This document shows, piece after piece, positions 1 through 64,000 of a DNA stretch of 64,000 nucleotides. The translations under genes were made by a program, and so were the position numbers. A model generated the notes under the pieces. It was given only the letters and a program-made list of their open reading frames with translations. It had not been told where the DNA came from and searched no databases. How positions within the stretch are numbered: the stretch's first letter is position 1; every line of letters starts with the position of its first letter. The stretch is from Lysinibacillus sphaericus (GTDB lineage Bacteria > Bacillota > Bacilli > Bacillales_A > Planococcaceae): assembly GCF_001629735.1 (NCBI RefSeq), contig NZ_CP015224.1, positions 3,782,001-3,846,000 on the forward strand, given 5' to 3'.

Positions 1-1
1 T

Positions 2-2995
<2,994 letters not shown>

Positions 2996-3012
2996 TTCAC
3001 CTCCATTCAAAC

Positions 3013-3047
3013 AAAAAGGGAAATTGCTCTATGCAATTTCTCTTTTT
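3013..3047 (+). terminator. Rho-independent terminator after the S8 protease
   Basis: AAATTGC and GCAATTT form a stem with a 5-base loop, extended by A/T pairs and followed by CTCTTTTT, 18 bases after the protease stop codon. The A-rich left flank could also serve the opposite strand. Confidence 0.75.
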
Positions 3048-3177
3048 AATTTCTTATAAGGACATGCTTACTATGACTTATTCTTATAGATGCTCTCACT
3101 AAATACTTTAAATCAATCCAAAATAGCATCATTTATTGTAGATGCTTTTTCGTTTTCAACATAATGCATATATACAT

Positions 3178-3229
3178 ACCGTACTTACTTATGATATGGT
3201 TCATCGTATTTAGTGTAATGGTGGTTTTA
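3178..3229 (-). repeat. SCC-like attachment-site copy 1 (leftmost, diverged)
   Basis: The minus strand carries GAACCATATCATAAGTAA (3185-3202), one base different from the 18-base 3' end of rlmH in this window. The left flank is ACCGTACTTA; the right inverted arm is degraded (TAATGGTGGTTTTA). No gene covers it. It is the outermost copy visible and marks the far end of the cassette array, unless more copies lie beyond the window. The remainder of 2996-3474 holds a small AGCATC/GATGCT hairpin (about 3125-3152) and no convincing gene. Confidence 0.8.
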
Positions 3230-3474
3230 TTTAACTCTCTACCTCTCCCAAATTAATGTCATCTGTTGTAAATGTATAAACATTATCATATTTAGCCCTT
3301 AACGAATCAGGTATCTTCATTACAAAAATAGGATCATTTAATAGTAGCAATATTATTGCAATATAAATGCCATGAACGAAATCAAATTAACACCTCCTTG
3401 TTCTTTTTCTCAGAAAAATCTATGTTACGATGACTTTACATTAACAACTAAGAACGCACATGGAGGATTAATGA

Positions 3475-4347
3475 ATGCTTAAAAAAATAATTTCAATTGT
3501 ACCAGTTGCAATGCTTTCGGCAACTTTAGGTGCTAATGTTCAAGCCGCAACAATTACCGTACAAAAAGGAGATACTCTTTGGGATTTATCTCGTGCACAT
3601 AATACTTCTGTAGAAAATATCAAAACATTGAATCATATTACTACTAACCTTATTCAACCTGGCGATGTCCTTACCATTGCACAACAATATACCGTTAAGC
3701 AAGGTGATACACTATGGGACATAGCTCTAAATCATCAAGTCACTGTTTCCCAAATTAAAGAATGGAACCAGTTACATACAGACCTCATTCATCCGGGTTT
3801 ACATCTATCTATTATTGATGGGACAAAAACTAATACAGCTATAACTGACAAACCAATAAAGCCTGCAAAGGAAACTACAACTTCAGTAACAAATCATAAA
3901 ACTGCAATGGAGAGTAAACCTGAAGAAACTGTTTCATCAACAAGTAAAACAGCTTCAAAGGATCGTGTCCCAGAAGTGACCGCTCCATCAACAAATAATA
4001 CTGCTCCAAAAGAGAATACGCCTGAAGCAATTACGCCCCCATCAAATACTATTGCTTCAAAGGAACTTATAGTAGAAGCTTCGGCCTATACGGCCTCATG
4101 TGAAGGATGTTCCGGTATTACTGCTACTGGAATTAACCTTAAAACAAACCCCCATGCGAAGGTCATCTCAGTTGACCCAACTGTCATTCCACTGGGTAGT
4201 AAAGTTTATGTGGAAGGCTACGGTGAAGCAATCGCAGGAGATACTGGCGGTGCCATTAATGGAAATCGAATCGATGTCTTTTTTCCTTCTCAACAAGATG
4301 CCATTAATTTTGGAGTGAAGCAATTAAAGGTCACAATATTAGACTAG
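3475..4347 (+). CDS. Secreted LysM-3D domain cell-wall protein (YocH-like putative muralytic enzyme)
   Basis: This 290-residue protein has a signal peptide (MLKKIISIVPVAMLSATLG, likely cut after VQA near residue 24) and two LysM peptidoglycan-binding repeats (about 26-69 and 71-114, each with GDTLWD). A Thr/Ser/Pro-rich linker follows, then a C-terminal 3D domain (about 200-290) with the Asp motifs SVDPTVIPLGS, AGDTGG and NRIDVFF. In the family such proteins are secreted lytic transglycosylase-like wall enzymes (B. subtilis YocH, WalRK regulon). The start at 3475 is set by GGAGG eight bases upstream; the ATG at 3471 gives only a tiny ORF. It lies in the interval between attachment copies 1 and 2, with a staygreen-family gene. 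Confidence 0.88.
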   Translation: MLKKIISIVPVAMLSATLGANVQAATITVQKGDTLWDLSRAHNTSVENIKTLNHITTNLIQPGDVLTIAQQYTVKQGDTLWDIALNHQVTVSQIKEWNQLHTDLIHPGLHLSIIDGTKTNTAITDKPIKPAKETTTSVTNHKTAMESKPEETVSSTSKTASKDRVPEVTAPSTNNTAPKENTPEAITPPSNTIASKELIVEASAYTASCEGCSGITATGINLKTNPHAKVISVDPTVIPLGSKVYVEGYGEAIAGDTGGAINGNRIDVFFPSQQDAINFGVKQLKVTILD

Positions 4348-4483
4348 CTTAACCAGCCTAATAAACAGCGAATGTTAAATTGTTAGAAGATGAGAATGAT
4401 GGGTATAAGTTATCCATTAACTTACAGATTAATCGTAAAAATATTGGAATTAACAAATTGAAACATTATGCCACTAGAGAAAT

Positions 4484-4520
4484 GGACCCTGAAGTATTGT
4501 TCTACAGGGTCTATATTTCG
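4484..4520 (+). terminator. Weak hairpin downstream of the LysM-3D gene
   Basis: GACCCTG (4485-4491) pairs with CAGGGTC (4505-4511), followed by TATATTTCGTTC, so the T-tract is poor. It lies about 135 bases after the stop of the LysM-3D gene. Nothing else was recognised in the 327-base gap 4348-4674; an ORF at 4380-4562 has no ribosome-binding site and contains this hairpin. Confidence 0.4.
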
Positions 4521-4674
4521 TTCATTTGTACATATCATCAAATAAAAAATGTAAAAGTTTAATACATTTCCCGTAAAACATAAGCCGCTCTATAAAAACT
4601 TAATACATATGACTTTTAACTATTTAATAGGTTTATACCTGCATATTGATAGAAAAATGAATGGAGTTGATAGC

Positions 4675-5133
4675 TTGGGAAAGTTCGACCCAGAAAAACT
4701 ATTCGTTCAATATAGGCATGGTATAACTACAATGAAACCTGTCATTCCAAGACGTTATACACTTACTCACTCAGATGATACTGGCGATCTATTTTTAACG
4801 ATAGGAAATGAGTATGCTTGGGATAAAGTGAATACTAAGATGAGAGATGAGGTCTTAGGTGAGTGGATTACTAATGGGGAATGCTTTTATTTCTATTTAT
4901 ATTTATATATAGAACAAGGAGAATACAATCAAAATGCAGCTGCAAAACGCAATGAAATATTTAGGCGTGAGTTACCACTTGCACTAACAGCCATTCGATA
5001 TGGAGATAGATCACTATTTAATCAATACCCTAAACTTGATAGCGCTCATATTATCGTGAACTTTATATCCACTTATCCTCAATTTGCTAGGCAAGAGAAT
5101 TGGGGTACATTCAGTAGTTATAGCAATCATTGA
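4675..5133 (+). CDS. Staygreen-family protein (bacterial SGR-like)
   Basis: The product, read from TTG, is 152 residues and matches the bacterial staygreen family as I recall it: a start like GKFDPEKLFVQY, then PRRYTLTHSDDTGDLFLTIG, RDEVLGEW, EQGEYNQNAAAKRNEIFRRE, LPLALTAIRYGDR and RQENWGTFS. Plant homologues are Mg-dechelatases of chlorophyll breakdown; the role in non-photosynthetic Bacillales is unknown. I chose TTG at 4675 because ATGGAG lies about 8-9 bases upstream and homologues start just before FNPEKL. An upstream ATG at 4609 would add 22 atypical residues. A terminator-like hairpin and attachment copy 2 follow. Confidence 0.82.
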   Translation: MGKFDPEKLFVQYRHGITTMKPVIPRRYTLTHSDDTGDLFLTIGNEYAWDKVNTKMRDEVLGEWITNGECFYFYLYLYIEQGEYNQNAAAKRNEIFRRELPLALTAIRYGDRSLFNQYPKLDSAHIIVNFISTYPQFARQENWGTFSSYSNH

Positions 5134-5208
5134 AGAAAACTCGCTATATTGATTTCCACCAACACAAGAAAAAGGACATAAAGGCGAAAAACAATGATAA
5201 ATAAAATT

Positions 5209-5254
5209 AAACCACCTAAAACGCTGACATCCCAACGCTCTAGGTGGTCTTTTC
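5209..5254 (+). terminator. Terminator abutting attachment copy 2
   Basis: ACCACCT (5211-5217) pairs with AGGTGGT (5242-5248), followed by CTTTTC, directly before the AAAACCGCACTTA arm of attachment copy 2. It serves the staygreen gene. A hairpin also sits beside several other attachment copies and beside the rlmH copy. Confidence 0.65.
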
Positions 5255-5308
5255 AAAACCGCACTTACTTATGATACGGTTCACCGTAATAAGGATAAGT
5301 GAGGTTTT
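5255..5308 (-). repeat. SCC-like attachment-site copy 2
   Basis: The minus strand contains GAACCGTATCATAAGTAA (5265-5282), identical to the 18-base end of rlmH. Flanking arms AAAACCGCACTTA (5255-5267) and TAAGTGAGGTTTT (5296-5308) form an imperfect inverted repeat around it. The neighbourhood 5134-5441 otherwise contains only the adjacent hairpin and AT-rich DNA. Confidence 0.88.
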
Positions 5309-5441
5309 TATTTAAGTTACATTAGTTTCTTATTTTATAGACAAGTTTTTCTTATTTTTGTCCTCATTCAGACATAAACAACTCCGATTATCAGTAATAG
5401 CAAAGAGTTTACGATTAAACTGTTAGTACAGATTCATCTAT

Positions 5442-6401
5442 TCAATCTACTACACTACTTGCTCTAAGTGATTCATTAATAATATCAGTTACTGCTAAAT
5501 ATAAATTTTCTGGTTGTTCTGCAATTCGATGACAAAGGTACAAATACCACTCACTTCCATACGTTAAATAGACTCTACAACGATATTCCTTCGTTCTTAA
5601 TTCATTGAGTAACTCTGGACGTACACCATACAGCATCTCTACTTCAACATTCGATTTATGAAGATATTGACGTCGCTCTATCTCTTGAATAAGCGTTTCA
5701 TCATGCGTGGCGATTGATATCGGGTGGTTTGCATTCACTAACTGTTCAACATACTCAAGATAACGGCTATTCAGTTCTTCTGATCTGATCATGGCTATAT
5801 CAACAGGCTCTTGAAAAGCCCCTTTTACAAGTCTTATTTTTCCTGGATATTGAATAAGTTCTTGTAAATCTACCTCTGTACGATAAAGATGAGCTTGTAT
5901 AGTTATTCCAATATTTGTGTAGTTTTTTGCTATTTTTTTATAAAGAGTGAGAATATCACTTGTCTTAGAGGATTCTTCCATACTTATCATTAAAGTTATT
6001 CCATACCATTGAGCTTTTTGTGCGAGCTCTTCAAGGTACTGATAAGCAATCTCATCGTTAATAGAAAGGCCTATATGAGATAAATCAAATGATACAGTTT
6101 GTTTTAAAGACAATATCCCCATTTCCTCAATTACTTGTAGAATCTCATCCTTTGCCCTTTTACATTCCGATAAATCGGTTGTATTTTCCCCAATATATTC
6201 TATGGAGATATTATAATTATCCTCGAGATATTCACGTGCAACCGTGATGACATCCTCTCTCTTTTCTCCTGTTACATATCTTTTTGCTGCTTTCCATAAT
6301 AACGGATAGAGCTCTGTTGATTGTTGCACAGCATATTTCAAGCGCTCATCTCGTGCTGCGCTTTTTAAGGCTTGAATCACTAATTCTTCTGCTTTTTTCA
6401 T
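5442..6401 (-). CDS. Proline dehydrogenase family protein (FAD-dependent PRODH)
   Basis: This 319-residue protein has the monofunctional PRODH fold signatures: an N-terminal helix segment ending LWKAAKRYVTGE, VSFDLSHIGLSI, IGITIQAHLYRTEVDLQEL, and the FAD/substrate-site motif IRLVKGAFQEP. The family oxidises proline to 1-pyrroline-5-carboxylate, feeding electrons to the membrane quinone pool. The C-terminal half is somewhat divergent from the strongest family pattern (YRCRVYLTYGSEWYLYLCHR where RVY(V)P(Y)G is usual), so a related amine substrate cannot be excluded. GAGGAGG upstream supports the start. It is transcribed divergently from a MocR/GabR-type regulator that probably controls it. The pair is the whole content of the interval between attachment copies 2 and 3. 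Confidence 0.85.
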   Translation of the reverse strand: MKKAEELVIQALKSAARDERLKYAVQQSTELYPLLWKAAKRYVTGEKREDVITVAREYLEDNYNISIEYIGENTTDLSECKRAKDEILQVIEEMGILSLKQTVSFDLSHIGLSINDEIAYQYLEELAQKAQWYGITLMISMEESSKTSDILTLYKKIAKNYTNIGITIQAHLYRTEVDLQELIQYPGKIRLVKGAFQEPVDIAMIRSEELNSRYLEYVEQLVNANHPISIATHDETLIQEIERRQYLHKSNVEVEMLYGVRPELLNELRTKEYRCRVYLTYGSEWYLYLCHRIAEQPENLYLAVTDIINESLRASSVVD

Positions 6402-6462
6402 ATTTATTCCTCCTCTTGGATATTGATAAATACTTTATCATGATATAATTGGTTACTGTAGA

Positions 6463-6496
6463 ACCACTTTAAGGAGATTTTAAAGGTACCACTTTT
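6463..6496. promoter_or_regulatory. Divergent promoter region with ACCACTTT direct repeats, candidate operator
   Basis: The 113-base divergent intergenic region holds two direct copies of ACCACTTT (6463-6470 and 6488-6495), 25 bases apart, and a TATAAT hexamer just upstream (within 6444-6450). MocR/GabR proteins commonly bind direct repeats in such divergent promoters, so this is a plausible operator for the 6515-7906 regulator (inference). Confidence 0.45.
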
Positions 6497-6514
6497 ATAT
6501 CGGAGGGATGAAAA

Positions 6515-7906
6515 ATGTTATGGATACCTATTGATCGAGCATTAGATATTCCTTTAAATCGTCAAATCTATCAACAAATACGCGAAAAAATTTTACGTGG
6601 ACACCTCCATGCAGGAGAAAAGCTAGCATCAACACGCGAGCTTTCAGTAGAATTGAAAGTATCAAGGAATGTCATTTTAGAAGCTTATGATCAGTTACTG
6701 GCCGAAGGGTTTTTAATTGCACGAAGAGGAGCCGGTACATTTGTTGCAGAGGGGGCGTTATTAACACAACAGACAAAGCCTTTTATTACAGATAAAGTAG
6801 GAAATTTGATAGCAGGGAAAGAAGTTATAAATTTTCGCTCGGGTATCCCTGCACTCAACTTGTTTCCTCGTAAAACATGGGCTAAGATAAGTCATCAACT
6901 TTGGCACGATAGTGAACCTTCCACTTTGGGATATGGAGTACCAGAGGGGCGCATAGAATTAAGGCAAACCCTTGCCTATTACCTATTAAAAACAAGAGGC
7001 GTTGAATGTCATCCAGAGCAAATTATCATTACATCTGGTGCTACACAAGCAATGATGCTTGTATCGAGATTGCTGTTATCACCTAATGATATAGCTATTA
7101 TGGAAGATCCTATTACGAATGATATTCAAACCATCTTTAAGAACTCTGGTGCCACAATCTATCCAATACCGGTAGATGAATTGGGAATGAAAACGCCTCT
7201 ATTACCCGACAATATGGACCCTAAACTAGTGTTTTTAACACCCTCTCACCAATTTCCATTAGGAAGTACATTACCAATTCAACGTAGAATTCAATTAATT
7301 GAGTATGCTAGAAAGAATCATTGCTTTTTAATTGAGGATGATTATGACAGTGAGTTTCGCTACGAAGGCCCACCTGTTAGCTCTTTGCAGGGCCTTGATC
7401 CAGAGCTTGTTCTCTACATCGGCTCTTTTAGTAAAATTCTCTCTCCGGCACTACGAATAGGATACATTGTCCTTCCAACACAGCTTATCGAAAAATGTCG
7501 CCAATTGAAATGGTTTACAGACTTACACACACCTTCCTTGGATCAACTTACCCTTTCTCGTTTTATCCAGGAGGGCTACATGGAAAGACATATCACAAAA
7601 ATGAAAAAGTTTTATAAAAGTCAACGTGATTTTCTTATACAATGCTTACAATTAACTTTTTCACATAAAGTAAAGATATTCGGCTACTCTACAGGTATGC
7701 ATTTAATTGCAGAATTTGAGAAGATAGAATTTACGCAAAACTTATTACTGAAAATTGAACAATTTGGTGTAAAGGTTTACCCTGTAGAGGATCATACAAT
7801 TAAAAAGGGAATTTATAATAACAGATTAATTATTGGCTATGGTCATTTACAAAAAAATGAAATTGAACTAGGCGTCACTAGACTATTTCAAGCCATCAAT
7901 AATTAG
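6515..7906 (+). CDS. MocR/GabR-type regulator: GntR winged helix fused to aminotransferase-like domain
   Basis: This 463-residue protein has an N-terminal GntR-type winged helix (about 1-75; IYQQIREKILRGHLHAGEKLASTRELS) joined to a class I aminotransferase-fold domain (about 110-460). ITSGATQAMML, LTPSHQFPLG and SFSKILSPALRIGYIV are typical; the SFSK lysine is the expected PLP Schiff-base residue. The family senses amino acids or PLP derivatives and regulates adjacent catabolic or PLP genes. Divergence from proline dehydrogenase suggests it senses proline or a derived metabolite; vitamin B6 control (PdxR-like) is less supported because no pdxS/T gene is nearby. CGGAGGG upstream supports the ATG start. 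Confidence 0.9.
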   Translation: MLWIPIDRALDIPLNRQIYQQIREKILRGHLHAGEKLASTRELSVELKVSRNVILEAYDQLLAEGFLIARRGAGTFVAEGALLTQQTKPFITDKVGNLIAGKEVINFRSGIPALNLFPRKTWAKISHQLWHDSEPSTLGYGVPEGRIELRQTLAYYLLKTRGVECHPEQIIITSGATQAMMLVSRLLLSPNDIAIMEDPITNDIQTIFKNSGATIYPIPVDELGMKTPLLPDNMDPKLVFLTPSHQFPLGSTLPIQRRIQLIEYARKNHCFLIEDDYDSEFRYEGPPVSSLQGLDPELVLYIGSFSKILSPALRIGYIVLPTQLIEKCRQLKWFTDLHTPSLDQLTLSRFIQEGYMERHITKMKKFYKSQRDFLIQCLQLTFSHKVKIFGYSTGMHLIAEFEKIEFTQNLLLKIEQFGVKVYPVEDHTIKKGIYNNRLIIGYGHLQKNEIELGVTRLFQAINN

Positions 7907-8030
7907 GAGAATATCTATGTTAGCTTCTATTGAAAAACCATCCAATCGCCATATCATATCCACTGCCCCTTTCAGTAGATGCCTTAGATGATTCTCCCAT
8001 GCCGCTGTAAATTATATTCATTTCAAAGTA

Positions 8031-8061
8031 AAAAAGCTTAAGCTGAAATATCAGCTTAAGC
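8031..8061 (-). terminator. Perfect 11-bp hairpin terminator beside attachment copy 3
   Basis: GCTTAAGCTGA (8036-8046) and TCAGCTTAAGC (8051-8061) pair perfectly around an AATA loop. On the minus strand TTTTT follows, so it terminates the chemoreceptor transcript, although attachment copy 3 lies between that gene and its terminator. Confidence 0.85.
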
Positions 8062-8120
8062 AAAAACCGCCTTAACTTATTATGATAAGGTTCTCCGTAA
8101 CCTGTCTAAGTGCGGTTTTA
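8062..8120 (-). repeat. SCC-like attachment-site copy 3 (variant with 3-base insertion)
   Basis: The minus strand reads GAACCTTATCATAATAAG, i.e. the rlmH end with G-to-T at position 6 and an extra AAT, so the stop codon of the standard core is displaced. The outer arms are well kept: AAAAACCGCCTTA on the left and TAAGTGCGGTTTTA (8107-8120) on the right. Confidence 0.8.
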
Positions 8121-8129
8121 ACTAGTAAC

Positions 8130-9944
8130 CTACTTTACACGGAAACGGTCAACACTCTGTTTCAATTCATCCGCCAGCCCATAAAGCATAGCTGCAAAAC
8201 TGGCTACCTCTTGCATGGCTGCAAGTTGTTCTTCTGATGAAGCGGCGATGTGAGCGGAATCGGCTGAAGAAGAATCTGCGATACCCTCCAGCACTGTTAG
8301 TGAAGCCGCAACTAACTCACTTCCTGATGACAGTTGTTCCGAAGCAGCAGATACTTCGTCAATCTGATCGGACACTTTCTGAATCGACTCCACGATCGAA
8401 CTAAATGTTTGCCCTGCCTTATTTGCAATGTGTGTACCTGCCTGGGCCTCTGTCATTGATTTATCCAAAGAAACCACTGTTTTACTCGTGTGATCGCTGA
8501 TACCTTGGAGGATGTCAGTTATTTTCTCCGAAGAGGTTTTGGACCGTTCAGCGAGTATACGAATTTCTTGAGCCACAACGGCAAAACCTTTACCATGCTC
8601 GCCTGCTCGCGATGCCTCAATCGATGCGTTGAGTGCAAGCAAATTGGTCTGATTAGCAATGCTACCTATTAATGTAACCATTTCACTAACTTGATCGCTT
8701 AATTTCTTCAGTCCATGGATTGCTTCGACCGATGTTTTCAAGTTTTGTTCAATTGTGCTCATTTGAGCAACTGTTGTTTCTATATCCTTCATTCCTGCAT
8801 TTGCGCTATCTGCTGTAACCGAGGCCAATTCTGAGACGACGGAGGATGCATCTACGATTCTATGAATACCCATTCCCATTTCCTTCATTGATTGTTGACA
8901 CTCATTAGTGTGACGAAGTTGTTCATCGAGCCCAACAGCAATGTTTTGAATGGCATCTGTGATTTCTTGTGTAGCTGTTTCGGTCTGGGCAGCGCTTTCT
9001 TGTAATTGAGAAGAAGATACAGCAACTTCATTCGAAGATTTTTGTATGTTATGGGTCAATACCCGAAGTCCGTTAATCATCTGATTAAATGAACTTGCAG
9101 CCTTACCAATCTCATTATGGTTCAGTACAGGAATTTCAACGGTTAAATCACCTTTCGAAGCATGTTCAGACACTTCAGCTAAACGTGCAAGCGGGCGCAA
9201 CATTTTACGAAGAATGAATACAACCAACCCAATTAACATAAGTACAAAAAAAATACCAACCGTGATATTCGTCCATAGAATCCGTTGAAGTTCCTTTTTA
9301 ACAATCCCGTAATCGAAATCGACACCGAACAACGCAACTGGTTTCCCACTTTCGTCATTAATCGGCGCTAAATACGAGATGAAAGTCCCACCTTCATCAG
9401 TGTAAACATCAGTTAATGTGCTACCGTTTCTCATTGCATCTTCGTAATTTTTAAGAAATTCCGAATCTATTTCATATAACGTACCTAACTCTTCAGCATA
9501 TTCACCTGGATCTCGACCATACTCTGAGTTATATAAGTATTCTTTGCCATCCTTCCTGATAATGTCCGGTGTTAATAAATAGACATCCACTACCATTTCA
9601 TTAGATTTCATGGAATTCAAACTATTGGGGAGTTCCTCGAATGGTTTTCCCTCCAATGGTTGATGCTCAAGAATTGTCTTCGTTGCTTCGGCAACAAGAG
9701 GTTCATTTTGTTGAGTTATAGATTTGAATACTTTTCCATATTCATCAAATTGGCGAAAATACGCTCCACGTTGATCGCGTATGGACAGGGAAATCATTAA
9801 TCCGATAACGATAATTATAAGGGCGGAGAGAAATAACGAGCTCGTCAATACTAAACTTCTAAATTTTGCTTTTTCAGAGAACTTAGTGTTCCTCCTGGTA
9901 TTTAATAATTTTTTTCTTCCAATCAAGGGAAAACCCATTTTCAT
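8130..9944 (-). CDS. Methyl-accepting chemotaxis protein with dCache-like periplasmic domain
   Basis: This 604-residue transmembrane chemoreceptor has a first membrane segment around residues 30-52, an extracytoplasmic sensor of about 170 residues (Cache-like, with [20 protein letters not shown] and [20 protein letters not shown]) and a second membrane segment (about 225-247). A HAMP domain follows, then a long signalling coiled coil with the conserved hairpin tip ([38 protein letters not shown]). It would feed CheA/CheW to control the flagellar motor; the ligand is unknown. The ATG is preceded by GAAGGTG. It is the only gene between attachment copies 3 and 4. Confidence 0.95.
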
Positions 9945-10436
9945 TACACCTTCTATTTTAGCTTTTATCTATAATAATACATATTGTTACGATTTAGATC
10001 CCTGCTTCACGCAAATATGTAATCCTTTTTATTGTGATGGAGGGCTTAATATTTATAGTAATACACTGTTTCAAATCAACCAGTTATACATAAGTTATAC
10101 ATAAATTATACAATTATAAAATATTTGGAGCAAAGTTTATTTTAGTTCCTCTTTATCCCCTGTTCATCAAAGTTAGCAGAAAAGGTATTGAGCTATATTA
10201 TAAAATAATTTAAATTTTGTTTACTTGAATTTTAGCTGTCAGGGAAGAACCAGGGTTTTCTATTACAATCGGATAAAATTTAATAATAATGGAGAATGTA
10301 CTTTCATAATCTCTATGTGTCATAGCATCATACTTAGCAAAAGAAAATAAAAACAGCCCAACTAATCTCTTAGTTAGACTGTCATCTCACAGCTATTTTC
10401 AACTTTATTAATAATTAATCTTCAGTACTGTAGAAT
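9945..10436. other. Intergenic DNA upstream of the chemoreceptor, with short tandem repeats
   Basis: No gene is supported here. The only local structure besides the hairpin at 10353-10382 is a short tandem repeat of an 11-base unit (GTTATACATAA twice, then ATTATACAATTA) at 10083-10117. An ORF running 9781-10104 on the plus strand is mostly antisense to the chemoreceptor and lacks a ribosome-binding site. Confidence 0.5.
10353..10382 (-). terminator. Terminator-like hairpin near attachment copy 4
   Basis: ACAG...AACTAA pairs with TTAGTT...CTGT around a short loop, and on the minus strand it is followed by TTTTTATTTTC. It lies about 55 bases to the left of attachment copy 4 with no minus-strand gene between. 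Confidence 0.65.
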
Positions 10437-10488
10437 ACCTCACTTACTTATGATATGGTTCACCGTAACTGATGTAAGTGCGATTTTA
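10437..10488 (-). repeat. SCC-like attachment-site copy 4
   Basis: The minus strand has GAACCATATCATAAGTAA (10444-10461), one base from the rlmH end. Arms are ACCTCACTTA on the left and TAAGTGCGATTTTA (10475-10488) on the right. Confidence 0.85.
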
Positions 10489-10835
10489 TACAAGTTTGAT
10501 AGTTAATTCTATTAAATTTTCTTCATTACCATTCTTGTCCCTCTACAAATTATTGCAACAGTAATTTGTCATCATTGATATCCAAGTGTTAAAAAAGTAT
10601 TACTATTGAATTAACTCTATTTTAGAATAGATTTCTATTACTCGAAAAATCAATTAAGTAATCTTTGTTGATGCCCTATTTAATCAGCTTCAACGAGAAA
10701 ACATTCTGCAAATTCTATATGATTTAAATTTTATTTCGCTAATAGTGAATATATATTGAAAACTAGGCTAATTACCTTAAAATTTTTAGGCAACGTACAT
10801 ACAATAATTTGATTAGATTAAAAAGGAGCGAATAA

Positions 10836-10880
10836 ATGTCTATGAACAAACTTAAGTCGAGTAAGGGGCAGTTATGGTAA
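10836..10880 (+). CDS. 14-residue ORF overlapping the beta-helix gene start; leader peptide or frameshifted N-terminus
   Basis: AAAAAGGAGCG is followed seven bases later by ATG, opening MSMNKLKSSKGQLW and a TAA that overlaps the ATG of the next gene (ATGGTAA). The large ORF itself has only GGGGCAG before its ATG. Either the peptide is a coupling leader or the two frames were once one, separated by a small indel. The rest of 10489-10835 is AT-rich with no gene recognised. Confidence 0.35.
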   Translation: MSMNKLKSSKGQLW

Positions 10881-12772
10881 GCGTCGTTTCCTGTTTTCTA
10901 TCCGATAATCAGGGGCTGCCACTTGAACCAAATTTACCTGGAAGCATCATTTATAAAGAATTAACTTCAGAAAATTCACGTTCTGAAAAATGTGTAGTTC
11001 TCTCAGATGGATCCCATGTCAAACTTCAACAAGTAAAGATTCTAATCAGTGGCTTTGTGACTATTGTATTGGATAACGGAACACAACATACAGAACCTTT
11101 TTCTGAAACAAAACTAATCGTGCTATGTGCACCTAATGGCACACAAATTACCTTTTCATATACTGATTTTCATTGTTTCTCTCAAACCGTTTATTCTGAT
11201 GACATCTTCCAAGGACTATTACTTTTTGTGGATTTTTGTTTATCGGTACAATCTTCATTTAACACTGTTATAAATATTACAACTCAATTTTGTAATCCAA
11301 GGGAAAATATATCAATTATCAAGACTATTCTTCCAGACCAATACCCTTTAATTTTACTTGATAAAGATCCAAAAACATCTACACCTCAACAAGATGAAAA
11401 TCTATGTATAAAAGTCCCTAAAGTATATGATTGGGTTACCACACCAATTAAAATTCCACAGATTAATATCCCCTTTTCTTGTGTATACGAAGTAGCGCTC
11501 ACTACTGGTCCTTGTAATGGGATTGCCGTAGGAGATTTTATTTGTAAACCTTGTACAGGTATGTGTGAAGAGACTTTAATTTGTAGTAATCAAAGTTGTA
11601 CATTATTTTTAACTAGTATTTCTACCGACTGTATGTTTTGCCCTATAGGTGGAATTATTCTCTCATCAGACTTTGTTTGTACTACACCAAGTGGACGTGT
11701 ACTTAATGTTAATTCAGGTAAGTACTATAACGACATTCAACCAGCGATTAATGACGCTGCAACTGATAATACTCTTATTGTTTTTCCAGGGACCTTTGTT
11801 GAAGCTACTCCTATTACTGTAAGTAAGCCGCTAACAATTACAGGTCTTTCCGCACTAAATACAGTTGTTGAGTTTCCAAATCCACCAGTAGAATCGAATC
11901 TGTATATAACTGCAGATAATGTAACTATTAAAAATCTTCATTTTATTAGCCCGACCATTACAGCTGCTGATGATGTATCGTTATTGAGAATAGAACATGC
12001 TCCTGGAAATGGTCTATATGATAATATTACGTTTGATAACGTAATTATTGAAGGAGGACCAAAGCGTCTCGCCATTATCAATGCTTCAAATATTTCCATT
12101 ATTAATTCAACGTTTATTCATACAGGTACTCGTCACGCAATAGAATTAAGAAGCGGAACAGGCACGATGAATATCTCTGGCAACACTTTTTCAGGTGGAC
12201 CCAATAGCCAAGACGCTATTATATTTCAGGTTGACACACCTACAGACACTTTTAGCGATGCCACTTATATTATCCAAAATAACAACATGACACGATTTTC
12301 TCATTTCGTATTATTTAACCTGGCAGCTAGCCAGAATATCTCTATAAATGTATCCCATAATACTGTTAACCAACTAGATCGACCTGGACCGACCATTACA
12401 TTTATTCCTCCTACAGATCCCTATACTTTTTCAACAATTACACCTATTCTCATTGAAAATAATCAAATTACAAACCCAAATCCTCCTATCGATAATATAG
12501 ACCCGTTTTCAGTATCAAGTAACCTATCCGTTTATGTAGACTACACCTACACACTTGGGTTGCCGACATCCATCCCAGCAAATGGCCAGATACAAGTCTA
12601 TAACAACAGTTTTAATGTCGCCTTACCATGGGGATTGGTAGCACCTCTCCCATTTGTTTATGATGTCGTTTTTCCAAGTGATCCAGTTGGTTATAATACA
12701 ACTTTTGCACCCGGAACCATGTCATTAAGTGCTTTTGATCTTATGGGTAATGTCTCAACAGCTATTGTATGA
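10874..12772 (+). CDS. Cys-rich N-terminal region fused to a right-handed beta-helix domain; probable surface or spore-associated protein
   Basis: The 632-residue product has no signal peptide. Residues about 1-270 are cysteine-rich and contain LCIKVPKVYDWV, a motif I associate with spore-coat/exosporium-like proteins of Bacillaceae. Residues about 285-500 form parallel beta-helix repeats of the NosD/pectate-lyase type: PAINDAATDNTLIVFPGTF, VTIKNLHF, ISIINSTFIHTG, MNISGNTFSGG and IIQNNNMTRF. This fold often binds or cleaves polysaccharide, but I see no catalytic set that decides this. The gene fills the interval between attachment copies 4 and 5. A 14-residue ORF with a strong ribosome-binding site overlaps its start, so the true N-terminus is uncertain. 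Confidence 0.75.
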   Translation: MVSVVSCFLSDNQGLPLEPNLPGSIIYKELTSENSRSEKCVVLSDGSHVKLQQVKILISGFVTIVLDNGTQHTEPFSETKLIVLCAPNGTQITFSYTDFHCFSQTVYSDDIFQGLLLFVDFCLSVQSSFNTVINITTQFCNPRENISIIKTILPDQYPLILLDKDPKTSTPQQDENLCIKVPKVYDWVTTPIKIPQINIPFSCVYEVALTTGPCNGIAVGDFICKPCTGMCEETLICSNQSCTLFLTSISTDCMFCPIGGIILSSDFVCTTPSGRVLNVNSGKYYNDIQPAINDAATDNTLIVFPGTFVEATPITVSKPLTITGLSALNTVVEFPNPPVESNLYITADNVTIKNLHFISPTITAADDVSLLRIEHAPGNGLYDNITFDNVIIEGGPKRLAIINASNISIINSTFIHTGTRHAIELRSGTGTMNISGNTFSGGPNSQDAIIFQVDTPTDTFSDATYIIQNNNMTRFSHFVLFNLAASQNISINVSHNTVNQLDRPGPTITFIPPTDPYTFSTITPILIENNQITNPNPPIDNIDPFSVSSNLSVYVDYTYTLGLPTSIPANGQIQVYNNSFNVALPWGLVAPLPFVYDVVFPSDPVGYNTTFAPGTMSLSAFDLMGNVSTAIV

Positions 12773-12860
12773 TAGATTCATTAATATAGGCCTTTCAATG
12801 AAGGAAAGATTGGTCCTCTTGTTGATATACACTTTCTTTTAAATAGTTTTCTCCGTTGAA

Positions 12861-12914
12861 AAACCGCACTTACTTATGATACGGTTCTCCGCACTATATT
12901 AACTGGGGGTTTTA
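12861..12914 (-). repeat. SCC-like attachment-site copy 5
   Basis: The minus strand has the exact core GAACCGTATCATAAGTAA (12870-12887), and this copy also matches rlmH further, reading GGAGAACCG. The left arm is AAACCGCACTTA; the right arm is degenerate (TAACTGGGGGTTTTA, 12900-12914) and its last bases include the stop codon of the next gene. Confidence 0.87.
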
Positions 12915-13730
12915 AGAAATATTAAAATATTGTTTTTCAATCTTATTTCTTTTTTCTCTAACTAAATGTATATATCCTGAAATCTTTGCTCCTATACTCA
13001 TCATACCGTTTAACTTTCTTAGAATTAGCTCCGACTCTGATTTAAAAACCGATAAATGATTAGAATCTATCGTTGTTACACACTTTTGGGTATTAAACAT
13101 TTCATATAACTCATTCGTGATAGAATTAATTTGTCCATAAATATCCCAATCTACTTCTGCAGATTTGACTTGTAAATTTTTATTATCAAAAAGTTCTTTT
13201 GTTTTAAGTAATTCAACTTGTATCTGAGTAAATTTTTCATATGTATATTCAGAGCCAATTTCACCCAAAATATTTTTTATTTGTTCATAATTTGGTTTTA
13301 TCCCTTTCTTATAAAAATTATTATCTAATTTTTCATTTACCAATAGAGCATATTCATGAACATCTATGGTATTAATTTTTTCCTCAATATATTCTGCTAG
13401 AATATCTAACTCTTTATGTAAAGTTGTAAGATTTAATTCTATCTCCCATAAAATTTTAATTGTATTTAAATTTTTATTTTTCACTTCTTCTTCTTTTCGC
13501 GTTGTTTCTTGCTGATTAAACTGTACCTTATTAAATTGAAGAGTTAAAAATACACCAGCTAGTGTTAATAGACCTCCTATTATTGTTCCATAAAAACCTA
13601 TCCAATTACCAATATCACCTTGAACATATCCAGGAAATATTTCTAATGACATTATGGTGTTTGTAAATATTGCCAACATAAAGATAGATATGATACCTAG
13701 AATAATTGCTAATATTACTTTCATTATCAA
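12912..13730 (-). CDS. Two-TM membrane protein with coiled-coil cytoplasmic domain, function unknown
   Basis: The 272-residue protein has two N-terminal membrane segments (about 4-26 and 42-64; WIGFYGTIIGGLLTLAGVFL). A basic/acidic coiled-coil stretch (QQETTRKEEEVKNKNLN) and an alpha-helical soluble domain follow. I recognise no enzymatic motif. The arrangement of two short TM helices followed by a helical domain recurs in uncharacterised mobile-element genes. Spacing favours the TTG start (AAAGGAG nine bases upstream). The stop codon lies inside the right arm of attachment copy 5. It is the only sizeable gene between copies 5 and 6, and its low GC resembles the recombinase cassette rather than the chromosome. 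Confidence 0.7.
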   Translation of the reverse strand: MIMKVILAIILGIISIFMLAIFTNTIMSLEIFPGYVQGDIGNWIGFYGTIIGGLLTLAGVFLTLQFNKVQFNQQETTRKEEEVKNKNLNTIKILWEIELNLTTLHKELDILAEYIEEKINTIDVHEYALLVNEKLDNNFYKKGIKPNYEQIKNILGEIGSEYTYEKFTQIQVELLKTKELFDNKNLQVKSAEVDWDIYGQINSITNELYEMFNTQKCVTTIDSNHLSVFKSESELILRKLNGMMSIGAKISGYIHLVREKRNKIEKQYFNIS

Positions 13731-13905
13731 ATACTTTATCTCCTTTGTACTAAATTAGACAATCTTCATTAGTATAGTATTTTATTAATAATTAAAAAGG
13801 ATATATGAAAGATATACTCTCATACATCCTTTATAAATAATACTTTACACTACTGATTCAAAGATTGGATCCAATTTAATTAAATTTGTTTTTTCTATGC
13901 CCCTC

Positions 13906-14004
13906 TTATTCATTTGGTATTCTCTCAGGCGCCAATAATTCAATTTTTTCTAGTGTACTATCTACACCATATCCATAAAATCCCCAGCTACTTACATCAC
14001 GCAA
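13906..14004 (-). CDS. Possible 32-residue peptide or gene remnant
   Basis: A TTG preceded by GAGAGGTGA opens a 32-residue frame containing SSWGFYGYGVDSTLEKIELL. The ribosome-binding site is good and the composition protein-like, but I recognise no family and it may be the fragment of a lost gene. The remaining DNA in 13731-14087 is AT-rich and otherwise empty apart from the hairpin at 14049-14087. Confidence 0.3.
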   Translation of the reverse strand: MRDVSSWGFYGYGVDSTLEKIELLAPERIPNE

Positions 14005-14048
14005 TTAATCACCTCTCATAAAAATTTGCAAACCACAGTATATAAAAA

Positions 14049-14087
14049 AAACAATTTACCGGAAAGCACATTTCCAATAAATTGTTT
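14049..14087 (-). terminator. Long hairpin terminator abutting attachment copy 6
   Basis: AAACAATTTA-CC-GGAAA pairs with TTTCC-AA-TAAATTGTTT around a 5-base loop. On the minus strand it is followed by TTTTTTTTATA. It touches the AAACCGCACTTA arm of attachment copy 6. Confidence 0.85.
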
Positions 14088-14140
14088 AAAACCGCACTTA
14101 CTTATGATACGGTTCACCGTAATATAGCTAAGTGAGGTTA
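14088..14140 (-). repeat. SCC-like attachment-site copy 6, left end of the recombinase cassette
   Basis: The exact core GAACCGTATCATAAGTAA lies at 14098-14115 on the minus strand, with AAACCGCACTTA on the left and TAAGTGAGGTTA (14129-14140) on the right. Together with the copy at the end of rlmH (23492-23509) it delimits the 9.4-kb cassette with the serine recombinase. Confidence 0.9.
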
Positions 14141-14304
14141 TCTTATATTCTAGATACGGATAACCAAATTCCGATTTTATCTGAAACCATCAAGCTATAT
14201 GTTATATCGTTTTCAATAATTTCATTTTTTGTATTCATTTTAAAAGATATTACTTTAAGCTTTTCTATCCCATTCTTATTATCTTTTACTATCCTCTTTG
14301 GATA

Positions 14305-14336
14305 TAAAAAAGAACCTTGTAAAATCCAAGGCTCTC
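14305..14336 (-). terminator. Terminator of the metallopeptidase gene
   Basis: AGAACCTTG (14311-14319) pairs with CAAGGCTCT (14327-14335), and on the minus strand TTTTTTA follows. Two overlapping small ORFs across this hairpin on either strand (14132-14356, 14143-14349) are therefore unlikely to be genes. Confidence 0.8.
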
Positions 14337-14341
14337 TACAT

Positions 14342-15412
14342 TTAAACATTATTTGATTTATATAAAGGCAATCTTGAAAATCTACTTAATTCATTTCTAA
14401 GATTCTCCCAATTCTTTTGAGTTGCTGTTACATAGTTAATATAATCTGAACTATTAATTGTTTCTTCTAAAGAATTATAGCTTGTATAAAAACGCTTATT
14501 ATACTGTTTTTCAGCAAACATGAATCCCTTAGTTATATGTTCTAACAATTTTTCTTTATTGTCTCCAGTTCTATAATTTATCTTATATAAGTCTCCATCT
14601 ATAATACTTATTATTGAGCCTAGTATTAATACCCAACGTGCTACACTAGGTAAATGCTTTTTATCTGGTTTATATTCTTCATCATTTAAAATCTTTTGTG
14701 TAATTAAAAAATTACTTCTAATAGCAAATGACCACCAATAAAATAATTCTATCGGTTTTATATTTAAATCCCCATCAACCTTGTCTTCAAATTTCTCATA
14801 AAGTAAAAGTAAATTTCTAAAGTTATCCGTCGCGGCAAATGCATCTGCATCCATTTCTAAAGTTCTAAAATCTAACGACGATACATTTTTTATATTTTTA
14901 CTATTATCCTTTTCAAACATTGAAATGTAATGTATATCATTCTGTTCTTTTGAATTTAAATATTCACAATGTCCGTTAAGTAGATGACCTAGCTCATGGG
15001 TAATAATAAAACGAGAAACAAAAATTGTAAGTAATCCAGCTAATTTATAATCTATAACTTTACTATCAAAAAGATTATGATTCCCATTTCCATCAAATTT
15101 TATAAACTCATAAGATGCTTCTTCCACATCTTCAATATGTAATTTTTCTAAAAAATCATCTGTTTGCATTTTTGTAAAACCATAAAAATAATCAAAGTAA
15201 TTATCTATAACCCCTTTATTTACTTGTATATTGTCTAAATTATCTTTAGACCAAGCTTTTCCACCTAGACTTGAATCATCTTTAAGATAGAATTCTAACC
15301 TGTGGTTTGTGATATCACTTTCAAGAGCCTCTTTTACAATGTATTGATATTGCTCATAAATATCCACTGCTCGGTTTTTAATATCAATATAAAAATCTTC
15401 TTTATTAACCAT
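14342..15412 (-). CDS. Predicted cytosolic zinc metallopeptidase (HExxH gluzincin-like)
   Basis: The product is 356 residues from the ATG at 15412 (GAAAGGGTC eight bases upstream; an in-frame TTG lies six codons earlier). ITHELGHLLNGH (about residues 137-148) is a canonical HExxH zinc motif; LEMDADAFAA about 45 residues downstream offers the third ligand and DxxA-type glutamate/aspartate of gluzincins. There is no signal peptide, so it acts in the cytoplasm. Substrate and exact family are not recognised. Such stand-alone peptidases occur in defence islands and as ImmA/IrrE-like regulators of mobile elements, but no partner repressor is adjacent. It lies next to the Shedu-type nuclease and shares its orientation. 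Confidence 0.72.
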   Translation of the reverse strand: MVNKEDFYIDIKNRAVDIYEQYQYIVKEALESDITNHRLEFYLKDDSSLGGKAWSKDNLDNIQVNKGVIDNYFDYFYGFTKMQTDDFLEKLHIEDVEEASYEFIKFDGNGNHNLFDSKVIDYKLAGLLTIFVSRFIITHELGHLLNGHCEYLNSKEQNDIHYISMFEKDNSKNIKNVSSLDFRTLEMDADAFAATDNFRNLLLLYEKFEDKVDGDLNIKPIELFYWWSFAIRSNFLITQKILNDEEYKPDKKHLPSVARWVLILGSIISIIDGDLYKINYRTGDNKEKLLEHITKGFMFAEKQYNKRFYTSYNSLEETINSSDYINYVTATQKNWENLRNELSRFSRLPLYKSNNV

Positions 15413-15485
15413 TTTATCTGACCCTTTCAACGTTTAATTAATTTCACATTGATTCAATAACCTCATTTTACCAAATTTAAAGAAT

Positions 15486-15517
15486 AAAAACAGTCTTACT
15501 TTTATTTAGTAAGACTG
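15486..15517 (-). terminator. Terminator of the Shedu-type gene
   Basis: CAGTCTTACT (15491-15500) pairs with AGTAAGACTG (15508-15517); on the minus strand TTTTTATTC follows. Confidence 0.88.
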
Positions 15518-15589
15518 CACATTCTTTAAATAATCCTTATTTAACTACTTATCTATCGTTATATATTATGATAATAATTTATAGCAGAT

Positions 15590-16741
15590 TTACTCGTTTT
15601 CAATTTTATTACCACTCAAAAAGTCTAATAACAATTTAGCGTTTTCTAATAAGTCATCATATGTAATAATTTCGATTTTATCTCTAAAAACTAAGTTTCT
15701 TCTCCTTAGCTTTTCTCTAGTAGTTTCCGTTAAAGTATTTGACCTTCCAATTACGACATAACCTTTTGGTGAATACAGTTTTTTTATTTTTTCTCGTGCA
15801 TAAGGGTTATTATGTTCAATCCATTGTAACCAATCCATTATTTGTTGCTCTGCATGCACAAGATGCCTAGAAGGATTTCCTTGTTTAGTATAGATATCAA
15901 GAGTACTTGCTTCAATTTCAACAATATCATAAAGCCCATTGTATCTTTTCAAAATATAGTCAGCTTCATACTCAGAACCAAAATTATGCTTATCCAATAC
16001 TTCAATATACTCTGTTCCAAATAAAATTGGATAGTTTGTTAATATTGCTTGAATTTTGTTCTCTTCTCTTTCAGGGCTATTTAACTGTACTGACAATTCA
16101 TTAATTCCATCTTTTAATTTATTTATTATATATTGTGCATTATCATATTCCTTTAATTTTTCCATTAACTTATTCTTATAGTAGTTTATTTCAGCCGATG
16201 AATATATCCTAGTTGTTTTTTCTTTTAATAACTCTTCATTTTCACTCTTAAATATAGGAATCAAATGCTCAGCAAGTTTATATTTTTTCACTTTTTCATC
16301 TTTATCTATCATTTCAAAACCATTTTCATATAATTCATTGTAATAAAAGCCTAATTCCTCTTCTAATTTCTCATGATTAGGAAATACAGGTATATTGTAA
16401 ATCACCGACATTGCTAATTCATGAAGTATACCTCGGTCTATATCATTTTTTGAACCTTCTACTAAAGTATGCATTAAAACTGCTGTCTCAAGGTTGTTAT
16501 AAGAACTATTAAATGTATAAAATACATAATAAATAAGCGGTCTACCTTCTTCATCTACTTCAAAAATCATTTCTTTAATAATATGATAAAAATCCTTGTC
16601 CTCATTAAATTTATTTTTATTTATTTCAGCCGTTTCTATTTTACGTGAATAAGTATCATATGCTTCATTACTTTGTTCGTCATCATTTGTAATAAAAGTT
16701 CTTAATAAAATTGGTTTCTTATATAAGTCTAATCTGCTCAA
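15590..16741 (-). CDS. sduA: Shedu-type anti-phage protein SduA (DUF4263 nuclease)
   Basis: The protein is about 383 residues, close to the size of described Shedu proteins. The C-terminal half carries the DUF4263 nuclease signatures of the PD-(D/E)xK superfamily: NYPILFGTEY, FGSEYEADYILKR with the active-site Asp, then YDIVEIEAS (in place of the usual VEIK), PSRHLVHAEQQIMDWLQWI, and GYVVIGRS. The N-terminal half is variable in this family and probably senses the phage trigger. Shedu is an established single-gene defence system that nicks DNA. The start is TTG at 16741, with AGGGGG seven bases upstream; an earlier TTG at 16747 is too close to that site. The E-A replacing E-K in the catalytic strand should be compared with family members. 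Confidence 0.82.
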   Translation of the reverse strand: MSRLDLYKKPILLRTFITNDDEQSNEAYDTYSRKIETAEINKNKFNEDKDFYHIIKEMIFEVDEEGRPLIYYVFYTFNSSYNNLETAVLMHTLVEGSKNDIDRGILHELAMSVIYNIPVFPNHEKLEEELGFYYNELYENGFEMIDKDEKVKKYKLAEHLIPIFKSENEELLKEKTTRIYSSAEINYYKNKLMEKLKEYDNAQYIINKLKDGINELSVQLNSPEREENKIQAILTNYPILFGTEYIEVLDKHNFGSEYEADYILKRYNGLYDIVEIEASTLDIYTKQGNPSRHLVHAEQQIMDWLQWIEHNNPYAREKIKKLYSPKGYVVIGRSNTLTETTREKLRRRNLVFRDKIEIITYDDLLENAKLLLDFLSGNKIENE

Positions 16742-16902
16742 ATACAATCCCCCTAAAAATTTTTTACGATTAATTCAATTCTATAAATATTGTATATTCA
16801 TATTTTACAATATTTGACTCTACTTGAACTTAAATTATCCACTATATTTTTCTTTTGAATATTACTTAGATGCATCTCCTCATAAAATGCGGTTAAAACA
16901 AG

Positions 16903-16930
16903 AAAAAGGGTAGATGAATAACCATCTACC
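16903..16930 (-). terminator. Terminator downstream of the recombinase operon
   Basis: GGTAGATG pairs with CATCTACC around a short loop (16909-16930); on the minus strand CTTTTTC follows. It ends the recombinase-led gene set just before the Shedu gene. Confidence 0.8.
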
Positions 16931-17001
16931 AAAAATTTTAGTTCATTTAATTATAAGCTTATTAAAAATCAATTTACCTTCCGCTTCTTTCACATTAAAA
17001 C

Positions 17002-17163
17002 TTATTTAATCCGAAAAAACTTTTGAACACTACACTTAAAACAAATTGAATTGATAAGCTTTTTAACTTGTCTGTCGTTGAAGAGAATATTTTTCACTTC
17101 AATTTCTTTTGAGCAATGTCTACAATAAGCTACTTTTCTTTCAAAAGACTTTAATTTTGACAT
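17002..17163 (-). CDS. 53-residue zinc-ribbon-like protein
   Basis: ATG at 17163 opens a 53-residue protein with paired cysteines CRHC (residues 14-17) and CFKC (41-44), basic linkers and a C-terminal FRIK. The two CxxC knuckles 24 residues apart suggest a small treble-clef or zinc-ribbon fold that could bind nucleic acid. It is the last gene of the run that begins with the recombinase. I do not recognise a named family. Confidence 0.6.
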   Translation of the reverse strand: MSKLKSFERKVAYCRHCSKEIEVKNILFNDRQVKKLINSICFKCSVQKFFRIK

Positions 17164-17194
17164 TAAACTTCACATCCTATATCTACTTTTAAAC

Positions 17195-17278
17195 TTACCT
17201 ATTTATAAGGTGTAGTAAAACATATGCCAATTTAGCGTACCCTGATAAATTCTCCTTAATAGATGATTTAGCCTTCAT
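17195..17278 (-). CDS. 27-residue peptide in the recombinase operon
   Basis: AAGGTGGTGAGCAA precedes ATG at 17278, opening a 27-residue frame (begins MKAKSSIKENLSGY, ends LLHLINR). It is positioned between the 98-residue gene and the zinc-ribbon gene with short gaps, so operon membership is likely if it is translated. Function unknown. Confidence 0.4.
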   Translation of the reverse strand: MKAKSSIKENLSGYAKLAYVLLHLINR

Positions 17279-17293
17279 TTGCTCACCACCTTT

Positions 17294-17590
17294 TTAAATA
17301 TCAATATCACGAACTTCACCGTTACTAACCCAAATAGTTTTTAAATGACGTTGATTCAATTCATCATATACATCCATCATTAAATATTCATCACCTGTAT
17401 CATTAAAGTAATTAATAGCTGTTACCAGGCATACATCTGGTAACAACTCGTACTCTTCCGCTGTAAAATAACGCTCATCTACCTCTTCTTTATACAACTG
17501 AATCGTTTCATAGCCAATATCAGCCATTAATATAGATTCTCTTATAAAACTTTTTATTCCTTTTAAAAATCGTTCATACGAATACTCCAT
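17294..17590 (-). CDS. 98-residue acidic protein of unknown function downstream of the recombinase
   Basis: ATG at 17590 has AAAGGAG eight bases upstream; an in-frame TTG two codons earlier is too close to that site. The protein is small and strongly acidic (KEEVDERYFTAEEYELLPD, FNDTGDEYLMMDVYDELN). It follows the recombinase stop by 18 bases. Small acidic ORFs downstream of ccr genes are common in staphylococcal SCC elements (for example the DUF950 uracil-DNA-glycosylase inhibitor and DUF960), but I see no clear sequence match to either, so this is a positional analogy only. Confidence 0.6.
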   Translation of the reverse strand: MEYSYERFLKGIKSFIRESILMADIGYETIQLYKEEVDERYFTAEEYELLPDVCLVTAINYFNDTGDEYLMMDVYDELNQRHLKTIWVSNGEVRDIDI

Positions 17591-17608
17591 CTTCAATTCT
17601 CCTTTGAT

Positions 17609-19270
17609 TTAAATTGCAATTAAAACAGAAAAAGAGGTAGAAAACTCATCTGTTGATAAGTCATCTACCTCTAATTTCAATTCATTTAATACTTCTTCAT
17701 TAAGAACTAATTGAATACTATCAATTTCTCTATCTTCATTTATGGTGATTTTATTAATAATCAAATGTAACAATCGTTTCCGCTGCTCTCTCGTTAAAGC
17801 TTGTTCAAATGCTTTTGAAAAATCCTTTAAGATTTTTCTAATGGCCTCTGGAGCAATTGTTTCACCTGAGTTGCCTTGCATTTGTCGATTTAAAGGCTTC
17901 ATTCGCTCGTTTAGTTCTGCGATTTGCTTGTCTAACGCATTAGCCTTTTCAATATACAACGACTTAGGAATCAATTCTTCTGTATAAGCATCAAATGTCT
18001 TTCCTCGTTTATGCTCTAATTCTTGCATCTGTTTTTGATAAAATGCATGTTCTTTTTGGATAGGAGCAAATAACTTTTCATTTCGCTGATTCACATTGTT
18101 CACTAGTTCTTGTATCAACTTATCGCTTTGCATGAGTGTTTGGAGCTTAGAAAACACGTATGCATCTGCTTTATCTGTTCGTACACCATTTGAACGACAA
18201 ACCAATGTACCTTTATTCTTCCATGCTCCGCAAACGTAATACTCCAGTACTTTTTTAGTGCCGTCTTTTAATGTATTCGTTGTTCGACCAATTACCATAC
18301 CAGCATCACAAATAGGACATCTCATGATTCCTGTCAGTGGAAATTCACCATCATGCACACGGTTCGGCAAACCTGAACGTCTTTCAAATATTCCTTTTGC
18401 AATTGACCACATTTCTTCCGTAATAATTGGGGAATGGTCAGCTTTCTGGATGACTGGGTCAGGATTAATATTGTTTCTTCTTTTTTCATTCCAATCTCTA
18501 CGTACATTGTATCGAATATATCCAGTATAAACGGGGTTCGTTACAATCGTTTTGATTGCGTTTAATGAAAAGGTTTTCCCTTTTTTTGTTAGAAACCCCT
18601 TCTTGTTAATATGATTAGCAATTGCCTTGTAACCATGTCCAGAAGTATACATATTAAAGATGTACTGAACAATTTCTGCTTCCTTTTCATTAATCACTAA
18701 TTGTGTATTTTTCCGTTTTTTGTTTGCATCAGGTATTTGTACAATATCATAGCCTAGCACTTGTCCACCGTTCCACTTCCCTTCTTTCGCTCTTGCAATC
18801 ATCCCCATCTTTACATTTTCAGCGATATTATTACGTTCATACTCTGCAATAGCAGCCATCATTTGAAACTGTAGTTTACCTGTTGGTGTTTCCGTTTCGT
18901 ACCGTTCTGTATGCGAGCGAAAAGCAATATTTTTACTGTTTAATAATTCAACAATATTCATTAAATCAACCATTTTTCGGGCTAGTCGGTTCATCTTCCA
19001 GACTAAAACTACATCAAGTTTCTTCTGTTCGGCATCTTGTAACATACGTTGAACGGCTGGTCTACCTGTAATATTTTTTCCACTGATACCTCTATCAATG
19101 TATTCTTCAAAAACAAAATAACCATTGTCCTCACAATATTCTTTTAAAACACGTATTTGTTCATCGATACTATACCCTTCTTCTGCTTGTTCCGTTGTTG
19201 ATACACGAGCATAAATTGCTATTCTTCTTCTTGCTTCTTGCCAATATTCAAGTTTACTCAATCCTTTCAT
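17609..19270 (-). CDS. Large serine recombinase, CcrC-like in architecture and context
   Basis: The 553-residue protein has an N-terminal resolvase domain (about 17-165) with IAIYARVSTTEQAEEGYSID, catalytic Ser24, and GRPAVQRML, VWKMNRLARK and EYERNNIAENVK. A recombinase domain follows (about 180-290; ILxNPVYTGY-type TNPVYTGYIRY), then a zinc ribbon with Cys318, Cys321, Cys347 and Cys358 and a coiled-coil tail (about 395-480). CcrC of staphylococci is about the same length and domain order. In this setting it would integrate and excise DNA at the rlmH 3' end. The ATG at 19270 abuts GAGGAGG, so a TTG at 19261 (spacing 9) may be the true start. It overlaps the end of a 31-residue leader ORF. 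Confidence 0.92.
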   Translation of the reverse strand: MKGLSKLEYWQEARRRIAIYARVSTTEQAEEGYSIDEQIRVLKEYCEDNGYFVFEEYIDRGISGKNITGRPAVQRMLQDAEQKKLDVVLVWKMNRLARKMVDLMNIVELLNSKNIAFRSHTERYETETPTGKLQFQMMAAIAEYERNNIAENVKMGMIARAKEGKWNGGQVLGYDIVQIPDANKKRKNTQLVINEKEAEIVQYIFNMYTSGHGYKAIANHINKKGFLTKKGKTFSLNAIKTIVTNPVYTGYIRYNVRRDWNEKRRNNINPDPVIQKADHSPIITEEMWSIAKGIFERRSGLPNRVHDGEFPLTGIMRCPICDAGMVIGRTTNTLKDGTKKVLEYYVCGAWKNKGTLVCRSNGVRTDKADAYVFSKLQTLMQSDKLIQELVNNVNQRNEKLFAPIQKEHAFYQKQMQELEHKRGKTFDAYTEELIPKSLYIEKANALDKQIAELNERMKPLNRQMQGNSGETIAPEAIRKILKDFSKAFEQALTREQRKRLLHLIINKITINEDREIDSIQLVLNEEVLNELKLEVDDLSTDEFSTSFSVLIAI

Positions 19271-19349
19271 CCTCCTCTTGCTCTACCAACTCTAAATATT
19301 TTTCTACCATTGCAGTAAGTATTTCTAAAATTTCTGTTGATTCTTTCAT
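19254..19349 (-). CDS. 31-residue leader ORF overlapping the recombinase start
   Basis: AAAGGTGAGG precedes ATG at 19349, opening an acidic 31-residue peptide (begins MKESTEILEILTAMVEKYL, ends EDERIE). Its stop lies inside the recombinase coding sequence, so the two overlap by about 8-17 bases depending on the recombinase start. Such overlap suggests translational coupling controlling recombinase dosage. Confidence 0.5.
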   Translation of the reverse strand: MKESTEILEILTAMVEKYLELVEQEEDERIE

Positions 19350-19413
19350 TTATCCCTCACCTTTATAAAATATATTTATTTTTTATTTTGATACGGTTAA
19401 TTATTAAGGGTCT

Positions 19414-19493
19414 AAGGGAGTAAAAAGACAAAAAAAAATAAATCTGCCCAATAAGAAGATTTAAAAAACTTTTTTATATTAATTTACTCCCTT
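19414..19493. repeat. Perfect 11-bp inverted repeat between helicase and recombinase genes
   Basis: AAGGGAGTAAA (19414-19424) and TTTACTCCCTT (19483-19493) are exact inverted copies separated by 58 very AT-rich bases. It could fold as a long-loop terminator after the helicase gene, serve as an operator for the recombinase operon, or be part of a replication origin. The sequence does not decide. Confidence 0.5.
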
Positions 19494-19500
19494 TTTCACT

Positions 19501-20802
19501 TTAAATATTAAAACTCATACCAGCTATGTGGTCGTAGCCATCAATACGTTTTTCTATAATTAAAATGCCTTTACTATCTAAAACATTTTCAAATTCCTTT
19601 TTAAATTGACGGTTATTTCTCACTGAATTATATAATCCATTTTTTTCTATCCACTCTAAATAGAGCTTATAAATTTCAGAACGCTTTATTTTTAAATTTC
19701 CACTTAGAACCACCGTTGATTCAAAAAAATTTAATACGGGATTTTGCATTAATTGATATTTTGCCATTTCACTTTCTATAGCATCTGCCTTTGTAAAATT
19801 AAATTCTAGCTGGTTTAAACGTACTAAACCTTCAATCGCCCAATTAAAAATTCCATCCAATTCTTCCTGAAGTTCTTGTAAGATATCTCTATTACGTTCT
19901 TCTTCTTTAAAAGTCCTTTTAAATGGTATGATTATCAGTCTTCTAAAATAGCCTTGTGTCAAATCTGATGTATCTGGTAGTTCATTCCCTAAAAACAACA
20001 GCCTACATTTAGATTTATAGTTTACAATTGGAGACTTAAATTTAATATTAATTGTTATACCGTCACCACTCACAATTGCTTTAAAAGTTTCGGTATTTAA
20101 TTTTAATCCATTCATCTCATTCTCTGCAGCAACGTTTAAAGTTTTATTCATAATTCCTTCTAGTCCAAAATTAGAATTGAACTGAGCTAAGGGAATTGTA
20201 CTTACATTTTCATTTCCAACTAAAATTTTAACCAAGTTTGCTAATACACTTTTACCGTTAGCACCTCTACCATAGTAGTAAACTGCTTTTTCAGATTTAA
20301 TTTCTGTAGTTATCCAATAGCCAATCAGCTCTTGATGAACTTTAATCAAATCGGAATCGTTATTTGTTATTTCATCCATGAAGTGTAGAAACTTAGGGCA
20401 TTTAGCTGATCGATTGTAGATAATAGGGATTCGAACAGTAGATAAATACCTTGGATGATGCTTTTCCAACTTATGAGTTTTCAAATTGTACATTCCATTT
20501 TGTAAGTTAACTAAATCGCTATAAATATTTAGTTCAGCTACAAAAGTTGCCTCACGTAAAATAGCTCGAATAGCTTCTTTCTCATAAATACTTTTCCAAC
20601 TATTAGCTAATCCATCATTCATCAATTCTCTAACTAATTTACTTAGTTCTAGAGGCTTACATTGTTGATATTAGCCATCTTGATTATAGACATAAAGTAC
20701 ACCATGTTTGTCACAGCAAGCTATGACTCTCTGTAAAAAATGCTCTGCAAACAAATTTGCATTAAAAATAAAATGCTTTTTTGGAGTATATTGAAATCCC
20801 AT
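19501..20802 (-). pseudogene. D5-type (SF3) helicase of the mobile element, interrupted by an in-frame stop
   Basis: Reading from ATG at 20802 the frame begins MGFQYTPKKHFIFNANLFAE and runs to NQDG, then TAA at 20671-20673, then continues in the same frame as YQQCKPLEL into a 374-codon helicase body. The body has the D5_N/phage-plasmid P4-type helicase hallmarks: LIGYWITTEIKSEKAVYYYG, Walker A GRGANGKSVLANLV, RLLFLGNELPDTSD and RRLIIIPFKRTF. The N-terminal primase domain usual in P4-type proteins is missing, so the gene is probably also 5'-truncated. A TTG at 20625 gives a shorter ORF without a good ribosome-binding site. SCC elements carry a helicase beside ccr that supports replication of the excised circle; this may be the functional analogue, now decayed. 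Confidence 0.78.
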
Positions 20803-20831
20803 TTCAATCGCTTTTGAAATACGAATTACCT

Positions 20832-21086
20832 CTAAAATTTCAATTTTGATGCTCGTTCTGACAGTATAGATGGGTTGGTATCGGAAATTTCATATTCAAA
20901 TTCGAAACCATTAAGTAATAAGGTTAAAATCTGTCTCTTATCATATTCTTCAATACAATTTAAAGCATCTATTAGATGTTTTTGCACATTCCTATACTGT
21001 ATATCAGCTATTGTATCCTTTAAAATTTGATGATGTTCCTGAATATATAAAGCCGTAAATTTAAATGGTTTAATAATGTTATTCAT
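20832..21086 (-). CDS. 84-residue hypothetical protein of the element
   Basis: ATG at 21086 is preceded by GGAGGAATAAGATT, a near-ideal site, so longer upstream extensions of this frame (to 21179) are not needed. The protein is helical (begins MNNIIKPFKFTALYIQEHHQ) with no motif I recognise. Its start lies five bases after the stop of the preceding broken gene, consistent with an operon leading into the helicase gene. Confidence 0.6.
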   Translation of the reverse strand: MNNIIKPFKFTALYIQEHHQILKDTIADIQYRNVQKHLIDALNCIEEYDKRQILTLLLNGFEFEYEISDTNPSILSERASKLKF

Positions 21087-21090
21087 AATC

Positions 21091-21486
21091 TTATTCCTCC
21101 AAAGATGTGATGATAATTTTATAATAAGTTTGGTAATTAGCATTAACTGGTTCAATAAAGCATGTTCCTTTTTCACCAACGAAATCCTCTAGACTGAATG
21201 TTTCATTCAATTCTATAAAGTACATAAACTGACTAAAAAACTCATCCAGTCTCTTACTTGGAGCATATTTGCCCTTAAAACTAAATACTTGTTCTACTTG
21301 ATAATTACCCGTTCCATTTTCTAAAGCAAATATAAACTTCACATAATAAAAATCCTTATTTTTAGATGGGAAGGTATTACAATTCACAATTTCGAAATGA
21401 TAAATTTAATTCTGCCACTCTAAGGGTAAACTTTTAATTCCCTTTACCTTAATACATTTACGTATTTCCTCCACCGAGTAATTCAT
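21091..21486 (-). pseudogene. Small element gene interrupted by an in-frame TAA
   Basis: GGAGGAGATAAT precedes ATG at 21486, opening MNYSVEEIRKCIKVKGIKSL. TAA occurs as codon 27 (21406-21408), after which the same frame stays open for about 105 codons (IYHFEIVNCNTFPSKNKDFY onward, with VFSFKGKYAPSKRLDEFF). The downstream part alone would need a GTG at 21387 without ribosome-binding site. One A-to-T change (AAA to TAA) would explain the break. The intact protein would be about 131 residues; I do not recognise the family. Confidence 0.65.
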
Positions 21487-21628
21487 ATTATCTCCTCCTT
21501 AACAATTGAATAAGACAACTTTCATAACAGTTCAATTAATTTTTACTTATCTGCCGATCCGTATAGTAGTCTTATAATATATTGTTCGGAATTAACGTTT
21601 TTTGTTATGCGAAATAAATTACAAAACA

Positions 21629-21695
21629 AAAAAGCAAAATTGATGTCTACATATTTGTATCAACTACAAATAGATAAAACGTCAATTTTGCTTTT
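21629..21695 (-). terminator. Terminator of the ATPase gene
   Basis: AAAGCAAAATTGA (21631-21643) pairs with TCAATTTTGCTTTT (21682-21695) across a 38-base loop; T-rich DNA follows on both strands. Confidence 0.6.
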
Positions 21696-21720
21696 AATGT
21701 ATATAAATTAGTAACTAAAA

Positions 21721-23370
21721 TTAATCAAGGGAAACATCCTGACACCATAGATAACCGCTTTTAGCGTTTTTTGATAGGTCTTTGCTGAAAATATCAGATG
21801 CTCTATTCTTATCAATTGCACCTTCATGAAAAGCAACAGCTAAGTCTAACATTAATAATGGCCCTCTTAATCCATCTTTTTTATAGTATTTTTTGACCCT
21901 TGTTTTACCCTTATCGTGAATAGCTCCCTGCATAAATAAATTCCCCAACTTCATTGCTTCTGACCTAGAAACAGTGAAGTAAACATTTGCTGGTAGTTTA
22001 TTCTTTTCAGTTTTAGTTTTGTTTTCAGTTTCATTTTTCTTATTTCTTTTATTCATTTTAGTAACAATGTTATCTAAAATACGGAAATCATTTTCAGTAA
22101 GTTTATTATATGCTAACACTTGATTTGGTACAATTGAGCTCAAAGCTTCTTCAATATCCTTAGTATTTATTTTTTCAACGTTCGTAGCTGATGGTTTATG
22201 ACCTATTCTTTGAATTAAATTGTCATAAGCATGTTTTAAAATTTCTATATACCTTCTTACATTACCATTTGAAAAATAAGCTGCTAATACTAAGCATTTC
22301 TCATTTTCCATGATATCCAAGTAGTTTGAATATCCCTGTTCAGGTAACATTTCACGAATTCTATTATTTGTAAGTGTTTTATAGAAATCTAAATAATCAT
22401 CTGACAGTTCATCCATTGAAACATATTCCATAATGGCATCGTGACCTACATCAAAGTTAAATGGGTCCCCATTAACATTAGATGGATAATAAGTTATTGG
22501 AGTTGGATAGACCGATGCACAGAAATATGCTGCATTTTCATTGGCTTCATCAGTTAATGCTCCTCGAATTAACTTTAGTAATCTAAATACTTCTATTTGA
22601 GCATTTTTACTTACTTCAGAGCATTCATCAATTAATAAGATTGTATAACGATGATTTAAAATGTTTTTTAACTCTAATATGAAATTCACTAAAAAGCTTG
22701 CTGCATTACTATGAGATAAGCTATTCCCGACATATAAAAACTCTTGTTGGTCCGTTTCGCTATAAGATGCATTTGAAGTAACCCCTAAAGAACCAACTGA
22801 AGGAATGTTTACGTTAGCTGTTCCTGTAGTCGCCATGGTAGATTGTGTTCCAAATACGGTTTTAATTGTCTCTGGATTATAGGTTAAATCTGATAAGAGC
22901 TGCTCACTTAACTCTTTAATACGTTCAATTAAAACATCAATATTTTCACTGTTATTTAAACCAAACATTTGAGCAATTTTTTTTACAGACTTTTGAAAGC
23001 CGGTATTACCAGCCAACTTTATTTTATCTTTATTTTGTTCTATAGTTTTAATTATTTGAGTTACAATATTAGCATATAAGTGTATTCTAAATAGTTTAAC
23101 ATCGCTTTCGACCCATTCATGGACACTTGCTAAAGAAACATACACAGGTAATATTTTTTTTTCTTGAAAATCATCAATACATTTTTGATTAATCATTTTC
23201 AATATATGCGTTTTTCCTGTCCCTCTTATCCCTTCAATTAAATAATTTTGTCCAGAATCCCCTAAAAACTTATCTATACTAAAACCTGGGTTAGCATGTG
23301 TGTTTGGAAAGAATCCCCCAGCCTGTGCATCATGTTTAAAAAAATCCATTTTTATTTCAACAATTGCCAT
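21721..23370 (-). CDS. AAA/STAND-like P-loop ATPase of unknown function, cassette cargo
   Basis: The 549-residue cytosolic protein has Walker A GIRGTGKT (residues 47-54) and Walker B TILLIDEC (243-250). An unusual Thr/Ser/Gly-rich insertion (about 172-205) and a winged-helix-like region (LTENDFRILDNIVTKMNKR) before a lysine-rich linker follow. The overall form, an ORC/MNS-type ATPase with a C-terminal extension, resembles stand-alone ATPases of prokaryotic defence islands, but no effector domain is visible. AAAGGTGGC upstream supports the start. It is the cassette gene closest to rlmH. GC is lower than in the chromosomal genes to its right. Confidence 0.7.
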   Translation of the reverse strand: MAIVEIKMDFFKHDAQAGGFFPNTHANPGFSIDKFLGDSGQNYLIEGIRGTGKTHILKMINQKCIDDFQEKKILPVYVSLASVHEWVESDVKLFRIHLYANIVTQIIKTIEQNKDKIKLAGNTGFQKSVKKIAQMFGLNNSENIDVLIERIKELSEQLLSDLTYNPETIKTVFGTQSTMATTGTANVNIPSVGSLGVTSNASYSETDQQEFLYVGNSLSHSNAASFLVNFILELKNILNHRYTILLIDECSEVSKNAQIEVFRLLKLIRGALTDEANENAAYFCASVYPTPITYYPSNVNGDPFNFDVGHDAIMEYVSMDELSDDYLDFYKTLTNNRIREMLPEQGYSNYLDIMENEKCLVLAAYFSNGNVRRYIEILKHAYDNLIQRIGHKPSATNVEKINTKDIEEALSSIVPNQVLAYNKLTENDFRILDNIVTKMNKRNKKNETENKTKTEKNKLPANVYFTVSRSEAMKLGNLFMQGAIHDKGKTRVKKYYKKDGLRGPLLMLDLAVAFHEGAIDKNRASDIFSKDLSKNAKSGYLWCQDVSLD

Positions 23371-23446
23371 GAATCTGCCACCTTTACATATTTTAGTTTT
23401 ATAACTTTATAATACCAAAAATAACATTAACATTCGGTTTATTCTC

Positions 23447-23480
23447 AAAAAAAAGCAAATTCTAAATAAGAATTTGCTTT
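23447..23480 (-). terminator. Terminator downstream of rlmH, outside the attachment core
   Basis: AGCAAATTC (23454-23462) pairs with GAATTTGCT (23470-23478) around TAAATAA; on the minus strand TTTTTTTT follows. It terminates rlmH but lies on the cassette side of the attachment core, so it was brought by or belongs to the cassette end. Confidence 0.9.
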
Positions 23481-23512
23481 TAAAACCGCACTTACTTATG
23501 ATACGGTTCTCC
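23481..23512 (-). repeat. SCC-like attachment-site copy 7 in the rlmH 3' end (cassette-chromosome junction)
   Basis: The last codons of rlmH (EPYHK and TAA) are the core GAACCGTATCATAAGTAA (23492-23509), followed by the AACCGCACTTA arm (as GTGCGGTTTT on the minus strand). There is no second inverted arm on the gene side, as expected for the chromosomal boundary. Staphylococcal SCC elements use the same position of the same gene, with a core that differs at one position as I recall it. Confidence 0.92.
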
Positions 23513-23971
23513 CTTCATAATTCTAAAGCTTCGATAAACCTGCTCTACGAGTACGAGCTTCATGAGCTGGTGGGGTAAGGTCATTTTGCCGAAGGATTGT
23601 TGCTCGTCGGCTCTTTTTAGGACGTCTTCGTGTAGGCCCAGAGAGCCGCCGATAACGAAGGCAATTTTGCTTTTGCCGTAGGTCATGAGAGATTCAAGAT
23701 CAGCCGCCATTTGTTCAGAGGTTTTCATTTTGCCATTGATAGCGAGAGCAATTACATATGTGTCTGTACTTATTTTGGCTAGTATGCGTTCTCCCTCTTT
23801 TTTCTTCACGATTTCCATTTCTGCATCACTAAGCTGCTCGGGTGCTTTTTCGTCAGCTACCTCAATCAAATCTATTTTTGCATAGCCACCAAGTCGTTTT
23901 ACGTACTCATCAATCCCCATTTTTAAGTACTTTTCTTTTAACTTACCGACTGATACAATCGTTATATTCAC
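23492..23971 (-). CDS. rlmH: 23S rRNA pseudouridine-1915 N3-methyltransferase RlmH
   Basis: The full-length 159-residue SPOUT methyltransferase begins [16 protein letters not shown] and has the SAM-binding knot segment [13 protein letters not shown] and the conserved C-terminus [12 protein letters not shown]. The terminal Tyr-His is needed for catalysis in the family, so the integration site restores the coding end exactly. It methylates the pseudouridine at 1915 of 23S rRNA in 70S ribosomes. In staphylococci this gene (orfX) is the SCC target. DnaA-box-like sequences lie directly upstream. Confidence 0.98.
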
Positions 23972-23974
23972 ACG

Positions 23975-24391
23975 TTATCCACCTTTACAATTCATTTACA
24001 AACAAATTATCCACAAAAGTTATCAACATATCCACAAGTCGTTGCTATATATTGTGTAAAGTTATTTACTTGATACAATATATTCTGCTGGCTTTTCACA
24101 GTAGCTACACTTTGTGGATAACTTTTTATCCTCTTCGATTTTATCCATAATTGGGAACACTTTTTGCTCTGCTACAAACATGTCTAAAGCGTGTTCTATA
24201 TGGCTTTCACAGCTGTAATTTTCCATTTTTTGATGTCTCCTTATTTTCCGAAATTTCCACAAACTTATTCACATTTCGGTCTATGTTATCCACAACCTAT
24301 TGTATCAAAGGAATAGCATCTATGGAAGAAGCCCCTTTTTCTCACTGTTTATTGTATAAAATCAGTATTCGCAATTTTCTAGTTATCCACA
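23975..24391. promoter_or_regulatory. DnaA-box cluster upstream of rlmH
   Basis: TTATCCACA occurs at 24007-24015, 24286-24294 and 24383-24391, with TGTGGATAA at 24113-24121. One-mismatch relatives lie at 23975 (TTATCCACC), 24020 (TTATCAACA) and 24028 (ATATCCACA). The matching region of B. subtilis (upstream of yydA, i.e. rlmH) is, as I recall, one of its origin-proximal DnaA-box clusters that restrain initiation. Part of the cluster lies inside the CxxH gene. Confidence 0.7.
24062..24226 (-). CDS. CxxH/CxxC protein (BA_5709 family)
   Basis: From ATG at 24226 (AAGGAG ten bases upstream) the protein has 54 residues: MENYSCESHIEH, with a CxxH knuckle, and CSYCEKPAEYIV, with a CxxC knuckle. This fits the short CxxH/CxxC family found beside rlmH in Bacilli. 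It is presumably a zinc-binding protein of unknown role. An ATG 12 codons earlier lacks a matching ribosome-binding site. Confidence 0.82.
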   Translation of the reverse strand: MENYSCESHIEHALDMFVAEQKVFPIMDKIEEDKKLSTKCSYCEKPAEYIVSSK

Positions 24392-24423
24392 ATATTTTAT
24401 TAAAATACTTCTTTATCTCCACA

Positions 24424-24462
24424 AAAAAGCAGTGGAGATTATTTTTCAATCCCCACTGCTAT
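24424..24462 (-). terminator. Terminator of the wal-htrC transcript
   Basis: AGCAGTGG (24429-24436) pairs with CCACTGCT (24453-24460); on the minus strand TTTTTTG follows, directly after the htrC stop codon. Confidence 0.88.
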
Positions 24463-24471
24463 TCATCTTTT

Positions 24472-25770
24472 TTACAATGAATTACTGTTTGTTAATGTAA
24501 GTGATAGTTCTACTAATTTACCTTGTCGGTAAACTTTTAATGTTAATTGATCACCAATTTTTTTCTCATTATATAGGTGTTTACGCAAATCGATAGCTGT
24601 TTCAATTTTTTGACCATCCATTTCCACAATCACATCATATTGTTGGACACCTGCTTTTGAAGCTGCAGAGTTATTCATTACATCTGTGATTACAACACCT
24701 GTTGTTACCTCAGCAGGTAATTTTAATGTTTGTTGTTGATAGAAGGCTGGGACATCTGTTAAGTCAGCTAATGAAATTCCCATAGTTGGACGTTTCATTT
24801 CACCATTTTTCTCTAGCTCCTCAATAATTGGAATGGCTGAATTAATTGGAATAGAGAAACCTAGACCTTCTACAGAGGATTGTGCAATCTTCATGGAGTT
24901 AATTCCTATTAACTCCCCAGCTAAATTGACAAGTGCTCCTCCACTATTCCCTGGATTAATGGCTGCATCTGTTTGTAATACTTCTTGTTGCCAGTCTTCT
25001 GTGCCATCACCGTTTAAGTCTACTGGTACAGAACGATCCTTACCTGAAACAACGCCTGTTGTCACAGAGCCATAGAAGTCTAAGCCAAGTGGATTACCGA
25101 TTGCTATAACAGTTTCCCCTTGCTTTAACACATCGGAGTTACCAAATGTCGCTACTGTTTTTACATTCTTTGAGCTAATTGAAATGACAGCAAGATCTGT
25201 CCAAACATCGTGGCCCACTAATTCTGCTTGCTCTTTTGTTCCATCAGGCATTGTGACCTCTAATTGTTTAGCTCCTTCAATTACGTGATTATTTGTTACA
25301 ATAAAGGCTTTATTACCTTCAATTTTATAAACTACACCGGAACCGCTTCCCGCTTCTTTTGTTGTTGTCGATTGAGGGCTCCAAAATCCTCCACTTGTTA
25401 CTTCTTGGATATTAGTAATACCCACAACGGCCGGAGAGGCTTTATCAACGGCTTTTGTAACATCTGTCGTCACCTCTGTGGCAACTTGGTTTATGGTTGT
25501 ATCATTTTTCCCTGTATTACTCGATGTTGTACCAGGCATTTGGTTGACCAGACCCGGCATCATCAGCCATACAAGTAAGGCACCAATAATGACACCGACC
25601 AAGCCACTAAAGAAATAACCACCTTTTCCTCCGCCTCCACCTTTCTTTTTATGACGCTTGGCTTGCATTTCTTGCTCCTCGCGCTCTAATCTTTCTTGAA
25701 GAGGTGATTTCGGGATTTCTTCATTTTTTAGGAAATCACTGTTTTTATCATCATCTTGAAAGTAACTCAT
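24472..25770 (-). CDS. htrC: HtrA-like membrane-anchored serine protease HtrC (YyxA)
   Basis: The 432-residue protein has a Lys-rich N-terminus and one membrane anchor (YFFSGLVGVIIGALLVWLMM, about 48-70). A trypsin-like domain follows with the triad His in VTNNHVIEG, Asp in WTDLAVIS and Ser in GNSGGALVN, then one C-terminal PDZ domain (MGISLADLT to about 425). It is an extracytoplasmic quality-control protease. As in B. subtilis, it follows walJ. The start at 25770 has AAGGA about eight bases upstream; the in-frame codon three residues earlier is too close. Confidence 0.93.
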   Translation of the reverse strand: MSYFQDDDKNSDFLKNEEIPKSPLQERLEREEQEMQAKRHKKKGGGGGKGGYFFSGLVGVIIGALLVWLMMPGLVNQMPGTTSSNTGKNDTTINQVATEVTTDVTKAVDKASPAVVGITNIQEVTSGGFWSPQSTTTKEAGSGSGVVYKIEGNKAFIVTNNHVIEGAKQLEVTMPDGTKEQAELVGHDVWTDLAVISISSKNVKTVATFGNSDVLKQGETVIAIGNPLGLDFYGSVTTGVVSGKDRSVPVDLNGDGTEDWQQEVLQTDAAINPGNSGGALVNLAGELIGINSMKIAQSSVEGLGFSIPINSAIPIIEELEKNGEMKRPTMGISLADLTDVPAFYQQQTLKLPAEVTTGVVITDVMNNSAASKAGVQQYDVIVEMDGQKIETAIDLRKHLYNEKKIGDQLTLKVYRQGKLVELSLTLTNSNSL

Positions 25771-25865
25771 GTTCCTCATCCTTTCCTATACTGCTTTTGT
25801 TAATTGTTACCCTAATCTTACGATTCAAACATTAAAATCAGATGAAAAACAAATAAAATGGACAT

Positions 25866-25912
25866 AAAAATAGCTGCTCGACACATTACTTCAAATGTGT
25901 CGAACAGCTTTA
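25866..25912 (-). terminator. Terminator-like hairpin between walJ and htrC
   Basis: AGCTGCTCGACACAT pairs with ATGTGTCGAACAGCT; on the minus strand TATTTTTATG follows. It may limit read-through from the wal operon into htrC, which then would have its own promoter. Confidence 0.8.
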
Positions 25913-25935
25913 AGTCTTACCTAAATAAATAGTCG

Positions 25936-26724
25936 TTAAACCGTAACCAATTTTGTTGGCTCCTCTGCATCGGTATCAAAGAGATGAACATGCTCGCCAA
26001 CCATAATGCCACAGGACTGTAAGGTTTGTGAGACACTCATGCGTGCTAGTTCTTTCATATTATTATCCTTACTTAAATGCGAAAGATAGATATTCGTAGT
26101 CTTATCAAATACAACCTCACTCATTGCAATCGCTGCATCTTCATTGGATACATGTCCTACATCGCTTAAAATACGACGTTTAATGGACCAAGGATAACGT
26201 CCCATTTGAAGCATATTAACATCATGATTACTTTCAAAAACAAACGAGTCAGCTCCGCGTATAATACCTTTCATACGATCACTAACATACCCTGTATCCG
26301 TGATAATAACAAGCTTGCGATTATCCTCATGGAACGTGTAGAACATTGGATCTGCTGCATCATGTGAAACAGCAAAGGATTCAACCGCTAAAGAGCCAAA
26401 ATGCTTCACTGTATCCATATCAAATTCAAAGCGTTGCTCTACAGGAACTTCACCAATTAGTCCGTCAATTGCCTGCCATGTTTTGGCGTTTGCATAAATC
26501 GGTACACTATATTTTCGTGCCAGTACGCCTATCCCTTTAATATGATCACTATGCTCGTGTGTAACGAAAATACCACTAAGCTGCTTCACATTACGATCGA
26601 TCTTTGTAAATAGCTGCTCCATCTTTTTGCCACTAAGGCCCGCATCGACGATAAAAGCGTAATCATCATTCTCTACATAAATCGAATTCCCTGTACTGCC
26701 ACTTGCTAAAACACTAAATCGCAT
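25936..26724 (-). CDS. walJ: WalJ (YycJ) metallo-beta-lactamase-fold exonuclease
   Basis: The 262-residue metallo-beta-lactamase protein begins [14 protein letters not shown] and has the metal motif THEHSDH and later SNHDVNML and LSHLSKDN. It is the conserved fifth gene of the wal operon; homologues have 5'-3' exonuclease activity linked to mismatch repair and genome maintenance. Its start codon overlaps the walI stop by one base, supporting coupled translation. Confidence 0.95.
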
Positions 26725-27545
26725 TATTCAACTCCCCAGTCTTCTTCTTCGCCCTCTTGCTTGTCCTCCTGGATTTCAATGACTTTGCCTTCGACTGCAT
26801 TGACAAAATACTCTTCTGTTTCTCCATCCGATAATTTCACTCGTATCTCCCATGTTGGCACTAATACCTGTGTACGAGTTAATTTAACAAGTGTTGAGTA
26901 ACCTAACTTCATTTGCGTAATACGTGAGTCTGGCTTGAGCGGTCCTTTTGCATATAAAGTTTGAATAATTTGAAGTGGAGGAATGACAGTTTCCTGTTGT
27001 TCCATTTCTTCAATATTATCAATCATTGTTTGTTCATACATTGTTACTTCATTGTTGGTATTCCATTTAATTTTCAATGAACCATTATAATAGAACATTC
27101 GATTATTCGTTTTTTGGAAAAAAACAGCGACTCGTTCTTCACGGTCTACTTTCCACAAAGCATAGGATGCTCCTTCATTTACGTTTGCAAGAGCAAAATC
27201 CGTAAAGCTTGCATCATCACTCACATTACGTAATTTAACAGGCTTGATGAAAATAGCACGTGCCTTTGTATTATTGTCCCTAAATTTTATTTGTTGATTG
27301 CTATTACTAAATTCATCTGTTGTGAATTTATGCACTTGAGCTGTCATATACGAAGCAGATTCAATATTATTTGGTAATGTGCCGTACGTAATATTATCAT
27401 CCTTTAAACGAGCTTCTATTGTTTTTTCACCTGGAACCTCAATATCTTTCGCCTCATTATAGCGATTTACATAAAGTGAATATAAGAAGATGTTTAGAAT
27501 TAAAAAAACGAATATAAAAATAGATTTTGTTCTATTCCAATCCAT
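26724..27545 (-). CDS. walI: WalI (YycI) regulatory membrane protein
   Basis: From ATG at 27545 (AGGAGGTG six bases upstream) the protein has about 273 residues: a short basic N-terminus (MDWNRTK), one membrane helix ([18 protein letters not shown]) and an extracytoplasmic YycI domain. It forms a membrane complex with WalH that restrains the WalK kinase. The start overlaps the end of walH. Confidence 0.93.
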
Positions 27546-28857
27546 TTTTAACACCTCCTAAAACTTCAGGGGTTAGTTTAATCCAAGATCCATTACGAAT
27601 GACAAACCAACATGGTTCAAATGTAAATATATTTAGTTCTTGATTTTGTGTTAAATAATAGCCCAAAACAATTTCATCAATATCTGCTAAGGCAATATTA
27701 TTCGCATTTTTTAATCTTTCAGCAATATCTGCACCCGAAGGTAATTCCTTGATTTCCTTTTCAGCCTCAATATCCATATCTAATGAGAAATATGGACGTT
27801 TATAATGGAAAATCCGGCTATCTCCCCAAATTGTCGTCATTCGGGTAATGACATGATTACTATAGACCGGTAATCCCTGCAAATATAATTGATAATCCAT
27901 TTGATTTTTATTGGTGCTAGTTGAAGCATAGCGGAAATCTGCAGTAAATCCTCCATGCTCGTTGATAAATTCAAAGCTATCTTTTAGAAGTTTTGAAGGC
28001 TCAATTCGAATACTGCTTTCTGCAGCTGGATAAACATAGTTTAATGACTTTAGATTTGTATCTAATGTCATTAATGACATACCATCTGTATATTTTTCAG
28101 AAGATGCACTTTCAACATTACGTCGCACTATATTTGGATCTGTAAATAACACATTTTTAAATAATTCTGGTGTGATTTCTTCAATATAGTACGTAAATTT
28201 TACAGATTCCATTTTATTGCTATCTACATAAAGGGCTGTTTGATTTTCTCGCTCAATTTCTTTAAAAGCGCCATATTTTTTTGCAGGCTCTATGACTTCC
28301 TGTATAAATTGGCTCATGTTTGGCACGCTGACATGTGAGCGGAATAATGATTGGTTATTCCCACTAATGTAATAAACCATTAACTCTTTGGTGTTCGAAT
28401 TACTCCAGTCAATAATCATACGATTGAAGGTTGTTTCTGGTAACTCTTTTTCAGCAAACTGAAAAATTGTGTTAAATGCTGAAAATGGAACCTCACCAGT
28501 GAAAAAGATGGTCATTCGATGATCTGCTCCAATAATTTGATTCACATAGTTTGGTGAAAGATTGTTGTTAACAGGCTCTAAATCTAGGACGTTCCAGCCT
28601 TTAAATGTTTTCATCAAATTCTTCATCGCATTGTTAGATACTGTGCCTGTAAATTCTTCATCAAAACGGAAAATAGCCTTGTATGGACGAATAATATCCT
28701 CCATTTCCTTTTGCGGCTTAATTAAAATTTCCTTTCGCTCTGTATTTTCAATATATTTATAATCCGGTGTGTACGTCCAAATTAAAAAGGTTAGAATCAC
28801 ACTTAGCATGACAAGTAGAAATAAAACAGCAGATTTAACTGGCTCTATATATTTCAT
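27532..28857 (-). CDS. walH: WalH (YycH) regulatory membrane protein
   Basis: The 441-residue protein has an N-terminal membrane segment (AVLFLLVMLSVILTFLIW) and a large extracytoplasmic YycH domain (IWTYTPDYKYIE onward, GGFTADFRYAST). With WalI it tunes WalK. The start is the ATG overlapping the walK stop (ATGA, 28857-28854); a GTG two codons earlier is inside walK. Confidence 0.94.
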   Translation of the reverse strand: MKYIEPVKSAVLFLLVMLSVILTFLIWTYTPDYKYIENTERKEILIKPQKEMEDIIRPYKAIFRFDEEFTGTVSNNAMKNLMKTFKGWNVLDLEPVNNNLSPNYVNQIIGADHRMTIFFTGEVPFSAFNTIFQFAEKELPETTFNRMIIDWSNSNTKELMVYYISGNNQSLFRSHVSVPNMSQFIQEVIEPAKKYGAFKEIERENQTALYVDSNKMESVKFTYYIEEITPELFKNVLFTDPNIVRRNVESASSEKYTDGMSLMTLDTNLKSLNYVYPAAESSIRIEPSKLLKDSFEFINEHGGFTADFRYASTSTNKNQMDYQLYLQGLPVYSNHVITRMTTIWGDSRIFHYKRPYFSLDMDIEAEKEIKELPSGADIAERLKNANNIALADIDEIVLGYYLTQNQELNIFTFEPCWFVIRNGSWIKLTPEVLGGVKNGLE

Positions 28858-30719
28858 TCCCACTCACCCGCCTCACCAAATTCATCTGCATCGTATGGTA
28901 ATGTGAAGAAAATTGTCGTGCCTTGCCCTTCCTCACTCTCAGCCCAAATCTTCCCGCCATGTGCTTCAATCATTTCCCGCGCAATAGCAAGTCCCAAGCC
29001 TGTTCCTCCCATGGAACGAGCACGGGCACGATCAACACGGTAGAAGCGATCAAAAATGCGGCCTACATTTTCTTTAGGAATTCCCATGCCATCATCTGAA
29101 ATCATGACTTTCAACATATCGCCTTGTCCAGTGAACCCAAAGCGTATATTCCCACCGTCTGGTGAATATTTGATGGCATTTGAAATGATATTATCAATGA
29201 CCTGTGTCACCTTATCCGTATCAATTTCTACATAAAAGGAGGTTTCAGGGAATAATCGTGCAAACTGTACTTTATCAGACTTGGACATTTCAAAACGATC
29301 GATAATTCGGTTAAAGAATGAATTGAATAAGACAATATCTTTATTTAACTCATAATCTGAACTATCCATTCGTGATAATTGCAATAAATCATTGACTAGT
29401 CGAATCATACGTTCTGTTTCAGTTTGCGTTACATTTAAAAAGGTAGGCGCAATATTTTCATCCTTCCATGCACCATCTGCTAGTGCCTCGAGATAGCTAC
29501 GCATTGTTGTTAATGGTGTTCTTAATTCATGTGATACATTCGATACAAACTCTCGACGATCCATTTCTATCTTTTCCTGCTCTGTTATATCGTGTAGTAC
29601 AGTTATAAGACCATTAATAAAGCCTGTCTCTTTTTGAATAACCGAGAAATTGGCACGTAATATATAAGGAGCATCTGACGTACTAAAATTTAAATTGATA
29701 GCATCGCTCATATGAATTAAATCTTCAAAGCTATATTCCTGATCAATCCCCAATACCGAGGCAATGGGACGACCTAATGTAATATCTCTTGAAATATGCA
29801 GTAACTGCAGCGCCGGGTCATTAATTAAAATAATACGTCCCTTGCGATCTGTCGCAATAACGCCATCTGTCATATTACTAAGGACTGAGTCTAACTTTCG
29901 CCGCTCTGCATCAGTAGTGGATTGTGCCTCTTGCAAACGATTCGTTAAATGATTAAAGGTAACGGCAAGCTGACCTATTTCATCCGTACCATATACTCTT
30001 ACCTTGCGAGAATAGTTGCCCTTTGCCATCGCTTGAGCCTGCTTTCGCATATCAGCAATTGGTTGTGTAATTGTTCGCGCAACGAGAATACCTAAAAAGA
30101 TGGTAAAGACTAACGACATAGCTGTACCGCCAAGGAAAATACGGTTAATTTCATTCATTTGTTCAAAAACGGACTCAATATTCGCTTCAATATATAGAAC
30201 ACCAATAATTTCATCATCTGGCCCTGCACCAGCTCGAATTGGGTTTGCTAATACCCATACTCGATTCCTCGTTTTGTTATCAAGTTTAATGATATCAAAG
30301 AGCGTTTCAGCAGATATAGCACGACGCACAAGGTCTGTGTTAGAGCGTTGTCCTATTAAATTTTGATTCTCAAGCTCAGATGTTGCCAGTATCCTTTGTC
30401 TATCATCAATGACACGAATTTCTAAAATATCACCATTAGAAACATCTCTTAAACCAGTTGAAAACTCCATAACGATTGATTTCAAGCTTTCCTCTAGTTT
30501 AGGCATGCTTTCATCGCGTTCCTTTAAAATTTCCTCACGAAGACTATATTGCATCAAGTCAACTCGCTGAAAAATAGAATCTTGGAAGTTGCTCTTCAAA
30601 TTTTGTTCTAACTGACGGGCGAAATAAATACCGATAATTTGTAAAGCAAGCAATATTAATAAAATATAAATTAGCACGAGTTTGACATGAATGGATTTAA
30701 AGAAGCTCACTTTCTGCAT
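28854..30719 (-). CDS. walK: Sensor histidine kinase WalK
   Basis: The 621-residue protein has two membrane helices (about 12-33 and 194-215) bracketing an extracytoplasmic Cache-like domain, then HAMP (about 216-268), PAS (about 275-385), HisKA with the phosphoacceptor His397 in SNVSHELRTP, and a HATPase domain (N-box IDNIISNAIKYSPDGG, DDGMGIPKE, GGTGLGLAIA). It phosphorylates WalR to control cell-wall hydrolase genes and is usually essential in low-GC Gram-positives. It lies five bases after walR in the same operon. Confidence 0.97.
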   Translation of the reverse strand: MQKVSFFKSIHVKLVLIYILLILLALQIIGIYFARQLEQNLKSNFQDSIFQRVDLMQYSLREEILKERDESMPKLEESLKSIVMEFSTGLRDVSNGDILEIRVIDDRQRILATSELENQNLIGQRSNTDLVRRAISAETLFDIIKLDNKTRNRVWVLANPIRAGAGPDDEIIGVLYIEANIESVFEQMNEINRIFLGGTAMSLVFTIFLGILVARTITQPIADMRKQAQAMAKGNYSRKVRVYGTDEIGQLAVTFNHLTNRLQEAQSTTDAERRKLDSVLSNMTDGVIATDRKGRIILINDPALQLLHISRDITLGRPIASVLGIDQEYSFEDLIHMSDAINLNFSTSDAPYILRANFSVIQKETGFINGLITVLHDITEQEKIEMDRREFVSNVSHELRTPLTTMRSYLEALADGAWKDENIAPTFLNVTQTETERMIRLVNDLLQLSRMDSSDYELNKDIVLFNSFFNRIIDRFEMSKSDKVQFARLFPETSFYVEIDTDKVTQVIDNIISNAIKYSPDGGNIRFGFTGQGDMLKVMISDDGMGIPKENVGRIFDRFYRVDRARARSMGGTGLGLAIAREMIEAHGGKIWAESEEGQGTTIFFTLPYDADEFGEAGEWE

Positions 30720-30724
30720 TCCTA

Positions 30725-31438
30725 TTACTCCTGTTCAGGATTTCGTAAGTAATAACCTACACCACGTCTTGTGACAATCCAAGCAGGGTGACTAGGATTA
30801 TCCTCAATTTTTTCACGTAAACGACGAATTGTTACGTCAACAGTACGAACATCACCAAAATAGTCATAGCCCCATACCGTTTGTAATAAATGCTCACGGG
30901 TCATTACTTGGCCAATATGTTTGCCTAAATAATGTAGCAGCTCAAATTCCCGATGTGTAAGCTCAATGGCCTCATCACGCTTCATTACTAAATATGCATC
31001 TGGTTGAATAACAAGGGATCCTACAACAATTTCGTTTGATTCCTCTTCTGCCTCTTCTGCTACAGGTGCAGCAACCTGTAAACGTCGCATATTGGCCTTT
31101 ACACGAGCAATAAGCTCTCGTGTACTAAATGGCTTAGTAACATAATCATCTGCACCCATTTCTAAGCCTAAAACTTTATCAATCTCAGAGCCTTTAGCCG
31201 TCAGCATAATAATAGGGAAGTCATATTTTTTTCGTACCTCTCTACACACTTCCATACCATCACGCTTTGGCAGCATTATATCTAGGAGCATTAAATCTGG
31301 TTGTTCCTCCTCAACCCTCTTTAGTGCCTCATCCCCATCATAAGCACAAATCACTTTATATCCTTCTTTTATTAAATTAAATTGCAGAATATCTGCGATT
31401 GGTTTTTCATCATCAACAACTAAAATTGTTTTGTTCAT
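30725..31438 (-). CDS. walR: Response regulator WalR
   Basis: The 237-residue OmpR/PhoB-type regulator has a receiver domain (about 4-115) with the phosphoacceptor Asp53 in [13 protein letters not shown], Lys in [10 protein letters not shown], and a C-terminal winged helix ([16 protein letters not shown] to RRGVGYYL). It binds TGTWAH-N5-TGTWAH repeats at wall-metabolism genes. It is the first gene of the wal operon, with the promoter presumably in 31439-31600. Confidence 0.98.
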
Positions 31439-31611
31439 TCATTTTCTCCCTTTCGTTTTTTATCTATTCTTAAACATTTTGTAATTGTAAGTTCACTACT
31501 CTTAACTCTATCATGCTTTCAGTTTCCTTGCATTAATCGTTCATCAATCACTTTAAATACTTTGACATAATGGGCTATATTTCAACAAATATTTCTCGGG
31601 AAATAATAGAA

Positions 31612-31637
31612 AAGACAGCCCACTATTTGGACTGTCT
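31612..31637 (-). terminator. Terminator of the M23 peptidase gene
   Basis: AGACAG (31613-31618) pairs with CTGTCT (31632-31637); on the minus strand CTTTTCTATT follows, upstream of walR. Confidence 0.8.
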
Positions 31638-31651
31638 ACTATTCAAAATGT

Positions 31652-33115
31652 TTATCGACCTACATATGATAACGGGTTAACTAATGAACCGTTCTTTTCA
31701 ACTTCAAAGTGTAAATGTGTGCCTGTCGAATTTCCAGTAGAACCCATAATACCAATAACAGAGCCCTTTTCCACTACTTGTCCCACTTCAACATTAATAG
31801 AAGATAGATGTCCATATAGTGTTGTATAGCCATTATTGTGATTAATAACAATGCGATTACCATAGGTACCAGACGTACCAGCTGCACTAACTACACCATT
31901 ATCAGCAGCCAAAATATTATAGTTACTTGGACGAGCGATATCGATTCCACGGTGGAAGGCGCCCCAACGTTCACCCATACCACTTGAGATATAGCCTCCT
32001 ACTGCTGGCCATGAAAATTCTCCTGTTCCACGTGAAGAGATTACCTTTGTCCCTACTACTTCAATTTGATCCACTGGCTCTTGGACAATAGTTTCTTCTA
32101 ATGCTACTTTTGATGTTTGTTTACCATTTTCAGATGTTAAAGCGTATGTTGTTTCTTTTTTACCGTTAGCGCCTTCTTGCTTGACGACCTTTTCACCTTT
32201 ATACATGGTAGGATCTTCTTCCACTACTTTTTTGAATGGAATTACATCTGCTACTTTCTTTTTCTTTTTAACCTCAAGATTTACAAATGGCTTAGCCACC
32301 GTTACATTTAATTCCTGCCCAACTTGTAAAACAGTTTCAACTGTTACATCTGGGTTTAAAGCTAGAAGCTCACTTGTCGTTAGATTATGCTTTTTGGCAA
32401 CAGAACCTAATACATCGCCTGATTGAATTTTATAGCTATCTTGTTCAAGGAAGCCGGTCATTAAATAGTTTACAGCTTGCTCAGGTGTTAAGATTTGAGT
32501 CGGTGTAACTTTTTGTGATATCCCTGAAACTTCCTGTTTAAACGAAATATCTAAAAGTCGTGATTCACCTGCTTGTAATTCTGGCAAATTAATGGTAGAT
32601 TGCTGGTTTTTCGTTAATTTATCTAACTCTTGCTGAGAAATATATTGTAGCTTCAACAATTGAACTGTTTTTTCATAGGCCTCTGTATTTTTTAATGATA
32701 CGACTGGCTTATGATTTACTAGTAATGTAAAAGCATCGGATTTTGCTACTAATGATTGCTTAAGTTTTGATAATGTTTCTGCATCTTTTGTTTCATTCGT
32801 AAAAACTTGTTCCGGGATTATTTTGACAGATGAGCGAGCATCAATTGATAATTCTTTGAATTGCTGACTCGCTTCTTTTTCTTTTGATGTAATAATTTCT
32901 TGAATAGCATTCTCGTTAGATACTGCACCAATATAGTCTTCTCCCACATAGACGTGGTATATTTTATTTAAATTTTCTTTCGTATGTTCTTTAGCAAAAC
33001 CCATATTTATCGTTAGGCTCGTCATTAAAACTGCTATAATCGAAACCTTTTTGAAAGAAGAAAAATTGTAGGTGAATCTATTGTTTTCTTCTTTTTTATT
33101 CCAAAACGAATTCAT
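31652..33115 (-). CDS. Secreted M23 peptidase with LysM and G5 domains
   Basis: From ATG at 33115 (GGAAGGGGC upstream) the protein has about 487 residues: an N-terminal hydrophobic segment (SIIAVLMTSLTINMGF), a YabE-like region, LysM (about 230-275; YKIQSGDVLGSVAKKH), a G5 domain (about 280-360) and a C-terminal M23 LytM-like endopeptidase (GIDIARPSNYNI, GNRIVINHNNGYTTLYGHL, STGTHLHFEV). It would cut peptidoglycan cross-links or activate other hydrolases. It lies beside walR, the regulator of wall hydrolases, so WalR control is plausible. Confidence 0.93.
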   Translation of the reverse strand: MNSFWNKKEENNRFTYNFSSFKKVSIIAVLMTSLTINMGFAKEHTKENLNKIYHVYVGEDYIGAVSNENAIQEIITSKEKEASQQFKELSIDARSSVKIIPEQVFTNETKDAETLSKLKQSLVAKSDAFTLLVNHKPVVSLKNTEAYEKTVQLLKLQYISQQELDKLTKNQQSTINLPELQAGESRLLDISFKQEVSGISQKVTPTQILTPEQAVNYLMTGFLEQDSYKIQSGDVLGSVAKKHNLTTSELLALNPDVTVETVLQVGQELNVTVAKPFVNLEVKKKKKVADVIPFKKVVEEDPTMYKGEKVVKQEGANGKKETTYALTSENGKQTSKVALEETIVQEPVDQIEVVGTKVISSRGTGEFSWPAVGGYISSGMGERWGAFHRGIDIARPSNYNILAADNGVVSAAGTSGTYGNRIVINHNNGYTTLYGHLSSINVEVGQVVEKGSVIGIMGSTGNSTGTHLHFEVEKNGSLVNPLSYVGR

Positions 33116-33477
33116 CAATAAAGCCCCTTCCAACTTTCCCCTGTGGTAGGATGATTTACCCACAAGGATTTTTTGCACCCTTATAATGTACCATAAAGAA
33201 AAAAGCGTTTGAATGATTTCACTCTTTTGTAATGTAAATGTATTATTTATCTACTAATTGTTACATAGAAAATATTTTATATAGTTGATAAATACTGTAT
33301 TTTTATTCATTAAATGGGTGTTGAACAATGTTATTTGTTTTATGAATAACCATATACTTTGCCATTGGTATAGTATTCTTTTGTTATTTTCAAGTGAATT
33401 TAGGCATAATACTTTTTACTTTTTTAATATTCCGATAAAATATAAAAGAAGGCACATTATGGATTGGAGCGATTAAA
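33116..33477. other. Divergent intergenic region with a near-match to the WalR box
   Basis: The 362-base region between the M23 peptidase and yitT has TGTAAT-GTAAA-TGTATT at 33228-33244, 11 of 12 fixed positions of the TGTWAH-N5-TGTWAH WalR consensus as I recall it. A 63-codon ORF at 33285-33476 has no ribosome-binding site and atypical composition and is not called. Confidence 0.4.
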
Positions 33478-34377
33478 TTGAGTGATTCACAGACCTCTGA
33501 TATGGCAACTAAAATGTTGCGGCATCAGAAAAGTAACATGTGTAAAACATTGCTAAGAATTATTATGGTATCGTTAGGTGCAATCATTATGGCTTTGGGC
33601 TTAGAGTTATTTTTAGTACCCAACCATATTATGGATGGAGGCATTGTAGGTGTTTCCATTATTACATCTCATTTATTACATTTACCCCTTGGTATTTTCA
33701 TCTTCATTTTAAACTTACCTTTTATTTTTTTAGGCTATAAACAAATTGGTAAAACCTTTGCACTGTCTACAGGTCTAGGTATTACAGTACTCTCTACAGC
33801 AACACTTGCCTTACATAACCTACATCCATTTACGGAAGACACATTATTGGCTACAGTTTTTGGTGGAATGATTTTAGGAGTTGGTGTCGGTATTGTCATC
33901 CGTTATGGCGGTTCTTTAGATGGAACTGAAATATTGGCTATTTTATTTAATAGTAAGACTCCTTTTTCAGTTGGGGAAATAATAATGTTCTTCAACATCA
34001 TTATTTTTGCAGTGGCTGGATTTGTATTTAACTGGGAACAAGCCATGTACTCCATCATTGCTTACTATATTGCTTATAAAATGATTGATATTGTCATTCA
34101 AGGTTTGGAAGAATCTAAATCAGTTTATATCATAAGTGATGCTATTGATGAAATTGGACAAACCATCATGGATCGACTTGGCCGTGGTGTGACGTTTCTT
34201 CACGGTGAAGGGGCTTATACAGGAAATGATAAAAAGGTCATCTTTACTGTCATTACTCGTTTAGAAGAATCCAAACTGAAAACAATTGTTGCGGATATTG
34301 ATGACAATGCATTTTTAGCCATTGGTAATATTGCAGAGGTAAAAGGTGGTCGCTTTAAAAAGAAGGATATTCACTAA
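33478..34377 (+). CDS. YitT family membrane protein (DUF161/DUF2179)
   Basis: The 299-residue protein has five to six predicted membrane helices (about 25-190; family pattern ALGLELFLVPNHIMDGGIVG) and a C-terminal DUF2179 soluble domain (SVYIISDAIDEIGQTIMDRL, GVTFLHGEGAYTGNDKKVIF). Function of the family is unsettled; some members affect stress or transport. The start is TTG at 33478, with GGAGCG ten bases upstream. It converges on purA. Confidence 0.92.
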   Translation: MSDSQTSDMATKMLRHQKSNMCKTLLRIIMVSLGAIIMALGLELFLVPNHIMDGGIVGVSIITSHLLHLPLGIFIFILNLPFIFLGYKQIGKTFALSTGLGITVLSTATLALHNLHPFTEDTLLATVFGGMILGVGVGIVIRYGGSLDGTEILAILFNSKTPFSVGEIIMFFNIIIFAVAGFVFNWEQAMYSIIAYYIAYKMIDIVIQGLEESKSVYIISDAIDEIGQTIMDRLGRGVTFLHGEGAYTGNDKKVIFTVITRLEESKLKTIVADIDDNAFLAIGNIAEVKGGRFKKKDIH

Positions 34378-34382
34378 GAAAA

Positions 34383-34413
34383 GGGCGTACCATATACGGC
34401 ACGCCCTTTTTAT
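34383..34413. terminator. Bidirectional terminator between yitT and purA
   Basis: GGGCGT pairs with ACGCCC across CCATATACGGC; TTTTTATT follows on the plus strand and CTTTTC on the minus strand. Confidence 0.9.
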
Positions 34414-34426
34414 TGTTTTTATTTAA

Positions 34427-35716
34427 TTATGCTTCCCAAACATCTACTAAAACGTTTGTTTGCTCACGAGCAGGTCCAACTGAGAAAGTAGCGATTTGAA
34501 TACCTGTTAATTCGCTAACACGCTCTACATAGCGTCTTGCATTTTCAGGTAGCTCTTCTAAAGTACGGCATGCTGTTACATCCTCAGACCAGCCTGGAAG
34601 CTCTTCATAAATTGGTTCACATTGTTCAATAATATGAAGGTTTGCTGGGTACTCTGTAATCGTTTCACCTTTATAGTTATAGGCAGTACAGATTTTTACT
34701 GTCTCTAAACCAGATAAAACATCAATTGAGTTAAGTGCCAGATGTGTAATACCACTTACGCGGCGTGAGTGACGAACAACTACAGTATCGAACCAACCTA
34801 CACGGCGTGGACGGCCTGTTGTTGTACCATATTCTCGACCAACTTCACGAATTTGCTGACCTACTTCATCAAATAATTCAGTAGGGAATGGACCATCACC
34901 TACACGAGATGTATAAGCTTTAGATACCCCAATAACACTTGTTACACGTGAAGGACCAACACCAGCACCAATCGCTACACCACCTGCTACAGGATTTGAA
35001 GATGTAACATAGGGATACGTACCTTGATCGACATCAAGTAAAATCCCTTGTGCGCCTTCGAATAATACTTTACCGCCCTCATCAAGTACATCATTCAAAA
35101 TTTTAGATGTATCTGTCACATATTTTGCAATTTCTTGGCCATAGCCATAGTATTCCTCAAAAATTTCTTCAAAAGTAAGACCTTCAACTTCATAGAATTT
35201 CTCGAACAATTTATTTTTAATGGCTAAATTATGACGTAGTTTTTCTTCAAAAATATCCTTATCAAGTAAATCAGCCATACGGATACCAATACGAGCTACT
35301 TTATCTTGATAACATGGTCCGATTCCTTTACAAGTTGTTCCGATCTTATTATCACCGCGGCTTTCTTCATCCGCAATATCTTGCTTGATATGATAAGGCA
35401 AAATCACATGCGCACGATTAGAAATACGTAAATTATCTGTATTTATGCCACGCTCTTGTAAGCCTTTTAGTTCTGTTACTAATGATTTTGGATTGACAAC
35501 TAATCCATTACCAATAACTGAAGTTTTTTCTTTATAGAAGATACCTGATGGAATTAAATGAAGTTTATATGTTTCACCATCAATTTTAATAGTATGTCCT
35601 GCATTATCTCCACCTGCAAAACGAGCGATTGCATCGGCTTTTTGCGAAAGGAAATCTGTAATTTTACCTTTTCCTTCGTCTCCCCACTGTGTTCCTACAA
35701 CTACTACTGATGTCAT
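34427..35716 (-). CDS. purA: Adenylosuccinate synthetase PurA
   Basis: The 429-residue enzyme begins [18 protein letters not shown] and has [20 protein letters not shown] and the C-terminal SVGPAREQT. It converts IMP and aspartate, with GTP, to adenylosuccinate in AMP synthesis. ATG at 35716 has GGAGGTG seven bases upstream; an in-frame GTG three codons earlier overlaps that site. Confidence 0.98.
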
Positions 35717-35810
35717 AATCAGCACCTCCGTTAGATACCTGTGTATCTCAATTTTTAAGCCTCAACCATTGTAACAATGATAGAAACACCTCGTCAATAA
35801 AAAACAGTGA

Positions 35811-35857
35811 AAAAACACGAACATAAAATCAAAAAATCTGATTTAACGTTCGTGTTT
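35811..35857 (-). terminator. Terminator downstream of dnaB
   Basis: AACACGAAC (35814-35822) pairs with GTTCGTGTT (35848-35856) across an AT-rich loop; on the minus strand TTTTTTCACTG follows. It separates dnaB from purA. Confidence 0.85.
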
Positions 35858-35952
35858 AATAACAGAATGGTATGAATATTATCGAACATTCAGATTAATT
35901 CAGTCTAAGGTTAATTTGAAAAGGCAATTTATCTGAATGACGAGCAACATGA

Positions 35953-37314
35953 CTAATCACGTGGCGGTGGCGGTGGCATTTGTGACCAATCCACATTAAT
36001 GAATTTATTGAACTCTTTTTTAAAGGCAAGTGTAACTGTCCCCGTTGGACCGTTACGTTGCTTTGCAATAATAATTTCGATCATATTTTTACTTTCAGAC
36101 TCTTTATCGTAATAGTCATCACGGTATAAAAAGGCTACAATATCTGCATCTTGCTCAATACTTCCCGATTCACGTAAGTCACTCATCATCGGACGTTTAT
36201 CTTGTCGTTGCTCAACTCCACGAGATAGCTGTGATAGGGCAATAACAGGTACCTTTAATTCACGTGCTAGTCCTTTTAACGATCGTGAAATCTCCGATAC
36301 CTCTTGCTGACGGTTTTCCCCTGGTTTCCCGCTACCTTGAATAAGCTGTAAATAATCAATAAGGATCATTCCAAGCCCATTTTCCTGTGCTAAACGTCGA
36401 CATTTTGCACGAATTTCATTAATGCGAACACCTGGTGTATCATCAATAAAAATCCCCGAATTCGATAAACTACCCATTGCCATAGTTAGTTTACCCCAAT
36501 CTTCCGTAGTTAAAGCACCTGTACGTAAAACTTGTGCATCAATATTTCCTTCTGCACAAAGCATACGCATGACAAGTTGCTCTGCACCCATCTCTAAAGA
36601 GAAGATGGCAACATTTTCTCTTGCCTGTACGGCAACGCTTTGCGCAACATTCAATGCAAAGGCAGTTTTCCCTACGGATGGGCGGGCAGCTACAATAATT
36701 AAATCGTTGCGTTGGAAGCCAGCAGTAATGTTATCTAAATCACGGAAGCCTGTCGGTATACCCGTTACATCTCCCTTTTGCGATTGAAGCTGCTCTATGT
36801 TATCGAAAGTTTCCACTAGCACGTCTTTCACATGCTTAAAGTCCCCAGCATTCTTCCGATTAGCAACCTCCATCATTTTTTTCTCTGCTTCGCCTAGTAA
36901 TGCCTCTACTTCGTCTTCTCGTGTGTAGCCATCTTCAACAATTTTAGTAGCAACACGAATCAATCGACGTAACAGTGCCTTTTCCTCAACGATTTTGGCA
37001 TAGTGAGCGACATTGGCAGCTGTAGGGACAGCATTGGCGAGCTCTAGTAAATAGGATAGCCCGCCAACGTCTTCAATCTCTTTTTTAGCTGATAATTCTT
37101 CCGTAACTGTTACAACATCTATTGCTTTCCCTTGATCACTTAACCGCAGCATTGTTTCAAAAATTTTCTTATGGGCATTTAAATAAAAATCATCTGCCAA
37201 TAAAATTTCCGATGCCGTGATTAAAGATTGTGGCTCAAGGAAAATAGCACCGATAACCGATTGCTCCGCCTCCCGGTTATGCGGTGGAACGCGGTCCATC
37301 ATCGGTTCGTTCAT
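35953..37314 (-). CDS. dnaB: Replicative DNA helicase DnaB (DnaC in B. subtilis)
   Basis: The 453-residue protein begins MNEPMMDRVPPHNREAEQSV and has an N-terminal DnaB-N domain and RecA-like C-terminal domain with Walker A in ARPSVGKTAFALN, GMILIDYLQLIQG and the DnaB signature SQLSRGVEQR. It unwinds DNA at the replication fork. AAGGAGCGACGATCC precedes the ATG. It is part of the yybS-gdpP-rplI-dnaB cluster. Confidence 0.98.
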   Translation of the reverse strand: MNEPMMDRVPPHNREAEQSVIGAIFLEPQSLITASEILLADDFYLNAHKKIFETMLRLSDQGKAIDVVTVTEELSAKKEIEDVGGLSYLLELANAVPTAANVAHYAKIVEEKALLRRLIRVATKIVEDGYTREDEVEALLGEAEKKMMEVANRKNAGDFKHVKDVLVETFDNIEQLQSQKGDVTGIPTGFRDLDNITAGFQRNDLIIVAARPSVGKTAFALNVAQSVAVQARENVAIFSLEMGAEQLVMRMLCAEGNIDAQVLRTGALTTEDWGKLTMAMGSLSNSGIFIDDTPGVRINEIRAKCRRLAQENGLGMILIDYLQLIQGSGKPGENRQQEVSEISRSLKGLARELKVPVIALSQLSRGVEQRQDKRPMMSDLRESGSIEQDADIVAFLYRDDYYDKESESKNMIEIIIAKQRNGPTGTVTLAFKKEFNKFINVDWSQMPPPPPRD

Positions 37315-37327
37315 GGATCGTCGCTCC

Positions 37328-37774
37328 TTATTCTTCCGTTACATGTACTTTTAATGTAGCAGTTACTTCATGATGTAGTTTTACAGGAACATTTGTAAAG
37401 CCCAGTGCACGAATCCCGTCATTCAAAGTCATTTTACGTTTATCAATTTTAATGCCATGCACTTTTTGTAAGGCATCTGCAATTTGCTTTGTAGACACTG
37501 AACCAAATAGACGGCCACCTTCACCAGACTTTGCTTTTAGCTCAACTGTTAATGTTTCTAATTTTTCCTTTAACGCTTGTGCTTCTGCTAGTTCGGCAGC
37601 CGCATTTTTTGCCTCTAATTTTTTCTGACCATCTAATTGACTTAGAGCTTGAGCGTTTGCCTCTGCTGCATAACCATTTTTAATTAAGAAATTTTGTGCG
37701 TAACCATCTGCTACGTTTTTAATCTCACCTTTTTTTCCTTTTCCTTTAACGTCTTTTAAAAATACTACTTTCAT
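37328..37774 (-). CDS. rplI: 50S ribosomal protein L9
   Basis: The 148-residue L9 begins [20 protein letters not shown] and has the conserved N-terminal domain, connecting helix and C-terminal domain ([17 protein letters not shown]). The start overlaps the gdpP stop by one base. Confidence 0.99.
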
Positions 37775-39744
37775 TAGTCAGAACTCCCTTCAAAGACCTC
37801 TTCTATGGCCTCTTCTAATTGTGTTTTCACGTTATCAATGGTTTTGGCTTCTATTTGGCAGGCGGCGTTTGTTAAATGGCCACCACCGCCAAGTCTTTCC
37901 ATAATAAGCTGTACATTGACTTCGCCTAGTGATCGGGCACTAATTCCTATTTTTCCATCTGCCCGATGTGCAATCACAAACGATGCACCAACATCCTTCA
38001 TAGTTAGTAAAATATCTGCTGTTTGTGCAATTAAGACAGAATCATACACTTTCGATTCCTCACCTACAGCCACAGCAATTCCTGGTTTAACGAATTTAAC
38101 TGTTTGCACTATTTTGGATCGTTCAATATAAGTGTCTACATCTTCTTTTAAAAGACGTTGCACTAATACTGTATCTGCTCCATTCGTTCGTAGATACGAA
38201 GCTGCTTCAAACGTACGTGCTCCCGTTCGAAGTGTAAAGCTTTTCGTGTCGACAATAATACCTGCTAGTAGGGCAGTAGCCTCTAGCATATTAATCTTTG
38301 CACGCTTGGGCTGATATTCTAATAACTCAGTGACAAGCTCAGCTGTAGATGAGGCATACGGTTCCATATAAACAAGTGTTGGATTTTCAATAAAATCCTC
38401 ACTTCGACGATGATGGTCGATGACAACAACCTTTTCAGCTAGCTTTAATAAGTGTGCATCAATAACTAAATTAGGTTTATGTGTATCCACAATAACAAGC
38501 AAAGATTTTTCAGTCATTTTCCCAGCAGCTTCCTCTGGTGTTAGGAAGTTTTCATAGAAATCTGATTTACTCTCTATTTCATTCATTAAACGTGTAACAC
38601 TACCATTTAATTCATCAAAATTTATAATGACATAGCCCTTTACATCATTCATTTGTGCCATTTTCCGAACACCGACAGACGCACCAATAGAGTCCATATC
38701 AGGACTTTTATGTCCCATAACAAACACTTGATCACTATCTTGAATTAAATCACGTAATGCATGTGAGATGACGCGCGCTCTAACACGTGTGCGCTTTTCA
38801 ACCGGATTGGTTTTCCCACCATAGAATTTAAGCTTTCCAGTAGGTTGCTTAATTGCGACTTGGTCACCACCACGGCCTAATACAAGATCCAGACTTGATT
38901 GTGCCAATTCACCAAGCTCCACTAGGGAGGACGAACCCGCTCCTACACCAATACTTAATGTTAAAGATAAATTCTTTTGCGCTGTTTTTTCTCGGATAAC
39001 ATCTAAAATAGCAAATTTTTTCTTTTCAAGCTCTGTTAAAATTGATTCGTTTAATACGGCTAAAAAACGATCTGATGATATTCGTTTTACAAATACACCA
39101 TGCTCAGCAGCCCACTCATTGACGATTGAAGTAACCATCGTATTCGTTAAACTACGCGGCTGGTCATCCATGGCTTGTGTGATTTCATCATAATTATCAA
39201 CAAATAAAATAGCGATAACTGTACGATCTGCAAAGTATTGCTTCTCAATAGCAATCTGCTCAGTAATATCAAAGAAGTATAGTAATCGTTCCTCTTTTTT
39301 ATAATAAACACGATATTTACGATCACGTAATGTAATTGTAGCCTCATTTGTTTCTTCAGTCTTCATTAGTACGTAGATATCATCAGAAATATTAACAATT
39401 CCCTCTCCTACTAATGATTCCATATTTAAGATACCTTGCATATATGGATTGGACCATTCTATTTCATATTGCTCGTTTACCAACAGTATTCCAATTGGCA
39501 TTTCAAGCAATGCTTCTTCCCCTACTTTTTTCATGCGGAATGAAATGGATTCTATATGCTTTTCAGTTTCTTCAAAAGCAATCTTTTCCACCTTCCATGT
39601 GTAGACCATCAGTAAAGCAAAACCTATTCCATAACCTAGACCTATCCCGATATTCCAAATACATAGAAGTACGAACGTCACAATTCCAAAAATGGAAAGA
39701 ACAAAAAGCGGATAGCGAATTGGTCGTTTTCTAAAAGTTCCCAT
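37774..39744 (-). CDS. gdpP: Cyclic-di-AMP phosphodiesterase GdpP (YybT)
   Basis: The 656-residue membrane protein has two N-terminal helices (about 12-55), a PAS-like heme-binding domain (about 80-150) and a degenerate GGDEF domain (about 170-300; RGGDQ in place of GGDEF). The catalytic DHH-DHHA1 domain follows (about 340-650; [35 protein letters not shown]). It hydrolyses c-di-AMP, affecting potassium, osmotic and wall homeostasis. It is co-transcribed with rplI and dnaB. Confidence 0.97.
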
Positions 39745-39757
39745 TACAATCAGCCCC

Positions 39758-40699
39758 TTATTCTTTAGTCTTCCCCTTTACAAGTGAACGTACGTCAAAA
39801 CCTAAATCAACGATACCTAGTAAGATCATGAAGGATGATAATGGAATAGCTAATATGGTAGCAACCCATTTAACACCATTTGGCATCCCTTTTCTAGAAA
39901 TGAAATAATGGATAAATGATATCCCTTGTAGAATGAGCAGCACCCATAAAATATAAGAAACATTCAATACGATAATATCTAGTGTTGAACCAGCCTCTGG
40001 ACGCATGAATAAATTAATGCATAAAACGATCATGTAATACCATAAAATAGAGCGTGGTAAGCGCATATTCTGAAATGGCGCAAATTTTGGAACATCGACA
40101 CCAAGTCGTTTTAAAGCTGGTAAATTTAGCGCTATGATAATAAATGCAGCAAAAAATGCTAACATTGTTATTGTTGCAGGCATTGTCAGCTCGATCGTTT
40201 TAAACATAGCCTCGAGCTGTTCGGGCTTTATCGCTACTTGCCCTGTTACGTTTTTCGCAAATTCATTTGATTGCTCATAATTTTTGCGAGTCATCTCTAA
40301 ACTTATGCTAATGAAATCAATCCCTGCAAATTTCACATAGGCAACATAAACAAGTGCCATCGAGATTAGATTAGCAATCCCCGTTGCCATAAATAAATAC
40401 AGCTTACTCTTCTTCTGATAAATAGCGTTACCCATCACGACACCCAGTAACCCTAAAACAAAGGCAAATGGTAACATCGACATTCCAGTCGCTATACTTG
40501 TTAAAAAACAGCCTACTATTGCTAATAGTATTGATGAGGAACGTTTGTAATTTGCACTATACCAAGCAACCGGTAGTGGAGCGAATATTAAAGCTACTAT
40601 AAAAACGAATGGTACATATGCGGAAATCAGCATTAATATTGTAAAAAGTGCAACCATCATCGAGCCTTGGACAAGCGCTTTTGTTTGATTATTCGGCAT
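39758..40699 (-). CDS. yybS: YybS family membrane protein (DUF2232)
   Basis: The 313-residue protein has about eight hydrophobic segments, a DUF2232 membrane protein always found between rpsR and gdpP in Bacilli. It begins MPNNQTKALVQGSMM. Function unknown. Confidence 0.93.
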   Translation of the reverse strand: MPNNQTKALVQGSMMVALFTILMLISAYVPFVFIVALIFAPLPVAWYSANYKRSSSILLAIVGCFLTSIATGMSMLPFAFVLGLLGVVMGNAIYQKKSKLYLFMATGIANLISMALVYVAYVKFAGIDFISISLEMTRKNYEQSNEFAKNVTGQVAIKPEQLEAMFKTIELTMPATITMLAFFAAFIIIALNLPALKRLGVDVPKFAPFQNMRLPRSILWYYMIVLCINLFMRPEAGSTLDIIVLNVSYILWVLLILQGISFIHYFISRKGMPNGVKWVATILAIPLSSFMILLGIVDLGFDVRSLVKGKTKE

Positions 40700-40840
40700 T
40701 GAAAACCTTCCTTTTTTTCAGTCAAACTTACTACCCTTTATTGTACCATTTTTTCATAGTATTGAACAAAAAACGCTTAGCTCACTATATGCTTTATTAA
40801 GAATTTTATCTAATAATCTTCTACTTCATTTTTCGATAAA

Positions 40841-40886
40841 AAAAACCAGCATATCCGATACGAATATCGTAATATGCTGGTTTTCA
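40841..40886 (-). terminator. Terminator of the rpsF-ssb-rpsR operon
   Basis: AACCAGCATAT (40845-40855) pairs with ATATGCTGGTT (40872-40882); on the minus strand TTTTTTTTAT follows. Confidence 0.9.
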
Positions 40887-40924
40887 AAATTGATGTAAGG
40901 TCCATTACCTTAACGTCATCAATC

Positions 40925-41161
40925 TTATTTATCTTCTGCTACGAATGGAAGTAATCCCATGATACGAGATACTTTGATAGCTGAAGTTAATTTACGTTGG
41001 TACTTAGCGCTAGTGCCAGTTACGCGACGTGGTAAAATTTTACCGCGCTCAGAGATGAATTTTTTTAATAAATCTACATCTTTATAGTCGATATGCGTAA
41101 TGTTATTAGCAGTGAAGTAGCAAACTTTACGGCGTTTGCGGCCTCCGCGACGTGGTGCCAT
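40925..41161 (-). CDS. rpsR: 30S ribosomal protein S18
   Basis: The 78-residue S18 begins [16 protein letters not shown] and has [19 protein letters not shown] and [20 protein letters not shown]. It is the last gene of the rpsF-ssb-rpsR operon. Confidence 0.99.
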
Positions 41162-41202
41162 AGTGTGTCTCCTCCTTATCTTTTTTTAATATTCTTGAAG
41201 CA

Positions 41203-41772
41203 TTAGAATGGAAGATCATCCTCAGATACTTCTATCGGTCCCTTGCTATTAGCAAATGGGTCCTCATCTACACGTGTATAGTTTGGCTGATTCATAGGTG
41301 GTTGATTTTGCTGATAAGCATCGCCGCCATAGGAACCCTGTCCTGGCATAGCGCCACCAAACTGCTGCTGTGGTTGACCACCGCCATAGGACGGTTGGTT
41401 ATTACCGTAAGTTTGTCCACCACCGTATTGAGGAGCAGGAGCACCGCTACCATTACGTGGTTCTAAAAACTGTACGCTATCCGCCACAACGTCTGTTGTA
41501 TATACTCGCTTACCGTCTTGTCCTTCATAACTGCCTGTTTGGATACGACCTTCTACCCCAATTAAACTTCCTTTTCGCATGAAGTTCGCTAGGTTTTCAG
41601 CCTGTTTTCGCCATGCAACACAGTTAATGAAATCAGCTTCACGTTCACCTTGTTGATTTGAGAATGCACGATTCACAGCAACTGTAAATCTTGTAGACGC
41701 AATTCCATTTGGTGTATAACGTAGCTCAGGATCTTTTGTTAGTCTTCCAACTAATACGACACGGTTTATCAT
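41203..41772 (-). CDS. ssb: Single-stranded DNA-binding protein SSB
   Basis: The 189-residue SSB has an OB-fold (about 1-105; [19 protein letters not shown]), a Gly/Gln-rich linker (about 110-170) and the acidic C-terminal tip SEDDLPF that recruits replication and repair partners. AAGGAGG precedes it. It lies between the genes of its S6 and S18 operon partners. Confidence 0.99.
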
Positions 41773-41819
41773 CAGAATGCAACCTCCTTTTCAGCGTTTT
41801 GTTAAAAAATCATTCAATA

Positions 41820-42107
41820 TTAAGCTTCTTGGCGAACTGCAATGTGACGAATGATGTCTTCGCTGATGTTAGCTAGACGTGTATACTCGTTGATTGCATC
41901 TGAAGTAGCGTTTACTTTTACGATTTGGTAGTAACCTTCGCGGAAGTCTTGAATTTCATAAGCTAAGCGGCGTTTGCCCCACTCTTTAGATTCGATGACT
42001 TCTGCACCGTTAGAAGTTAAAACTTCGTTGAAACGTTCAACTAAAGCTTTCTTCGCTTCGTCTTCAATGTTCGGACGTACGATGTACATTAATTCGTATT
42101 TTCTCAT
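41820..42107 (-). CDS. rpsF: 30S ribosomal protein S6
   Basis: The 95-residue S6 begins [19 protein letters not shown] and has [18 protein letters not shown]. It binds S18 on the 30S platform. The upstream leader can fold over the ribosome-binding site. Confidence 0.99.
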
Positions 42108-42165
42108 CTGTTTACACCTCCTTATGGACTAGGCTCTCCTATATTAAGGGAGCAAGGAGCAAGTA
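42108..42165 (-). promoter_or_regulatory. rpsF leader hairpin, candidate S6:S18 autoregulatory site
   Basis: In the minus-strand leader, CTCCTT pairs with AAGGAG of the rpsF ribosome-binding site, and inside it GCTCCC pairs with GGAGAGC. Bacterial rpsF leaders commonly bind the S6:S18 complex to repress translation. The structure is visible but the exact consensus was not checked. Confidence 0.45.
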
Positions 42166-42285
42166 ATAAATTATTACTCACATCAATGAATTGTAACATA
42201 GAGGTACTTGTCTTTCAAGTCGCAAACTAACAATTCATTTTATATAATGAACCTAACATGATTCATTCGTGAAAGGAGAACTTTT

Positions 42286-42852
42286 GTGCTACCAAATAAA
42301 GAACCTATTGTTATTGAATTAGATATAAAAAAATTAATGATCGACAATATTGTGATTACAAGTGGTCTTGTCATATTATTTACAGCCATTCAATATATTT
42401 GCTTTAAAGATTTTCACTTTTCTTTTTGGCCTATCGTTGGTGGAACAGTACTGTTTGTTATTCTGTATATCATTTTCATAATGTTGCATGAGGCTTTTCA
42501 TTTAATTGGTTTTATGCTTTTTGGTAAAGTACCTTTGGAGTCTTTAAAATATGGCATAAACTTAGAGCTAGGTGTTGCCTATGCAACTACTACAAAGCCG
42601 CTTTACAACCACGCAATGAAACGGGCATTGTTGCTGCCATTTTGGATGACTGGCGTTCTCCCTACTATTGCAGGATTTTATTTTAATAGTACCATTTTAA
42701 TACTGGTAGGAGCTTTTTTAATGGCAGGTGCAGTAGGAGATTTTGCCATGTATAAGGAGTTACAGAAATATCCCAATAATGCCTTAGTACAAGATGACCC
42801 TGAATTACCAAAGCTTTATGTTTATACAGAGAAGGACCGTTCACCAAGGTAA
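42286..42852 (+). CDS. DUF3267 membrane protein (putative zinc metalloprotease)
   Basis: The 188-residue protein begins at GTG (GAAAGGAG eight bases upstream). It has membrane segments near residues 18-45, 55-75 and 125-155 and a putative HExxH motif in IMLHEAFHLIGFMLFG, typical of the DUF3267 family. Substrate unknown. It is the only plus-strand gene in a run of minus-strand genes here. Confidence 0.8.
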   Translation: MLPNKEPIVIELDIKKLMIDNIVITSGLVILFTAIQYICFKDFHFSFWPIVGGTVLFVILYIIFIMLHEAFHLIGFMLFGKVPLESLKYGINLELGVAYATTTKPLYNHAMKRALLLPFWMTGVLPTIAGFYFNSTILILVGAFLMAGAVGDFAMYKELQKYPNNALVQDDPELPKLYVYTEKDRSPR

Positions 42853-42869
42853 AATACATACATACGAAA

Positions 42870-42907
42870 ACTAGACTCTGTCGTTAGCCATAATGTCTGA
42901 GTCTAGT
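42870..42907. terminator. Hairpin between convergent genes
   Basis: ACTAGACTC (42870-42878) pairs with GAGTCTAGT (42899-42907), located between the convergent DUF3267 and acyl-CoA dehydrogenase-family genes; the T-tract is weak on both sides. Confidence 0.65.
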
Positions 42908-42915
42908 CATTCCTC

Positions 42916-43956
42916 TTAAGGAGTTAAAAATCCATGCTGTGCGGCTGTATACAAATTCCTCCAAATTCGATTTAATCGAGAGGTTTCTGTGATAGCATCC
43001 ATGCCAAGGTTACGTATTAGTTTATTTGCAATCTCTATACAAGCAGCCGCAATTTCTTTACTCATTTGTGTAAATTGCATTAGTTCTTCCTCTGTCAATG
43101 ATTGATCTTGTTGATGCTTTTGCCAATATCCTGACAAGGTTGTATAGAACTGCTGCTCACATTGTTTAAAATGCTTTTGCTGTTGCATGAATAAAAACTG
43201 TAAAGCTCCCATACGCTCAGTTCGATTAGCAGCATGATTTCGTTGCTTTATTAAAATAAATGCTTCTTCTAATAAATTTTCAGTTATTCCTAGACAAACG
43301 CTTAAAAAAGAAGCCTCGGCAAAGGTTGTAAATGGAAAGGTATGTACGGAATTCCCGTAGTTATTTCTAATCGTACCTATTTGGAAAGTAGCTTCCTGAG
43401 GTATCCATACATTGTTCACGCGAATTGTATGACTTGCCGTTGCCTTCAAGCCCATTGCGCGCCAATCATGTAAAACTTCTACATCTTGACGGTCTAAGGA
43501 GCAACTAATGATATTTTCTGTTTTCATGCCATTTTGCTCTATCAAACAATTCATGGTAAAGGTTGTAGCATAGTCTGAACCACTACAGTATTTCCATTGC
43601 CCTGTTACCACATAACCTCCTTCTACCTTTATAGCAATTCCCGTTGGATAGCCACTACCTGCGATAACAGCTTCTTTTGGGGAAAAGATTCTTTCGCACA
43701 TTTCTTGGCTAAATGCAGGAATAAATGCATTGCCTCCAGTCCCGATTGTAACAAGCCAACCAACATTACCATCGAGGGCAGCTATTTGTTGAAATACTTT
43801 TATTCCTTCTACTAAATCTAGATTTTTACCTCCTAGTTCATTAGCAGTGAACAATTTGAACAATTTTTGTTCATAAATAAATTCTAAGATGTCCTGGGGT
43901 AATCTTCCTAGCTGCTCAAACTCTAGGCCACGTTCTTTTATTTCGGTTATGTTCAT
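42916..43956 (-). CDS. Acyl-CoA dehydrogenase-family flavoprotein (group D monooxygenase-like)
   Basis: The 346-residue protein has the acyl-CoA dehydrogenase fold: ALDGNVGWLVTIGTGGNAF in the N-terminal domain, VTGQWKYCSGSDYATTFTMN in the middle domain, and a helical C-terminal domain. These motifs are closer to HpaH/DszC-type flavin monooxygenases than to classical dehydrogenases, and the catalytic Glu of dehydrogenases is not obvious. No pathway neighbours are present. Confidence 0.75.
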   Translation of the reverse strand: MNITEIKERGLEFEQLGRLPQDILEFIYEQKLFKLFTANELGGKNLDLVEGIKVFQQIAALDGNVGWLVTIGTGGNAFIPAFSQEMCERIFSPKEAVIAGSGYPTGIAIKVEGGYVVTGQWKYCSGSDYATTFTMNCLIEQNGMKTENIISCSLDRQDVEVLHDWRAMGLKATASHTIRVNNVWIPQEATFQIGTIRNNYGNSVHTFPFTTFAEASFLSVCLGITENLLEEAFILIKQRNHAANRTERMGALQFLFMQQQKHFKQCEQQFYTTLSGYWQKHQQDQSLTEEELMQFTQMSKEIAAACIEIANKLIRNLGMDAITETSRLNRIWRNLYTAAQHGFLTP

Positions 43957-44008
43957 TTGACGTCACTCCCATACTCTAAAAATTCAGATAAAATAATGAT
44001 TGAAAAAA

Positions 44009-44027
44009 GGCAATCATTAAGATTGCC
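44009..44027 (-). terminator. Terminator of ychF
   Basis: GGCAATC (44009-44015) pairs with GATTGCC (44021-44027); on the minus strand TTTTTTC follows. Confidence 0.9.
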
Positions 44028-44038
44028 CTCTGTTCGTC

Positions 44039-45139
44039 TTATACATTAAAGCGGAATAACATAATATCGCCATCTTGAACTTCATACTCTTTACCTTCAA
44101 GACGTACCTTACCTGCTTCTTTTGCCGCTGCTTGAGAACCTGCCTCTAATAGATCATCATAAGCAACAGTTTCAGCACGAATAAAGCCACGTTCAAAGTC
44201 TGTATGGATAATCCCTGCACATTGCGGTGCCTTCATACCTTTACGGAACGTCCATGCACGAACCTCTTGTACACCCGCAGTGAAATACGTAGCTAAGCCT
44301 AATAAGTCATAAGAAGTACGGATTAGCTGATCTAAACCAGACTCTTTAATTCCTAATTCTTCTAAGAACATAGCCTTTTCCTCATCGTCTAGCTCTGAGA
44401 TTTCTTCCTCAATTTTCGCACAAATTGTAATGACTTGCGCACCTTCAGCTGATGCATATTCACGTACCTTTTGGACATATTCATTATTGTCAGCATCGGC
44501 CACTTCATCTTCTGAAACGTTTGCAACATACAGCATTGGTTTAATTGTTAACAAATGAAGACCTTTTATTACTTTCAGTTCATCATCTGAAAGCTCAGCT
44601 GCACGCGCTGGCTTACCGTTCTCTAACTGCTCTTTAATTTTTAAGAGTACTGGCTCTTCAATCATGGCCTCTTTGTCTTTTTGTTTTGCCATTTTACTAA
44701 CACGTTGGATTCGTTTATCTACCGATTCTAAATCAGCTAGTGCTAGCTCTAGGTTAATAACCTCGATATCATCGATTGGATCCACCGCACCCGATACGTG
44801 TGTAATATTTTCATCTACAAAACAACGTACAACTTGGCAAATTGCATCTACTTCACGGATATGAGCTAAGAATTTATTACCTAGACCTTCACCTTTGGAA
44901 GCACCTTTTACAATTCCTGCGATATCTGTGAATTCAAATGCTGTTGGTACTGTTTTTTTAGGTACAACTAATTCTGTTAATTTATCTAAACGTGCGTCTG
45001 GGACTTCAACGATACCGACGTTCGGATCAATCGTGGCGAATGGGTAGTTTGCAGCCAATGCGCCCGCTTTTGTAATTGCGTTAAATAATGTTGATTTTCC
45101 AACGTTAGGTAAACCAACGATTCCAGCTGTTAATGCCAT
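44039..45139 (-). CDS. ychF: Redox-regulated ATPase/GTPase YchF
   Basis: The 366-residue protein begins MALTAGIVGLPNVGKSTLFN (Walker A) and has FTDIAGIVKGASKGEGLGNK, a coiled-coil region and the C-terminal TGS domain (MLFRFNV at the end). It is an Obg-family member that hydrolyses ATP and interacts with ribosomes. ATG at 45139 is chosen over a TTG four codons upstream that gives an atypical extension. Confidence 0.96.
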   Translation of the reverse strand: MALTAGIVGLPNVGKSTLFNAITKAGALAANYPFATIDPNVGIVEVPDARLDKLTELVVPKKTVPTAFEFTDIAGIVKGASKGEGLGNKFLAHIREVDAICQVVRCFVDENITHVSGAVDPIDDIEVINLELALADLESVDKRIQRVSKMAKQKDKEAMIEEPVLLKIKEQLENGKPARAAELSDDELKVIKGLHLLTIKPMLYVANVSEDEVADADNNEYVQKVREYASAEGAQVITICAKIEEEISELDDEEKAMFLEELGIKESGLDQLIRTSYDLLGLATYFTAGVQEVRAWTFRKGMKAPQCAGIIHTDFERGFIRAETVAYDDLLEAGSQAAAKEAGKVRLEGKEYEVQDGDIMLFRFNV

Positions 45140-45235
45140 GAATGGACACAACCTTTCTATAATCAGTTCAATTTTCTCTCTTATAACCTTTTCTATTATA
45201 TTGATTCACTTACAAAAAGTCTAATATGCCTGAAG

Positions 45236-45445
45236 TTAGGCCTCATTAGCAGAAAGTAAAACCTTTTTCATTTTTTTCTCAAATTCTCTACGTGGGATCA
45301 TTACGCTATGTTGACAACCTTCACACTTAATTCGAACATCAGCACCCATACGAATAATCTTCCATTTGTTCGTACCACAAGGATGTTGCTTTTTCATTTC
45401 AACAATATCATTTAAACCATATTTCTTTGCTTCCACCTTACTCAC
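45236..45445 (-). CDS. DUF951 small zinc-binding protein (YyzM-like)
   Basis: The short protein of about 69 residues (GTG at 45445; other possible starts 45466 and 45436) has MKKQHPCGTNKWKIIRMGAD and IKCEGCQHSVMIPR, typical of the DUF951 family beside ychF. The HPCG and CEGC cysteines probably bind a metal. It overlaps the end of the mechanosensitive-channel gene by 8 bases. Confidence 0.9.
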   Translation of the reverse strand: MSKVEAKKYGLNDIVEMKKQHPCGTNKWKIIRMGADVRIKCEGCQHSVMIPRREFEKKMKKVLLSANEA

Positions 45446-46310
45446 TTCTCCCCTCACCTTTGTCATAGAACATCATTTTTGGATAAGCCATTGGAATACG
45501 ATGTTCTTCAAAAAGTTTTGTCACATCTCGGCGTATACTACGAGCAACTCCATATTGTTGCTGCGGTAATGTTTCAGCAGCAATACGGATCGTTACCTCT
45601 GTACCTTTAACATTTTGTACACCTAAAAACACTGGTGCTGCTATTAATTCTTTATGTTTTTCTGGTAAAGATTCTAAATAGTGATTAATAACTGTTTCAG
45701 CTTTTTCAAAGTCAGCATCAGCGGTCATTTGTAAATCTATAAAAATTTTGGAGTTGTTAACAGAGTAATTGACGACCTCACCAATTGCACCATTAGGAAT
45801 GATAAATTGCTCTCCCGTCCCCCCATTAATTTTCGTAGTACGTAAGCCAATTTCTACAACCGTACCTTCTGCTCCATTAATTTTTATATAATCCCCTACA
45901 CCAAATTGATCCTCAAAAATAATAAAGAAGCCCGTGATAACATCCTTCACTAAACTTTGGGCACCAAAACCGACGGCTAAACCGACAATCCCTGCACCTG
46001 CTAAAAGACCCGCTACCTTTATATTTAAAGAAGATAGAATGCCAATGATTGCAGAGAAATAAACAACATAAGAAATTACACTTTGTAATAATCTCGAAAT
46101 CGTACGTTGACGTCGCTCTGAATGATTTAATGGAGAACGCATACGGATTAAAAACAATTTTTTAATCAATTTTTTACCCATTCTTACAGCTATCCATGAT
46201 ACTAGTAAAATCAGCACGATCTCAATAGAAGTATCAATCACATCTTCCCAAAGCTTGTCAGATGTAAGCTTTTCCCAGTATCTATCCATTAATTTCTTAT
46301 TCCATTCCAT
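45438..46310 (-). CDS. Small-conductance mechanosensitive channel (MscS family)
   Basis: The 290-residue protein (ATG at 46310, AGAGGTGGG upstream) has three membrane helices, the third being the pore helix with AGLLAGAGIVGLAVGFGAQS followed by VKDVITGFFIIFEDQF, diagnostic of MscS. It releases solutes on hypo-osmotic shock. Confidence 0.95.
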   Translation of the reverse strand: MEWNKKLMDRYWEKLTSDKLWEDVIDTSIEIVLILLVSWIAVRMGKKLIKKLFLIRMRSPLNHSERRQRTISRLLQSVISYVVYFSAIIGILSSLNIKVAGLLAGAGIVGLAVGFGAQSLVKDVITGFFIIFEDQFGVGDYIKINGAEGTVVEIGLRTTKINGGTGEQFIIPNGAIGEVVNYSVNNSKIFIDLQMTADADFEKAETVINHYLESLPEKHKELIAAPVFLGVQNVKGTEVTIRIAAETLPQQQYGVARSIRRDVTKLFEEHRIPMAYPKMMFYDKGEGRSE

Positions 46311-46401
46311 CGTTCCCACCTCTTGAATAACTTGCTAAAAATTTGCGTATACTGCATAAAAATTGAGCACTTCTAAAAATAAAAAGAAAGTGAGTTTTTT
46401 T

Positions 46402-47034
46402 ATGAATACTATACCAAATTTGTTACTACCTTATTCCCTTCATCACGAAAGTAAAAATGCTGTTTGGCAATTAAGTACATTATTTTTAGAACATATACCG
46501 TTTCATCATGAACGATTAATTTTTTGCTGCATTGGCAGCGACCGATGTACAGGTGATACACTTGGACCGTTAACGGGTAGTTTCTTAAATAAGTCTGTTA
46601 GCTTCCCCTACGAAATTGTAGGTTCTTTAGAAGATCCTCTACATGCTCTAAATCTAAATTCAACTATGCAACAGCTACACAATCATACTACAAAACCATT
46701 CATTATTGCGATTGACGCCTGTCTTGGTAGTGAGCACAATGTCGGTCATATTTCCGTTCAAAGCGGTCCTATTTTTCCTGGCAAGGCTGTAAAAAAAGAA
46801 TTACCCCCAATCGGTGACATTTCCATTAAAGGAATCGTCAATATTGGAGGTTTTATGGAAATGCTTGTTTTACAAAATACAAGACTTCATATTTCTTATG
46901 CTATGGCTGAGAAGCTTTCAAGAGCGCTATTACTGGCTGCCCACCGTTATTCATTGAAAAATGTAGAAGAAAGCAACCATAATACCAACAACGACGATAC
47001 CTGGCAGCAAGTTAGCAGCCTTGATCTTAGTTAA
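46402..47034 (+). CDS. yyaC: Spore protease-like protein YyaC (DUF1256)
   Basis: From ATG at 46402 (GAAAGTGAG seven bases upstream) the protein has 210 residues: CCIGSDRCTGDTLGPLTGSF, AIDACLGSEHNVGHI and IVNIGGFMEMLVLQNTRL, typical of the spore-specific YyaC family, related in fold to the GPR protease. Its last 28 codons overlap the 3' end of the convergent DUF554 gene; the family core ends near HRYSL, so the tail is an extension. Confidence 0.92.
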   Translation: MNTIPNLLLPYSLHHESKNAVWQLSTLFLEHIPFHHERLIFCCIGSDRCTGDTLGPLTGSFLNKSVSFPYEIVGSLEDPLHALNLNSTMQQLHNHTTKPFIIAIDACLGSEHNVGHISVQSGPIFPGKAVKKELPPIGDISIKGIVNIGGFMEMLVLQNTRLHISYAMAEKLSRALLLAAHRYSLKNVEESNHNTNNDDTWQQVSSLDLS

Positions 47035-47667
47035 ACCAGCTATATTTAACCCTATTGCCATTATCATAACGCCGCCAACGGCTGTCATTTCGGTAATATA
47101 CATTTGCAGCGCAGCATCAGGTATAAAAGAACTAATGACCCCTGCAAAAATAGCAATTAATCCTTGATAAATAAAAACAGGTATTGCCGATAGCAATACA
47201 CCTATGCCTAATGTGGATGCTAGAATAATGGATGTAAATCCATCTATTAATCCTTTTGTAATCAATACATTATGATCGTTACGAAGGCCGCTATCAAGTG
47301 CACCAATAACAGCCATTGAGCCAACAACAAATATTAATGAAGCTGTGACAAACCCTTCTGCTATGCTAATTTGATTTTGGTCATTTCGTTTTGTGCGAAA
47401 TAAAGACTCTACCCATTTGCCAAGGCGATTCATTTGCTTATCTAAATCTAACCACTCACCTACTACAGTACCCACCACTAAACTTACGATTAAGATAATA
47501 AAATTATCACTTTCAAATCCCATTTTTATCCCTAATAATGCGACTGCTAAACCAATTATGGATAGGACAGTAGACTTCATAGATTCAGGAATATTTTTGA
47601 AAATCCGCCCCACTAATGCACCTGCTATAATGAGCACAGCATTAATTAATGCCCCTAGTATTACCAC
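46951..47667 (-). CDS. DUF554 membrane protein (YdfK/YqgA-like)
   Basis: The 238-residue protein has seven to eight hydrophobic segments and family motifs VGEWLDLDKQMNRLG and GSMAVIGALDSGLRND. It is probably a transporter-like membrane protein; no substrate is known. The start is GTG. Its 3' end overlaps yyaC convergently by 84 bases. Confidence 0.9.
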   Translation of the reverse strand: MVILGALINAVLIIAGALVGRIFKNIPESMKSTVLSIIGLAVALLGIKMGFESDNFIILIVSLVVGTVVGEWLDLDKQMNRLGKWVESLFRTKRNDQNQISIAEGFVTASLIFVVGSMAVIGALDSGLRNDHNVLITKGLIDGFTSIILASTLGIGVLLSAIPVFIYQGLIAIFAGVISSFIPDAALQMYITEMTAVGGVMIMAIGLNIAGLTKIKAANLLPGIVVVGIMVAFFYIFQ

Positions 47668-47697
47668 CCTTTTGCCTTCCTTCTCTCTAAAAAATAG

Positions 47698-47722
47698 AGA
47701 GCGCCTGTTTGCTTGGCGCTCT
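47698..47722 (-). terminator. Terminator downstream of parB
   Basis: AGAGCGCC (47698-47705) pairs with GGCGCTCT (47715-47722); on the minus strand CTATTTTTTAG follows. Confidence 0.85.
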
Positions 47723-47744
47723 GATTAAATTATAGAAATATCAT

Positions 47745-48593
47745 TTATTCTTCTTGTAAATTTAGGATTTCTAAAATGCGCTCCAAATCATCTTCAGAGT
47801 AAAATTCTATTTCAATTTTCCCTTTATTGTTGTTCTTTCTAATTTGAACATTTGTTCCAAAATAATCTCTTAATTGAGATTCTTTCGCCGCCACAAATAT
47901 ATCTTTTTTCTTAGGAGGAATTGTTTCACGTGAAACTTCCTCATTCAGGGTTTGTACTAACATTTCAACTTGACGAACATTTAAACCTTGATTCATTACC
48001 TTCATTGCTACTTCAGAGATTCGTCTTTTATTTTTTAAGCCGAGTAATGCCCGGCCTTGTCCCATTGATAGGGTGCCATCATTCATAAATTTCCGGACAT
48101 CTTCTGGCAAAGCAAGGAGGCGAACATGGTTAGCTATATGTGGTCTACTTTTTCCTAAACGCTTTGATAGCTCTTCCTGTGTTAGTTTCAAGTTTTCCAT
48201 TAAGCTTTGATAGGCCTCTGCTTCTTCAATGACTGTTAAATCCTCGCGCTGAAGGTTCTCTAGAATAGCTAGCTCCATCATTTGTGCATCTGATAGCTCT
48301 TTAATGATTACTGGAATAACATCTAAACCTGCTAATAAACAGGCCCGATAACGACGTTCTCCTGCTACTATTTCAAATTTACGACCCTTTTTACGGACAG
48401 CAATTGGTTGCAATATGCCATGCTCATTTATCGAATCTGCTAATTCTTGTAAAGCTTCTTCATCAAAAATTTTACGAGGCTGAAATGGGTTCGCAACAAT
48501 TAAATCTAATTGAATTTCTTCCACTTGCCCACTTTGTTCTAAAGACTCTCCTGGAAATAGTGCACCAATGCCCTTTCCTAAACCTTTAGCCAT
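47745..48593 (-). CDS. parB: Chromosome-partitioning protein ParB (Spo0J)
   Basis: The 282-residue ParB begins MAKGLGKGIGALFPG and has the CTPase motif GERRYRACLLAG, helix-turn-helix LTQEELSKRLGKSRPHIANH and a C-terminal dimer domain. It spreads from parS sites, one of which lies inside its own gene, and loads SMC. The start overlaps parA by eight bases. Confidence 0.98.
   Translation of the reverse strand: MAKGLGKGIGALFPGESLEQSGQVEEIQLDLIVANPFQPRKIFDEEALQELADSINEHGILQPIAVRKKGRKFEIVAGERRYRACLLAGLDVIPVIIKELSDAQMMELAILENLQREDLTVIEEAEAYQSLMENLKLTQEELSKRLGKSRPHIANHVRLLALPEDVRKFMNDGTLSMGQGRALLGLKNKRRISEVAMKVMNQGLNVRQVEMLVQTLNEEVSRETIPPKKKDIFVAAKESQLRDYFGTNVQIRKNNNKGKIEIEFYSEDDLERILEILNLQEE
47922..47937. 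promoter_or_regulatory. parS site inside parB
   Basis: TGTTTCACGTGAAACT matches 15 of 16 positions of the consensus TGTTTCACGTGAAACA. B. subtilis also has a parS inside spo0J. Confidence 0.92.
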
Positions 48594-49347
48594 TTTTAAT
48601 CACTTCCCTCGCCATCTCCAAATAAACTTCTGCACCTCTAGACCTTGCGTCATAAGTGATGATTGGTTGCCCATGACTAGGTGCTTCACTTAAACGCACA
48701 TTACGAGGAATTATTGTTTTATATACTTTATCTTGGAAATATTTTTTTACTTCATCTATAACTTGCAACCCAAGGTTTGTTCGTGCATCTAGCATTGTTA
48801 ATAAAACACCATCAATATACAACTGTTGGTTTAAATGCTTTTGAACAAGACGAACAGTAGATAACAATTGGCTTAGACCCTCCAATGCATAATATTCGCA
48901 TTGTACAGGAATAATTAATGCATCTGAAGCAGTCAAAGCATTGATTGTTAAAAGTCCTAAGGATGGTGGACAATCAATAATTATATAATCGAAATCTTCT
49001 TTTACATTTTGTAATGCATGCTTCAAACGCACTTCTCTTGAAATAGTCGACACCAATTCAATTTCAGCGCCTGCAAGCGAAATTGTGGCTGGAACAATTG
49101 ATAAATTATCTACATTTGTTTTTTGAATGACATTTTCAACATCTTCATCATCAATGAGTACATCATAAATACAACTTTGTATGTCTCCTTTATTAATACC
49201 GAGACCACTTGTTGTATTTCCCTGCGGATCAGTATCAATAAGTAGCACTTTCTTCCCCAAATAGGCTAGACAAGCGCTCAAATTGACTGAAGTTGTTGTT
49301 TTTCCTACGCCACCCTTTTGATTGGCGATTGCTATAATTCTCCCCAT
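48586..49347 (-). CDS. parA: Chromosome-partitioning ATPase ParA (Soj)
   Basis: The 253-residue protein begins MGRIIAIANQKGGVGKTTTS (deviant Walker A) and has DTDPQGNTTSGLG and IDCPPSLGLLT. With ParB it segregates origins and modulates DnaA and sporulation. Confidence 0.98.
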   Translation of the reverse strand: MGRIIAIANQKGGVGKTTTSVNLSACLAYLGKKVLLIDTDPQGNTTSGLGINKGDIQSCIYDVLIDDEDVENVIQKTNVDNLSIVPATISLAGAEIELVSTISREVRLKHALQNVKEDFDYIIIDCPPSLGLLTINALTASDALIIPVQCEYYALEGLSQLLSTVRLVQKHLNQQLYIDGVLLTMLDARTNLGLQVIDEVKKYFQDKVYKTIIPRNVRLSEAPSHGQPIITYDARSRGAEVYLEMAREVIKNG

Positions 49348-49473
49348 TTAAAAGCACCTGCTTTCATTTATCAACGCTTACTCTTTGTAAAACCAATGTA
49401 TTTAACCCGCTATCTAACTTTCATTCTATCAAAAAAACAGTTAGAAGTTGTATAAAATATTAAGAATATATAC

Positions 49474-49519
49474 AAAAAAGGAGACATCTCATTCAACTTT
49501 CTGAGATATCTCCTTTTTA
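49474..49519 (-). terminator. Terminator downstream of noc
   Basis: AAAAAGGAGA-ATCTCA pairs with TGAGAT-TCTCCTTTTT across about ten bases; T-rich DNA follows on the minus strand. Confidence 0.85.
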
Positions 49520-49562
49520 CAGTGAAGGAAAATGTAATAAATTATTATTTTTAGATAATTTG

Positions 49563-50459
49563 TTACACCTTTTTCTTTTTAGGTATCTTCACAGTAATTT
49601 GATAATATTCTTCTGTATCTTCTTCTTCCGTTTTTACCGTAATACCACTTTTTGTGACCATTGTTAATGATTGCTTAATAGTATTTAAGGCTATACGGAC
49701 ATCTTTACTAATGGCCTTGCGCTTAGGCTTTGCCTTCTTTGGTACCGACTCTTGCTCATCTGTTACAGGATGCAAGATAGCTTGAATCTGTTCCTCTAAT
49801 TGGCGAACATTCCAATCATTATCAACGGTTTGCTGTAAGACCTCTAATTGTAACGGTTGATCTTTAATAGCAATTAATGCACGCGCATGTCGTTCAGAGA
49901 TCTTTCGCTGTAAAATGGCTTGTTGCACTTCGTCTGGAAGCCTTAATAAACGTAATTTATTGGCTACAGTGGATTGTCCTTTTCCAAGTCTTTGGGCAAG
50001 AGCTTCCTGTGTGAGCTCATGCAGCTCCAACAATTTTTGATAGGCTACCGCTTCTTCAATTGCCGTTAATTCTTCACGCTGTAAGTTCTCTATTAACGCA
50101 ATAGAAGCTGTCTCCTTATCGGTTAAATTACGTACAATAGCAGGAACCTCTGTCCATTGTAGCTTTTTCATAGCTCGATAACGACGCTCACCGGCAATGA
50201 TTTCATATTGATTTTCTGATGTTTTACGTACAACAATTGGCTGAATCACACCATGTGTATGAATGGTTCTTGATAATTCTTCAATTTTTTCATCATCAAA
50301 AATAGTACGTGGCTGAAAACGGTTAGGTACAATTTGATCAATAGGCAATTTTATGACTTCTTCTGCTGTATGAACCGCCTCTGCTTGTTCTACTTCATTT
50401 TTCACAATAGGCTCTGTTTTACTTCCGCCTCCAAAAAAACGTGAAAAAGGACTTTTCAT
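49563..50459 (-). CDS. noc: Nucleoid occlusion protein Noc
   Basis: The 298-residue ParB paralogue begins [17 protein letters not shown], the membrane-targeting amphipathic N-terminus typical of Noc and absent from ParB. The CTPase motif [11 protein letters not shown] and [23 protein letters not shown] follow. It prevents septation over the nucleoid. It lies between rsmG and parA as in B. subtilis. Confidence 0.96.
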
Positions 50460-50619
50460 CCAAGTGGCACCACCTTTAAGTAACTATCTTGCTCTGTCTC
50501 ATTCTATTATTATTTATTATATTTCCTCAAATGTATATAGTTCATAGATGACTTTTGCGTGAACCATCCATAACTAGTATGTATGCTCAAAATAGAAAAA
50601 ATATATTCTACTTTGAGAA

Positions 50620-50635
50620 AGTTTCACATGAAACA
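50620..50635. promoter_or_regulatory. parS-like palindrome between noc and rsmG
   Basis: AGTTTCACATGAAACA has the parS half-sites with A for G in the centre (GTTTCACATGAAAC, 50621-50634). It sits in the noc-rsmG intergenic region, ahead of the noc start. It is distinct from the Noc site consensus ATTTCCCGGGAAAT. Confidence 0.6.
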
Positions 50636-50639
50636 CTAA

Positions 50640-51356
50640 TTATTGAATTGGTGTTTTATTCGGTACACCTGGCTTACGCGGGTATTTTTTCGGTGTTCCT
50701 TTTATTTTATCAAATATATATAAAATGCGGTCACTTTCTTCAACAGGTAGCTTGAAAGAATATTCTTCTTTCAGTTTAACACCTAGTGTTGTTAATGCTT
50801 TTTTAGCATCTTTTAATTCTTCTGCACCTGCCGCTGCTTTTAAGGCAACAAAATAGCCACCTTGTTTTGCTAATGGTACACATAGCTCCGATAAAACAGA
50901 TAAACGAGCTACTGCACGTGCTGTCACCACATCGTATTGCTCACGATATTTTATATTTTGACCAAACTCTTCTGCACGAGCATGCACAAAATTCATATTT
51001 TCTAATTGTAACTCATCACTTAAATGATTTAAAAATGTAATTCTTTTATTTAAGGAGTCGACAATTGTGACATGTAAATGTGGGAAACAGATTTTTATTG
51101 GAATACTAGGAAAACCAGCCCCTGCTCCTACATCACAAACAGTGATTACTTTTGAAAAATCAAAATAAAATGAGGCACTAATAGAGTCAAAGAAATGTTT
51201 TAAATAAACACCTTCTAAATCTGTAATAGCAGTCAGGTTCATCTTTTCATTCCACTCGACAAGTAATTCAAAGTATTTTTTAAATTGAGTAATTTGCTTT
51301 TCGGAAAGCTCGATGCCCTTTTTTTTCAGTGCCTCAATAAATTGTTGTTCGTTCAT
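50640..51356 (-). CDS. rsmG: 16S rRNA (guanine-527-N7)-methyltransferase RsmG (GidB)
   Basis: The 238-residue protein has the GidB SAM-binding motif [28 protein letters not shown] and C-terminal [15 protein letters not shown]. It methylates G527 of 16S rRNA. Confidence 0.98.
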
Positions 51357-51425
51357 GTAAAGTCTCCTTTATTAATCTAGCTCTACTAGTTCATCTTAAC
51401 AATAGTATTGCTTTAAAAATAGGAA

Positions 51426-51447
51426 GCGGGCACAATGGTATGCCCGC
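51426..51447 (-). terminator. Hairpin between mnmG and rsmG
   Basis: GCGGGCA (51426-51432) pairs with TGCCCGC (51441-51447) around 8 bases; on the minus strand TTCCTATTTTT follows. It may attenuate transcription between mnmG and rsmG. Confidence 0.75.
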
Positions 51448-51471
51448 CCCTTATTCACTTTACTGTTCTTA

Positions 51472-53364
51472 TTAGCCGCTTATTTTTGCAATTTTACCTT
51501 GTTCAATATAAACAAGAAGAATAGAAATATCTGCTGGGTTAACACCAGAAATACGAGAGGCTTGTGCAATGGAAAGCGGTGTAACTTGTTTTAATTTTTG
51601 ACGTGCTTCTGTCGCTAATCCAGAAATAGCATCATAATCAATGTTTTCAGGGATTTTTTTGTTTTCCATTTTATGCAGCTTCTCTACTTGTAGCAATGCT
51701 TTTTCGATATAGCCTTCATATTTAAGCTGAATTTCAATTTGCTCTTTTACTTCTTCTGTAAATTCAATATCTGCCGGAATTAATGAAGAAATCATCTCAT
51801 AATGCATCTCGGGGCGTTTTAGTAAATCAGCACCTCGAATGCCGTCTTTTAATTCACTACCACCAGCAGAACGAATAACCGCTTGTGTAGCTTCATTCGG
51901 TTTAATAATTATTTCACGAAGACGTGCAATTTCATTTTCTATTAATGCCTTTTTCGCATTGAACTTGTCATATCTTTCTTGTGGTACCATTCCGATTTTA
52001 TAAGCTAGCTCTAATAATCGTAAATCAGCGTTATCATGACGTAGCAGTAAGCGATACTCTGCACGAGAAGTTAGTAAACGATACGGCTCATTTGTTCCTT
52101 TTGTCACAAGATCATCAATTAGTACCCCAATATAGGCATCCGAGCGACTAAGGATTAATTCCTCTTTGCCAAGTACATTAGCTGCAGCATTCATTCCTGC
52201 CATTAATCCTTGGGCCGCTGCTTCTTCATAACCCGATGTACCATTAATTTGGCCAGCTGTATATAAGCCTTTAATGCGCTTTGTTTCTAGTGTTGGCCAC
52301 AATTGTGTGGGTACAATTGAATCATATTCAATGGCATAGCCAGCACGCATCATTTCTGCATTCTCTAAGCCTGGGATTGATTTTAATAAACGTGTTTGAA
52401 CATGCTCTGGTAGGCTTGTTGATAAACCTTGAACATAAACCTCACGTGTATTACGTCCTTCTGGCTCTAAGAAGATTTGATGTCTCGGCTTATCGTTGAA
52501 GCGTACTACTTTATCTTCAATCGAAGGGCAGTAGCGTGGACCCGTCCCTTTAATCATCCCAGAATACATCGGTGATAGATGTAAATTAGCCTCAATTATT
52601 TCGTGTGTTTCAGGGCTTGTATACGTTAACCAGCAAGGTAGTTGGTCCATAATGAATTCCGTTGTTTCAAAACTAAATGCACGTGGAACTTCATCTCCTG
52701 GCTGAATTTCAGTTTTATCATAATCAATTGTACGATTATTAACACGTGGTGGTGTACCTGTTTTAAATCGAACAAGGTCAAAACCAAGCTCTTTTAAATT
52801 ATCAGCTAAGCGAATGGACGGTTGTTGGTTATTAGGACCACTTGAATATTTTATATCCCCAATAATAATTTCACCGCGTAGGAAGGTACCTGTTGTGACC
52901 ACTACTGTTTTGGCACGATAAATAGCACCAATTTGTGTAATAACCCCTGTTACTTCTCCATCCTCAATGATAAGTTCTTCTACCATTCCTTGATGGATTG
53001 TTAAGTTTTCGGTTTCCTCTAATATGCGTTTCATTTCTTGTTGATACAAAACTTTGTCAGCTTGCGCACGTAATGCACGTACAGCTGGGCCTTTTCCTGT
53101 ATTTAACATTCGCATTTGGATATGCGTTTTATCTATAACTTTCCCCATGACGCCACCTAAAGCGTCTATTTCACGTACGACGATTCCTTTGGCAGGACCA
53201 CCAATGGATGGATTACATGGCATAAATGCAATCATATCTAAGTTGATCGTTAACATTAGTGTTTTAGCACCCATTTTAGCCGCAGCATGTGCAGCTTCTG
53301 AACCTGCATGACCTGCGCCAATGACGATCACATCAAACGTGCCTGCCTCATATTTTGTTGGCAT
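51472..53364 (-). CDS. mnmG: tRNA uridine-5-carboxymethylaminomethyl modification enzyme MnmG (GidA)
   Basis: The 630-residue FAD protein has the dinucleotide motif [19 protein letters not shown], the GidA signature [15 protein letters not shown] and [18 protein letters not shown]. With MnmE it modifies the wobble uridine of tRNAs. It lies 27 bases after mnmE. Confidence 0.99.
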
Positions 53365-53391
53365 GCTCGTATCTTCCTTTCTTTCTTAAAG

Positions 53392-54777
53392 TTATTTTCC
53401 TAAGCAAAACTGAGAAAATAGCTGGTTGATTAGGCTTTCTTGCACTGTGTCACCTATAATCTCACCAAGTAATTCCCAAGTTCTTGTGACATCAATTTGT
53501 ACCATATCAACTGGAACTCCAGCTTGAGCAGCTGCTATTGCATCCTCAACTGTCGCCTGTGCTTGATGCAATAGTGCAATATGTCTTGCATTTGAAACAT
53601 ATGTTAAATCGCCCGCTTCAATTTGCCCTTCAAAGAACAATGCAGCTATCGCTTCTTCAAGCTCTGTAACACCCTCCTCCTGTAAGAGAGAGGTGGTTAC
53701 AATGCGATGTTTACCTGCTAGCTCTTTGACACGCGCTAAATTAATTTTTTGCGGTAGATCTGTTTTATTGATAATAACGATGTAGTCCATCGCCTCAATC
53801 GTTTCGAATAAACGCTCGTCCTCAGCAGTTAACTCATCTGCATAGTTTAATACAAATAATATTAAATCTGCTCCACGTAGCGCTTCTCTCGAACGTTCTA
53901 CGCCAATTCGTTCAACAATGTCTTCTGTCTCACGAATACCCGCTGTATCCACTAAACGAAGCGGAACACCGCGTACATTGACGTACTCTTCTATAATATC
54001 ACGAGTAGTACCAGCAATATCTGTCACTATGGCCTTATTTTCCTGTACTAAGCTATTTAAAAGAGAAGATTTCCCTACATTTGGACGGCCTAAAATAACA
54101 GTCGATAAACCCTCTCGTAATATTTTCCCTTGAGAAGATGTTTGGAGAAGTTTAATAATTTCATCTCGTACCCATGTACATTTTTCTACTAAAACAGGTA
54201 CAGTCATCTCTTCTACATCATCATACTCTGGATAATCTATATTAACCTCTACTTGCGCTAATGTCTCTAGTAAAGCTTGGCGCAAGTCACCAATAAGTCT
54301 TGATAATTTTCCATCCATCTGACCCAAGGCAACATTCATTGCTCGATCTGTTTTAGCTCTTATCAAATCCATTACTGCTTCAGCCTGTGATAAATCAATA
54401 CGCCCATTTAAAAACGCACGTTTAGTAAATTCACCTGGTTCTGCTAATCTTGCCCCATTCGTTAATGCTAGTTGTAAAACACGATTAACTGAAACCAAAC
54501 CACCGTGACAATTTATTTCAACTACATCCTCACGTGTGAAAGTTTTTGGACCACGCATCAATGATAGCATTACTTCCTCTACTACCTCGTTTGTTTTAGG
54601 ATCCACTAAATGTCCATAATGAATAGTGTGCGAATCCTTTGTCGTTAAACTTTTTCCACCTGGTGATTTAAATATTTTATCTGCAATCGCCACTGCTTCG
54701 TCCCCACTTAAACGAACGATGGCTATGGCACCTTCACCCATCGGTGTGGATATCGCAGCAATTGTATCAAACTCCAT
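53392..54777 (-). CDS. mnmE: tRNA modification GTPase MnmE (TrmE/ThdF)
   Basis: The 461-residue protein begins [20 protein letters not shown] with an N-terminal folate-binding domain, a G domain ([31 protein letters not shown]) and the C-terminal FCLGK motif with the essential Cys. It works with MnmG. Confidence 0.99.
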
Positions 54778-54795
54778 TTAATGACCTCCTCAACG

Positions 54796-54899
54796 TTATC
54801 CACATGTGGATAATCGAAACCGACCAATACTTACTAACACCTTAGACTAACATATTTTCAGCAAAATCTAAAGTAAGGATCATTTCCAAATGTGGATAA
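54796..54899. promoter_or_regulatory. DnaA-box cluster with a perfect palindromic pair, mnmE-jag intergenic region
   Basis: TTATCCACATGTGGATAA (54796-54813) is an exact 18-base palindrome of two head-to-head DnaA boxes; another box TGTGGATAA lies at 54891-54899. The thdF-jag region of B. subtilis is, as I recall, also an origin-proximal DnaA-box cluster. It overlaps the likely mnmE promoter. Confidence 0.75.
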
Positions 54900-54956
54900 C
54901 AACCTTTTTTATAAAACTGAATTTCAACAAAAAATACAATTCTTTGTCTCATAAAA

Positions 54957-54993
54957 AAAGGTCATTTTATCACAAAGGATAAAATGACCTTTA
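54957..54993 (-). terminator. Terminator of the yidC-jag transcript
   Basis: AAAGGTCATTTTATC pairs with GATAAAATGACCTTT around ACAAAG; on the minus strand TTTTTTTATG follows. Confidence 0.92.
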
Positions 54994-55020
54994 AAACTAT
55001 AGTGTCTGCATGTTTTAAAT

Positions 55021-55824
55021 CTATTTATTTTTGACGGGCTCAATGACTAAATAACGATTTGGTTCTGAACCTTCTGAATACGTCTCAAGATCAAGACGAT
55101 TGGCTAATTGATTATGAATTATTTTTCTTTCGTATGACGGCATAGGTTCAAATGCCACACGTTGATTTGAACGTAATGCTTTGTCCGCCATTCGATCAGC
55201 CAGTAACTCTAATGCTTCTTGTCGACGTTCGCGATAGTTTTCCACATCTAATTTCACCATTAAGAACTGCTTAGCGCTTTTATTTAGCACTAACTGTGTT
55301 AATTGCTGTAAGGAATTTAATGTTTGACCACGTTTTCCGATAAGTAGAGCAGCTTTCTCACTTTTCAGCTGAAAATAAACGTATTTCCCTTCACGTGTTG
55401 TACTTATATCAAGATCATGAATATCCAATTGTTCAGCAATAGTTACTAAGTAAGTTTTTGCATCCTCAATTGGATTTGCTGAATCTTCTTCCTCATTTTG
55501 TTCGTTTACGACTTTTTGAACAGCTTCGATTTCATTTGGTTGATCAGAAACTTGTGAACTTATTGTTTCAACATCATCTACTGCTAATTGTTTGTCTAAT
55601 TGAGTCGTTATTTGCGATTCGGCTTTTTCACTTTCAATGACCGGAATCTGAACTTCCTTTACAGTTACACGAACTTCTGCAGAGCGTGCACCAAAACCTA
55701 AAAATCCTTTTTTACCTTCTTGTAAAACTTCAACATCTACTTGTTCACGGGTTTTGCCAAGTTTCTGTAACGCTAATGAGATCGCTTCTTGTGTTGTTGC
55801 GCCTATTTGCGTAAGTTGTTTCAC
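55021..55824 (-). CDS. jag: RNA-binding protein Jag/KhpB (SpoIIIJ-associated)
   Basis: The 267-residue protein has a Jag-N domain (about 1-55), an acidic linker with many Glu/Gln (about 60-120), a KH domain (about 125-200; LLIGKRGQTLNSLQQL) and an R3H domain (SYERKIIHNQL). It is an RNA chaperone co-transcribed with yidC; the starts and stops overlap by four bases. Confidence 0.96.
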   Translation of the reverse strand: MKQLTQIGATTQEAISLALQKLGKTREQVDVEVLQEGKKGFLGFGARSAEVRVTVKEVQIPVIESEKAESQITTQLDKQLAVDDVETISSQVSDQPNEIEAVQKVVNEQNEEEDSANPIEDAKTYLVTIAEQLDIHDLDISTTREGKYVYFQLKSEKAALLIGKRGQTLNSLQQLTQLVLNKSAKQFLMVKLDVENYRERRQEALELLADRMADKALRSNQRVAFEPMPSYERKIIHNQLANRLDLETYSEGSEPNRYLVIEPVKNK

Positions 55825-56591
55825 TTTTTAGCCCCTCCATTTTGAGCAGGTTGTGTTTTATCTTTATTCCAAGGTTTATAAATATACAGGTTTTGGAAAA
55901 TCGAAATAATATTCCCGATTACCCAATATAATGATAATGCAGCTGGTAAGGCCATACCAAAGGCAATGATCATGAATGGCATAATATACATCATGATTTT
56001 CATTTGAGGATTATCCATTGCTGGTCCTGTACGTAATACGATAAATTGCATTAAACCTGCTGTAATTGCTAATGCAGGTGCAGGATCTGCTAGCGGGAAG
56101 ATAAAGAAATTCCCTAAATCAAATGTAGATGTAGCATTCATACGGCTTATTGCATGATAAAAACCAATTAAAATTGGCATTTGAATGATTACTGGTAAAC
56201 ACCCTGCAAGTGGGTTTACGCCTGATTCACTCATCAGCTTCATCATTTCTTGCTGATATTGTTGTTGTGTCTGAGCATCCTTAGAAGCATACTTCTTTTG
56301 CAGTTCCTTCAATTTTGGCTGAATTTCTTGCATTTTTTTAGAACTCTTTGTTTGTTTAATCATTAATGGTAAAATTGCTAAACGAATAATGATCGTTACA
56401 GCAATGATCCCCCATGCATACGTGCCAAGTAGGTCAGCAAAGTATTTTATCGCTGATACCAACGGCCAAACAATGAATTCATTCCAGAAGCCAGTGCTTT
56501 CTTTGGAAATTGGTTCATTGAATTCTGTACAACCAGATAGTAGTAGAGCTACTGATACTAGTGACAAAATTACCCAATGTTGTTTTTTCAA
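55821..56591 (-). CDS. yidC: Membrane protein insertase YidC (SpoIIIJ)
   Basis: The 256-residue lipoprotein-type YidC has a signal peptide with lipobox LLLSGC and five membrane segments, with a conserved Arg in a hydrophilic groove and family motifs YAWGIIAVTIIIRLAILPLM and NPLAGCLPVIIQMPILIGFY. It inserts membrane proteins and supports sporulation. Confidence 0.97.
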   Translation of the reverse strand: MKKQHWVILSLVSVALLLSGCTEFNEPISKESTGFWNEFIVWPLVSAIKYFADLLGTYAWGIIAVTIIIRLAILPLMIKQTKSSKKMQEIQPKLKELQKKYASKDAQTQQQYQQEMMKLMSESGVNPLAGCLPVIIQMPILIGFYHAISRMNATSTFDLGNFFIFPLADPAPALAITAGLMQFIVLRTGPAMDNPQMKIMMYIMPFMIIAFGMALPAALSLYWVIGNIISIFQNLYIYKPWNKDKTQPAQNGGAKK

Positions 56592-56944
56592 CCTTCTTCC
56601 CCCTACAATTACTATTCACTTTTTCAAATTCTATATGCATCTTCTTTATTCACTGACTGACAGTTTCCTGCCTTAAAATCTGTGACTTCTGACAGCAGCT
56701 TTATCAAAGCTTGAACAAAGATAAAGTTATCAGCTATTTTATCATGCCAATAACGTTTCACTCTACTAAATATTCTCACAATATACACTTATTCCTGAGT
56801 TTTGTGGCGAATTTAACATATTTTATAAGTGAAATCTAACGCTAGTAATACCCCTATGCGTATACTCCTACGTTATGGTATGCCATTTCACTCTTATTCT
56901 TAAAGCTAATCATACAGGCGCATTTTACCACTCGGTTGCATACA
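56592..56944. other. 353-base gap between rnpA and yidC, no gene recognised
   Basis: No ORF with ribosome-binding site, no yidD-like sequence and no strong hairpin were found. rnpA and yidC are usually closer in Bacilli, so an intervening sequence may have been lost or gained. Confidence 0.5.
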
Positions 56945-57289
56945 TTACACTTTCCTCAATACCTTTGCGATTTTTAGTACATGTTGCAAACTTTGTTTCA
57001 CTTCATGAAAATCCATAGTGGCCGCCGGTTGTCTGGCGATAATAACATAGTCCATATTCGGCTTTAAATCATCCTTTAAATCAAGAATACTATGGCGAAT
57101 ATAGCGTTTTATTTGGTTGCGTTTTACCGCATTCCCAAGTTTCTTACTAACCGATAAACCTACACGAAATTCTGTTTGTCCCTCTTTTTCTAAAAAGTAA
57201 ACAACAAACTGACGATTAGCGAAAGATTTACCTTTTTTAAACACCTTTTGAAAATCATCATTCTTCTTCACTCTTTGGCGTTTTTTCAT
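56945..57289 (-). CDS. rnpA: Ribonuclease P protein component
   Basis: The 114-residue basic protein (ATG at 57289, AGGTG six bases upstream) has the RNR-type motif [15 protein letters not shown] and [13 protein letters not shown]. It is the protein subunit of RNase P for tRNA 5'-end maturation. Confidence 0.98.
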
Positions 57290-57388
57290 TTCTTTCACCT
57301 GCTAATAGATAATATCTTTGATCCTCACTTCTAGGTTTACCAAAAATAAAGAAAAAAAAGACCACTGATGTGGCTCAGTGGACTTATT

Positions 57389-57523
57389 TTATGCTGATAA
57401 AACTTTTCTTCCTTTACGACGACGAGCAGCAAGAACTTTGCGACCGTTTTTCGTGCTCATACGTGCGCGGAAACCGTGAACTTTACTGTGTTTACGTTTC
57501 TTTGGTTGGTAAGTACGTTTCAT
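57389..57523 (-). CDS. rpmH: 50S ribosomal protein L34
   Basis: The 44-residue L34 ([18 protein letters not shown] start, [11 protein letters not shown] end) was read directly from the minus strand; it is shorter than most ORF cut-offs. It marks the end of the classical rpmH-dnaA origin segment. Confidence 0.98.
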
Positions 57524-57733
57524 TTATATAGACACCTCCTGATATATGAGTTGAATTTTTCAACATACAGACTCGAATATTATATAAAGTAACTAGTTAT
57601 TTTGTCAATGTATTTAACAAATTTCTTTTAGGTAACTATTCTATGTATCTAAATGCAACTACTTCATCTATCCTCAGAGCGCATTTAAATCCTCCGTAAA
57701 AGACACTCTATTATAACATTATTATAAAAATAT

Positions 57734-58052
57734 TTATCCACAGAGGACTTGTTTTTTTTACACAAAGTTGTGTATAGTATTTTTTGCATATTTTTTTATC
57801 CACAACAATTATCTACAGCTTTTTCACATAAGCAGTGCTTGTGGACAACTCTAAAGTGCATAACTACAAGCTATGTGGATAAGTTTCATAAACTATTGAA
57901 ATAGCTTTGTTTTTCTGATACGATTACTGTTCTTCACTTTGTTGAAAACTGAAATGAACATTTTAATTATCCACAACTGTTAATATGCTGTGGATAATTT
58001 TCATCACAACCTTTGGTTAACTTTTATCCACAACTTGTGATTATGTGGACGA
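57734..58052. promoter_or_regulatory. oriC left part (incC-like): DnaA-box cluster upstream of dnaA
   Basis: Exact or near-exact boxes: TTATCCACA at 57734, 57796, 57967 and 58024; TTATCTACA at 57809; TGTGGATAA at 57874 and 57989; TGTGGACAA at 57840. They lie between rpmH and dnaA and overlap the dnaA promoter region, as in the bipartite B. subtilis origin. Confidence 0.95.
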
Positions 58053-58131
58053 GTTGTAAAATGAACGTATTTACCATTTCTATAAATGCAATTTTTTTTA
58101 TGTATTGAACACTGTAAAGGAGATTAGTAGC

Positions 58132-59481
58132 TTGGAACATTTAGAAGAATTATGGAATAATGTCCTGGCTCAAGTTGAACAAAAAATTTCTAAACCAAGC
58201 TTCGAAACGTGGCTAAAATCTACCAAATTACTGTCCTACAATGGCAGTGGTTCAACTGTGACAATAGCTGCGCCAAATTCGTTTGCTCGAGATTGGCTTG
58301 AGAATCATTATATTCATTTGATTACAGGTATATTAACGGAGCTTACAGGCGAAGACTTGCTTATTAAATTTGTTGTTCAAAAAAACCAGGATTCGGACGA
58401 TTTTGATTTGCCGGCGCCGATTATCCAAGCAAAGAATAACGATCACCATGATATTTCACCGGGGATGTTAAACCCGAAGTATACTTTTGATACGTTTGTT
58501 ATTGGCTCTGGTAACCGCTTTGCACATGCTGCCTCTCTAGCAGTCGCTGAAGCACCTGCAAAGGCTTATAACCCTTTCTTCATCTATGGGGGAGTTGGGC
58601 TTGGTAAGACACACTTAATGCATGCCATCGGTCATTATGTTTTAGAGCATAATCCTAATGCAAAGGTGGTCTATTTATCATCTGAGAAATTTACAAATGA
58701 ATTTATTAACTCTATTCGTGATAACAAAGCACTTGATTTTCGCAATAAATACCGCAATGTGGATGTACTGCTAATTGATGATATTCAATTCCTTGCTGGA
58801 AAAGAATCAACTCAAGAAGAATTTTTCCACACGTTTAATACTTTACACGAGGAATCCAAGCAAATTGTTATATCGAGTGACAGACCTCCTAAGGAAATTC
58901 CTACATTAGAGGATCGGCTACGTTCACGTTTTGAATGGGGATTAATAACGGATATTGCACCTCCTGATTTGGAAACACGAATTGCTATTTTGCGTAAAAA
59001 AGCAAAAGCAGATGGTTTAGAGGTACCCAATGAAGTAATGCTCTATATTGCGAACCAGATTGACTCCAATATTAGGGAGCTTGAAGGTGCGCTTATTCGC
59101 GTCGTTGCCTATTCATCGCTCGTAAACAAAGATATTAATGCCACACTTGCTGCTGAGGCACTTAAAGATATCATTCCTAATTCAAAGCCACGAACTGTGA
59201 CAATATTAGACATTCAAAATGCTGTTGGTGAGCATTTTAGTATACGTTTAGAAGATTTTACGGCGAAAAAGCGTACAAAGTTAATTGCTTTTCCTCGCCA
59301 AATTGCCATGTATTTATCACGTGAATTAACAGATTTTTCACTGCCGAAAATTGGCGAAGAATTTGGTGGACGTGATCATACAACTGTGATTCATGCTCAC
59401 GAAAAAATATCTTCTTTGTTGAAAAATGACGTCCAGCTTCAACAAGATGTTAAACAAATTCGTAGCATGCTAGGGAAGTAA
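58132..59481 (+). CDS. dnaA: Chromosomal replication initiator DnaA
   Basis: The 449-residue protein from TTG at 58132 begins [20 protein letters not shown], with AAAGGAG nine bases upstream; an in-frame TTG nine codons earlier overlaps the ribosome-binding site. Domains: I (about 1-85), III AAA+ (Walker [29 protein letters not shown]) and IV with the box-binding signature [14 protein letters not shown]. It opens the adjacent oriC. Confidence 0.99.
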
Positions 59482-59485
59482 TTAC

Positions 59486-59638
59486 TGTGGACAATCCTAC
59501 TATTTAAACACAAACTTATACACAGTCTATCTACATGTGGATAGACTGATTTTATTCATAAAAAGGCACTTATCCACAAATCCACAGAGCCTATTACTAT
59601 ATCTTTTTTATTTTATATAAATAAATAATATAAATATG
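59486..59638. promoter_or_regulatory. oriC right part with DnaA boxes and AT-rich unwinding region
   Basis: TGTGGACAA (59486), TTATACACA (59516), TGTGGATAG (59536) and TTATCCACA (59570) precede an almost pure A/T stretch at 59597-59638, the expected duplex-unwinding element between dnaA and dnaN. Confidence 0.93.
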
Positions 59639-59651
59639 TGAGGGAAAACGA

Positions 59652-60788
59652 ATGAAATTTGATATTTTACGTGACCGTTTATTAGAGGGTTTAAATGATG
59701 TCATGAAAGCGGTAAGTTCAAAAACAACTATTCCAATTTTAACAGGCATCAAAATTGATGTAACTGAAGAAGGTATTCGCTTAACAGGTAGTGATGCGGA
59801 TATTACAATTCAAACATTTATCCCCGTTGAGGAAGATGGACAACAGATCATTCACATTGCAGAAACAGGATCAATTGTTGTACAAGCCCGTATGTTTAAT
59901 GAAATTATACGTAAATTACCAACAAATGATGTTGAAATCCAAGTAACTCCTGGTTTCCAAACGCATATTCGCTCAGGTAAATCGGAGTTCCATTTAATTG
60001 GCTCTGATGCAGCTGAATATCCATTATTACCGGAATTAACAGAGGATCAAAAATTTACTATTCCTGCTGATCTTTTAAAAACAATTATTCGTGAAACTGT
60101 ATTCGCCGTTGCCACTTCTGAAAGTAGACCCGTGTTGACAGGTGTAAACTGGCAGATTAAAAATGAAACATTAATCTGTGTTGCAACAGATAGTCATCGT
60201 TTAGCAAGACGTAAGGTTCAACTGGAAAATTTACCAGAGGTTGAACATAGTGTTGTAATCCCAGGAAAAAGTTTAAATGAATTAAATAAAGTATTAGAGG
60301 ATTCTACAAACCTTGTTCAAATTGTTATTACAAGTCAGCAGGTATTGTTTAAAACAGGGGATGTATTATTCTTCTCACGTTTACTAGAAGGAAATTACCC
60401 AGACACTTCCCGTTTAATTCCAGAAGAATACCAAACTAATGTTACAATTAATGGTAAGTCTTTATTACAAGCTATAGACCGTGCTTCGCTTGTAGCAAGA
60501 GGGGATCGTAATAATGTTGTCCGTTTTGAAATATTGGGTCATCAAGCAGTTGAGGTTTCTTCTAATTCACCTGAAATCGGTAAAGTACAAGAAGAAATTC
60601 CTGTTGAGTCATTAGAAGGAGAAGGCTTGAAAATTTCCTTTAGTGCCAAATATATGATGGAAGCATTGAAAGCTATCGATGGCCAAGATGTAGTCATTCA
60701 ATTTACAGGCGCAATGAGACCATTTATTTTACGCTCGGTTCATGACGATGCAATTTTACAATTAATTTTACCTGTACGTACTTACTAA
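59652..60788 (+). CDS. dnaN: DNA polymerase III sliding clamp DnaN
   Basis: The 378-residue beta clamp begins MKFDILRDRLLEGLNDVMKA and has VATDSHRLARRK and the C-terminal MRPFILRS...ILPVRTY. GAGGG precedes the ATG. Confidence 0.99.
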   Translation: MKFDILRDRLLEGLNDVMKAVSSKTTIPILTGIKIDVTEEGIRLTGSDADITIQTFIPVEEDGQQIIHIAETGSIVVQARMFNEIIRKLPTNDVEIQVTPGFQTHIRSGKSEFHLIGSDAAEYPLLPELTEDQKFTIPADLLKTIIRETVFAVATSESRPVLTGVNWQIKNETLICVATDSHRLARRKVQLENLPEVEHSVVIPGKSLNELNKVLEDSTNLVQIVITSQQVLFKTGDVLFFSRLLEGNYPDTSRLIPEEYQTNVTINGKSLLQAIDRASLVARGDRNNVVRFEILGHQAVEVSSNSPEIGKVQEEIPVESLEGEGLKISFSAKYMMEALKAIDGQDVVIQFTGAMRPFILRSVHDDAILQLILPVRTY

Positions 60789-60805
60789 AAATTTAAGATC
60801 TGTTA

Positions 60806-60836
60806 GGATAGTCGCAATTTGCGGCTATCTTTTTTA
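60806..60836 (+). terminator. Terminator after dnaN
   Basis: GATAGTCGC pairs with GCGGCTATC, followed by TTTTTTAC. A new promoter (TATGAT near 60855) probably starts yaaA-recF. Confidence 0.88.
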
Positions 60837-60899
60837 CTTATGGCGAAATTTTAGGTATGATAGAGAGATAGACAGTCTGTATTTGGAGGGAAACACACT

Positions 60900-61124
60900 A
60901 TGCAGGACATTAAAATCGATGAGGAGTTCATCACGTTAGGGCAGCTATTAAAAATATCTGATGCCATTAGTTCAGGTGGAATGGCTAAGTGGTTTTTACA
61001 GGAAAATGCTGTGTATGTCAATGGAGAAGTAGATGATCGTCGAGGTCGTAAATTACGAAACGGAGACGTTGTAAATATACCAGGATGTGGTCGTTTTCAA
61101 ATCGTAGGACCAACTGGGCAGTAA
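60900..61124 (+). CDS. yaaA: S4-domain RNA-binding protein YaaA
   Basis: The 74-residue S4-domain protein (ITLGQLLKISDAISSGG, VNGEVDDRRGRKLRNGD) lies between dnaN and recF as in B. subtilis, where it is involved in late 50S assembly (RlbA). GGAGGG precedes the ATG. Confidence 0.96.
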   Translation: MQDIKIDEEFITLGQLLKISDAISSGGMAKWFLQENAVYVNGEVDDRRGRKLRNGDVVNIPGCGRFQIVGPTGQ

Positions 61125-61127
61125 ACT

Positions 61128-62243
61128 ATGCATATTGAACAAATAAAACTTACAAATTACCGTAATTATGATGCCTTAGCTTTAAACTTCTCTCCTAAAA
61201 TTAATGTTTTCATTGGTGAAAATGCTCAAGGAAAAACAAATGTTATGGAGTCTATCTACGTACTAGCAATGGCTAAATCCCATCGAACAACGAACGATAA
61301 AGAATTGATACGTTGGGATTCAGACTATGGTAAAATAGAAGGGGCAGTTCAAAAAAGACATGGTATTTTACCGATAGAGCTTACGATTACAAAGAAAGGT
61401 AAAAAGGGCAAGATAAATCATATAGAGCAAAGTCGCCTTAGTCATTATATTGGCCAAATGAACGTCGTTATGTTTGCACCAGAAGATTTAAACGTTGTAA
61501 AAGGTAGTCCGCAAATACGCCGACGTTTTATTGATATGGAGATTGGGCAAATTTCGCCTGTCTATTTACACGATTTATTAACCTTTCAAAAAGTTTTAAA
61601 ACAACGTAACCATTTCTTAAAGATGAACCAGGGCAAGTCCATGTCAAATGATGTGATGTATGAGGTTTATAATGAACAATATATTCATGCAGCTACCCAA
61701 ATTATTCGTAAAAGATTTCAATTTATGGATTTATTGCAGGAGTGGGCTGAACCTATACATGCAGGTATATCACAAGGGAAGGAAACGCTCATTATAAAAT
61801 ATCGTACGGTAGCTGGAATAGAAAAAGAACATTCTTCTAGCGAAATTGAAAATACTTTACATCAAAAATTGATGGAAGCAAGAGAACGTGAATTTGACAG
61901 AGGTGTAACGTTAGTTGGTCCACATCGTGATGATTTGCAGTTTTTAGTAAATGGCTATGATGTGCAAACATATGGCTCTCAAGGACAGCAGCGTACAACT
62001 GCATTGTCTTTAAAACTTGCTGAAATTGAATTAATTAAACAAGAAACAAATGAAACACCCATACTACTTTTAGATGATGTCTTGTCGGAACTCGATGATT
62101 ATCGTCAATCGCATTTATTAAATACCATTCAAGGTGAAGTGCAAACCTTTGTCACAACGACAAGTGTTGAAGGTATTCATCATGAAACGATGGAGCAGGC
62201 TCAACTGTTCCACGTGAAACAAGGTGCGATTGAAAAAAGTTAG
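61128..62243 (+). CDS. recF: DNA recombination/replication protein RecF
   Basis: The 371-residue SMC-like ATPase has Walker [14 protein letters not shown], signature YGSQGQQRT and Walker [15 protein letters not shown]. It loads RecA at ssDNA gaps. It begins three bases after yaaA. Confidence 0.98.
62206..62221. promoter_or_regulatory. parS-like site at the recF 3' end
   Basis: TGTTCCACGTGAAACA differs from the parS consensus at one position. It lies inside the recF coding end, close to oriC. Confidence 0.75.
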
Positions 62244-62335
62244 CCAGGGTAGTTTTTTAGATTACAAAAGAATGGTAATAGTCAGCTCGGTTGACTGTTC
62301 ATTCATTTACACACAATGATGTTATGAAGGAGTAG

Positions 62336-64000
<1,665 letters not shown>

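Follow-up and report, generated by a model that had tools for sequence, protein, structure and literature searches.

The 64-kb window (64,000 nucleotides of a Lysinibacillus-like chromosome) very probably carries an array of SCC-type cassettes that begins where rlmH ends. Three results support this reading, which was that of the original prediction: the intervening genes are not fixed among relatives, the repeat that bounds them is not dispersed, and the rlmH-proximal cassette encodes a CcrB-like enzyme. SCC elements are known mainly as vehicles of methicillin resistance. The relative G012 agrees with L. macroides DSM 54 in its recombinase, so the genus is probably Lysinibacillus. Since the host is not staphylococcal, the element is called SCC-type here, not staphylococcal SCC.

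Seven attachment sites at the rlmH locus

A pattern search of the window with the 18-mer of the rlmH end gave six matches at up to three mismatches, all on the minus strand. Four of them, including rlmH itself, are exact and two have one mismatch (Table 1). The chance expectation in the window is 0.10, and none of 100 shuffles reached six matches. A seventh copy of the rlmH end is interrupted by a small insertion. The original prediction had described six copies beyond rlmH in a single orientation (three exact, two one base off, one with an insertion) and six consecutive intervals between them; all are recovered, and the spacings measured outward from rlmH (cassette lengths in Table 1) agree with the sizes it gave. 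Extended to the complete genome, a single contig of 4,692,801 bases, the search finds no copy at up to one mismatch other than the six matches of the window. Seven further matches all have three mismatches, and a reversed-pattern control also gave seven. With no copy at up to one mismatch outside the array in 4.69 Mb, the repeat is not a dispersed family, a point on which the original prediction had left itself open. No tRNA gene and no match to an Rfam family was found in the 64-kb window.

Table 1. Features of the rlmH array in the window.
Feature	Position	Strand	Description
rlmH, 159 aa	23492..23971	-	Pfam SPOUT_MTase 2.8e-57; last codons are the attachment core and array start
rlmH-end attachment site	23480..23509	-	Exact core at 23492, plus one cassette arm GTGCGGTTTT; left arm absent
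Attachment site 2	14086..14139	-	Exact core 14098-14115, both arms
Attachment site 3	12858..12911	-	Exact core 12870-12887
Attachment site 4	10432..10485	-	Core 10444-10461, one mismatch
Attachment site 5	8062..8117	-	Core about 8076-8093, small insertion
Attachment site 6	5253..5306	-	Exact core 5265-5282
Attachment site 7	3173..3226	-	Distal array end; core 3185-3202, one mismatch
Cassette 1, 9394 bp	14115..23508	-	ccr-bearing, rlmH-proximal; bounded by sites 23492 and 14098
P-loop ATPase, 549 aa	21721..23370	-	Cassette 1 cargo; weak matches: ORC-CDC6-like, Sll1717-type ATPase, PADLOC candidate
P4-type primase/helicase C-terminal protein, 374 aa	19501..20625	-	TIGR01613 1.8e-65; DUF5906, D5_N; directly upstream of ccr
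CcrB-like large serine recombinase (cassette chromosome recombinase), 553 aa	17609..19270	-	Profiles, domains, tree
100-aa protein	17294..17596	-	Downstream of ccr; family search found none
Shedu SduA anti-phage protein	15590..16747	-	Cassette 1 cargo; PADLOC SduA 9.8e-186; Pfam SduA_C
362-aa protein	14342..15430	-	Cassette 1 cargo; HExxH-type motif; Peptidase_M48 only at E 0.25; weak PADLOC capP
Cassette 2, 1228 bp	12887..14114	-	One 272-aa protein (12912-13730), no family found
Cassette 3, 2426 bp	10461..12886	+	632-aa protein (10874-12772, +), BMQ_0737-type spore-coat domain NF052457 4.3e-32
Cassette 4, 2368 bp	8093..10460	-	Methyl-accepting chemotaxis protein (8130-9944), Pfam MCPsignal 6.8e-43
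Cassette 5, 2811 bp	5282..8092	.	Proline dehydrogenase (5442-6401, -) and MocR-type GntR/aminotransferase regulator (6515-7906, +)
Cassette 6, 2080 bp	3202..5281	+	LysM/3D protein (3475-4347) and Staygreen-family protein (4609-5133)
Chromosomal flank, large PA-domain protein	26..2995	+	Present past the array end in 8 of 31 genomes

Site anatomy and putative crossover position

The original prediction understated the repeat, whose 18-mer is only the centre of a ~54-bp site. Each internal copy centres such a site, of the form AACC-CACTTA ... TTACGG-GAACCGTATCATAAG-TAAGTG-GGTT. Its arms are inverted and mirror each other around the GA in the core, which is also where the consensus has its dyad axis (44 of 54 positions). 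The sites lie between genes and have T runs at their ends. The rlmH copy lacks the left arm, as a chromosomal half-site should.

The position of the exchange was approached by comparing sites that share one side, after 134 uninformative rlmH-rlmH pairs had been set aside. In the cleanest junction pairs, left-sharing sites match through core position 4 and right-sharing sites match from position 0 onward, i.e. the GAACC stretch. Other pairs are noisy: five of nine left-sharing pairs differ already at positions -2 or -1, and five of eight right-sharing pairs also differ at positions 4-9. The exchange can therefore be assigned with safety only to the stretch from about -3 to +10, which gives coarse support for a putative exchange point inside the core.

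A site model, trained on 55 sites of the sequences to which it was then applied, returned 102 forward sites at threshold and 22 reverse-strand matches; the latter are presumed, unchecked, to be the same sites read as palindromes. As a rough control, each genome was given one mononucleotide shuffle, and these yielded 0 matches. The rlmH-end sites of G008, G012 and G014 fell below the model threshold and were added by hand, and for this reason the first intervals of G008 and G012 are counted below.

Cassette 1 and its recombinase

Cassette 1 lies at the 3' end of rlmH, its core being the last rlmH codons, and is flanked by direct core repeats and inverted repeats. As predicted, it is this rlmH-proximal interval that holds the recombinase gene, whose product is CcrB-like by profile search. 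The scores are 454 bits for CcrB (NF047343), 324 for CcrC and 99 for CcrA, all under the curated cut-offs; the CcrB score is half of the equivalog cut-off of 900 bits, which this ccr-family large serine recombinase does not reach. The protein has Resolvase, Recombinase and zinc-ribbon domains. Residues R22, S24 and Q28 as well as C318, C321, C347 and C358 are invariant in nine aligned recombinases, the window Ccr included. It was placed in one tree with rlmH-linked recombinases and a staphylococcal CcrB (40% identity). In a plasmid search with the window Ccr, all of the matches listed (at least 5000) are below 60% identity, and the best of them are staphylococcal (41%).

CcrB of the AB type needs a CcrA partner. 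No second recombinase or CcrA partner was found in cassette 1, where tblastn with nine Ccr queries gave only the window Ccr. The recognised types are a ccrAB pair or ccrC alone; the window has a single enzyme, nearest to CcrB and then to CcrC. Two adjacent recombinases are found in each of G012 and G025. A helicase gene lies directly upstream of ccr in cassette 1; the counterpart in G003 encodes a protein of the DUF927 type that contains the Pfam domain 'Cch helix turn helix'.

Cassettes 2-6

Cassettes 2-6 have SCC-type sites at both ends and no ccr, which places them with pseudo-SCC; each carries one or two ordinary genes and no recombinase. The cassette 3 protein has a sole full-length homologue beyond the window genome among 32 genus genomes, in G027 (71%). 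Segment 5429-7954 of cassette 5 is 88.5% identical to the same gene pair at a distant chromosomal locus of G010. In the window genome, this proline-dehydrogenase/MocR pair is missing from its usual locus and occurs as a cassette.

Cassettes differ and are shared between relatives

Had the array been ordinary chromosome, the same genes would be expected in the same order in relatives, as the original prediction noted. They are not fixed: the relatives examined differ in cassettes, in their numbers and in their orders. The alignment of rlmH loci with and without the array, which it had proposed, revealed empty sites in G006 and G002. In G006, whose core DNA is 94.1% identical to that of the window genome, rlmH is followed at once by a relative of cassette 6; the other five cassettes, 18.2 kb in all, are missing between two core copies. 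G002 is an empty site of the same kind for the 14.65-kb ccr element of G003.

Identities were compared over hand-chosen cassettes and stretches. Cassette 6 of the window and of G006 are 88.0% identical, below the core value. Cassette 4 is 95.6% identical to a whole cassette of G017 and 96.1-96.2% identical to G019 and G022 over a common 1.8-kb part, with nearby core at 79-80%; its relatives occupy other array positions in these three species. A 2.2-kb cassette with a sensor kinase is common to G024 and G031 over its full extent between sites (99.5-99.7% identity; core 92.9%), and it takes second place in one of the arrays but first place in the other. Presence and absence are thus cassette-exact, and so is sharing between species at identities above those of the core. 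These identities indicate that cassette 4 has probably been transferred between species, and the comparisons support the view that the six intervals behave as mobile cassettes.

Over all shared blocks, 20 of 122 ends (61 blocks, not independent of each other) have a site no more than 35 bp away in each of the two genomes; the remaining 102 do not. In 500 random placements, the number of block ends at sites averaged 0.05 and never exceeded 2.

Survey of the genus

The genus set comprised 32 genomes, of which 31 were surveyed after G005, with no rlmH match, had been dropped. Some sequences are short (contig ends at 4.0 kb in G006 and 1.0 kb in G015; 24.5 kb in G019). At least one site-bounded interval was found behind rlmH in 28 of the 31, and up to eight sites at one rlmH (G024). 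Since some distal intervals of other clades hold genes with a chromosomal location in the clade of the window genome, the 72 intervals are an upper count of true cassettes. Only nine carry ccr, eight of these being the first interval behind rlmH; the other 63 (median 2.8 kb) do not. In 19 of the 28 genomes, no interval has a ccr within the 40 kb at most covered per genome, so most arrays depend on a visiting recombinase or are now static.

Larger chromosomal blocks were considered as candidates for movement as cassettes: their order differs between G000 and G030/G024, but not every breakpoint could be tied to a site, and this reading was not adopted.

Mechanism and alternative readings

We propose that the CcrB-like recombinase of cassette 1 would recombine the ~54-bp sites, with the GA axis inside the last rlmH codons. 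A circular cassette would enter at the rlmH site and swap the final rlmH codons for its own copy. A new site would be left between the incoming cassette and the older ones, and repeats of this entry would build the row. Because the sites have the same orientation, any pair could in principle release the intervening DNA; recombinase-less cassettes may therefore have been moved in trans or along with a neighbour. That the window Ccr performs the recombination, that the intermediate is circular and that the enzyme acts in trans is what we infer from this layout. One strict site pattern was found on no viral contig, which excludes only that pattern for a phage vehicle.

A wider reading is tentative, and we give it slightly less than an even chance. 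The rlmH locus of Lysinibacillus and its family would be a working gene-shuffling platform, equivalent to a chromosomal integron but run by serine recombinases. Small cassettes that lack a recombinase and carry ordinary genes of the host (chemoreceptor, sensor kinase, amino-acid ABC transporter, spore coat, proline dehydrogenase and regulator) would form a pool that circulates between species, and their order would be changed by Ccr enzymes that are gained and lost. Resident chromosomal genes would be turned into new cassettes, with the proline-dehydrogenase/MocR pair as a captured example.

The array could instead consist of past insertions, the ccr-less pieces being remnants of decayed SCC elements whose recombinase was lost in situ, and the present variation coming from homologous recombination in the flanks. 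We regard this as unlikely. It accords with the degenerate sites at 8076 and 3185, with tiny or gene-less intervals in places and with the 19 arrays that show no ccr, but a scan of 20 cargo proteins encoded in ccr-less intervals found none that belongs to the ccr module, and the cargo of several such intervals is a complete single operon. Likewise, most block ends lie away from sites in both genomes, yet several shared blocks stop at the 18-bp cores with unrelated DNA beyond, and the sensor-kinase cassette of G024 and G031 is 99.7% identical at different array positions. The inverted arms, T-run ends and intergenic position would also suit a family of intergenic repeats, or transcription terminators working in both directions, with a chance resemblance to the rlmH end, the arms and A/T tails forming a terminator-like hairpin. 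Such an origin is very improbable: the sites are confined to the rlmH locus in the window genome and keep one orientation, rlmH codons are at their centre, the rlmH copy is one-armed, and cassette presence and absence stop at them. Genome-wide absence and block ends at sites led us to reject it.

Integrons share with the array, besides small recombinase-less cassettes and same-orientation sites, a recombinase at one end. A strict integron-like system, with single-stranded folded sites and a tyrosine integrase, would account for short one- or two-gene cassettes and imperfect inverted arms, but has hardly any credibility here. The enzyme present is a large serine recombinase, and the array ORFs scanned hold no domain of an IntI-type tyrosine recombinase, which together with folded attC sites defines integrons. 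The sites here are symmetric and double-stranded. Cargo genes occur in both orientations, which means that no single promoter serves the array, whereas integron cassettes share one. This system was ruled out on the missing integrase domain and the two cargo directions, and an SCC-type array is retained.

Comparison with known systems

The claim that a multi-cassette array in a Lysinibacillus-like chromosome would extend the system needs correcting: SCC-type elements outside the staphylococci, tandem ones included, are already described in PMC6222049 and PMC10061031. What is new is the form, namely stacks of mostly recombinase-less mini-cassettes exchanging host genes across the genus, integron-like in use and Ccr-type in build. 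The genus, with intervals in 28 of 31 genomes, mostly small and recombinase-less, is a natural system for studying cassette formation, possible movement in trans and host genes turning mobile.

Staphylococcal SCC, composite SCC and pseudo-SCC islands likewise have the rlmH-end target, a core with TATCATAA, inverted arms, a large serine recombinase, a helicase upstream and tandem elements, including recombinase-less ones; these features are described in part in PMC10061031, PMC6222049 and PMC6008420. The window differs in host genus and in its single CcrB-like recombinase, with no CcrA found. Downstream of ccr, the staphylococcal comparator has DUF960 and DUF1643 genes, whereas the window ORF has no family match. 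Most intervals in this genus, unlike SCC, are a few kb long with a few ordinary host genes.

An SCC-like element at rlmH, the Enterococcus cassette chromosome (ECC), is described in PMC6222049. It likewise has the rlmH end, ~50-bp sites with inverted repeats, the conserved TATCATAA and ccr recombinases. ECC uses ccrAB, in contrast to the single window Ccr, and spans 32 kb in the transferred example. Of 32 ECCs, 16 have more than one attR, as the tandem sites here would lead one to expect of a related system. The number of att hits reported per genome stays below five, compared with up to eight sites at rlmH in the present genus (G024).

Pol-SSB islands of Bacillota, in the available text of PMC10061031, likewise combine a large serine recombinase and a helicase. 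That paper covers primase-bearing islands, and in the same text ccr-less mini-cassettes, their exchange and Lysinibacillus were not found. Most of its set of Bacillota islands with large serine recombinases lie downstream of rlmH; their table includes examples from Planococcus, Paenibacillus and Bacillus, and among the tandem composites one is named in Paenibacillus pinistramenti.

The attachment sites and the six cassettes

The reading of the DNA behind rlmH in the L. sphaericus window as an SCC-type array at the rlmH end proves correct in its main point. It is carried by the attachment sites, a ccr-bearing first cassette and site-bounded variation among relatives. The array is real and broader than first stated.

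A pattern search of the window with the 18-base end of rlmH gave six matches at ≤1 mismatch, all on the minus strand, against 0.10 expected. Reading of the flanks revealed a copy with a small insertion, which completes the seven same-orientation copies of the original prediction. The possibility of a dispersed repeat family was also addressed: the whole 4,692,801-base genome holds no further copy at ≤1 mismatch. The full site unit consists of AACC-CACTTA, about 6 loose bases, TTACGG, the core GAACCGTATCATAAG and TAAGTG-GGTT. Its outer arms are inverted copies of each other. The site consensus is symmetric about the core GA, with 44 of 54 positions matching at this axis and at most 20 at any of twelve alternative offsets. 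The rlmH copy carries the downstream arm only, which fits the expectation for the chromosomal target.

The sites delimit six cassettes, numbered outward from rlmH, and their measured lengths agree with the predicted interval sizes. Cassette 1 belongs to the SCC-type elements, and cassettes 2-6 have a pseudo-SCC-like structure.

Features of the rlmH locus, from rlmH outward (window coordinates)
Feature	Position	Length	Content
rlmH	23492-23971 (-)		
Cassette 1	rlmH-proximal	9394 bp	ATPase, small ORFs, helicase, recombinase, 100-aa ORF, Shedu, 362-aa protein
Helicase of cassette 1	19501-20625 (-)	374 aa	P4-type
Cassette 2		1228 bp	272-aa protein without family
Cassette 3		2426 bp	632-aa protein with spore-coat domain (NF052457)
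Cassette 4		2368 bp	methyl-accepting chemotaxis protein
Cassette 5		2811 bp	proline dehydrogenase, MocR-type regulator
Seventh rlmH-end copy	about 8076-8093		small insertion
Homology to native copy	5429-7954		part of cassette 5
Cassette 6		2080 bp	LysM/3D protein, Staygreen-family protein
Repeat run	about 2900-2960		end of flanking PA-domain gene

The cargo of cassette 1 includes a 549-aa P-loop ATPase, Shedu SduA and, in the 362-aa protein, an HExxH-like motif. Its helicase matches TIGR01613, and its 100-aa ORF has no family match. The helicase (region 19501-20750) is short and may be without its N-terminal part. Since array genes are oriented in both directions, the cassettes probably bring their own promoters. 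Beyond the array, a run of six-base repeats (Gly-Asn codons) closes the flanking PA-domain gene, and its length may vary.

The recombinase

The recombinase gene predicted in the rlmH-proximal interval lies in cassette 1 and scores best with the CcrB model (454 bits, against 324 for CcrC and 99 for CcrA, all below the curated cut-offs). Across nine aligned recombinases, that of the window among them, Ser24, Arg22 and the zinc-ribbon cysteines do not vary. A scan of genome contigs found relatives at at least 80 loci, in Bacillaceae, Paenibacillaceae, Planococcaceae-type genera, Enterococcus and Clostridia; rlmH is within the available flanks at 53 of the 80 listed. A tree was built from 43 rows: 13 hand-chosen (the genus and one staphylococcal plasmid) and 30 from the listed loci, of which 32 were tried and two with stops left out. 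The window enzyme clusters with four of its genus and one Metasolibacillus enzyme. Staphylococcal CcrB, 40% identical to it, branches next to an Enterococcus rivorum enzyme within the wider group. CcrA forms a very long branch of unsure placement. CcrA and CcrB of the AB type need each other.

A separate recombinase group, in opposite orientation and within about 150 bp of the rlmH end, was seen in many of the loci L131-L180 (mostly Bacillaceae) and in L018 (G012, L. macroides). Its junction, very conserved in many members, reads AAATAGAGGCAAAAA... This group is apparently a second rlmH-targeting lineage.

Variation at rlmH among relatives

Up to 40 kb behind rlmH was examined in 30 relatives of the genus; rlmH was matched in 31 of the 32 genus genomes, the window's own included. 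The presence/absence variation sought was seen. In G006, which upstream of rlmH is 94.1% identical to the window, a relative of cassette 6 directly follows rlmH, and the window has 18.2 kb extra between two core copies. G003 carries a 14.65-kb ccr element for which G002 is the empty site. G007 and G008 have a common chromosomal flank from the core outward, and no common block of ≥350 bp between rlmH and that core.

Blocks shared between genomes (≥500 bp, ≥80% identity, starting inside arrays) end at sites more often than in random placements. For 61 blocks, 20 of 122 ends lie within 35 bp of a site in both genomes, the other 102 do not, and three blocks have both ends so placed. With 500 random placements of internal sites, the mean was 0.05 ends, the maximum 2, and no block had both ends at sites. 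The coincidence is best read as a strong pattern and not as a formal probability, because the genomes compared are related and their blocks not independent.

Probable position of the exchange

Nine junction pairs have the left cassette in common and eight the right side. Among the cleanest left-sharing pairs, the first difference comes at core position 5 in G004/G018 and at 8 in G031/G024. The cleanest right-sharing pairs agree from position 0 (G031/G024) or -3 (G006/window, G007/G008), to the stretch end or position 14. The smallest interval fitting these pairs is GAACC, positions 0-4, which holds the symmetry axis GA; exchange within it is the simplest reading. Differences are already present at -2 or -1 in five of the nine left-sharing pairs and at positions 4-9 in five of the eight right-sharing pairs, through point changes or other causes. 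As the full set is noisy, the exchange is placed safely only within a core region of about -3 to +10. With exchange inside the core, the entering cassette would supply the last rlmH codons anew.

Cassettes without ccr and their sharing between genomes

A census of 31 genomes gave 72 intervals of ≥150 bp. This is an upper count, since distal intervals of some other clades hold genes of the ordinary chromosome in the window's clade. A Ccr-type recombinase (tblastn, >60 bits) was found in nine intervals, eight of them the first behind rlmH; the ninth, in G016, is a 207-bit fragment behind a 72-bp double site. The 63 intervals without ccr have a median of 2808 bp. At least one interval occurs in 28 genomes, 19 of which have no ccr in any. 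In the G016 locus (L045), double sites about 72 bp apart stand at both ends of one large interval (oriented 479-551 and 10183-10256), which has a recombinase fragment only.

Among twenty proteins hand-chosen from ccr-less intervals, three make up a complete amino-acid ABC transporter, two are related GAF sensor kinases, two are related UvrD-type helicases, and three are transposase proteins representing two IS types. Also present are another ABC ATPase, an EamA transporter, TerD, and DUF445, HD-CE and GmrSD-type proteins. Four of the 20 have no family match.

In ten hand-chosen pairs, cassette identity was compared with that of the DNA upstream of rlmH (8-10 kb aligned). Values were 99.7% against 92.9% upstream (G024/G031), 97.1% against 92.4% (G017/G022), 97.5% against 90.2% (G019/G022), 89.4% against 82.4% (G001/G028) and 96.7% against 92.3% (G022/G023). 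In the window, the chemoreceptor cassette stands in fourth place; it is third in G017 and comes first in both G019 and G022, where its rlmH-side part is different. Window and G017 are 95.6% identical over the whole of it (79.7% upstream); the 1.8-kb common part gives 96.2% with G022 (80.3%) and 96.1% with G019 (79.2%). Counter to the trend, window/G006 cassette 6 is at 88.0% against 94.1%, and G002/G003 are equal (96.5% against 96.6%).

The proline-dehydrogenase/MocR pair of cassette 5 has a counterpart covering most of its length in 16 of the 32 genus genomes, the window's included. Of the other copies, 14 are not near rlmH or are on a different contig, and the remaining one belongs to G005, a genome without an rlmH match. 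The copies of G010 and G003 are about 88% identical to the cassette's, with flanks syntenic to 3.52-3.54 Mb of the window genome. Compared with these two native loci, the window genome lacks 3.3 kb including the pair, its flanks being 9 bp apart. Homology to the native copy ends 146 bp and about 120 bp inside the two sites of cassette 5. The pair may have been captured in the window's lineage, or the cassette may have come from elsewhere.

Range of the system and sites away from rlmH

The literature describes an Enterococcus cassette chromosome at rlmH (PMC6222049), Macrococcus pseudo-SCC islands (PMC6008420) and Bacillota islands with large serine recombinases, most of them downstream of rlmH, with Planococcus antarcticus among the examples and tandem composites mentioned (PMC10061031). 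In listings of the open-licence literature without preprints, we found no report of SCC-type arrays in Lysinibacillus. The novelty lies in the form that the array takes in this genus and in its use.

At least 143 of 261 genomes of the window's order, which span 19 genera of one family, have the rlmH-end-plus-arm pattern, not always at rlmH, and these belong to 16 of the 19 genera; a reversed-pattern control had no match among the matches listed for these genomes. Eight of 11 loci outside the genus, hand-chosen among these matches, have an rlmH match and at least two sites. G049, G065 and G071 have sites and no rlmH match in the stretch examined.

Sites with short intervals were also seen away from rlmH, in L182 (G009, 7091-8965), L183 (G008, 7864 and 13033), L184 and L185. 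The G009 cluster adjoins genes of 177, 219, 157 and 258 aa, which match in length and order those found after the rlmH array of G007 and of G008. This cluster may be a displaced array, and the sites of L183, L184 and L185 may be secondary insertion sites. In G030 (L044, 3961-10395), the adjacent chromosomal blocks of the PA-domain gene and its neighbour are swapped, in the same orientation, relative to the window-genome flank (oriented 21042-26946). The swapped pair is bounded by sites, and simple cassette insertion does not explain the order.
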